Source: an uncultured Lachnospiraceae bacterium
Lineage (GTDB): Bacteria; Bacillota_A; Clostridia; Lachnospirales; Lachnospiraceae
Direction: 5' to 3'
Assembly: GCA_902780985.1 (NCBI GenBank)
Contig: CACZHN010000002.1
Coordinates: 1 to 36,430, forward strand
Length of the DNA: 36,430 nt
Position numbers and translations under genes: made by a program. Shown piece after piece: positions 1 to 36,430 of the stretch (position 1 is its first letter; each line of letters begins with the position of its first letter). A model generated the notes under the pieces. That model worked only from the letters and a program-made list of their open reading frames with translations. It searched no databases and was not told the origin of the DNA.

Positions 1-186
1 TATGTCGTGGCTCTTAAGGGTGCTCCTGAGAAAGACGGATTCTTGCTGGATGCCACAGGCGAGGATGTCAGTTCAAAACTTACGACACTCAATACTGCAG
101 CAGACGGAAGTACGGGAAATGTGATTTCTTACGGAACGGTTGGTGCGAATTTCACTCCGGGATCCGATTATTACGGAGACAGATAA
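1..186 (+). CDS. C-terminal end of an unrecognised protein (5' end outside window)
   Basis: An open frame starts at base 1 and runs to a TAA at 184-186, giving the last 61 residues of a protein whose start lies upstream of the window. The fragment is hydrophilic and rich in Gly, Asp, Ser and Thr, ends in YYGDR, and has no cysteine and no membrane segment. I do not recognise a family. The composition would fit an extracytoplasmic or surface protein, but this is only an impression. A strong terminator follows 20 bases later, so the gene ends its transcription unit. Confidence 0.6.
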   Translation, partial: YVVALKGAPEKDGFLLDATGEDVSSKLTTLNTAADGSTGNVISYGTVGANFTPGSDYYGDR

Positions 187-206
187 ATGAAATAACTTAT
201 ATTTTT

Positions 207-237
207 GAGAGTGCGGCTTTAAGGCCGCGCTCTTTTT
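207..237 (+). terminator. Intrinsic terminator after the first partial gene
   Basis: A 10-bp stem (AGAGTGCGGC at 208-217 with GCCGCGCTCT at 224-233, one G-T pair) has a 6-base loop and is followed by a run of five T. It separates the partial gene at 1-186 from nudC. Confidence 0.9.
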
Positions 238-299
238 ACTTGAATTAAAACATTTTAGAGGGTATCATGCATTTATTATTTATAGCGAGGAGAAACGGA

Positions 300-1121
300 A
301 TGATACAGGATATCTATCCGAGCAGGCTTGACTGCTCTTATAAAGCTTATGAGGCAAAGGACGAAGATACAGCTCTCTTTTTTGATACAGAAGGCAGAAT
401 GCTTATCGGAGAGGATAAGGACAGTGTAACACTTACTACAGTGAAAGATGCGTCGGGTAAGGAATTACAGTATCTTTTTTCTCTGGATGATAGGAAGTTT
501 TTTCTGGTGAAGGATAACGATATCTTTGAGAAGGAAGGGTTTCAATATCTTACCGTAAGAGAGATAAGAGACTCATATTCGGGAATGGAGATCTTTGCAG
601 TATTTACGGCATATCACTTATGGAAATGGTATGCGGATAACAGGTTCTGCGGGAAGTGCGGAAAGGGTCTCATACATGACGAAAGGGAAAGAGCACTGAG
701 ATGTCCGGATTGCGGAAACACTGTCTATCCAAGAATAAATCCGGCGGTTATAGTCGGTGTGACAAAGGGTGACAGCATCCTTCTCACAAAGTACAGAAGA
801 GGTTACTCTCATAATGCTCTTGTTGCGGGATTTACGGAAATCGGTGAAACACTGGAAGAGACAGTTGCCCGTGAAGTTATGGAGGAGACAGGAGTCAGAG
901 TAAAGAATATAAGATATTATAAGTCTCAGCCATGGGGAATCGCCCAGGATATCCTGGTAGGATTCTACTGCGATGCGGACGGAGACGGAGAAATCCGGAT
1001 GGACGAAACAGAGCTTAAATATGCCGAATGGGTGAAGAGAGAAGATGTGATCCTTCAGCCGAATAATCTGAGTCTTACAAATGAGATGATGAGGATGTTT
1101 AAGGAAGGCAGAGAAGTTTAA
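300..1121 (+). CDS. nudC: NADH pyrophosphatase, NudC-type Nudix hydrolase
   Basis: Hydrolyses NADH and related dinucleotides to mononucleotides; the family also acts in NAD-cap removal from RNA. A zinc ribbon with Cys117, Cys120, Cys135 and Cys138 precedes a complete Nudix box (G-x5-E-x7-REVMEETGV), and the NudC-typical SQPW motif follows it. The protein has 273 residues, near the usual length. I chose the ATG at 300 because GAGGAG lies 7 bases upstream and MIQDI is a typical family start; an in-frame ATG at 267 would add 11 residues. The gene has its own unit between the terminator at 207-237 and the conserved lysR leader region. It is probably housekeeping and not part of the sulfur block. 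Confidence 0.88.
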   Translation: MIQDIYPSRLDCSYKAYEAKDEDTALFFDTEGRMLIGEDKDSVTLTTVKDASGKELQYLFSLDDRKFFLVKDNDIFEKEGFQYLTVREIRDSYSGMEIFAVFTAYHLWKWYADNRFCGKCGKGLIHDERERALRCPDCGNTVYPRINPAVIVGVTKGDSILLTKYRRGYSHNALVAGFTEIGETLEETVAREVMEETGVRVKNIRYYKSQPWGIAQDILVGFYCDADGDGEIRMDETELKYAEWVKREDVILQPNNLSLTNEMMRMFKEGREV

Positions 1122-1263
1122 TGATTATTTATGTTTATAACCGGCGATAAATTATACGCTATAGCGAAGGATAGGTTGATGTGATAAACTCACTCTAATC
1201 ACTGTATCCTGTGATAAGTAGCACGGTTATCAAAGGATACATGCATCATCAGGGAGTTTAGTT
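1122..1263 (+). promoter_or_regulatory. Conserved upstream region of lysR copy 1, with LysR-box-like palindrome
   Basis: This 142-base gap is nearly repeated upstream of the second lysR copy (20272-20413) with no net length change. It holds TTAT-N8-ATAA at 1135-1150, which fits the T-N11-A pattern of LysR operators, and two GTGATAA words at 1181-1187 and 1211-1217. AGGGAG at 1251-1256 is the ribosome binding site for the ATG at 1264. No clean -35/-10 pair is obvious. Autoregulation is inferred from these palindromes and is not shown. Confidence 0.5.
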
Positions 1264-2172
1264 ATGACAATTATACAATTAAAGTATGTGATCGCACTCG
1301 CGAATGCTTCATCTATGCGAGAGGCCGCGAGCAAACTTTTTGTATCACAGCCGGCACTGTCTGCAACCATAAGGGAGTTGGAGGAAGAGCTGGGAATCAA
1401 AATCTTTGAGAGAAACAATAAGGGTATCGCTTTGACCAACGAAGGAAGGGAGTTTCTGACTTATGCTAAGCAGGCGGTGAGCCAGTATCAGGTGATTGAA
1501 GACAGATATGTGGAGAGCGAGAGAGATAAGGTTCATTTTTCTGTTTCCATGCAGCATTATGTATTCGCAGTGAAGGCTTTCCTTAATGCAATCCGTGAGT
1601 TCTCTTATTCCAAATACACTTACAGTGTGCAGGAAACAAAAACGGATGAAGTGCTGATCAACGTCAGAGACTTAAAGAGTGAGATAGGAATAATATCCTA
1701 CTCAAAAGGAAATGAGAATATATTCCGGAAACTTTTCCGTGAGTATGGTCTGTCCTTTCACCCGCTCATGGTAAGGGATACATATGCATATCTGTGGAAA
1801 GACCATCCGCTGGCTGACAGAGAGGAAATATCGTTGGAAGATCTGAAGGAATACCCGTGTATATCATTTGACCAGAGCAGTGAGAGTGAGTTCTATCTCT
1901 CGGAGGAAGCGCTGGGCGAATATGATTTCGTAAAAAGGATCAAGTCCAATGACAGAGCTACATCCATGGAAATCATGGCCGGAATGAACGGCTTTTCCAT
2001 CGGTACGGGAATCATGACCGAGAGTGTAGCCATCAGTAACGATCTTGTATGTATCAAGCTGAAGGAGGATGATCCTCTTACGATAGGATATATCATAAGG
2101 ACCGGAAATGCTCTGAGTGATATAGGACAGAGATATGTTGAGGAGCTTGAGAAGTATAAGGAATCGCGATAA
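1264..2172 (+). CDS. LysR-family transcriptional regulator (copy 1)
   Basis: A 302-residue LysR-type regulator. The N-terminal winged helix-turn-helix occupies roughly residues 1-60 (SMREAASKLFVSQPALSATI is the recognition region), followed by a linker helix and a two-lobed effector-binding domain to the end. The length is normal for the family. Start ATG has AGGGAG 7 bases upstream. It is about 90% identical to the regulator at 20414-21319 and clearly related, more distantly, to the one at 6753-7652. LysR regulators of sulfur metabolism commonly sense O-acetylserine or similar metabolites. Its position beside the cysteine attenuator and cysK suggests control of the sulfur block, but the effector cannot be read from sequence. 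Confidence 0.85.
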   Translation: MTIIQLKYVIALANASSMREAASKLFVSQPALSATIRELEEELGIKIFERNNKGIALTNEGREFLTYAKQAVSQYQVIEDRYVESERDKVHFSVSMQHYVFAVKAFLNAIREFSYSKYTYSVQETKTDEVLINVRDLKSEIGIISYSKGNENIFRKLFREYGLSFHPLMVRDTYAYLWKDHPLADREEISLEDLKEYPCISFDQSSESEFYLSEEALGEYDFVKRIKSNDRATSMEIMAGMNGFSIGTGIMTESVAISNDLVCIKLKEDDPLTIGYIIRTGNALSDIGQRYVEELEKYKESR

Positions 2173-2263
2173 TGTTTACTGATTGCCGATGAAAAGGTAT
2201 GGCGATTTTTCAAACGAGCGTTTTTGGTATAAGATAATTACAAATTTTACAGGAGGTACAAAA

Positions 2264-2353
2264 ATGAGAACATATCATAGATTTACATGTAACCATATGT
2301 GTTGTTGTAAGGCTGTATGTAGGAATATGGTCTGTTTTTCGTATACTTTATGA
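2264..2353 (+). CDS. Cys-rich leader peptide of a cysteine attenuator
   Basis: A 29-codon frame, too short for most gene finders, starts at ATG 2264 with a perfect AGGAGGT 6 bases upstream (2251-2257). Six of its 29 codons are Cys: codons 9, 13, 14, 15, 19 and 24, with three in a row at 2300-2308. Such a run is what a ribosome-stalling leader needs to sense charged tRNA-Cys. It stops at 2351-2353, just before a mutually exclusive antiterminator/terminator pair and the cysK-nifB-nifX operon. Possible -10 boxes are TATAAG (2228) or GATAAT (2233); the -35 is poor. Cysteine leader peptides that act by attenuation are known in actinobacteria; the mechanism here is inferred from structure. Confidence 0.82.
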   Translation: MRTYHRFTCNHMCCCKAVCRNMVCFSYTL

Positions 2354-2354
2354 A

Positions 2355-2413
2355 TAACTGTAAATAGCATTAAATGAGAGCAGTTACCATGAAGTGTGGT
2401 GACTGCTTTTTTT
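2355..2413 (+). promoter_or_regulatory. Cysteine attenuator: antiterminator and terminator hairpins
   Basis: TAACTG at 2355-2360, immediately after the leader stop codon, is complementary to CAGTTA at 2381-2386. The same CAGTTA is part of the left arm of a terminator stem (AGCAGTTACCA 2379-2389 with TGGTGACTGCT 2397-2407, one wobble, then T7). A ribosome finishing the leader would cover TAACTG and allow termination. A ribosome stalled at the Cys codons around 2300-2308 would leave it free, forming the antiterminator and permitting transcription into cysK, nifB and nifX. Confidence 0.8.
2379..2413 (+). terminator. Regulated intrinsic terminator of the attenuator
   Basis: An 11-bp stem (one G-T pair) with a 7-base loop is followed by seven T. 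It lies inside the leader of the cysK operon, 27 bases before the cysK start, which marks it as an attenuator terminator and not the end of a gene. Confidence 0.85.
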
Positions 2414-2440
2414 AATGATATAAAACTTAGAGGGAGAAAA

Positions 2441-3376
2441 ATGGGCGACATTAAGAAGATTGCGTTGGAACTTATAGGCGGGACACCTATCCTGAATATC
2501 AGCAGATATGCTGAGAGAAAGGGTATTACAGAAACGACATTACTGGCTAAGCTTGAGTACCTGAATCCGACAGGATCCGTAAAGGACCGTATAGCACTGG
2601 CAATGATCGAGGATGCCGAAGAGAAGGGAATACTGAAACCGGGGGCTACTATCATAGAGCCCACCAGCGGGAATACAGGTATAGGACTTGCTGCTGTGGC
2701 TGCGGCAAAGGGGTACAGAACCATACTTACGCTGCCTAAAACCATGAGTTACGAGAGAAGAAATATGCTTAGGGTATACGGTGCGGAACTTGTGCTGACA
2801 GACGGAGTAAAGGGGATGAACGGGGCGATAGAAAAAGCCCGTGAACTGAATGAAGAGATTAAAGACTCTGTTATCTTAGGCCAGTTTATAAATCCGGCAA
2901 ATCCGGAGATTCACAGGAAAACAACCGGTCCGGAAATATGGGATCAGACAGATGGGAAAGTTGATATTTTTGTGGCAGGTGTCGGTACAGGCGGAACAAT
3001 AACCGGAGTAGGAGAGTATTTAAAAGGACAGAATCCCGATATAAGAGTCGTAGCTGTAGAACCTGCCGCAAGCGCAGTTCTTTCAAAAGGAAAGCCCGGT
3101 CCTCACAAGATACAGGGTATAGGTGCCGGCTTTATTCCGGAGGTACTGAATACCGAGATTTATGATGAAGTGATAACAGTCGGTAACGAGGAGGCTTTTG
3201 AGGAAGGAAGAGCCATAGTGGTATCGGAAGGAATACTTGTCGGAATCTCGGCGGGAGCGGCACTTAAAGCGGCAGAGAAGATTGCAAAGAGACCGGAGAA
3301 TAAAGGAAAAACCATAGTTGTTCTTCTGCCGGATTCCGGTGACAGATATCTGTCCACGGCGTTGTTTAATAATTAG
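2441..3376 (+). CDS. cysK: Cysteine synthase (O-acetylserine sulfhydrylase), copy 1
   Basis: A PLP enzyme that makes cysteine from O-acetylserine and sulfide in the cytoplasm. The Schiff-base lysine is Lys48 in [15 protein letters not shown] at 75-80 binds substrate carboxylate; GTGGT binds PLP phosphate; [10 protein letters not shown] is near the C-terminus. Its 311 residues match the usual CysK length. ATG 2441 is preceded by AGGGA. An upstream GTG at 2396 lies within the terminator hairpin and is rejected. It is the first structural gene behind the cysteine attenuator, with nifB 15 bases downstream. It is closely related to the copy at 4770-5705. A thiol other than sulfide could be the true nucleophile. 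Confidence 0.92.
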
Positions 3377-3391
3377 AAGAAAGGAAGCAGA

Positions 3392-4264
3392 ATGTCAAAC
3401 ACATATAAAGATTTACAAAACTCACATCCATGTTTCGGCGGACACAGGAATAATGCGGGAAGAATACATCTTCCGGTCAGTCCGGGATGTAATATTGCAT
3501 GTCGCTTCTGCGATAGAAGTATCAATGATGTGGAAGAAAGACCCGGTGTAACATCAAAAGTGTTAAATCCGGAAGACTGCGAGAATATATTAAGAAAAGC
3601 TCTGGAAATCTGTCCCGACATAAAGGTTGCGGGAATAGCAGGACCGGGAGACACCCTTGCTACAGACAGAGCATTTAAGACATTTCGTATAGTAAAAGAA
3701 AAGTTCCCTGATCTTATTAAATGTATGAGTACAAACGGTCTTCTGCTCAGTGAAAAGGCTGATGAGGTGATAGATATAGGGATTGATTCTCTGACCGTAA
3801 CCGTTAATGCCGTCAATCCGAAGATCGAAGCAAAACTGAACGCATATATCATATATCACGGCGAAAAAATAGAAGGCGAAAAGGGTGCGGAGATACTCAT
3901 AAAAAATCAGCTCGAAGGTATCAGAAAAGTCGCGTCCGCCGGTATAACCGTAAAGGTCAATACAGTGCTGGTCCCTGAGATCAATGGGAATCATATAGAA
4001 GAGATTGCGAGAACGGTAAAGGAAGCCGGAGCAAAAATATATAATATTATCCCGCTTATTCCTCAGCATGAGCTGAAAGATTATGCGGCTCCGACTTGCC
4101 CCGAAATCGATGAGGCACGTATCAAGGCGTCCAAATATATAGATGTATTCAGACATTGCCAGCATTGTCGTGCAGATGCGGTGGGTGTTCCGGGTAAATC
4201 CGAATTCGGAGATCAGATATATCAGAGGCGTTTAAATGTAAAGGAGACCTTCTCGCATGGATAA
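3392..4264 (+). CDS. nifB: NifB-like radical SAM cofactor maturase
   Basis: NifB builds the [Fe8S9C] core of nitrogenase cofactors from Fe-S clusters and SAM. The hallmarks are present: HPCF at 12-15, the radical SAM triad Cys33-x3-Cys37-x2-Cys40, ERPGV downstream, and the C-terminal HCQHCRADAVG (Cys256, Cys259). At 290 residues it is the short form without a fused NifX domain. That domain is encoded by the next gene, which overlaps its end by 8 bases. It lies 15 bases after cysK, behind the cysteine attenuator, which puts cofactor synthesis under cysteine control. Presence of NifB implies that at least one of the D/K pairs carries a NifB-derived cofactor, unlike protochlorophyllide or F430 reductases. 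Confidence 0.9.
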   Translation: MSNTYKDLQNSHPCFGGHRNNAGRIHLPVSPGCNIACRFCDRSINDVEERPGVTSKVLNPEDCENILRKALEICPDIKVAGIAGPGDTLATDRAFKTFRIVKEKFPDLIKCMSTNGLLLSEKADEVIDIGIDSLTVTVNAVNPKIEAKLNAYIIYHGEKIEGEKGAEILIKNQLEGIRKVASAGITVKVNTVLVPEINGNHIEEIARTVKEAGAKIYNIIPLIPQHELKDYAAPTCPEIDEARIKASKYIDVFRHCQHCRADAVGVPGKSEFGDQIYQRRLNVKETFSHG

Positions 4265-4628
4265 TGAAACATATCGTGTTGCAGTCGCTTCAAGTGATGG
4301 CATAGTGGTTAACAGTCATTTCGGAAAAGCCGGGATTTTTCATATCTACGATGTTAATGATAACGGTGATATTAAGCATGTAGAGGAAAGAAGATTAGAA
4401 CCGGTATGTAACGGCGGAAACCACACGGAAAACAGGCTGAAGGAGAACTTTGAAAAACTGCGGGATTGCCGATATCTTCTGGTAAGCAGGATAGGCGGCG
4501 GAGCGGCTGCTGTTGCTGAAGATATGGGAATCATACCGATGGAACTTGCGGGCGTGATAGAAGATTCGATATCTGAGTTAATTAAGTACAGAAAACTTCA
4601 GGATCTTTTTAACGAATACGGGCAGTAG
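4257..4628 (+). CDS. NifX/NafY-like cofactor-binding protein, copy 1
   Basis: A 123-residue protein of the dinitrogenase iron-molybdenum cofactor family. Members bind or shuttle NifB-type cofactors between NifB and the catalytic protein. The family signature appears as VNSHFGKA near residues 18-25, in the position of the conserved histidine motif, and the length is that of a single domain. The ATG at 4257 lies inside the end of nifB, so the genes are probably translationally coupled. In many organisms the same domain is fused to the NifB C-terminus, so this pair looks like a split version. A paralogue with a Cys-rich insert lies at 10546-10947. Confidence 0.82.
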   Translation: MDNETYRVAVASSDGIVVNSHFGKAGIFHIYDVNDNGDIKHVEERRLEPVCNGGNHTENRLKENFEKLRDCRYLLVSRIGGGAAAVAEDMGIIPMELAGVIEDSISELIKYRKLQDLFNEYGQ

Positions 4629-4656
4629 ATCTTAGGTGATAAAAAAACCTTATGGA

Positions 4657-4684
4657 TTGATATAAAATACCTATATTTTACAAA
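4657..4684 (+). promoter_or_regulatory. Candidate promoter for cysK copy 2
   Basis: TTGATA (4657-4662) and TACAAA (4679-4684) are spaced by 16 bases in the 141-base gap before the second cysK. A GTGATAA word, as seen in the lysR upstream regions, lies just upstream at 4636-4642. No Cys leader peptide is seen here, so this cysK copy is probably not attenuated like the first. Confidence 0.4.
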
Positions 4685-4769
4685 AATGCGGGGGTGAAGC
4701 ATAATTACTGATGTTCAAAAACAAAACCCGTATTTAAAACTTAAAACAAAGTCGGAAGGGAGAAAACAT

Positions 4770-5705
4770 ATGTCAGAAATAAAAGAAAGTGCATTGGAAC
4801 TTATCGGTGGAACACCGATATTAAAACTTAACGGTTATTCCAAAAAGGCCGGTATAACAGGTGTAAATATTCTTGCAAAGCTTGAATATTTAAATCCTGC
4901 CGGATCGGTCAAGGACAGAATAGCTCTTGCGATGATAGAGGATGCCGAGAAGAGCGGAAAGCTAAAACCGGGAGCCACGATCATTGAGCCTACATCTGGA
5001 AATACAGGTATCGGACTTGCAGCAGTAGCGGCAGCTAAGGGCTACAGAGCAATTCTTACTCTTCCGGATACAATGTCAGTTGAGAGAAGAAATCTGCTTA
5101 AGGCATATGGTGCCGAAATAGTTCTTACAGAAGGCGCAAAGGGTATGAAGGGCGCTATAGCAAAGGCAGAAGAACTCGAGAAGGAAATCGACGGTGCGGT
5201 TATCCTCGGTCAGTTCATAAATCCTTCAAACCCTGCGATTCATAAGGCAACAACCGGTCCTGAGATCTGGGAGCAGACAGACGGAAAGGTTGATTACTTT
5301 ATCGCCGGTATCGGTACGGGCGGAACGATCACAGGTGTAGGACAGTATCTTAAGGAGAAGAATCCTGACGTTAAGGTCATTGCGGTAGAGCCCGCAACCA
5401 GTCCGGTTCTTTCAAAGGGTACAGCCGGTGCACACAAGATTCAGGGCATCGGAGCCGGATTTGTTCCGGAGGTTCTTGATACAAAAGTATATGATGAAGT
5501 ACTTGCAATCGAGAATGAAGATGCATTTGCGGAAGGTAAGAGCTTTGCTGTTGCAGAGGGAATCCTTGTCGGTATCTCATCAGGTGCAGCTCTTAAAGCA
5601 GCTAAGATAATAGCTTCAAGAGAAGAGGCAAAGGGTAAGAACATAGTGGTTCTTCTTCCTGATTCGGGAGACAGATACCTTTCGACACCGCTTTTTTCAA
5701 ACTAA
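4770..5705 (+). CDS. cysK: Cysteine synthase (O-acetylserine sulfhydrylase), copy 2
   Basis: A second full-length CysK of 311 residues, with Lys48 in NPAGSVKDR, TSGNTG, GTGGT and [10 protein letters not shown] all intact. It is closely similar to the first copy along its length, implying duplication. GGAAGGGAG precedes the ATG at 4770. It has its own candidate promoter and is followed by a terminator, so it forms a single-gene unit between the nifB operon and the nifH-like operon. The pair may differ in regulation (attenuated versus LysR-controlled) or in preferred sulfur donor. Only biochemistry can tell sulfide from a thiol. Confidence 0.92.
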   Translation: MSEIKESALELIGGTPILKLNGYSKKAGITGVNILAKLEYLNPAGSVKDRIALAMIEDAEKSGKLKPGATIIEPTSGNTGIGLAAVAAAKGYRAILTLPDTMSVERRNLLKAYGAEIVLTEGAKGMKGAIAKAEELEKEIDGAVILGQFINPSNPAIHKATTGPEIWEQTDGKVDYFIAGIGTGGTITGVGQYLKEKNPDVKVIAVEPATSPVLSKGTAGAHKIQGIGAGFVPEVLDTKVYDEVLAIENEDAFAEGKSFAVAEGILVGISSGAALKAAKIIASREEAKGKNIVVLLPDSGDRYLSTPLFSN

Positions 5706-5718
5706 GTTATTTTAAACC

Positions 5719-5775
5719 GAAGATTCACCGTTTTACACCCGAAGTTTTGGGTATCTGCGGTGAACCTTCTTTTTT
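5719..5775 (+). terminator. Intrinsic terminator between cysK copy 2 and the nifH-like operon
   Basis: GAAGATTCACCG (5719-5730) pairs with CGGTGAACCTTC (5758-5769) with one mismatch. A smaller ACCC/GGGT stem lies inside the loop, and six T follow. The nifH-like gene starts 64 bases later. Its promoter must lie within this short gap or transcription must read through; I see no convincing -35/-10 pair. Confidence 0.8.
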
Positions 5776-5812
5776 AACCCCAATATATCATAAAGGGCTG
5801 ATGAAACCCTAA

Positions 5813-6688
<876 letters not shown>

Positions 6689-6752
6689 TGATGAAGGCAT
6701 AGCAGCCGGAATCTCAGATCGGGTTATGTAGTTCATCTTTAGGAGGCTTAAA

Positions 6753-7652
6753 TTGACTATATTACAGTTAAAATATGTCATTGCCATAGATGAAGAATGC
6801 TCTATGAGGAAGGCTGCCGATAAACTTCATATTTCACAACCGGGATTATCGATAGCCATAAGAGAACTTGAAAATGAAATAGGTATTCAGATATTCCAAA
6901 GAGTTCATAATGGTGTTGTGACTACGGTTGCCGGAAAAACATTTCTTGCCAATGCCAGAAGTGCAGTAGAAGCATATGAAATTTTCGAGAACAAGTATTT
7001 GAATACTGCAAAGGCTAAACCCACATTTTCGGTTTCAATGCAGCATTATACATTTGCGGTCAATGCTTTTGTCGATTTAATAAAAGAGAATGGGTACGAT
7101 GATTTTCAGTACTCCGTAAAAGAGACACAGACAAACGAAGTTATTGAGGATGTCAAGATAATGACATCGGAAGTCGGAGTTATAGCTTTAAGTGATTACA
7201 ACAGAGCTAAGTTTAACAAGATCTTTGCTGCAAGTTTTCTGGAGTTTCATGAACTCTTTGAGTGTAATACTTACGTATATCTGTGGAAGAATCATCCGCT
7301 GTCTGATCGTGAAGAGCTCTCTCTTGAAGAACTGCAGGACTATCCTTGTATGGTTTTTGATCAGGGAGAAAACAGCTCGTTCTATTTCAGAGAAGAGGCT
7401 CTTGCAACCTATGATTATAAAAGGGTCATAAGCACCAATGAAAGAGCGACCTCCATGGAGCTTATGATAGGATTGGACGGTTATGCCGTAGGTTCCGGAC
7501 TCCTTGATGCGAGTCTCAATACTTCGGAGTTTAAAGCCATCAAATTAAAGGAAGAAGAGACTCTGACCCTGGGGTATATTGTCAGAGCCGGAAGCGGACT
7601 TTCAAATCTTGCAAGGGCGTACATCAGAAAGTTGGAAGAGTATAGGTTGTAA
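6753..7652 (+). CDS. LysR-family regulator inside the nif-like operon
   Basis: A 299-residue LysR regulator with an N-terminal winged helix-turn-helix (SMRKAADKLHISQPGLSIAI) and a full effector domain. The start is TTG at 6753, supported by a perfect AGGAGG 6 bases upstream; there is no nearby in-frame ATG. It lies between nifH and D1 on the same strand with gaps of 64 and 43 bases, so it is probably co-transcribed. It is a more distant paralogue of the two lysR genes at 1264 and 20414, which places three related regulators around one pathway. It may sense the imported substrate, while the flanking pair sense general sulfur status; this is speculation. Confidence 0.83.
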   Translation: MTILQLKYVIAIDEECSMRKAADKLHISQPGLSIAIRELENEIGIQIFQRVHNGVVTTVAGKTFLANARSAVEAYEIFENKYLNTAKAKPTFSVSMQHYTFAVNAFVDLIKENGYDDFQYSVKETQTNEVIEDVKIMTSEVGVIALSDYNRAKFNKIFAASFLEFHELFECNTYVYLWKNHPLSDREELSLEELQDYPCMVFDQGENSSFYFREEALATYDYKRVISTNERATSMELMIGLDGYAVGSGLLDASLNTSEFKAIKLKEEETLTLGYIVRAGSGLSNLARAYIRKLEEYRL

Positions 7653-7695
7653 ACCGATTAAATGAAAATTGTAGTAAGGAAGGGAGAATTATAAA

Positions 7696-9159
7696 GTGGC
7701 GGTTAATGTTGAAGTAGGAGATATAGGTACCAGAGAGACCCGTCTCGGATCCATTACGGGATATAAGGGAGACCTGAGGGATATAGCACAGAAAAGTGAG
7801 GACAGTACTCTGAGGGGCTGCTCGAGATGCTTTTCTCAGTCCAGTTCATGTCTTAATGGCTGCGTGCTTCCCATGATCGGACAGATGCGTGATGTTGCGG
7901 TAATCCTGCATGGTCCTGCAGGGTGTTCGTGTAACGGATCCCAGCAGAGCACAAAGATTATCGCAGAGCAGCTTGGTATCAAGAATACGACAGTTTATGT
8001 CGGTACGGATATCAACGAAAAAGATACAATATTCGGCTCATCGGATAAGCTGAAGGATATTATTCTTGAGGTTTACAGAAGATATAGTCCTAAGGCTATC
8101 TTTGTCGGAAATGCATGCGCTACCGGTATCATAGGTGAAGATATCGACAGTGTTGTTGAGGAAGTAAAACCGGAAATAGATGTTCCGATAGTTGCCACTC
8201 ACTGTGAAGGATTCAAGTCAAGAATCTGGGCGAGCGGTTTTGATATTCAGGATCAGGCACTTCTTCAATCAGGTATTATCCAGCCGCCAAAGCAGAAGAG
8301 AAACACGGTAGTATTCAAAAATTTCTTTGGCAGTGCCAGACAGGAGATTACGGAAATATTTGACAGGATCGGTCTTGAACCTGTGTTCCTTTGGGCAAAT
8401 ACTTCGGTAGAAGAGCTTTCACATATATCCGAAGCAACATGTACTACCAGCGTCTGCAGCACGCTCGGAAATTATCTCGGAAATGCACTTGAAGATCTTT
8501 ACGGAGTGCCGTATATCAGAACAATCAATGCCTGCGGTATTACGGGATTTGAAACATGGTTCAGAGAAATTGCGAAGGTTGCAGGTAAGGAAAAAGAAGC
8601 AGAAGAGTATATCGCCGAACAGAGAGAAAAATACCTTCCTAGGCTTGAAGAGCTTAAGAAGGAACTTGAAGGTAAGACTGCCGTAATCGGTATGGGCCCG
8701 GGATATACGTTTGAGGTTACCAGAGTATTAAACGAACTCGGAATGAAAGTGACATGGGGTCTTGCATGGCACTATGACAAGAAATACGACGATGGCGCGG
8801 TACCACCCGCTATGGAATATCTGCTTGAAAACGATATAAACTTTAATGTTGCGATTTCCGATCAGCAGAATTATGAGGTAATGAATATTCTCAATAAATA
8901 TCAGCCTGATATATATCTTTCAAGACATCCGGGTTCAACCGTATGGGCTACCAAGCTTGGAATACCCGCATATTTTGTCGGAGATGAATATGAGATCTTC
9001 GGATACAAGCATACAGTTGAATTTGCGGAAGGCCTTATATATGCCATGAAGAACAGAAGCTTTGAGGAAAGTATGGCAAAGCATTCCTCCTTACCTTATA
9101 CCAAGTGGTGGTATGAGCAGGAAGTAGATGCTTTCTTCGAAGCAGGAGAAGAAAAATAA
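7696..9159 (+). CDS. Nitrogenase component 1 alpha-like protein (NifD-like, D1)
   Basis: A NifD-family subunit of 487 residues starting at GTG 7696, with AAGGAAGGGAG upstream. P-cluster-type ligands align as Cys52, Cys77 (HGPAGC) and Cys141 (GNACATGIIGED). The FeMo-cofactor ligand Cys275 aligns without gaps to Cys254, 16 residues before YGVP. The NifD catalytic region CEGFRGVSQSLGHH is replaced by CEGFKSRIWASGFD, so His195 becomes Phe182 and Gln191 becomes Trp178. The position of the cofactor ligand His442 is Gly. Extra cysteines (42, 45, 56, 79) surround the P-cluster site. It should bind a NifB-derived cofactor but with different substrate chemistry from N2 reduction. Partner: K1, 34 bases downstream. 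Confidence 0.88.
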   Translation: MAVNVEVGDIGTRETRLGSITGYKGDLRDIAQKSEDSTLRGCSRCFSQSSSCLNGCVLPMIGQMRDVAVILHGPAGCSCNGSQQSTKIIAEQLGIKNTTVYVGTDINEKDTIFGSSDKLKDIILEVYRRYSPKAIFVGNACATGIIGEDIDSVVEEVKPEIDVPIVATHCEGFKSRIWASGFDIQDQALLQSGIIQPPKQKRNTVVFKNFFGSARQEITEIFDRIGLEPVFLWANTSVEELSHISEATCTTSVCSTLGNYLGNALEDLYGVPYIRTINACGITGFETWFREIAKVAGKEKEAEEYIAEQREKYLPRLEELKKELEGKTAVIGMGPGYTFEVTRVLNELGMKVTWGLAWHYDKKYDDGAVPPAMEYLLENDINFNVAISDQQNYEVMNILNKYQPDIYLSRHPGSTVWATKLGIPAYFVGDEYEIFGYKHTVEFAEGLIYAMKNRSFEESMAKHSSLPYTKWWYEQEVDAFFEAGEEK

Positions 9160-9193
9160 TCTAAAACATCCTTAGAGAGGGGAAATCATACAA

Positions 9194-10492
9194 ATGGCTA
9201 AATTATTAGATACACCAAGATATAAATGCGCGCTGGCTGCAATCCAGTCGATTCAGGGTATGAACAGAATACTTCCTGTACTGCATTCGGGTCCCGGATG
9301 TGCCGCAAAACTATCGGATGAAGTGGGAAACTCGGGATATTTATCGCCGAATATATATCCGTGTACGGGAATAAACGAAAAGGATGTTGTGTTCGGAGGC
9401 GTTAAAAAGCTCGATTCAACAATAGCAAATTCCTTAAAAGTTATAGATGCGGACATGTATGTAGTCCTGACAGGCTGTATACCCGAAATTATCGGAGATG
9501 ATACGGGCGAAGTCGTAGATAAATACAGAGATGCCGAGAAGCCTGTAATATACGCTCCGACAGCAGGTTTTAAGGGTAATAATTTTATCGGACATCAGCA
9601 GGTCATTGATGCGATCGTTGATCAATATTTAAAGCCTTCCGATGAGAAGATAGAAGGCCTGGTAAATATATGGGCAGATGTTCCGCTTCAGGATCCGTTC
9701 TGGCTGGGAGATATTGAACAGCTTGAAAAACTTGTAAGTAGTCTCGGACTGACTCCGAATTCGATATTCGGTTACCATAGCGGTATAGATGCTATAAATC
9801 GTGTTCCGAAAGCACAGTTTAACCTCCTGGTTTCTCCGTGGGTAGGTCTTAAGTCAATGGAGAATATGAAGAAGAAACTGGGTATCGATTATCTTCATTG
9901 TCCGGTACTTCCTATCGGAGCTGCGGAGACAACGAAATTTCTCAGGAAGGTAGGAGAATTTGCCGGAGTATCCGAAGAGAAGATAAAGAGTGCTACGGAA
10001 GAAGGAGAGAAGTACTTTTATCACTATATAGAACGTTATGCGGATCTTTTCCTTGAGAGCCGAGTTATGCCAAAGAAGTTCTCGGTTGTAGGTGATTCTT
10101 TCACTGCACTGGGCATAACCAAGTTTTTGGTAAATGATCTCGGCCTTATTCCGGCAACTCAGTTTGCTGTTGAAGATGTGCCTAAGCAGTACAGAAAACT
10201 TATTGAGGACGAGTTTAAGGATCTCAATTACGGTATTGAATCGGAAATCTGGTTTGAGTCGGATGGTTACAAAATCCATAATAATATACGCGAAACCATA
10301 TATCATGGACATCCTCTTATATTGGGTGCACATTATGAAAAGATTTTGGCAAAGGAACTCGGAGGCTTGTTCCTTGCAGTATCATGGCCGGTAAATGACA
10401 GGCTTGTCATGAACGGATCCTATGTCGGATATGATGGAGGTTTAAGACTGTTGGAAGACATCTATTCGGTTGCAAGGCAGAGATTCTATTAA
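9194..10492 (+). CDS. Nitrogenase component 1 beta-like protein (NifK-like, K1)
   Basis: A NifK-family subunit of 432 residues, shorter than true NifK (about 520) because the long N-terminal extension is missing. The three P-cluster-type cysteines are Cys12 (PRYKCAL), Cys36 (HSGPGC) and Cys95 (LTGCIPEIIGDD), with a Cys12-Cys36 spacing of 24 against 25 in NifK. GAGAGGGG precedes the ATG. It follows D1 by 34 bases, in the canonical D-K order. Together they should form a heterotetramer with one interface cluster per D-K pair. It is paralogous to K2 at 11771-13102, with which it shares the QPRF/TPRY start and the SYVGYDGG / SYAGYRGG end motif. Confidence 0.87.
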   Translation: MAKLLDTPRYKCALAAIQSIQGMNRILPVLHSGPGCAAKLSDEVGNSGYLSPNIYPCTGINEKDVVFGGVKKLDSTIANSLKVIDADMYVVLTGCIPEIIGDDTGEVVDKYRDAEKPVIYAPTAGFKGNNFIGHQQVIDAIVDQYLKPSDEKIEGLVNIWADVPLQDPFWLGDIEQLEKLVSSLGLTPNSIFGYHSGIDAINRVPKAQFNLLVSPWVGLKSMENMKKKLGIDYLHCPVLPIGAAETTKFLRKVGEFAGVSEEKIKSATEEGEKYFYHYIERYADLFLESRVMPKKFSVVGDSFTALGITKFLVNDLGLIPATQFAVEDVPKQYRKLIEDEFKDLNYGIESEIWFESDGYKIHNNIRETIYHGHPLILGAHYEKILAKELGGLFLAVSWPVNDRLVMNGSYVGYDGGLRLLEDIYSVARQRFY

Positions 10493-10545
10493 TGTAGTCT
10501 AAATCGGATTCCTGAAGCAGATAGTCATAAATGGAGGAAAGGTTT

Positions 10546-10947
10546 ATGTCATATAAGATTGCAGTTGCTTCTTCAGGCGGAGAAATAATTGATTCTCATT
10601 TTGGAGCTGCCGGGGAGTTTAGAATATACGAGGTCGAGAACGAAACAGTTAATTTTGTCGAGACAAGAAAAATCGAGAACGTGAATGAATGTAAAAAGGG
10701 CTGCGGCGGCGGGACCGGTGGCTGTGGTAATGATCCTGTCATCGCGGCAAAGATAGATGTTATAGCAGATTGCAGATGCGTTCTTGCGGGAAGGATAGGC
10801 TTTCAGATTCAGAAACAGCTTGAGAGACACGGAATCGCTCACTTTGAACTGACCTGTGGAATTCAGGAAGCATTTGATAAGCTGATACCTTATTTTTACA
10901 AAGTTGATAATCATATAACACTGAGAAATTTTGCCAAAGAGAAATAA
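10546..10947 (+). CDS. NifX/NafY-like protein with Cys-rich insert, copy 2
   Basis: A 133-residue member of the iron-molybdenum cofactor-binding family, with the IDSHFGAAG motif near residues 18-26. Unlike the first copy it carries a Cys-Gly-rich stretch, [13 protein letters not shown], in mid-domain, and further cysteines in DCRC and LTCG. These could hold a cluster or help in cofactor transfer. The start is taken at ATG 10546, where GGAGGAAAGG (10532-10541) is the ribosome binding site; an in-frame ATG at 10531 overlaps that site and is unlikely. It lies between K1 and the ABC ATPase in the same operon, and probably serves cofactor insertion into one of the D/K pairs. Confidence 0.8.
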
Positions 10948-10990
10948 GTGTAAAAGTGAGGCGAGGCAGCAAAAGAAAGTTGGTGATCAT

Positions 10991-11746
10991 ATGTCAATTG
11001 AAGTAAGTCATGTTAAAAAAAGTTTTGGTAAGAATGAAGTTCTGAAGGATGTGTCGCTGAAAGTAGACACGGGCGATGTTATCGTCATCCTCGGACCGAG
11101 CGGTTCGGGAAAGACCACACTTCTCAGATGCATAAACTTTCTTGAGAAGGCAGATACCGGAAATCTTAAGATCGGTGAGGAGACTATATCAATGAGCTCC
11201 CCTAAGAGAAAAGAGGTTCTGTCAGTCAGAAGAAGAACCGCTTTTGTTTTCCAGAATTACGGGCTGTTCAGCAACAAAACGGCTCTTCAGAATATAACAG
11301 AGGGTCTTGTTGTTGCAAGAAAAGTTCCTAAGGCAGAGGCAAACAAGAAAGCTCTTGAGGTTTTGGAATGGGTCGGACTTCTCGACAAGAAGGATGCTTA
11401 TCCGGCAAATCTTTCGGGAGGACAGCAGCAGAGAATCGCGATAGCGAGAGCTGTTGCTCTTGATCCGGAAGTAATACTGTTTGATGAGCCGACATCTGCT
11501 CTTGACCCCGAACTGGTCGGAGATATTCTCGGGCTTATCAAGAAGGTCGCCAGCAAGGGTATAACAATGGTTGTTGTGACACATGAGATGTCTTTTGCGG
11601 AAGAGGTTGCCAACAAAGTGGTATTTATGGACGGAGGAGTAATAGTCGAGCAGGGAACACCGAAGGAAATATTCTCTCATCCGAAAGAAGAGAGGACCAA
11701 GAAGTTCCTGGAAAGAATCATACCTCAGGATATTTATTATATTTAA
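10991..11746 (+). CDS. ABC transporter ATPase, polar amino acid/cystine type
   Basis: A 251-residue ATP-binding subunit of a polar amino acid-type importer. Walker A is GPSGSGKTT, the signature is [14 protein letters not shown], Walker B is [12 protein letters not shown], and the switch histidine is in THEMSF. The start is ATG 10991, with a weak GGTG 5 bases upstream; a TTG-started extension from 10931 overlaps the preceding gene and is rejected. No permease or binding protein lies beside it in the operon. The permeases and two binding proteins are in the convergent operon at 14892-18130, which has no ATPase. This gene is therefore their likely energy-coupling subunit, tying substrate uptake to reductase expression. 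Confidence 0.88.
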
Positions 11747-11770
11747 TGCAGATAAAGGAAGGTAAGAAAA

Positions 11771-13102
11771 ATGTCAAGTGTAATAGAACAGCCTAGATTT
11801 GCGTGTGCTCTGTCAGCACAGCAGACAGTGCTCGCAATTCCCAAGGCACACCCGATTGTTCATTCCGGACCCGGATGCTCGGAAAGATCAAGCGAATTTA
11901 CAATTCAGAACGGAGGATATCAGGGTGAGGGTTATACAGGAGGTGCACATGTATCCTGTACCAATTCATCTCAGAAAGAGATTATTTTCGGCGGAGCGAA
12001 GAAACTTCGAAGTACTATCGACGGTGCACTGAAAGTAATTGATGCCGATCTGTATGTGGTTCTTACGGGATGTACGGCAGACATTGTCGGAGATGATACG
12101 ATCGGAATCGCTATGGAATATGCGGAAGAAGGATATCCTATAGTCGGTTGTGAAACTGCGGGATTTAAAGGAAATGTTTATTACGGATATCGTGAGGTGG
12201 TAAAGCAGATTATCGATCAGTATGTCGGTAACGTAAAGCCGAATGTCAGAAAAGGCGTTGTAAATGTCTTCTCCGTTGTTCCTTATCAGGATCCCAACTG
12301 GCAGGAAGATCTCATAATTATCAAGGATCTTCTTACAAAGCTCGGATTTGAAGTAAATATACTCTTCGGAGTTGAGTCAAAGGGAGTCAGTGAATGGAAG
12401 GACATTCCGAATGCCGAGTTTAATATTCTTATATCCCCATGGGCAGGAAAAGAAATCGTAAAACATCTTGAAAAGAAATACGGAACACCGTATTTTTCAT
12501 ATCCGTACCTTCCGGTAGGAGCAGATCAGACTTCTGATTTTCTGAGAAAACTGGGCAAGTTCGCCAATATATCCAAGGATAAAATTGAAGAAGTTATTTC
12601 ACATGAGGAAAAAGTTTATTACAACTACTTTACCAAAATAGTGGAATACCTTGAAGTTTACAGAGAGAATCTGCCATATCTTTATGCGGTTGTTGCGGAT
12701 TCCAATTATTCTCTCGGTGTAAGTGATTTCCTTACCGAGGAACTCGGAATGATCCCTCAAGGTGTATATATCGTTGATGATGTTAAAGAGTCCTATCATG
12801 AAGAGATAGCGGGCTTCCTCCTGGATAAGAATGATATATATAAGGACAGGATTCATTTTGAGCCGGATGGCGGACTTGTACAGAGAAGTATAAAAGAGCA
12901 TATAGATGACGAGAAAGAATTGGATACCGACAAGGTCCTTATTCTCGGAAGTACGTGGGAGAAGTATTTTGCCGAAAGAACAAATAACAACTATATCCCA
13001 CTCAGCCTTCCGCTTAAGCAGTCGGTAATTCTGAACAGAAGCTATGCAGGATATCGCGGCGGAATAAATCTGCTTAGAGAAATCGTCAATCTTGTATTTT
13101 GA
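11771..13102 (+). CDS. Nitrogenase component 1 beta-like protein (NifK-like, K2)
   Basis: A second NifK-family protein of 443 residues. Cys12 (QPRFACAL), Cys36 (HSGPGC) and Cys101 (LTGCTADIVGDD) match the three P-cluster ligands of K1, and an extra Cys63 is present. AAGGAAGGT precedes the ATG. Here the beta-like gene comes before the alpha-like gene, the reverse of the usual order and of D1-K1. The gap to D2 is 16 bases, indicating tight co-expression. It could form a second catalytic reductase with D2, or a NifEN-like scaffold for cofactor maturation. Retention of all three cluster cysteines, where NifN loses some, slightly favours a full P-cluster-like site. Confidence 0.87.
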   Translation: MSSVIEQPRFACALSAQQTVLAIPKAHPIVHSGPGCSERSSEFTIQNGGYQGEGYTGGAHVSCTNSSQKEIIFGGAKKLRSTIDGALKVIDADLYVVLTGCTADIVGDDTIGIAMEYAEEGYPIVGCETAGFKGNVYYGYREVVKQIIDQYVGNVKPNVRKGVVNVFSVVPYQDPNWQEDLIIIKDLLTKLGFEVNILFGVESKGVSEWKDIPNAEFNILISPWAGKEIVKHLEKKYGTPYFSYPYLPVGADQTSDFLRKLGKFANISKDKIEEVISHEEKVYYNYFTKIVEYLEVYRENLPYLYAVVADSNYSLGVSDFLTEELGMIPQGVYIVDDVKESYHEEIAGFLLDKNDIYKDRIHFEPDGGLVQRSIKEHIDDEKELDTDKVLILGSTWEKYFAERTNNNYIPLSLPLKQSVILNRSYAGYRGGINLLREIVNLVF

Positions 13103-13118
13103 TTTTGGAGGAAAGACA

Positions 13119-14576
13119 ATGGGAATATATAATAATACTGCCGAGGTAGATATAAGGGAAAGAAGACTCTCATCGGTACTTTCCGCTCATGGAACACTTG
13201 ATGATATTGTGACGAAATCCGGTTGTAAGTCTCTTTGTACTTCATGCAACGATTATGAGCAGTGCGGAACCTGTGCACAGGAAAATGCAATGACAATTAC
13301 CATGTGGGTTCGTGATGCGGCGCTCATATCACATGCTCCCATAGGATGCAGCCTTGATTCAATAGTATATGAGGGAAATGCTACAGTCGAACTTAAGGAT
13401 CAGGAGAGACAGGTATGGTATGTTGCATCGAATATACAGGAAAGAGATACCATATACGGAGCTTCCAAGAAACTTAATACGGCAATAGATACCGCATATG
13501 AGCGTTATAAACCGAGAGTTATCTTTATCCTGGCTTCTTGTGTAACGGGAATCATAGGTGAAGATCTCGAGAGCATTGCGGAGAATAAGGAAGCCGAATA
13601 CGGCATACCGATTGTTCCGATTTACTGCGAAGGATTTAAGTCCAGAATGTGGTCATCCGGATTTGATGCGGGATACCACGGTATTTTAAGAAAGCTCATA
13701 AAGAAGCCGGAGAAAAAGCAGAAAGACCTTGTTAACATTTTCAACTTTATCGGAGAAGATAGATTAAAGGAACTGCTTGCGAAAGCAGGAATCCGGACAA
13801 AGTACGGAACACCTTTTGCCACACTTGAAGATCTTCAGGAACTGGCAGAGGCAAGCTGCAGTGCTACATTCTGTGAGACGCTTTCGTCCTATGCAACCGC
13901 AGCACTTGAAGAAAGCTATGGAGTTAATCAGGTCAAAAATCCGCCTCCATACGGAATAAAGTGGACTGATGACTGGCTCAGAGAGATAGGTAAGTATACA
14001 GGTAAAGAGCAGGAAATAGAGGAAGTAATTAAGAGCGAACACGAGAGGATACAGCCTGAGCTTGAAGAGCTTCGAGCTAAACTCAAAGGTAAAAAAGTAT
14101 ATGTTATGACAGGAGATACCTTTGCATTCCAGATGGCAAATGTTGTAGGAGATCTGGGGATGGAGGTTGTCGGTATATCACCGCTGCATCATGATCAGAA
14201 CTCGGACGGAGAAGGCGTAATAACTTCTCTCGAGAAGCTGAATAAAGATAAGCCGGGTATTGATAATGTAAATGTATGTTCCAAGCAGCCATATCAGGCT
14301 ATAAAGCTTATAAGAAAAGCAGATCCTGATTTTGTAATCTGCAGACATGCCGGTATAGCAGCCATTGCGACAAAGATGGGTATATCAATCTTACCTGAGG
14401 GTAATAAGGATGACAGTATTGCCTACGAAGGCGTGCTGAAGCTGGGACATAGAGCTCTGGTAGCTCTTAAGACACAAAAGCTTGTGAAGCATATCGGTGA
14501 CCATGTGAAGTTTCCTTATACGGATTGGTGGACCAATGATGTGGATGATGCATACTATTTTGCTCCAAAGAAATGA
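13119..14576 (+). CDS. Nitrogenase component 1 alpha-like protein (NifD-like, D2)
   Basis: A second NifD-family protein of 485 residues. The start is ATG 13119 with GGAGGAAA upstream; a TTG extension from 13092 overlaps K2 and contains that ribosome binding site. Cluster ligands are Cys52, Cys77 (HAPIGC) and Cys141 (LASCVTGIIGED); the cofactor-type Cys aligns to Cys252. As in D1, CEGFKSRMWSSGFD replaces the His195 region and no His442 equivalent is seen. A conserved Arg-His (409-410; 410-411 in D1) lies just before the C-terminal GI(P/S) segment. The N-terminus adds Cys36, 40, 43 and 49, more than D1. D1 and D2 share length and motif positions, so they are clear paralogues that have diverged. 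Confidence 0.87.
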   Translation: MGIYNNTAEVDIRERRLSSVLSAHGTLDDIVTKSGCKSLCTSCNDYEQCGTCAQENAMTITMWVRDAALISHAPIGCSLDSIVYEGNATVELKDQERQVWYVASNIQERDTIYGASKKLNTAIDTAYERYKPRVIFILASCVTGIIGEDLESIAENKEAEYGIPIVPIYCEGFKSRMWSSGFDAGYHGILRKLIKKPEKKQKDLVNIFNFIGEDRLKELLAKAGIRTKYGTPFATLEDLQELAEASCSATFCETLSSYATAALEESYGVNQVKNPPPYGIKWTDDWLREIGKYTGKEQEIEEVIKSEHERIQPELEELRAKLKGKKVYVMTGDTFAFQMANVVGDLGMEVVGISPLHHDQNSDGEGVITSLEKLNKDKPGIDNVNVCSKQPYQAIKLIRKADPDFVICRHAGIAAIATKMGISILPEGNKDDSIAYEGVLKLGHRALVALKTQKLVKHIGDHVKFPYTDWWTNDVDDAYYFAPKK

Positions 14577-14604
14577 TAGAGCAGCTTCTAAAACTATTTA
14601 ATGA

Positions 14605-14640
14605 GACTGCCGCACTGATTATCTGTGCGGCAGTCTTTTT
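14605..14640 (+). terminator. Strong terminator of the nif-like operon
   Basis: A perfect 11-bp stem (GACTGCCGCAC at 14605-14615 with GTGCGGCAGTC at 14625-14635) and a 9-base loop are followed by five T. It lies 29 bases after the D2 stop and ends the nifH-to-D2 operon. Confidence 0.95.
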
Positions 14641-14822
14641 ATTGTTTATACAGACTCTGTAAATGCATACTTCGGGGAGTATACAGACCCGGTTACAGCC
14701 TGCTGTAAGCCCCGATAAGGGAGATCGATATAACAGGGGTTCTGATAAGAAGGCCGGTATATGTAAGGGGCTTAAAATGGCGTATAGAAGGCTGTATAGA
14801 GAAGACCTGAGGTGAGGCACAT
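14641..14822. other. Gap between two convergent terminators; no gene seen
   Basis: About 180 bases lie between the terminator of the nif-like operon and that of the convergent transport operon. Neither strand has a convincing coding frame with a ribosome binding site. I see no structured element beyond short imperfect repeats such as GGCCGGTATATG and GGCTGTATAGAG. Confidence 0.5.
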
Positions 14823-14865
14823 AAAAAGAGCTGCGTACCGGATGAGTGATCCGGCCGCAGCCCTC
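14823..14865 (-). terminator. Terminator of the transport operon (minus strand)
   Basis: Read on the minus strand, GGCTGCG/CGCAGCT and CCGGAT/ATCCGG form a long interrupted stem with a 5-base loop, followed by five T (14827-14823). It lies 26 bases past the stop of the last gene of the operon. Confidence 0.85.
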
Positions 14866-14891
14866 TTATAGGATACAAAAAATATGTAGGA

Positions 14892-15749
14892 TTAAAGATC
14901 CCATTTTTCTTTAAGCTTATCTATTGTTCCGTCCTTGATGAGCTCCTGGAGAGCAGCATCCCATTCATCACGAAGCTCCTCATTGCCCTTTTTAAACAGA
15001 TGGTAGGTGTCCTGCCTGATAACCGGTTCACCGACCATTTTATAAACCTCGCCGTAAGTTTCGTTTACATTGTTGATAGATACTTTGTTTGAGATAAATC
15101 CGGTAAAGGTTCCGTTTTGTACGGCCTCTATAACCGTTTCGTCAAATTCTGTACCGGACTGAATGTCAATAGTGATATTCTGTTCAGGATGAGTTTCGGC
15201 ATAGTTTGTCAGAAATGCATAATAAGTGGATGATGAATCGCCGGACCAAAGGTGAGCGTCCTTTAATTCGCTGATGTCTTTAATATCACTGTCTGCAGCA
15301 ACTGTAAGATATACGTCTATGGTGTTATAAGGCTCAGATGCAAAGAGGTAATTCTCTGCTCTTTCATCGGTATAACCAAGCTCAAAAGTAATAAGATCAT
15401 ATTTGCCGGAGGATAAAGAAGAGAAGAGTACGTCAAATTCTTCTATATCAAATTCTACTTCATAGCCGAGCTTATCCGCTACGGCGTTTACTACATCAAT
15501 ATCATAGCCTATAAGATTTTCATTCTCATCAAGATATAGGAACGGTTTCCATATGGCACCTGTACCGACTTTGAGAACTCGATTGCTGTCTTTTTTGGAA
15601 TCTTCGGAATCAGGCTGTGAGGCTTCGTTTGTTTTCGCAGGACTTGCTTCGGCACCTGAAGCTGCATCTGCACCGCATCCTGCAAGAGCTGCGGTGGCCA
15701 GAAGTGCAACGATTGTGGCTGATAGTTTTTTAAAAAGTTTCTTTCTCAT
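14892..15749 (-). CDS. ABC transporter solute-binding lipoprotein, copy 1
   Basis: A family 3 (amino acid/cystine-type) periplasmic-style binding protein, anchored as a lipoprotein. The signal peptide ends in the lipobox LAGC with Cys25, followed by a Ser/Ala/Glu-rich linker to about residue 55 and a two-lobed domain (GYDIDVVNAVADKLGYEVEFD). It has 285 residues. It is the last gene of a four-gene minus-strand operon, 44 bases after a permease, with AAGGAG upstream. It is clearly related to the binding protein at the other end of the operon, sharing FKKGNEELRDEWD near the C-terminus. Two binding proteins on one transporter suggest two substrates or affinities. The ligand is unknown; cystine or another sulfur amino acid would fit the context. 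Confidence 0.86.
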   Translation of the reverse strand: MRKKLFKKLSATIVALLATAALAGCGADAASGAEASPAKTNEASQPDSEDSKKDSNRVLKVGTGAIWKPFLYLDENENLIGYDIDVVNAVADKLGYEVEFDIEEFDVLFSSLSSGKYDLITFELGYTDERAENYLFASEPYNTIDVYLTVAADSDIKDISELKDAHLWSGDSSSTYYAFLTNYAETHPEQNITIDIQSGTEFDETVIEAVQNGTFTGFISNKVSINNVNETYGEVYKMVGEPVIRQDTYHLFKKGNEELRDEWDAALQELIKDGTIDKLKEKWDL

Positions 15750-15793
15750 AATTAAATGATCTCCTTATAAATTTACCCTATTTGATCTGTCTT

Positions 15794-16507
15794 TTATAAT
15801 GAGCTGACAGAAGGCTGGTGAATAAATATTTTCTTCTCGAGTGCTTCGACTGCTATGGTAAACAGGGCTATTAAAACAACGTATATTATTGCTACTGCGG
15901 TATATGCTTCGAGAAAGCAGTAACTCTGATTAGCTGCAATAAGAGAGCCTTGCATTATTTCCACGACACCGATCGAACTGAGGAGAGGTATACCTTTAAG
16001 CACGCCGATTACATTGCTTATATATGATGGAAATGCAACCGGAAACATCTGAGGTAATACGATATCTTTTAAGGTCTGTGTTGTGGTAAGACCTATTGAC
16101 TGCGCTGCCTCAAACTGAATCTTAGGGACAGATGAAAGGGCTCCTCTGAAGCTTTCGTTGACTCCGGTCATGGTTCCGAGAGTCATTACCAGATATGCTA
16201 TCGGGTTGTAGCCTACATCGTTGACAGTCAGGTTGACATTAAGCGAGGCAGCGATGTCGTTGAAATACATTACATACAGCAGATGAAATATAAGAAGCAG
16301 GACCATCATCGGTATTGCACGGTATACGGTGAAAAAAGCCACCAGCACCTGTGATATTACCGGAATCTTATAAAATATGATTATGGCAACAATGAGTGAC
16401 AGGACGGTGCCGATAAAAACCGAAATAAATGCAATTTTGATGGTTATGGGTATATTTGTAATGCCTGAGATCAGACATTTTATAAAATCGGAATAATTGA
16501 AATCCAT
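15794..16507 (-). CDS. ABC transporter permease, amino acid/cystine type (second permease)
   Basis: A 237-residue membrane protein of the HisMQ-type permease family, with about five hydrophobic segments. The coupling loop that contacts the ATPase is recognisable as GALSSVPKIQFEAAQSIGLT followed by VLPQMFPVAFP. It is paired with the permease at 16549-17235, probably as a heterodimeric channel, in an operon with two binding proteins. No ATPase gene lies nearby on this strand. The ATPase at 10991-11746 in the nif-like operon is the likely partner. Confidence 0.85.
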   Translation of the reverse strand: MDFNYSDFIKCLISGITNIPITIKIAFISVFIGTVLSLIVAIIIFYKIPVISQVLVAFFTVYRAIPMMVLLLIFHLLYVMYFNDIAASLNVNLTVNDVGYNPIAYLVMTLGTMTGVNESFRGALSSVPKIQFEAAQSIGLTTTQTLKDIVLPQMFPVAFPSYISNVIGVLKGIPLLSSIGVVEIMQGSLIAANQSYCFLEAYTAVAIIYVVLIALFTIAVEALEKKIFIHQPSVSSL

Positions 16508-16548
16508 AATTATCCTCCGTATTTCAAAAGATTGATCGTTGTCCGGCT

Positions 16549-17235
16549 TTATGTTCCGAAGGTGTATTTCTTGTCAATGAATTTGAAGAGATATCCTACG
16601 GCAATACTTATAAGCGCATATACAAATGCAACATAGACATATGCTTCCAGCACATGGCCGGTGGAAGCGGCAATAGTCTTTGTACGTCCGAGGAAATCCA
16701 TAATTCCAAACATGTAAGTTACCGAGGAGGATGCAAATATCCATATTATAGCGGTACCGTAAAGCGGTATGGCCACTTTGACAGCCTGAGGAAAGATTAC
16801 ACGTCTGAATGTCTGCAACCTGGTAAGTCCCACTGAATAAGCTGCTTCGCTCTGAAGTTTCGGTACAGACTGAAAGGCTCCTCTGAAGATCTCACCCATA
16901 AAGGCAGCTTCATTAAATGCAAAGGCGATTTCAATAAATACAATCTTGCTCCAGGAATTTACATCTATTCCGAACAGTTTATATGCCGCGAAAGGCACAT
17001 AGTAATAAACAAGAAAGATAAGAACTATGAAAGGAACCGATCGTATTATTATGGTATACACATGAAAAAACTGACTCAGTACGGGAACTTTATATACTCG
17101 GATAGCAGCAACGATGAGGCCGAAGATTGTTCCGAGCAGTATTGCGATAAGTACGACTTCAAATGTTACGGGAAGATATTTATTCAACTTGGATATTACA
17201 TCCCAGAGTCTTTCCCAGCTGAAATAGCGGTTCAT
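16549..17235 (-). CDS. ABC transporter permease, amino acid/cystine type (first permease)
   Basis: A 228-residue HisMQ-type permease with about five membrane segments and the ATPase-coupling loop GAFQSVPKLQSEAAYSVGLT followed by IFPQAVKVAIP. It starts 25 bases after the stop of the first binding protein and ends 41 bases before the second permease, so the genes are co-transcribed. It is homologous to its neighbour but distinct enough to suggest a fixed heterodimer. The imported substrate is not determined by sequence. Confidence 0.85.
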   Translation of the reverse strand: MNRYFSWERLWDVISKLNKYLPVTFEVVLIAILLGTIFGLIVAAIRVYKVPVLSQFFHVYTIIIRSVPFIVLIFLVYYYVPFAAYKLFGIDVNSWSKIVFIEIAFAFNEAAFMGEIFRGAFQSVPKLQSEAAYSVGLTRLQTFRRVIFPQAVKVAIPLYGTAIIWIFASSSVTYMFGIMDFLGRTKTIAASTGHVLEAYVYVAFVYALISIAVGYLFKFIDKKYTFGT

Positions 17236-17260
17236 ATATTAAAAATCCTCCTAAAATTAC

Positions 17261-18130
17261 TTATTTTCCGGCATCCCATTTTTCTCTCAGTTGATCGATG
17301 GTTCCGTCATCGATCAGTTCCTGAAGAGCTTTGTCCCATTCATCACGAAGTTCTTCATTTCCTTTTTTAAATACCTGATATACCGGATTGCTGATTACAG
17401 GTTCACCTACGAGTTTATAGACATCACCGTACTTTTCATTAACCTGCTGAATGGCAACCTTGGTATTAATGAATGCTGCAATGGTTCCGTTTTTTACGGC
17501 TTCAATATTAACTTCGTCGTAAGGTGTTCCGTTTATCTTTTCGAGTACAAGATTCTGCTCGGGATGTTCTTCGGCATACTTGATCCAGAACTGTCCCCAT
17601 ATAGTAGTTGCGTCATCTGCATTAATGTGAACATCCTGAAGCTGGCTTATGTCGGTGATATCACTGTCAGCGGATGTTACAAGGTATACATATTGAGTAT
17701 TGTAAGGAACGTTGGAAAATACATATCTTTCACCTCTTTCTTCAGTGAAGGATACTTCCCATGTTCCGAGATCGCTTCTGCCTGTTTCGAGTGAAGCAAA
17801 GAATGCGGACATATCTGCTGAAATATCGAATTCCACATCATATCCTATTTTCTCTGCCACAGCATTTATAACATCAACATCGTAACCGGCAAGATTGTCA
17901 TTTTCGTCTATAAAAAGAAAAGGGTACCAGTCGGCACCGATGGAAACAGTTAATGTTCCTTTCTTATTGCCGGTATCTTCCGGATTATCGGAATTTGCCG
18001 ATGCGACATTCGCAGCGGAAGATGCTTCATTACCGTTATCGGTTGTGCGTGAGCCGCATCCGACAAGTAATAATGATGTGGTAACAGCAGTGATCGCAGC
18101 GATAAGTAATTTAGATAATTTCTTTTTCAT
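17261..18130 (-). CDS. ABC transporter solute-binding lipoprotein, copy 2
   Basis: A 289-residue family 3 binding protein, first gene of the minus-strand transport operon. The lipobox LVGC has Cys25, followed by a low-complexity linker and a two-lobed domain (GYDVDVINAVAEKIGYDVEFD). The shared C-terminal FKKGNEELRDEWD marks it as a paralogue of the protein at 14892-15749. Its promoter, TTGGAC-N18-TATAAT, lies back-to-back with that of the CysK homologue on the plus strand, suggesting shared control of uptake and sulfur assimilation. Confidence 0.86.
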   Translation of the reverse strand: MKKKLSKLLIAAITAVTTSLLLVGCGSRTTDNGNEASSAANVASANSDNPEDTGNKKGTLTVSIGADWYPFLFIDENDNLAGYDVDVINAVAEKIGYDVEFDISADMSAFFASLETGRSDLGTWEVSFTEERGERYVFSNVPYNTQYVYLVTSADSDITDISQLQDVHINADDATTIWGQFWIKYAEEHPEQNLVLEKINGTPYDEVNIEAVKNGTIAAFINTKVAIQQVNEKYGDVYKLVGEPVISNPVYQVFKKGNEELRDEWDKALQELIDDGTIDQLREKWDAGK

Positions 18131-18203
18131 AATTTTTTCCTCCGTTGTAAAAAAACTTAATAAAATGGAATGTTCTATGTGGCGCCATGAAACTATAGCG
18201 AAA

Positions 18204-18233
18204 ATTATATAAAGCGGTAAAAGTCGTGTCCAA
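18204..18233 (-). promoter_or_regulatory. Promoter of the transport operon (minus strand)
   Basis: On the minus strand TTGGAC (18233-18228) and TATAAT (18209-18204) are separated by 18 bases. The same two boxes with the same spacing occur on the plus strand at 18270-18299, and the two -35 boxes lie 36 bases apart. A regulator bound between them could act on both units. Confidence 0.75.
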
Positions 18234-18269
18234 TAAGCATTTTAAAATCACAGCGATATAAAATACTAA

Positions 18270-18299
18270 TTGGACGTATCGGGGAGACTTACATATAAT
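18270..18299 (+). promoter_or_regulatory. Promoter of the divergent cysK-like gene
   Basis: TTGGAC (18270-18275), an 18-base spacer and a perfect TATAAT (18294-18299) lie 40 bases before the start codon at 18339. The -35 box forms an inverted repeat (GTCCAAT/ATTGGAC) with that of the divergent promoter. Confidence 0.75.
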
Positions 18300-18338
18300 C
18301 AGATACCAGTCTAATGGTAATTTTGATCGGAGGTTTAT

Positions 18339-19325
18339 ATGAGTAAGATTTATGAATCAATTACAGAACTGGTCGGAAACACACCGCTTCTTCATCTTAA
18401 CGGTTATGAAAAGAAATACAGTCTTAATGCCAGAATTTATGCAAAGCTTGAGTATTTCAACCCAAATCAGAGTTCAAAGGACAGGATAGCTGTGTCAATG
18501 ATAGAGGACGCAGAAAAAAGAGGTTTGATAAAGCCCGGTGATAAGATATGGGAAATGACAAGCGGAAATACCGGAATAGGCGTTGCGGCAGTAGCAGTTT
18601 CAAAGGGCTATAAAGTAAGGATACTTCTCGAGGATGATGCCAATGAGGAAAGATATCAGGCAATCAGGGCATTTGGCGGCGAAGCAGTGGCGTTCAGCGA
18701 GGATCCGGCTCTGAAAAAGGCATTGGATAATCCGGATTACAGTTTTGTATATGCGGTAAAGAAGTTCAAGGAATCTATAGTAAGTGAGAACAGAGACATA
18801 TTTTTCCTGGATCAGGATCACAATGCCGTTAATCCGTTGACGCACGAGAGAACAACGGGACCTGAAATATGGAAGGATACCAAGGGGGATGTTGATATAT
18901 TTGTTGCCGGAACCGGAACAGGAGGAACGATATCCGGTGCGGGTAAATATTTAAAAGAACAAAATGAAAATATAAAGATCATTTCCGTTCAGCCGGGGCC
19001 TGACACAAGAAAGAATCTTGAAAATCCGGACGGTATAGGAATTCCGGGAATACATGCACTTGACTGTATACCGGAGGAAAGAATTCCGCAGACCATGAAT
19101 ATGGATATAGTTGATGAATTCTTCAATGTGGAGAGTGATGAATCAAAGCAGGCAGCAAGAGATGTTGCCAGAACAGACGGAATACTGGTCGGAGAGTCTT
19201 CGGGAGCGGCACTGTTTGCTGCAAGAACACTGGCGGAGAGAAAAGAAAATGAAGGGAAAAGCATAGTTGTAGTATTCCCGGATACAGGTCTCAGATATTT
19301 TTCAACCGGATTATTTGAAGAATGA
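18339..19325 (+). CDS. Divergent cysteine synthase-family PLP enzyme, copy 3
   Basis: A 328-residue member of the CysK/CBS fold II family, longer than and clearly diverged from the two copies upstream. The PLP lysine is Lys47, but in NPNQSSKDR where CysK has NPxGSVKDR. TSGNTG and GTGGT are kept. The substrate-loop sequence QFINPANP of CysK is replaced by a segment around DQDHNAVNP, and extra residues are inserted before it. The end is PDTGLRYFST. GGAGG precedes the ATG. It is divergent from the transporter operon through paired promoters. It may use another thiol or acceptor, for example methanethiol or a different O-acylated amino acid. I would not name it cysK without an assay. Confidence 0.85.
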   Translation: MSKIYESITELVGNTPLLHLNGYEKKYSLNARIYAKLEYFNPNQSSKDRIAVSMIEDAEKRGLIKPGDKIWEMTSGNTGIGVAAVAVSKGYKVRILLEDDANEERYQAIRAFGGEAVAFSEDPALKKALDNPDYSFVYAVKKFKESIVSENRDIFFLDQDHNAVNPLTHERTTGPEIWKDTKGDVDIFVAGTGTGGTISGAGKYLKEQNENIKIISVQPGPDTRKNLENPDGIGIPGIHALDCIPEERIPQTMNMDIVDEFFNVESDESKQAARDVARTDGILVGESSGAALFAARTLAERKENEGKSIVVVFPDTGLRYFSTGLFEE

Positions 19326-19351
19326 AGTAACAGAGATCGGGAAGAAGTCAG

Positions 19352-20260
19352 ATGAGAAAAACTTATTTCATTACTATAATAACCAATATTGCTCTTGGCT
19401 ATGCTTATATTTCGGGTAAGATACTTCTTGATAAAATGACATCTGTTCAGATACTGCTTGCAAGGTTTGCACTGGCAACAGTTGTTCTGAACATTATATA
19501 CAGAAAAGACAAGATCAGGTTTAATATAAAAGAAGAAATATTATATGCCGCTGCGGCATTTCTGGGAAATTATCTTTCTCTATGGCTTAATTATCAGGCA
19601 CTTCATTACACGACAACAACAAATGTGGGAGTTCTGGGAGCCATAGTTCCGATGATGACCGGAATTCTGGGATACATTTTGTTGAAGGATTCAAAGCCGG
19701 ATGCGTTTTTCTGGACGGGATGCGTATTTGCCATGCTGGGTGTTGTACTGATCTATATAGGAGATGGTTTTGAGCTCCATATCTTAGGAGATACTATAAT
19801 TATAGCAAGCGGTTTTTTTACATCGCTTTATCTGGTTGTTCTCGGAAAGATCACTAAATTCGGGCATTCGGTTGGTGCAACCGGTAAGAGAATATCATTT
19901 TACAGTTTTATTATTCTGGGAACAGTGTATCTTTTGTCGGGGGATTCGCGCGACTGGTCCGGGCTTATGGATGCACATATGATCTTTAACTTATTGATAT
20001 TGGGAATCGGCATATCGGGGCTCTGTCTTGTCGGATACAGTTACTCAACGAAAGTACTGGGGGCGGGAAGAGCGAGCGTTTTTTCATATCTCTGCACGAT
20101 ATCCAGTGTTATATTTGCATCGGTTTTCATAGGCGAAACTGTCGGAATTAACATAGTTTTGGCAACTGCACTGATCATTGCGGGAACCTTTATCTCTGAG
20201 CAGGGAAGAAATATTATACATCTTTTCAAGCAGAGAAGATTTGAAAATCCCGGAGCCTAG
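19352..20260 (+). CDS. EamA/DMT-superfamily transporter
   Basis: A 302-residue integral membrane protein with about ten hydrophobic segments, arranged as two EamA repeats typical of the drug/metabolite transporter superfamily. It follows the third CysK homologue by 26 bases and should be co-transcribed. Escherichia coli EamA (YdeD) exports O-acetylserine and cysteine, so overflow export of a cysteine-pathway metabolite or product is an attractive role here. The family is broad, however, and substrate cannot be assigned from sequence. Confidence 0.82.
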   Translation: MRKTYFITIITNIALGYAYISGKILLDKMTSVQILLARFALATVVLNIIYRKDKIRFNIKEEILYAAAAFLGNYLSLWLNYQALHYTTTTNVGVLGAIVPMMTGILGYILLKDSKPDAFFWTGCVFAMLGVVLIYIGDGFELHILGDTIIIASGFFTSLYLVVLGKITKFGHSVGATGKRISFYSFIILGTVYLLSGDSRDWSGLMDAHMIFNLLILGIGISGLCLVGYSYSTKVLGAGRASVFSYLCTISSVIFASVFIGETVGINIVLATALIIAGTFISEQGRNIIHLFKQRRFENPGA

Positions 20261-20271
20261 AGATAGCTTAA

Positions 20272-21319
20272 CGATTATTCATGCTTATAACCGGCGATAA
20301 AAAATAAGCTATGGTGAAAGAAATGTTAATGTGATAAACTCACTCTAATCATTGTATCCTGTGATATGTAGTGTTTTTATATACAGGTTACTGATTTCAT
20401 CAGGGAGTTTATTATGACAATTATACAATTAAAGTATGTGATAGCACTCGCAAATGCTTCATCCATGCGGGAAGCTGCGAGCAGACTTTTTGTATCACAA
20501 CCGGCTTTATCCGCAACCATCAGGGAACTGGAGGATGAGCTGGGTATAAAAATCTTTGAGAGAAACAATAAAGGAATTGCCTTGACAGATGAAGGAAGAG
20601 AATTCCTGATCTATGCCAAGCAGGCAGTAAGTCAGTATCAGGTGATTGAAGACAGGTATGCGGGAAATGAACGGAATAAGGTCCATTTTTCCGTATCCAT
20701 GCAGCATTATGTTTTTGCGGTGAAGGCCTTCCTCAATGCAATCAGAGAGTTTTCCTATTCCGGATATACATACAGTGTGCAGGAAACGAAAACGGATGAA
20801 GTCCTGCTGAGCGTTAAGGACATGAAGAGTGAGATAGGAATAATATCGTATGCCAAGGGGAATGAGAAGATATTCCGGAAACTTTTCAGAGAGTATGGTC
20901 TGAGCTTTCATCCGCTCATGGTGAGAGATACTTATGCGTATCTGTGGAAAGATCATCCGCTTGCAGACAGAACGGAAATATCGCTGGAGGAGCTGAAGGA
21001 GTATCCGTGTATATCCTTTGACCAGAGCAGTGAGAGCGAGTTTTATCTTCCGGAGGAGGCTCTGGGCGAATATGATTTCGTTAAAAGAATAAAATCAAAT
21101 GACAGGGCAACATCCATGGAGCTTATGGCGGGAATGAACGGTTTCTCCATAGGTACGGGAATCATAACGGAGAGTGTCGCCATAAGCAACGACCTTGTAT
21201 GTATCAAACTGAAAGAGGATGATCCGCTTACAATCGGGTATATTATAAGAAACGGACATATTCTGAGTGAGATCGGGCAGAAATATATAGAAGAACTTGA
21301 AAAGTATAAAGTATTATAA
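20272..21319 (+). repeat. Direct repeat copy 2 (lysR plus upstream region), partner at 1122-2172
   Basis: Same orientation and arrangement as the first copy, 19,150 bases away. The upstream sequence keeps TTAT-N8-ATAA at 20285-20300 and GTGATAA at 20331-20337, as well as the AGGGAG ribosome binding site. The second GTGATAA word has become GTGATAT (20361-20367). Confidence 0.85.
20414..21319 (+). CDS. LysR-family transcriptional regulator (copy 2 of the flanking pair)
   Basis: A 301-residue LysR regulator, about 90% identical by eye to the one at 1264-2172. The DNA-binding helix region is almost unchanged (SMREAASRLFVSQPALSATI), so both should recognise the same operators. Differences are scattered over the effector domain and the extreme C-terminus. 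ATG 20414 has AGGGAG 7 bases upstream. Unlike the first copy it is followed after 13 bases by a cysteine desulfurase gene, with which it is probably co-transcribed. Two functional copies may give dosage, or heterodimers with slightly different effector response. Confidence 0.85.
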   Translation: MTIIQLKYVIALANASSMREAASRLFVSQPALSATIRELEDELGIKIFERNNKGIALTDEGREFLIYAKQAVSQYQVIEDRYAGNERNKVHFSVSMQHYVFAVKAFLNAIREFSYSGYTYSVQETKTDEVLLSVKDMKSEIGIISYAKGNEKIFRKLFREYGLSFHPLMVRDTYAYLWKDHPLADRTEISLEELKEYPCISFDQSSESEFYLPEEALGEYDFVKRIKSNDRATSMELMAGMNGFSIGTGIITESVAISNDLVCIKLKEDDPLTIGYIIRNGHILSEIGQKYIEELEKYKVL

Positions 21320-21332
21320 TAAGGAAACGGCA

Positions 21333-22475
21333 ATGAAGAAATATATTTATTTAGATAATGCCGCTACGACACAGGTAAAGGAAGCAGTCTTGCAGAGCAT
21401 GCTTCCTTTTTTTAGAGAGATATACGGAAATCCTTCCGCAGATTATGCATTTGCCCGAGAGGCAAAAGAGGCGGTGGAGAAGGCTCGAGTAAAAATCGCG
21501 TCTCTTATCGGTGCAAAGGCTGATGAGATATTCTTTACATCAGGCGGGAGCGAATCCGATAACTGGGCATTAAAAGCTGTGGCGGAGGCGAATGAACATA
21601 AGGGAAAACATATAATCACAAGTAAGATTGAGCACCATGCCATACTTCATACCTGTGAATATCTGGAGAAAAAAGGATATGAGATAACCTATCTGGATGT
21701 GGATCAAGACGGAAAAATACGACCGGACGAGCTGGAAAAATCCATCAGAAATGATACAATCCTTATATCCGTTATGGCGGCAAATAATGAGATCGGGACT
21801 ATCGAACCCATTACCGAGATAGGAAGGATAGCACATGAAAGAGGTGTGCTTTTCCATACGGATGCGGTACAGGCTTACGGTCATATACCTCTTAATGTTA
21901 CGGACATGAATACGGATCTTCTCTCGGCCAGCGGCCATAAGTTCGGAGGACCGAAGGGTGTGGGATTTTTATATGTCAGAGAGGGCGTCGGAATATCATC
22001 CTTTATTCACGGAGGAGCACAGGAGAGAAGCAGGAGAGCCGGTACATATAATACCCCCGGAATAGTAGGAATGGGAGAAGCGGCGGCTATAGCCAAAGTG
22101 AAAATGGAAGAAAATCTGAGAAAACAGACTCTTTTGAGGGATTATCTTATCGGACGGGTGCTGAGAGAGATTCCGGATGTGAGATTAAACGGTCATAGAT
22201 ATGACAGACTTCCGGGTAATGCCAATTTCAGCTTTGCATCCGTAAAAAGCGCATCTCTTTTGATACTGCTGAATAAATTCGGCATATGCGCCTCCGGCGG
22301 ATCGGCATGTACATCGGGCTCGACCGAACCGAGTCATGTACTTACGGCAATCGGACTCTCAAGAGATATTGCAGAGGGCGCTTTACGGCTTACTTTGTCT
22401 GAGGAAACAGATAAGGAAGAGATTGATTTTGTGGTTGATAATCTGAAAGAGATAACGGAAAGATTAAGAAACTGA
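21333..22475 (+). CDS. Cysteine desulfurase, NifS/IscS family
   Basis: A PLP enzyme that takes sulfur from cysteine to form a persulfide for Fe-S cluster assembly. The protein has 380 residues. EHHAIL and the AVQAYGH region contact PLP; the Schiff-base lysine is Lys203 in SGHKFGGPKG; the catalytic cysteine is Cys326 in GSACTSGS, in the family's exposed loop. AAGGA precedes ATG 21333; a longer frame from 21297 overlaps lysR and is rejected. Location at the end of the nif-like block suggests a supply of sulfur for the many clusters of that system (NifS-like role), although it could serve general Fe-S assembly. No NifU/IscU scaffold is visible in the window. Confidence 0.9.
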   Translation: MKKYIYLDNAATTQVKEAVLQSMLPFFREIYGNPSADYAFAREAKEAVEKARVKIASLIGAKADEIFFTSGGSESDNWALKAVAEANEHKGKHIITSKIEHHAILHTCEYLEKKGYEITYLDVDQDGKIRPDELEKSIRNDTILISVMAANNEIGTIEPITEIGRIAHERGVLFHTDAVQAYGHIPLNVTDMNTDLLSASGHKFGGPKGVGFLYVREGVGISSFIHGGAQERSRRAGTYNTPGIVGMGEAAAIAKVKMEENLRKQTLLRDYLIGRVLREIPDVRLNGHRYDRLPGNANFSFASVKSASLLILLNKFGICASGGSACTSGSTEPSHVLTAIGLSRDIAEGALRLTLSEETDKEEIDFVVDNLKEITERLRN

Positions 22476-22516
22476 GATTTAACCTTTGTGTACATTTGAA
22501 AGGACAGACAGTTACA

Positions 22517-23305
22517 ATGAGTGAAATAAAAACCCGATACGGGAGTTTTATCCCGTACAGCGGTGAAGTTGAATTAAGAAAAAAGAATAAGGAACCGGTC
22601 ACTTATCATGAAAACGGTGAGATAGCGAGTATCTATTTTGAAGATATACAGAAGGTTAATACGCCTCTGGGAGAAATTGATGCGGAGTATCTGACCTTCT
22701 ATCCGGACGGATCTCTGAAGAGACTCTTTCCGTCCTACGGCCAGCTTAGCGGTTACTGGACGGAGGATGATGAATACCGTCTGGCACCGGTGGCGGAACT
22801 CACCTTCTTCGGTCGGACTTTCAGGGTGCATCCTTTATGTATCGCATTTTATCCGTCGGGCAAAGTTAAAAGCTTTACGATATGGAACAGAGATACTATT
22901 TCCGTGCCGACAAAATACGGAGAAGTGGAAAGTAATTTCGGATTCGATCTTACGGAAGACGGAAAACTGAGATCCGTTGAGCCTTCATTTGGGGCAAAAC
23001 TGGAGACGGAGAAAGGTGTGATATATCCTTTTGATACCGATAACTACCGTCTGAGTGCCGAGAACAATTCCCTTGTTTTTGATGAGGAGGGGGATATTGT
23101 GAGCGTTAAGACATTAAGGACGGGACTTAAGGTTTCGGCCGGGGCCGGCATAATAAATATACGGGCATGTAAGGCACAGGACCCGTTGACCGGGTTTGAG
23201 AGACTGTTTCCTCTGAGTTTACATATCAGAGGGGGACTCGTCGAGGTAACCTGCCTTGATAAGATTAAAGAATCCTTTCCGGCGGATGAGGTTGAATTTA
23301 TCTAA
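22517..23305 (+). CDS. Unknown protein with repeated beta-strand units (MORN/YwqK-like)
   Basis: A 262-residue protein with no signal peptide or membrane segment. It contains several repeats of about 50-60 residues around a TPLGEIDAEYLTFYPDGSLK-type unit: a strand, a turn with xPDG or xPSG, then K-S/R-hydrophobic. This resembles MORN or YwqK-like repeats, but I do not recognise a family with known function. The start is uncertain: ATG 22517 is chosen although its ribosome binding site is weak; a TTG at 22496 is possible. It follows the desulfurase by 41 bases and may be in its operon, so a link to cluster or sulfur handling is conceivable but unproven. Confidence 0.65.
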   Translation: MSEIKTRYGSFIPYSGEVELRKKNKEPVTYHENGEIASIYFEDIQKVNTPLGEIDAEYLTFYPDGSLKRLFPSYGQLSGYWTEDDEYRLAPVAELTFFGRTFRVHPLCIAFYPSGKVKSFTIWNRDTISVPTKYGEVESNFGFDLTEDGKLRSVEPSFGAKLETEKGVIYPFDTDNYRLSAENNSLVFDEEGDIVSVKTLRTGLKVSAGAGIINIRACKAQDPLTGFERLFPLSLHIRGGLVEVTCLDKIKESFPADEVEFI

Positions 23306-23475
23306 AAAATTTATGTCAAAAATCCGTAGTGAAAAATTAACTAAAAAAATCAGGATTTTAGAATATATAGGTATAAATTAACGAAATTTAAAAAAATGCC
23401 CACAAAAGACAAATTTTTGTGTATAATCGTTTGCGGTAAAATAGTTTATCGAAATATATAAAGAGAGGTTTAATT
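23306..23475 (+). promoter_or_regulatory. AT-rich promoter region of the phosphoketolase gene
   Basis: The 170-base gap is strongly AT-rich. A perfect TATAAT at 23422-23427 lies 48 bases before the start codon, with a poor -35 box. An AAAATCC/GGATTTT inverted repeat near 23320-23360 may be a weak terminator for the upstream gene. AGAGAGG precedes the ATG at 23476. Confidence 0.5.
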
Positions 23476-25842
23476 ATGGATCACAGTGTAATCACAGACG
23501 AGTACCTTGCTAAAATGGACGCGTACTGGCGTGCGACTAATTATCTTGCTGCAGCTCAGCTGTATCTTTTAGATAATCCACTCCTCCGCGAGCCACTTCA
23601 GAAGGAACAGATTAAGAAGAAGATAGTAGGTCACTGGGGAACAGTTCCTGGACAGAACTTCATCTATGTTCATCTTAACCGTGTAATTAATAAGTACGAT
23701 CAGGACATGATCCTTCTTTCAGGACCGGGTCATGGTGGAAACTTCTTCGTAGCAAACGCTTACCTTGAAGGTTCATACAGCGAAGTATATCCAAACATCA
23801 GCAGAGATATGGATGGTCTTCAGAAGCTTTGCAAGCAGTTCTCATTCCCTGGCGGTATCTCAAGCCACGTTGCTCCTGAGACACCTGGTTCAATCCATGA
23901 AGGTGGAGAGCTTGGTTATTCAATAGCTCATGCATTCGGTGCTGTTTTTGATAATCCTGAACTTATCGCTGCTTGTGTAGTTGGTGATGGAGAGGCTGAG
24001 ACAGGTCCTCTTGCAACATCATGGCAGTCAAATAAATTCCTTAATCCGATTACAGATGGTGCAGTACTTCCTATTCTTCACCTTAACGGATTTAAGATTT
24101 CTAACCCTACAATTCTTGCTCGTCTTTCACATGAGGAGCTTGAGGCATTCTTCAAGGGTAATGGATGGAAGCCTTACTTCGTAGAAGGTTCAGATCCAAA
24201 GGAAATGCATAAGAAGATGGCAGAGACTCTTGACATCGTAGTTGATGAGATCAAGGCTATCCAGAAGAATGCAAGAGAGAACAACGACGCTACAAGACCT
24301 GTATGGCCAATGATCGTTCTTCGTACACCAAAGGGATGGACAGGACCAAAGGTAGTAGACGGAAACAAGATCGAAGGTTCATTCCAGGCACATCAGGTAC
24401 CTGTAATGATGGATAAGCCTGAGCATATGCAGATCCTTAAGGAGTGGCTTGAAAGCTATCATGCAGAAGAGCTCTTCGATGAGAACGGTGCTCTTATTCC
24501 TGAACTTCAGGAGCTTGCTCCAAAGGGAGACAGAAGAATCGCTTCTAACCCACATGCAAACGGTGGTAAGCTTCTTCATGACCTCAGACTTCCTGATTTC
24601 CGTGATTATGCTGTTGACGTACCTACACCAGGATCAGTTGAGAAGCAGGATATGATCGAGCTTGGTGGATACATCAGAGACGTATTCAAGCTTAACGATG
24701 ATCAGAAGAACTTCCGTATCTTCGGACCTGATGAGACAATGTCAAACCGTCTCAACAAGGTATTCGAGGTAACAAACAGAGATTGGAACAACCCAATCGA
24801 AGAGGGAACAGATCAGTTCCTTGCAGCTGACGGACGTGTTATGGACTCAATGCTTTCAGAGCATATGTGCGAAGGTTGGTTAGAGGGATACATCCTTACA
24901 GGTAGACACGGATTCTTCGCTAGTTACGAAGCGTTCATCCGTATCATTGACTCAATGGCTGCTCAGCATGCTAAGTGGCTTAAGGTATGTAACGGACTTC
25001 CTTGGAGAAGACCTATTGCATCACTTAACCTTCTTCTTACATCAAACGTATGGCAGCAGGATCACAACGGATTCACACATCAGGATCCTGGATTCCTTGA
25101 TCATATTTCTAACAAGAAGGCAGACGTTGTAAGAATCTATCTTCCACCAGACGCTAACTGCCTCCTTTCAACAATGGATCACTGCCTGAAGAGTAAGAAC
25201 TATGTAAATGCTATCGTTGCTAGTAAGCACCCAAGACCACAGTGGCTCACAATGGAGCAGGCTGTTAAGCATTGTACACAGGGTATCGGTATCTGGGATT
25301 GGGCATCATCAGATAACGGAGACGATCCTGATGTTGTACTTGCATGCTGTGGTGATACACCTACACTTGAGGCTCTTGCTGCAGTTGATATCATGCACAA
25401 GGAAATGCCGGATGTTAAGGTTCGTTTCGTAAACGTAGTTGACCTTATGAGACTTGAGCCAAAGGATAGACATCCTCACGGACTTTCAGATGTTGATTAT
25501 GATACAATCTTCACAAAGGATAAGCCGATCATCTTCGCATTCCATGGATATCCAACACTTATCCATGAGCTTACATATACAAGACATAACCATAACATCC
25601 ATGTTCATGGTTATCATGAAGAAGGTACAATCACAACTCCATTCGATATGAGAGTTCAGAATAAGATTGACCGTTTCAACCTTGTAATCGCTATGATCAA
25701 CAACATTCCATCACTTGGAAACAAGGGAGCATTCCTTGTACAGAAGATGAAGGATAAGCTTGTTGAGCATAAGACATACATCCACGATGTAGGTATCGAT
25801 ATGCCTGAAGTTGCAGAGTGGAAGTGGACAGGTCTTAAGTAA
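23476..25842 (+). CDS. xfp: Xylulose-5-phosphate/fructose-6-phosphate phosphoketolase
   Basis: A thiamine diphosphate enzyme that splits xylulose 5-phosphate (and often fructose 6-phosphate) with phosphate into acetyl phosphate and an aldose phosphate, in the cytoplasm. The 788 residues are typical. Recognisable family segments are [38 protein letters not shown] (ThDP/metal site) and the C-terminal [15 protein letters not shown]. The codon use (frequent CGT, GGT, ACA and AAG, fewer rare codons) looks more optimised than that of its neighbours, suggesting strong expression. The TPP riboswitch and thiC immediately downstream make a functional pair: thiamine diphosphate is this enzyme's cofactor. 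Confidence 0.95.
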
Positions 25843-25867
25843 TATAAGACAATACAACAGAACTTTA

Positions 25868-25962
25868 GTTCGACAATAGGGGAGCTGCTGTTAGGCGGCT
25901 GAGAGGAGACCATAAGTCTCGACCCATAACCTGATTTGGATAATGCCAACGTAGGGATATAA
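25868..25962 (+). ncRNA. TPP riboswitch (THI element) upstream of thiC
   Basis: The conserved aptamer blocks are all present in order: AGGGGAGCT (25878-25886), GGCTGAGA (about 25896-25903), GACCCATAACCTGATTTGGA (from 25921), then TAATGCCAACGTAGGGA. It lies directly before thiC and controls it by binding thiamine diphosphate. A terminator follows as expression platform. Confidence 0.96.
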
Positions 25963-25972
25963 ATGTTCAAGT

Positions 25973-26014
25973 AACGGATATGTCACTATGTGGCATATCC
26001 GTTCTTTAGTTTTC
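25973..26014 (+). terminator. Expression-platform terminator of the TPP riboswitch
   Basis: A perfect 10-bp stem (AACGGATATG 25973-25982 with CATATCCGTT 25994-26003) is followed by an imperfect T-rich tract (TTCTTTAGTTTT). It begins 11 bases after the aptamer and is presumably formed when TPP is bound. Confidence 0.8.
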
Positions 26015-26093
26015 CGGCGGCGAATCGGGAGCACCACTTTCCGTCGCTTAAATAAAACGTCATTTTAAAGATATTTAACAGGAGGATGAAAAC

Positions 26094-27434
26094 ATGACGA
26101 ACGAGAATATCGCAGGCGCTGAATCAAGAAATTACACAACACAGATGGATGCTGCAAGACGCGGCATAGTAACTCCGGAGATTCAGCTGGTAGCAGAGAA
26201 GGAAAAGATGGACGTAGATAAGCTTATGAAGCTTGTAGCAGAGGGAAAGGTTGCAATCCCCGCAAACAAGAATCATAAGTCACTCAATGCCGAAGGTATC
26301 GGAAGCATGCTCCGCACCAAGATAAATGTAAATCTCGGTGTATCAAGAGACTGCAAGGACTACGACATCGAGATGGAGAAGGTCATGAGTGCCGTAAACA
26401 TGGGAGCAGAGGCTATCATGGATCTTTCCAGCCACGGTAATACCCAGCCTTTCAGAAGAAAACTTACCACAGACTGTCCTGCTATGATAGGTACGGTTCC
26501 GGTATATGACAGTGTGATCCATTATCAGAGAGACCTTGCTACACTTACAGCAAAGGACTTCATAGATGTGGTACGTCTTCATGCAGAGGACGGAGTTGAC
26601 TTCGTAACACTGCACTGCGGTATTACAAGAAAGACCATCGAACAGATAAAGAAGCATAAGAGAAAGATGAACATCGTAAGCCGCGGAGGAAGCCTTGTCT
26701 TCGCATGGATGAGCATGACGGGAGAGGAGAATCCTTTCTACGAGTACTATGATGAGATCCTGGATATCTGCGAGGAGTATGATGTTACGGTTTCTCTCGG
26801 AGATGCCTGCAGACCGGGATGTCTTGCGGATGCAACCGATGTTTGTCAGATAGAAGAGCTTGTTCGTCTTGGTGAGCTTACAAAGCGTGCCTGGGATCAT
26901 AACGTTCAGGTTATGGTTGAAGGACCGGGACATGTTCCTCTTGATCAGATTGCGGCCAACATGAAGGTTCAGAGCACAATCTGTATGGGAGCTCCTTTCT
27001 ATGTTCTCGGACCTCTTGTTACGGATATAGCTCCGGGATACGATCATATCACTTCAGCCATCGGCGGAGCCGTTGCAGCCATGAGCGGTGCTGCATTTCT
27101 CTGCTATGTAACTCCGGCTGAGCATCTTGCTCTTCCGAATGTAGATGATGTTAAGCAGGGAATCATTGCTTCCAAGATTGCAGCTCATGCAGCTGATATC
27201 GCAAAGGGTATACCGGGGGCAAGAGATATAGACGATAAGATGGCAGATGCCAGAAGAGTTCTTGACTGGGATGCACAGTTCGAGTGTGCACTTGATCCGG
27301 AAACAGCAAAGAACATCAGAGACAGCAGAAGACCGGAGGATGATCACAGCGAGGCCTGCAGTATGTGCGGTAAGTTCTGTGCCGTAAGAAGCATGAATAA
27401 GGCACTTGCCGGAGAGATGATAGACATACTTTAA
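26094..27434 (+). CDS. thiC: Phosphomethylpyrimidine synthase ThiC
   Basis: A radical SAM enzyme that converts aminoimidazole ribotide to hydroxymethylpyrimidine phosphate for thiamine. The sequence is 446 residues and starts at ATG 26094 after AGGAGG. Landmarks include the HGNTQPFRR and [11 protein letters not shown] segments. The cluster motif at the C-terminus is Cys422-x2-Cys425-x3-Cys429 (CSMCGKFC), one residue shorter than the CX2CX4C of the proteobacterial enzyme, as in the short clostridial form. A paralogue making 5-hydroxybenzimidazole for cobamides would be the main alternative, but the TPP riboswitch argues for the thiamine role. Confidence 0.95.
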
Positions 27435-27480
27435 AGCGGATTTTCGCACAAAACAAAAAGCTTGAACACTTAAGATAAAT

Positions 27481-27526
27481 CGGGCATAATGGAAGTATAT
27501 TGTATTTCGATTATGCTCGGTTTTTT
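27481..27526 (+). terminator. Terminator after thiC
   Basis: CGGGCATAAT (27481-27490) pairs with ATTATGCTCG (27510-27519), with one G-T pair and a 19-base loop, followed by six T. The trxA ribosome binding site AGGAGG starts at 27531. Confidence 0.88.
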
Positions 27527-27543
27527 ATTTAGGAGGTTATAAT

Positions 27544-27855
27544 ATGGCAGTAGAACGTATAACAGAAGCACAGTTTGACGAAGTAGTTTTAAAGAGTGAA
27601 GTTCCTGTACTGGTGGACTTTTTCGCCGAGTGGTGCGGGCCATGCAAGATGATGGAACCGGTACTTAATCAGGTTTCGGAAGAGATTTCGGGAGCAAAGA
27701 TAGTTTCCGTTGATGTGGATGATGCGGAGAGACTTGCTATAGCTTACGGGATATCTAATATTCCATGCATGATACTGTTTAAGAACGGTGAGGAAGCTGA
27801 CAGAATTATCGGAAGAGCTCAGAAGCAGAAGATCATCGATACGATCAATGCTTAA
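27544..27855 (+). CDS. trxA: Thioredoxin
   Basis: A small cytoplasmic dithiol reductant of 103 residues with the standard WCGPCK active site (Cys31, Cys34). The cis-proline loop reads NIPCMILF, with a Cys in place of the usual Thr after the proline. AGGAGG lies 7 bases before the ATG. It is followed after 41 bases by thioredoxin reductase, so the pair should be co-transcribed. In context it could also supply electrons to sulfur-compound reduction, but this is a general role of the family. Confidence 0.95.
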   Translation: MAVERITEAQFDEVVLKSEVPVLVDFFAEWCGPCKMMEPVLNQVSEEISGAKIVSVDVDDAERLAIAYGISNIPCMILFKNGEEADRIIGRAQKQKIIDTINA

Positions 27856-27896
27856 TAAACTGTAGTAATAATTTGGGGGAATCGGAGAGAGATAAG

Positions 27897-28814
27897 ATGA
27901 TAGATGTTCTCATAATAGGTGCCGGACCTGCGGGGCTTTCGGCGGCTATATATGTTGAGCGTGCTGGTAAGCATGCGGTATGTCTGGAAGCCATGACTGT
28001 TGGCGGCCAGATAGTAAATACGCCGGATATAGCAAACTATCCGGGAATTAAAAAAGTAAGCGGATTCGAGTTTGCCATTGGACTTTCGGAACAGGCAACG
28101 GAACTGGGAGCCGATATAGTCTACGAACAGGCTGTAAAGATCAGAGAGATCGAAGAAGACGGCGAAAGAGCATTTTCGGTATTAGCGGAATCCGGAAAAG
28201 AGTTTACGGCAAGATCCGTCATCATAGCGACAGGTGCAAAGAACAGACGGTTGGGAATAGACAGAGAAGAAGCCCTTACGGGAAGAGGTGTTTCTTACTG
28301 CGCAACCTGTGACGGTGCATTTTTCAGAGGAAAAGATGTGGCTGTTAACGGCGGTGGAAATACCGCTCTTGAAGATGCGCTGTTCTTAGTTAACTATTGT
28401 ACAAAGGTTTACATAATTCACAGAAGAGATGAGTTCAGAGGCGAGCCGAAGAACCTTGAAGCTGTGAAGAGTAAGCCGAATGTGGAATTTGTACTTGATT
28501 CGACCATTACCGAGCTGAAGGGCGACAGAAACCTTGAGGCTGTTGTGGTAAAGAATAAGAATACGGGAGAACTTCGTGAAATCCCTGTAGCGGGACTTTT
28601 TATAGCAATCGGACAGGAACCGGATAACGGTGCATTTGCGGATATGGCTGCAATTGATGATAAGGGGTACATCATAGCGGATGAGAGCTGTACTACAAGA
28701 ATCCCGGGAATTTTTGTAGCCGGAGACTGCAGGACCAAGACCGTCAGACAGCTTACAACGGCAGCTTCGGACGGAGCCGTAGCGGCTCTTGCGGCATGCA
28801 CATATATCGGTTAG
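27897..28814 (+). CDS. trxB: Thioredoxin-disulfide reductase
   Basis: A flavoprotein that reduces thioredoxin with NADPH. The FAD-binding GAGPAGLSAA lies at the N-terminus, the redox pair Cys135-Ala-Thr-Cys138 is in YCATCDGAFF, and the nucleotide-binding loop is NGGGNTALEDAL, slightly different from the more common GGGDSA. A second FAD segment (GIFVAGDC) lies near the end. The protein has 305 residues from ATG 27897, preceded by GGAG; a TTG extension from 27873 covers the ribosome binding site and is rejected. Operon partner of trxA. Confidence 0.95.
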   Translation: MIDVLIIGAGPAGLSAAIYVERAGKHAVCLEAMTVGGQIVNTPDIANYPGIKKVSGFEFAIGLSEQATELGADIVYEQAVKIREIEEDGERAFSVLAESGKEFTARSVIIATGAKNRRLGIDREEALTGRGVSYCATCDGAFFRGKDVAVNGGGNTALEDALFLVNYCTKVYIIHRRDEFRGEPKNLEAVKSKPNVEFVLDSTITELKGDRNLEAVVVKNKNTGELREIPVAGLFIAIGQEPDNGAFADMAAIDDKGYIIADESCTTRIPGIFVAGDCRTKTVRQLTTAASDGAVAALAACTYIG

Positions 28815-28902
28815 CGATAGTTAAATATCTGCTTTAATATTTTGTAAAAAAATAGTATGATATAGGCAGACGCTTGTAACGGTCTGTTTTGGGGAGGTAC
28901 TT

Positions 28903-30315
28903 ATGGATTTACAGAGTTACGTAGATGGCATGGGGGCCATGACATGTGTCGTTTCGGTTGAAGATCTGGGTGATGGCAAATACGGTAAGATCAGAATAGT
29001 AGCCGGAAATGAGGCCTATATTGATTCTATAGAAAAGCCTGCTCCGGGAGCGGAACTTCTGGTTCAGAAGTTTGAACCGAATTCGGAGTATACGAATTAT
29101 CTTACAAGAGATCTTAACTTTGAAGCTGCATGTTACAGAGCTGCAGTTGAGAGAAAATGTCTTCATTCTTATGCAAGACCGGATCGTATGGAAGGCATAT
29201 GGTTCAATATGATCTTTCTTCCGGTAAATTATGAAGAAGGAAATCTCCGTTACTGCACATATACCATGGAGATCAATTTTACACCGGACTCGGAAAATCT
29301 TTCGAGTACGGCAGGTGAGACTGCGGCCAAGGTTCTTGAGACCTGTATAAAGCTGAGAAGCGCGAAGGATTTCAAGGAGACCATGAATGAGGTTATAGAT
29401 GATATCAGAGAGATATGTTCGGCTCAGAGCTGCGTGATACTTCTTACAGACAGTTATGAGAGAAAGTGTTCCATTCTGTGTCAGTCTCTTTTACCGGACA
29501 GCGGACTTCGTCGGATGGATGATATTCTGAGCGACGGTTTCTATGAGATGACCGAGACATGGGATGACCTTATCGCGGGAAGTAACTGTATCATAGTTAA
29601 GAATGATCAGGATTTTGAGGTCGTTAAAGAGAGAAATCCTGCATGGTATGAGTCTATAACATCTGAGAATGTAAAGAGCATAGTTCTTTTCCCACTCAAG
29701 TTCAGAGGAGATCTTCTGGGTTATATCTGGGCATGCAATTTTGCACCGGAAGACGCACAGAAGATAAAGCAGACTCTTGAGACCACTACATTAATCATCG
29801 GTTCAGAGATAAGTAATTACCTTCTGGTTGACCGCCTGAAGGTGCTCAGCTCCAAGGATATGCTTACAGGAGTTATGAACCGTAACGAGATGAATAACTA
29901 TGTGGACAAGCTCAGTGAAGAAGAGGAATCGGAAAACTCCGTAGGCGTTGTTTTTGCGGATCTGAACGGCCTTAAGAGAATGAATGACGATTACGGACAC
30001 AATGCCGGCGATAAGCTTCTTAAGGATGCGGCAAAGGCTCTTGAGGAAGTGTTTAAAACAGAGGAAATCTTCAGAGCCGGAGGAGATGAGTTCTCGATCA
30101 TTATCATCGGAATCTCGGAAGAGGAACTCATCAGAAAGGTTGAAGAGGTCAGAGAGGTTTCGAAGAAGTATGACAGCGTAAACTTTGCTTTAGGCGAGTG
30201 CTATTATGCCGATAAGAGAAATGTACGGCTGGCACTTAAAAAGGCTGATGAGCGCATGTACGAAGATAAGAGACTGTTCTATGAGATGCATCCGGAATTA
30301 AAGAGACATTCCTGA
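28903..30315 (+). CDS. GAF-GGDEF protein, probable diguanylate cyclase
   Basis: A 470-residue soluble signalling protein. An N-terminal sensory region (about 1-140, PAS-like in character) is followed by a GAF-like domain (about 150-305) and a GGDEF domain (about 315-460). The active motif is intact at 393-397 (Gly-Gly-Asp-Glu-Phe) and the metal-binding FADLNGLKRMNDDYG is present, so it should make cyclic di-GMP from GTP. No RxxD inhibitory site is seen before the motif. GGGGAGG precedes the ATG. A candidate TATGAT -10 box lies in the 88-base upstream gap. It is near an EAL protein (31257-33086) that would degrade the same messenger. Confidence 0.88.
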   Translation: MDLQSYVDGMGAMTCVVSVEDLGDGKYGKIRIVAGNEAYIDSIEKPAPGAELLVQKFEPNSEYTNYLTRDLNFEAACYRAAVERKCLHSYARPDRMEGIWFNMIFLPVNYEEGNLRYCTYTMEINFTPDSENLSSTAGETAAKVLETCIKLRSAKDFKETMNEVIDDIREICSAQSCVILLTDSYERKCSILCQSLLPDSGLRRMDDILSDGFYEMTETWDDLIAGSNCIIVKNDQDFEVVKERNPAWYESITSENVKSIVLFPLKFRGDLLGYIWACNFAPEDAQKIKQTLETTTLIIGSEISNYLLVDRLKVLSSKDMLTGVMNRNEMNNYVDKLSEEEESENSVGVVFADLNGLKRMNDDYGHNAGDKLLKDAAKALEEVFKTEEIFRAGGDEFSIIIIGISEEELIRKVEEVREVSKKYDSVNFALGECYYADKRNVRLALKKADERMYEDKRLFYEMHPELKRHS

Positions 30316-30355
30316 TGAAAACAGAATCGGAATTAAAGAGACATTCCTGATGAAA
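30293..30355 (+). repeat. Tandem duplication of the 3' end of the GGDEF gene
   Basis: A 28-base unit covering the last codons and stop of the GGDEF gene (30293-30320) is repeated exactly at 30328-30355, with a period of 35 bases. The second copy lies after the stop codon and is non-coding. It looks like a recent slippage or tandem duplication. Confidence 0.85.
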
Positions 30356-30371
30356 TAAAGATTGACCAGAT

Positions 30372-30427
30372 AAAACCGGCACCTGCTGAAATCCTTTGGG
30401 GAAAGGGAAATGTGGGGCCGGTTTTTT
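30372..30427 (+). terminator. Terminator after the GGDEF gene
   Basis: AAAACCGGC (30372-30380) pairs with GCCGGTTTT (30417-30425) around a long loop, with six T at the end. Confidence 0.75.
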
Positions 30428-30466
30428 GAATAATGTGAAGTGTTTGAAGAATACCGGGGGGACAAG

Positions 30467-31186
30467 TTGGATATACGCGAAACTGACGGCATAACATTTC
30501 TGGATTATAACGGAAATGACACGGCAGACGGAGGTTATCATGATGTATGTAACAGCCTTCTGCAGCAGATAAAACATGTGGAAATGAAGTACAAAGATCA
30601 GCTTGCGGGTCTGAAGCTCAGGAAGCAGAAATTGAAGGAATCCATTGCAGATGATGTCAGGGCAAGCATCATATGCCTGCTTATCATCGCCGGACTTGTG
30701 GGATTTACCAAGTTTCTGGAACTGGTAAGATGGTCAGGGATTTTTGCAATCATTTATGTATTTATAAAGCTCCTGCTTCCGGCATCGGCAGTGGTGATAC
30801 TGTTCTTCTTTCTGCCTGTATATTTACGGAGACTGGATCTGAACATAAGAAACAATCATATCATGAACGAACGGTTTGATGATGAAATCTTATTGGGCAG
30901 AGATGTGGTAACTTTCAAACAGGAAGAGAGACATATAAAGGATCGGCTTCGGGAGATCAATCTGGCAAGAGAGGAGCATGACAAGGTCGAAGAGTCCTAT
31001 CTGGGAAGGTTTGATGAGGAATGGGATGATGTCATACTTGAGGATGTATCCCGACTCAGAAAGGTCTCCGTATACAGGGAACTTTATGCTCGCGGGATAA
31101 AGAAGGACAGTGGCGTGAAACAGGCCTGGATAGGAGTTACGGTGTGTCTTCTTGCCATGTTCGGAGCGGTTATACTGTTAGCGTGA
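30467..31186 (+). CDS. Unknown membrane protein with coiled-coil regions
   Basis: A protein of about 239 residues that I do not recognise. A charged N-terminal region with a probable coiled coil (about 35-70) leads into two hydrophobic segments in mid-protein (around IICLLIIAGLVGF and ASAVVILFFFLPVYL). A long charged, helical stretch follows, with a final membrane segment at the C-terminus (VTVCLLAMFGAVILLA). The TTG at 30467 is chosen because a G-rich ribosome binding site lies 5 bases upstream; a GTG at 30440 has none and would add 9 residues. It lies between the GGDEF and EAL genes. A role in the same signalling system is possible but not supported by any motif. Confidence 0.6.
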   Translation: MDIRETDGITFLDYNGNDTADGGYHDVCNSLLQQIKHVEMKYKDQLAGLKLRKQKLKESIADDVRASIICLLIIAGLVGFTKFLELVRWSGIFAIIYVFIKLLLPASAVVILFFFLPVYLRRLDLNIRNNHIMNERFDDEILLGRDVVTFKQEERHIKDRLREINLAREEHDKVEESYLGRFDEEWDDVILEDVSRLRKVSVYRELYARGIKKDSGVKQAWIGVTVCLLAMFGAVILLA

Positions 31187-31201
31187 AAACGCCTTCTGTA
31201 T

Positions 31202-31230
31202 TTGAAAGATTTTCGATATTTTAGTATAAT
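31202..31230 (+). promoter_or_regulatory. Promoter of the EAL gene
   Basis: TTGAAA (31202-31207), a 17-base spacer and TATAAT (31225-31230) make a near-consensus promoter. The GTG start codon is at 31257, leaving a short leader of about 20 bases with little ribosome binding site. Confidence 0.8.
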
Positions 31231-31256
31231 GTTAGTAGGTATATGCTACTTCGTTT

Positions 31257-33086
31257 GTGAAAAAAACGAGAAGCTTTACCCTCTTCCTGAATATGATCAT
31301 CTGCCTCGTGGTCGCAGCTTTTGCGGACATGGTTTATCATTACTGGTATGTTCATGTGACTGACGGAAATTATATGTGGGTATATATATCCAGGATCATA
31401 TACCATACGGCACTTTTTGCGATACTCTTTTCGTATGTGGCATACATAATCGAACTGATGCATCTGGAAATGTACAGAAAAGTACCGACCATGGTGGTTT
31501 CGTCGATACTGTTTGTCTCGGTGGTTGCACTTGATATAGCTACTACAGGAGCAAAAAAGGGATTTAAGATATTCCCTGACGGATCCTATCAGAAGGGATT
31601 CAATGTTTTCATGCTCGGATACGTGGGATTTGTGGCTGTTTCCCTTTTCCTCATGGTTGCCTTCAGAGAAAGACTTTACAGACAGATCCTTCGAGGTTTT
31701 TACGGAACGATAATCGTTGCATTCCTGCTTCTGTATATTCAATCAAGATACGAACAAGAATCATTTACTGTATCGACATTCCTGTTCCCGATAATAGGTA
31801 TGTTATATCTGGTTCATTCCAATCCGTATGACATGGAACTGGGTGCGGTAAGTGCCAGAGTTCTGGAGGATATGGTCAGATATAATTATGAAAAGGGTGT
31901 TGACCTTGTTATGATGAGTCTGTATCTTCCGGATTATGACAGTGAATCCTCAAAGCTTCCGGAAGTAGTGCAGAGAGCAATCAGAAGAATATCCGGAGAG
32001 TTCTTTAACGGAGCGGTTCTTTTCCAGGTTAGTAAGGGACATGTTATCCTTGCCGCAAAGCGAAACGCCAACAAAGATCCGGAAACCAGAATAGAGAAGA
32101 TTCTCAATGCATTTAATGAGAATTACGAAAAGATGCAGCTGGATTATAAGATCGTCATAGGCGAAAGTCTGGCAGAGCTCGGTATAAAGAACGATATTAC
32201 CGCCCTTATCATCAGTGTTCATCGACATATGGAGACAAATTCGGTTCACAGGATTGATAAAGACGATGTTGAAAAGTTTAAGAAATATGAGTATATTCTT
32301 ACAGAACTGGCGGATATTGTAAGAGGCGGAAATCTGAGAGATCCGCGAGTACTTGCATATTGCCAGCCTGTATATAATATAGCTACGCAGAGATATGATA
32401 CGGCGGAAGCGCTGATGAGACTTAAACTCCCGGATATCGGAATGGTATTTCCGGATCAGTTCATACCTCTTGCGGAAGAAAACGGATACATACATTACCT
32501 TACAAAGGTAATTCTTCAGAGAACCTGTGATGAGATAAGGTATCTCGTAAAAGAGAATTATGATGTAAAGCGTATTTCGGTAAATGTTTCCGTTTTGGAA
32601 ATGCGAGATGATAATTTCATATCGGATATCGAGCAGGTCATTTCCGACAGCGGAATCCCTAAAGAGAAGATAGCTATCGAGATCACCGAATCCCAGAACG
32701 ACGACGATTTCCGAATCGTGAAGGCTAAGGTGGATAAGCTTAAGGAAATGGGATTAAAAATCTACCTTGATGATTTCGGAACCGGATACTCCAACATGGA
32801 GCGTATCATGGAACTGCCGTTTGATATAATCAAGTTTGACAGATCGCTGGTTCTTGCCAGCAGTTCCGATAACAGATCCGAGAAGATGGTAGGAAGCCTG
32901 GCGGAAATGTTTTCCGGCCTGAATTATTCGGTTCTTTTCGAAGGAATCGAGACAGATGCCGATGAGAAGAGATGTACGGAGCAATCCGCATCATATCTTC
33001 AGGGATATAAGTATTCAAAACCTATACCTATCATGGATTTAAAGAAATTCTTTACGAAGCTTGAACAGGAGGAAGATCATGCCTGA
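31257..33086 (+). CDS. Membrane-bound EAL-domain phosphodiesterase with degenerate GGDEF region
   Basis: A 609-residue protein with about six hydrophobic segments in the first 190 residues, a linker region of about 190-360 with the pattern of a degenerate GGDEF domain (no GGDEF motif), and an EAL domain from about 365 to the end. Catalytic features look intact: Glu384-Ala-Leu, VNVSV, EITES, DDFGTGYS, KFDRS, EGIET and QGYKYSKP. It should cleave cyclic di-GMP at the membrane. The start is GTG 31257, the only start after an in-frame stop at 31236-31238; the ribosome binding site is poor, so translation may be near-leaderless. The stop overlaps the next gene by 8 bases. Confidence 0.86.
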   Translation: MKKTRSFTLFLNMIICLVVAAFADMVYHYWYVHVTDGNYMWVYISRIIYHTALFAILFSYVAYIIELMHLEMYRKVPTMVVSSILFVSVVALDIATTGAKKGFKIFPDGSYQKGFNVFMLGYVGFVAVSLFLMVAFRERLYRQILRGFYGTIIVAFLLLYIQSRYEQESFTVSTFLFPIIGMLYLVHSNPYDMELGAVSARVLEDMVRYNYEKGVDLVMMSLYLPDYDSESSKLPEVVQRAIRRISGEFFNGAVLFQVSKGHVILAAKRNANKDPETRIEKILNAFNENYEKMQLDYKIVIGESLAELGIKNDITALIISVHRHMETNSVHRIDKDDVEKFKKYEYILTELADIVRGGNLRDPRVLAYCQPVYNIATQRYDTAEALMRLKLPDIGMVFPDQFIPLAEENGYIHYLTKVILQRTCDEIRYLVKENYDVKRISVNVSVLEMRDDNFISDIEQVISDSGIPKEKIAIEITESQNDDDFRIVKAKVDKLKEMGLKIYLDDFGTGYSNMERIMELPFDIIKFDRSLVLASSSDNRSEKMVGSLAEMFSGLNYSVLFEGIETDADEKRCTEQSASYLQGYKYSKPIPIMDLKKFFTKLEQEEDHA

Positions 33087-35169
33087 GAAAAGCATACTGG
33101 AATTAGTAAATAGTATTTATAATTCAACAACGGTGCTTGATTTCGGCGCACTCTTCAGTGACGGAACCCCGCAGTTTGTATCACCGGCGGAGCCTCTTCC
33201 CGGAGATACGGTTGTTATCAAATTCAGAACCGCAAGAAATAATGTAGATGACGTTTATCTTGTAACAGACACAGAAAAGCTTAAGATGCAGCACAGCAGC
33301 TGCGATAAGATATTTGATTATTACACTATAGAGATACCTGAGCTTTCCGAAAGGCTCAGGTATCATTTTGAGGTTCATTCCGGCAGACTGATCGTGTGTT
33401 ATAACAGAGCGGGCTGCTGCCGTGAAGCCGCTGATGATTTTGAGTTCACCATAGTACCGGGATTCAAGACTCCGGACTGGGCGAAAGGAGCGGTATTTTA
33501 CCAGATATATGTGGATCGTTTCTGCAACGGTGACGAGAGTAACGACGTGCTTACGAATGAGTACAGTTATCTGGGCCGCCATGTCCAGAAGGTGGATGAC
33601 TGGAATAAGTTGCCTGACAGCATGGATGTCGGAAACTTTTACGGCGGAGACCTTCAGGGAGTTCTGAATAAAATGGACTATCTGAAGGATCTGGGAGTTG
33701 ATGTTATATATTTCAACCCGATCTTCGTATCACCGTCGAACCATAAGTATGATATTCAGGATTACGATCATATAGATCCGCATTTCGGAAAGATCGTCAA
33801 GGATGAGGGAGAACTTCTTCCGTGGGATTCCAACGACAATACCACCGCATCCAGATATATCAGCAGAGTTACCGATCCTGCGAATCTTGAGGCGTCCAAT
33901 CAGCTCTTCATAAAGCTGGTAAAGGAGGCTCATAAGAGAGGCATCAAGGTAGTGCTGGACGGCGTGTTCAATCACTGCGGTTCCTTCAACAAGTGGCTGG
34001 ATAGAGAAAGAATATATGCGGATAACCCGAATTATGAAAAGGGTGCATACATAGATCATGAAAGTCCTTACAGAAGCTTCTTTAAGTTCAACGATCCTTT
34101 TGCTTGGCCGTATAACGGAACCTATAACGGCTGGTGGGGACACGATACGCTTCCGAAGCTCAACTACGAGGAGTCGGAAAAACTTCATGACTATATAATC
34201 GAGATAGGAAAGAAATGGGTTTCTCCTCCTTTCAACGTGGACGGATGGAGACTTGATGTGGCTGCGGACCTGGGTTATACGGAAGAGTATAATCACCGCT
34301 TCTGGAGAGATTTCCGTGATGCGGTGAAGGAAGCGAATCCGGAGGCCATAATACTTGCCGAGCATTACGGCAATCCGAGAAGCTGGCTTCAGGGTGATGA
34401 GTGGGATACCATCATGAATTACGGCGCTTTTATGGAGCCTATTACATGGTTTCTTACAGGCGTGGAGAAGCACAGCGACGAGTTCAGAGGCGACCTTATG
34501 GGAAATGCGGACGTATTCCGCGGAACCATGAAGAATTATATGGCATGCATGCTTTATAACTCGCTTTACGTATCCATGAACGAACTTTCAAATCATGACC
34601 ACTCCAGATTCCTCACAAGAACGAATCACAGAGTAGGACGTATAAATACCCTGGGACCTCACGCTGCGGATGAGAACGTAAACAAGGGAATCTTCAGGGA
34701 AGCGGTTGTCTTTCAGATGACCTGGCCGGGGGCTCCGACAATCTACTACGGAGACGAGGTGGGAGTGTGCGGATGGACCGATCCGGACTCCAGAAGAACA
34801 TTTCCATGGGGACATGAGGATATGGAACTGCTGAACTTCCATAAGGAGATGATCAGGATTCATAAGAAATATAAGTCGCTTCTTACGGGAAGCGTTAAGT
34901 TCCTTCACGGAGAATATAAGTGCATAGCTTACGGAAGATTCAACGAAAAAGAAGCTGTGCTTGTAGTATTAAATAACGATTATTCGGATAAAACGCTGAG
35001 ACTTCATGTTCGTGAACTCGGCGTGCATAACAGCAGAAATATGAAAAGGATCATGCTTACGACAGAGGAGGGATTCGTTCAGGATGACCAGACAAATGTA
35101 GTCCAGAACAATGTCCTGACCATAACCATGCCGAAGATATCGGCGGCTGTCTATGTCTGCAAATTCTGA
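33079..35169 (+). CDS. Intracellular GH13 alpha-glucanase (neopullulanase/maltogenic amylase-like)
   Basis: A glycoside hydrolase family 13 enzyme acting on alpha-glucan oligosaccharides, 696 residues, without signal peptide. An N-terminal beta-sandwich-type domain (about 1-130) precedes the catalytic barrel, as in the neopullulanase/cyclomaltodextrinase group. The four conserved regions are DGVFNH (Asp294-His299), DGWRLD with nucleophile Asp393 at its end, AEHYG with acid/base Glu428, and NHD with Asp507. A C-terminal beta domain follows. AGGAGG lies 6 bases before ATG 33079, inside the end of the EAL gene, so translation may be coupled. The pairing with a c-di-GMP enzyme is unusual and may only reflect operon packing. 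Confidence 0.9.
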   Translation: MPEKSILELVNSIYNSTTVLDFGALFSDGTPQFVSPAEPLPGDTVVIKFRTARNNVDDVYLVTDTEKLKMQHSSCDKIFDYYTIEIPELSERLRYHFEVHSGRLIVCYNRAGCCREAADDFEFTIVPGFKTPDWAKGAVFYQIYVDRFCNGDESNDVLTNEYSYLGRHVQKVDDWNKLPDSMDVGNFYGGDLQGVLNKMDYLKDLGVDVIYFNPIFVSPSNHKYDIQDYDHIDPHFGKIVKDEGELLPWDSNDNTTASRYISRVTDPANLEASNQLFIKLVKEAHKRGIKVVLDGVFNHCGSFNKWLDRERIYADNPNYEKGAYIDHESPYRSFFKFNDPFAWPYNGTYNGWWGHDTLPKLNYEESEKLHDYIIEIGKKWVSPPFNVDGWRLDVAADLGYTEEYNHRFWRDFRDAVKEANPEAIILAEHYGNPRSWLQGDEWDTIMNYGAFMEPITWFLTGVEKHSDEFRGDLMGNADVFRGTMKNYMACMLYNSLYVSMNELSNHDHSRFLTRTNHRVGRINTLGPHAADENVNKGIFREAVVFQMTWPGAPTIYYGDEVGVCGWTDPDSRRTFPWGHEDMELLNFHKEMIRIHKKYKSLLTGSVKFLHGEYKCIAYGRFNEKEAVLVVLNNDYSDKTLRLHVRELGVHNSRNMKRIMLTTEEGFVQDDQTNVVQNNVLTITMPKISAAVYVCKF

Positions 35170-35192
35170 TCATATGACATAGGTGTACCTTT

Positions 35193-36430
35193 ATGGAATT
35201 CAGATTACATTCGGAATATCAGCCTACCGGTGATCAGCCACAGGCTATCGCAAGGCTGGTAGAAGGCTATAAAAACGGCAGCAAACATGAGACGCTGCTG
35301 GGTGTAACGGGATCCGGTAAGACATTTACCATGGCGAACGTTATAGCGCAGATTCAGAAGCCGACCCTCATTATCTCCCATAACAAGACCCTGGCGGCTC
35401 AGTTATACGGTGAGATGAAGGCGTTCTTCCCGGAAAATGCAGTTGAATATTTTGTATCGTATTACGATTATTATCAGCCGGAGGCATATGTGCCTTCGAC
35501 TGATACTTATATTGCGAAGGATTCGTCCATCAACGATGAGATCGATAAACTGAGACACAGTGCTACATCCGCTCTGATTGAGAGAAAGGATGTTATTGTC
35601 GTGTCTTCCGTATCCTGTATATACGGTATAGGAAATCCGGAAGATTATAAGAACATGATGCTTTCCCTTCGCCCGGGAATGACACTGGACAGAGATGATC
35701 TGATAGGTCAGCTTGTGGATATGCAGTACACAAGAAATGAAATGGACTTCAAAAGAAGTACCTTCAGAGTTAAGGGAGATGTGGTGGATATAATTCCGGC
35801 CAGCAAGTCGGATGAGGCCATCAGAGTAGAGTTTTTCGGAGATGAGATAGACAGACTTTCCGAGTTCGATCCGCTTACGGGAGAGATAAAGAGAGATGTG
35901 AATTTCTCAAGTATCTTCCCTGCTTCTTACTATGTTCTTGCACCTCACAAGATGGAGGCTGCTCTTAAGGAGATAGACGAAGAAAAGGAAGAGCGCGTAA
36001 AGTGGTTCAAGGCTCATGATAAGCTTCTTGAAGCTCAGAGAATCCGCGAACGTACCGAGTATGATATTGAAATGCTCCGCGAGACGGGATTCTGTTCCGG
36101 TGTCGAGAACTATACAAGAATCCTTGCAGGCGGAAAGCCGGGAGATCCTCCGGACACACTGGTGGATTTCTTCGGAGACGATTATCTGATCATCATAGAC
36201 GAGTCTCATATCACGCTTCCTCAGATAAGAGGAATGTTCGGAGGCAACAAGTCCCGTAAGCAGACTCTTATAGATTTCGGATTCAGACTTCCTTCGGCTA
36301 TGGATAACAGACCGCTGAATTTTGAAGAGTTTGAGCAGAGAGTCGATAAGATACTTTATGTATCGGCTACTCCTGCGGATTACGAAGAGGAGCACGAAGA
36401 GGTTCGTGCAGAGCAGATCATAAGACCTAC
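35193..36430 (+). CDS. uvrB: Excinuclease ABC subunit B, UvrB (3' end outside window)
   Basis: The DNA damage-recognition helicase of nucleotide excision repair. The open frame begins at ATG 35193 (AGGTG upstream) and runs off the window after about 412 residues, so it is incomplete only because of the window edge. Landmarks are the P-loop [10 protein letters not shown], the hairpin region [12 protein letters not shown] that inserts between DNA strands, the [10 protein letters not shown] segment and the DESHITLPQ helicase motif. The end of the visible part, EQIIRPT, matches the family. It lies 23 bases after the glycosidase gene on the same strand and may share its transcript. Confidence 0.95.

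Follow-up and report, generated by a model that had tools for sequence, protein, structure and literature searches.

An anaerobic system for scavenging organosulfur compounds is probably encoded in the window considered here, the whole stretch of 36,430 nucleotides analysed from contig CACZHN010000002.1 of an uncultured Lachnospiraceae bacterium. To judge from sequence comparison, a nitrogenase-like enzyme would carry out ATP-driven reductive C-S cleavage, with the sulfide or thiol released for CysK. By their sequences, its two catalytic pairs, D1/K1 and D2/K2, are two families sister to Mar, the methylthio-alkane reductase (MAR) family, for which structure, cofactor and C-S chemistry are described in the available text of PMC12552129. 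The system occurs well beyond the window, being common among anaerobes of the gut and rumen. A literature search, the reach of which fell mostly short of subscription papers, found no recognised description of a two-pair cluster with CysK.

Every class of gene named in a preliminary description of the region (NifH, NifB, two NifX-like proteins, two D/K pairs, three CysK, an importer, NifS, EamA and three LysR regulators) was recovered by profile matches, with reading frames open throughout. The boundaries given there, 2264..23305, hold for most of the genes but not for the first LysR-type regulator, which lies just outside (1264..2172, + strand; PF00126/PF03466). Also on the + strand are CysK 1 (2396..3376; PF00291, E 1.9e-77), a NifB-type radical SAM cofactor-assembly protein (3392..4264) and NifX-like cofactor carrier 1 (4257..4628; PF02579, E 4.8e-17), separated by gaps of 15 and -8 bases, and CysK 2, a canonical cysteine synthase A (4770..5705; TIGR01139, 442 bits, cut-off 350.95), which is flanked by gaps of 141 and 134 bases. 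Eight genes then run from NifH to D2 on this single strand with intergenic gaps of -17 to 64 bases: the NifH-type reductase NflH (5840..6688; TIGR01287 nifH, 462.7 bits, cut-off 394.35), a second LysR-type regulator (6753..7652; PF00126/PF03466), D1, the catalytic alpha subunit of a gut-wide family (7696..9159), its beta subunit K1 (9194..10492), NifX-like cofactor carrier 2 (10531..10947; PF02579, E 1.4e-14), an importer ATPase nearest to the L-cystine TcyN type (10931..11746; PRK11264, 319.6 bits, below the cut-off of 406), and the beta and alpha subunits of the second pair, K2 (11771..13102) and D2 (13092..14576).

The importer continues on the - strand with two solute-binding proteins of the polar amino acid family, a (14892..15749; PF00497, E 1.5e-32) and b (17261..18130; PF00497, E 3.4e-29), and the PF00528 permeases A (15794..16507) and B (16549..17235). 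Back on the + strand are CysK 3, a divergent paralogue (18339..19325; TIGR01136, 307.4 bits, below the cut-off of 344.15), an EamA-type exporter (19352..20260; PF00892, E 5.5e-27), a third LysR-type regulator (20414..21319; PF00126/PF03466), which is a near-copy of the first (91% identity over 299 aa), and a NifS-type cysteine desulfurase (21297..22475; TIGR03402, 551.3 bits, cut-off 530.75). The same genes, in an order that hardly changes, also occur at loci in other genomes and on a plasmid from Treponema, and the gene set is therefore more than chance. The plasmid searches returned mostly rhizobial nif genes, besides two informative plasmids. NifE, NifN, NifV and molybdate genes, reported absent in the preliminary description, were not found among the 30 window proteins searched with Pfam, a set that excludes smaller open reading frames and the last 3 kb. 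Scans of positions 1000-20900 gave promoters (51 found, 48.3 expected) and terminators (15 found, 12.9 expected) at chance level, and the sole Rfam match was a TPP riboswitch upstream of ThiC, with none close to the nitrogenase-like (NFL) genes.

All four D/K proteins match PF00148 (E 1.9e-58 to 1.4e-75), and for each the best solved relative is, by a wide margin, the MAR of Rhodospirillum rubrum. D1 scores 281.8 bits against 9fmg_A and 137.9 against the next non-MAR chain, while K1 and K2 score 360.7 and 357 bits against MarK, with runners-up at 76.2 and 69. In MarD numbering, C66, C91, C158, C270 and R428-H429 are kept in both D1 and D2, as are W195, F199 and H375, and the RH motif is retained in 80/80 D1 relatives (the best 80 of 250). 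Three P-cluster cysteines are kept in K1 and three in K2, with six P-cluster cysteines per pair. An AlphaFold model of D2 (63 homologues) superposes on MarD; that of D1 (18 close homologues; pLDDT 56.5) was left out of the analysis. The likeness to MAR had been proposed as one in concept. The likeness stands, but it extends beyond concept to kinship by descent and to the cofactor ligands, which also favour reduction of a C-S bond as the probable reaction.

Kinship with MAR does not amount to membership of its family. In the D tree, the Mar clade (100/100) consists of R. rubrum MarD and three proteins of a rumen genome (G001), with D1 and D2 outside it; in the K tree MarK groups with two proteins of the same genome, and K1 and K2 again fall outside. 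The Mar, D1 and D2 families together form a single RH-loop clade (support 100/98) in the D tree; both trees were built without Cfb, Bch or Anf sequences. The pocket differs too: the position of MarD H194 is I in D1 and M in D2, and that of C73-Q74, near the S2B site, is P-M in D1 and T-I in D2. As neither pair lies inside the Mar clade and the pocket residues differ, the pairs are read as two sister families. This agrees with the earlier suggestion of a system distinct from Mar, and the D/K proteins were found beside that clade rather than grouped firmly within one of other known function.

With MarBHDK (group IV-C; PDB 9FMG, 9D9U) the window has in common a NifB-type assembly protein (the MarB sequence lay outside the comparison), a NifH-type reductase and catalytic D and K subunits. 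Every cluster ligand, the Arg428-His429 loop among them, is shared, and so is the fold, the latter from the D2 model only. Unlike MarBHDK, the window has two D/K pairs and NifX-like proteins, and its genes are linked to CysK and to an importer of amino-acid type. The NifB-type protein scores 265.8 bits with TIGR01290, below the full-length cut-off of 343.65; the NifX part of that model corresponds to the separate NifX-like genes of the window. Against the solved NifB 7bi7 it scores 302 bits over 266 residues, and the HPCF, CxxxCxxC, CxSTNG and CxxCRADA motifs are present.

Gut members of Lachnospiraceae, Ruminococcus and Treponema commonly carry D1/K1. Among the best 80 of 250 D1 relatives, whose loci share ancestry and are not independent, CysK lies immediately upstream of D1 in 65/80, and it is the sole gene between NifH and D1 in 56 of the 69 loci with an upstream NifH. 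The same set has, near D1, a MetB/C-type gene (33/80), a PatB C-S lyase (32/80), an Rrf2 regulator for which the nearest named model is CymR, below cut-off (24/80), NifS (21/80) and a polar-amino-acid binding protein (16/80). A CysK 2-like gene is directly upstream of NifB in 44/65 loci of relatives, and CysK 3 resembles the CysK type sited between NifH and D1 in relatives; its GIGAGF loop and PxTMS motif are altered, with the PLP lysine and TSGNTG retained. Transporters near D1 are SsuA-like, polar amino acid, SulP family or MetQ-like, and because they vary they fix no single substrate. In the window, the nearest solved chains of binding proteins a and b include Lmo2349 and YtmK (75.7-85.5 bits), and for both the top score goes to AncQR, an ancestral amino acid binder obtained by reconstruction. 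A missing amine-binding Asp was looked for in both proteins as a pointer to the substrate and proved uninformative, since the aligned cystine-type YtmK, judged by eye, apparently lacks it too.

Sulfur genes elsewhere in the carriers fit this picture in part. In a 200-genome family sample, PF01077 (sulfite/nitrite reductase) was found in 1/13 D1 carriers compared with 95/187 others (Fisher p 0.0028, uncorrected for kinship or genome size). In a hand-picked set of 20 carriers, 13 lack PF01077 and seven have it, Lachnospiraceae bacterium 3-1 among the latter; the genome of Lachnospira multipara gave no PF01077 match. Those seven all exceed the remaining 13 in genome size (4.3-5.6 Mb and 2.2-3.8 Mb, respectively), a difference that may account for some of the pattern, and their possession of PF01077 means that D1 is not solely a substitute for sulfite reductase. 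Three of the 20 genomes (L. multipara, G009 and G017) yielded just two CysK genes each, both within the NFL cluster. MetY was above cut-off in 19/20 carriers and so failed to tell sulfide from methanethiol, which may yet be the product. The neighbourhoods, the CysK linkage and the sulfite reductase pattern back the role in sulfur assimilation first proposed for the region.

In the scheme that we propose, NifB would make an iron-sulfur-carbide precursor cluster, which the NifX-like proteins would ferry for insertion straight into both D/K pairs, with no need of NifEN, molybdenum or homocitrate. Electrons passed on by NifH, with ATP hydrolysis, would reach the P-cluster first and from there an [Fe8S9C] cluster, predicted to be ligated by one Cys and the His of the Arg-His loop. 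There an organosulfur compound, whether imported or salvaged, would have a C-S bond reductively cut, and the sulfide (or thiol) freed would be captured by CysK and O-acetylserine as cysteine, which could pass to methionine via transsulfuration and to Fe-S clusters via NifS. The two D/K pairs may handle different substrates with one NifH and NifB common to both, D2/K2 presumably being paired with the polar-amino-acid importer. We infer the identity of the cofactor, the C-S cleavage and the direction of flow, and the cysteine genes could alternatively serve the supply of Fe-S clusters.

A strict methylthio-alkane reductase, which would yield methanethiol and a hydrocarbon from methylthio compounds, with MetY, not CysK, making methionine, is unlikely but the most plausible of the rival readings. 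MAR is the closest characterised relative, MetY is widespread in the carriers and adjoins the cluster in Treponema saccharophilum, and group IV-A NFL genes are placed near methyl-transfer and methionine-salvage genes in the available part of PMC10418091. Against this, D1 and D2 stand outside the Mar clade with altered H194 and C73-Q74 sites, the gene found interspersed among the NFL genes is CysK rather than MetY, and in G001, the rumen genome, distinct D proteins bearing the complete Mar residue set are encoded on a different contig. An enzyme like isethionate reductase (Isr), releasing sulfite from a sulfonate, would account for the SsuA-like binding proteins within the fetched stretch in 18/80 loci (best 80 of 250), one more neighbour, in locus L058, exceeding the SsuA cut-off. 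IsrBHDK of Rhodobacter capsulatus is likewise a nitrogenase-like C-S enzyme of anaerobic sulfur assimilation, predicted to be ATP-driven. However, as described in the available text of PMC11423573, IsrD has a single conserved Cys (the Cys88 equivalent) and lacks those equivalent to Cys62, Cys154 and Cys275, all kept in D1 and D2; IsrB is a BciD-like radical SAM protein, where the window has a NifB type; and sulfite is the product, for which 12/13 D1 carriers of the 200-genome family sample lack a PF01077 reductase. We consider this reading very improbable, although a sulfonate might possibly be reduced all the way to sulfide.

Nitrogen fixation, an activity claimed for the Endomicrobium proavitum group IV enzyme, with the cysteine genes merely supplying cluster sulfur, also seems very unlikely. 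Every P-cluster cysteine is retained, Lachnospira and relatives were named candidate gut diazotrophs by NifH similarity, and E. proavitum, reported to fix 15N2, likewise lacks the NifD histidine (PMC4995403, available text). However, the NifD Gln191 and His195 sites (MarD 195, 199) are W and F in D1 and D2, where NGR234 NifD has Q and H, and the His442 column is G, where the NifD and VnfD references have H. According to the available text of PMC12552129, 15N2 is not reduced by MAR, which has an identical ligand set, NifEN and NifV were not found among the 30 window proteins searched, and the recurring neighbours are sulfur genes. The E. proavitum group IV-A 'Nfa' and heliobacterial NflDK1-5 are, by description, group IV nitrogenase-like as well, and Heliophilum is reported to have several D/K copies and one NifH (PMC9147875, available text). 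They are set apart from the window, again by their available descriptions, in that NfaDK and NflDK1 are put forward as nitrogen-fixing and no CysK linkage is mentioned. Scarcely probable too is that D2/K2 serves as a NifEN-like assembly scaffold for D1/K1. A single NifH and NifB are common to the two pairs, and NCBIfam scores D2 higher as nifE (174 bits) than as nifD (135.5 bits). K2 keeps C32, C56 and C121 (MarK numbering), columns that read S, C, A in NGR234 NifN and C, C, C in Nostoc VnfN, so loss of P-cluster cysteines is not a universal mark of scaffolds. D1/K1 is the sole PF00148 pair in 6/20 carrier genomes and thus needs no NifEN. Residues and trees were the grounds for setting aside a molybdenum nitrogenase, a NifEN scaffold and Isr. 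Organosulfur scavenging is the preferred reading.

That reading gives two common but uncharacterised nitrogenase-like families a testable role in how bacteria of the gut and rumen obtain sulfur, suggests that carbide-cluster C-S enzymes may reach well beyond Mar, and can be tested directly since cultured carriers exist. Should the diet supply the organosulfur substrate, sulfide, thiols or light hydrocarbons would have a new origin in the gut. Chances are even that gut anaerobes more widely use modular nitrogenase-type organosulfur reductases, with NifH, NifB and NifX shared among interchangeable D/K units that each have their own importer and C-S substrate, and that in the absence of sulfite reductase they get most of their reduced sulfur this way. 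The same even chance covers the view that the Clostridiales 'Cluster III nifH', counted in human stool as a sign of nitrogen fixation, at least partly belongs here. In the available text of a 2016 study (PMC4995403), the NifH of L. multipara and Lachnospiraceae bacterium 3-1, named nearest to Clostridiales 'nifH' of human stool, was used to point to gut nitrogen fixers. In the genomes searched, D1/K1 is the only D/K pair of both isolates, and the inference of gut nitrogen fixers therefore needs revision. The window NifH is 93% identical to the lone NifH found in L. multipara and, as the NCBI nifH model accepts it, automatic annotation will go on calling it a nitrogenase.

The nitrogenase-like and CysK gene set claimed in the preliminary description proved real, as the genes are open and ordered in the window; the set comprises two D/K pairs and two NifX-like proteins, with NifH and the NifB-type radical SAM protein encoded once each. 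On the plus strand lie LysR, CysK1, NifB, NifX1, CysK2, NifH, LysR, D1, K1, NifX2, an importer ATPase, K2 and D2, followed on the minus strand by two permeases with a binding protein on either side, and then on the plus strand by CysK3, EamA, LysR and NifS. From NifH to D2, eight genes in all, intergenic gaps range from -17 to 64 bases. The first and third LysR genes (1264-2172 and 20414-21319) are 91% identical over 299 residues (83% over about 1,050 bases of DNA); these near-copies share an orientation, stand one at each side of the whole block, and look as they might after a duplication. NifS is followed by a protein with a weak MORN_2 match (22496-23305), and a TPP riboswitch (25869-25974, 58.9 bits) is located 5' of ThiC (26094-27434).

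The structure and C-S activity of methylthio-alkane reductase (MAR) are described in excerpts of PMC12552129. MarD from the structure entry was used as the ruler for D residues, and its C270, R428-H429, H194-W195, F199, H375 and C73-Q74 agree with the positions in those excerpts (PMC12552129). D1 and D2 of the window keep C66, C91, C158, C270, W195, F199, H375 and the Arg-His (RH) loop, a proposed hallmark of MAR (PMC12552129, in part), and K1 and K2 keep the three P-cluster cysteines. The RH motif is present in all 80 D1 relatives (best 80 of 250). The NifD His442 column is Gly in both D1 and D2. At the MarD H194 position, near the S2B site (numbering of PMC12552129, in part), D1 has Ile and D2 has Met; in place of C73-Q74, D1 has P-M and D2 has T-I. 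Isethionate reductase has different cysteines (PMC11423573, in part). The window NifB aligns with solved NifB across 266 residues, and the 67 NifB proteins of the loci all contain CxxxCxxC, CxSTNG and CxxCRADA, with HPCF in 65; none of the 67 has the cysteine that solved NifB carries in its CExRPGVT stretch. With ligand residues kept in D/K and motifs kept in NifB, a P-cluster and an [Fe8S9C] cluster bound as in MAR are predicted for the window enzymes.

The Mar, D1 and D2 families, each of which has the RH loop, join at 100/98 in a D tree of 71 rows. R. rubrum MarD and three rumen proteins form the Mar clade, D1 with its relatives and a Treponema protein form their own, and D2 with its relatives another (each 100/100); how Mar and D2 branch is uncertain (91/33). 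These groups recur in the K tree (53 rows). The preliminary description had suggested a new member of the superfamily, and neither D1 nor D2 falls inside the Mar clade in these trees, which had Nif and Vnf as their only references and long outgroup branches that the tree program flagged. Since each of the three is a separate supported clade, phylogeny places D1 and D2 as sister families to Mar, outside it. The two are nitrogenase-like families beside Mar, set in a cysteine-synthesis block common among gut anaerobes. Several NflDK with one NifH in Heliophilum, and also a Mar clade, are reported in part of PMC9147875, and group IV-A nitrogenase-like genes near methionine and sulfur genes in part of PMC10418091.

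Scanning the GTDB species genomes turned up 250 D1 relatives. The best 80 of these, mainly from rumen and gut Lachnospiraceae, Ruminococcus and Treponema, were kept with up to 10 kb each side of D1, many stretches ending early at contig ends. K1 is 3' of D1 in 79 of these 80 loci and CysK immediately 5' in 65. Where NifH is upstream (69 loci), the interval to D1 holds CysK alone in 56, nothing in 12, and CysK plus another gene in one; in most loci this CysK is a paralogue of the window CysK3 type, which keeps the PLP lysine and TSGNTG and is altered in the GIGAGF and TMS regions. CysK also stands immediately 5' of NifB in 44 of 65 loci. Other neighbours in the best 80, each family named from one representative, are NifX (73), NifB (65), MetB/C-type (33), PatB C-S lyase (32), Rrf2 regulator (24; nearest model CymR, below its cut-off), NifS (21), SsuA-like binding protein (18), polar-amino-acid binding protein (16), NifU (11) and CysE-like (9).

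A Treponema saccharophilum plasmid carries MetY-CysK-NifB-NifX-NifH-LysR, with both D/K pairs and an ABC importer further on. This plasmid, pTS2, holds the whole system, an IS30 transposase within it and type I-C cas genes alongside, so the system may move between phyla. Two MAG contigs labelled Bacteroidales/Paludibacteraceae (L075, L079) have D1 (64% identity) and K1 (65%) with CysK before D1, reflecting either transfer or wrong binning. Prevotella bryantii is also named in part of PMC4995403.

The sulfite/nitrite reductase profile PF01077 was absent from 13 of 20 chosen D1 genomes; the seven positive ones, Lachnospiraceae bacterium 3-1 included, are the largest. Among 200 genomes from the family of L. 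multipara, PF01077 occurs in 1/13 D1 carriers (at least 800 bits) vs 95/187 others (Fisher p 0.0028), and in 3/23 vs 93/177 when all nitrogenase-like matches at E 1e-50 are taken (p 0.0003), both values being uncorrected for kinship or genome size and the D1 and PF01077 counts assumed to cover identical genomes, since genome handles agree. By distances taken by hand from coordinates, D1 has a canonical CysK no more than about 10 kb away in 12/13 PF01077-negative chosen genomes (the exception, G001, stops at a contig edge) vs 1/7 positive. L. multipara, G009 and G017 each have just two CysK-family genes (E 1e-60), both of them in the cluster. MetY is above cut-off in 19 of the 20 and so does not discriminate between sulfide and methanethiol.

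By homology to MAR, NifH and ATP would pass electrons via the P-cluster to the carbide cluster, where a C-S bond would be cut, the product most likely going to CysK. In the window, D2/K2 adjoins an importer of polar-amino-acid type whose nearest solved binding proteins include YtmK and Lmo2349; this hints that the substrate is a sulfur amino acid or derivative. Importers of the YtmK type bring in cystine, cystathionine, djenkolate and S-methylcysteine. As other loci have SsuA-like importers, separate D/K pairs may have separate substrates. Overall, a role of the D1/D2 systems in sulfur acquisition is probable. Excerpts of PMC12552129 state that MAR does not reduce 15N2.

This bears on gut nitrogen fixation. 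In human stool, 39 of 44 nifH OTUs were Cluster IV, and two Clostridiales Cluster III OTUs, 98% identical to L. multipara NifH and >97% to that of strain 3-1, were taken as pointing to gut nitrogen fixers (PMC4995403, in part). In both genomes (G005 and G002, respectively) the single NifH lies beside D1/K1, which is the only PF00148 (D/K family) pair found there; the window NifH is 93% identical to that of L. multipara and 88% to that of strain 3-1. Passages of PMC4995403 describe the NifD histidine as lacking in L. multipara, strain AE2021 and Prevotella bryantii and kept in the clade's other Clostridiales. In L. multipara as in strain 3-1, D1 has Ala at the His442 alignment column, with the RH loop present, so that, unlike in that statement, the histidine was not found in strain 3-1 D1. 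The simplest reading is that these two Cluster III nifH genes belong to the sulfur system. The 15N2 data in PMC4995403, as excerpted, are unaffected, and other bacteria may be their source. A nitrogen fixation claim for the group IV enzyme of Endomicrobium proavitum is repeated in part of PMC8399215.

D1/K1 is the sole PF00148 pair in six of the 20 genomes (INDEPENDENCE from NifEN; G002, G003, G005, G007, G010, G020), and NifH is present just once, at E 1e-60, in 11 of 20. Extra PF00148 matches of about 347-428 bits, which look like true Nif, occur in five large genomes (G011, G012, G014, G015, G016). A third D/K family, D3, lies near D1 in many genomes and supplies 20 D proteins to the D tree (L003:19812, L025:7970, L050:5347 and L110:3365 among them). 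These have no RH loop, C for W195 and T for H375; counted without gaps, a His falls at the spacing of NifD His442 (THVLDGKRPTMGYDG, by eye), the alignment column itself being L. D3 is possibly another cofactor mode or group IV-A type.

The rumen Lachnospiraceae MAG with the best D1 match (G001) has 14 PF00148 matches, an unusual build-up of nitrogenase-like enzymes: D1/K1, two D2/K2 units adjoining permease-permease-binding protein, one further pair, and, on a separate contig (L105, contig 342), three Mar-type D proteins. All residues of the Mar set (C73-Q74, H194-W195 and R428-H429) are present in these three. G001 contig 111 (L108) and G004 contig 2 (L112) carry a different NifH-D-K set beside an ABC importer (binding protein, permeases) that by eye looks like an iron or heme type; this is a distinct nitrogenase-like system.
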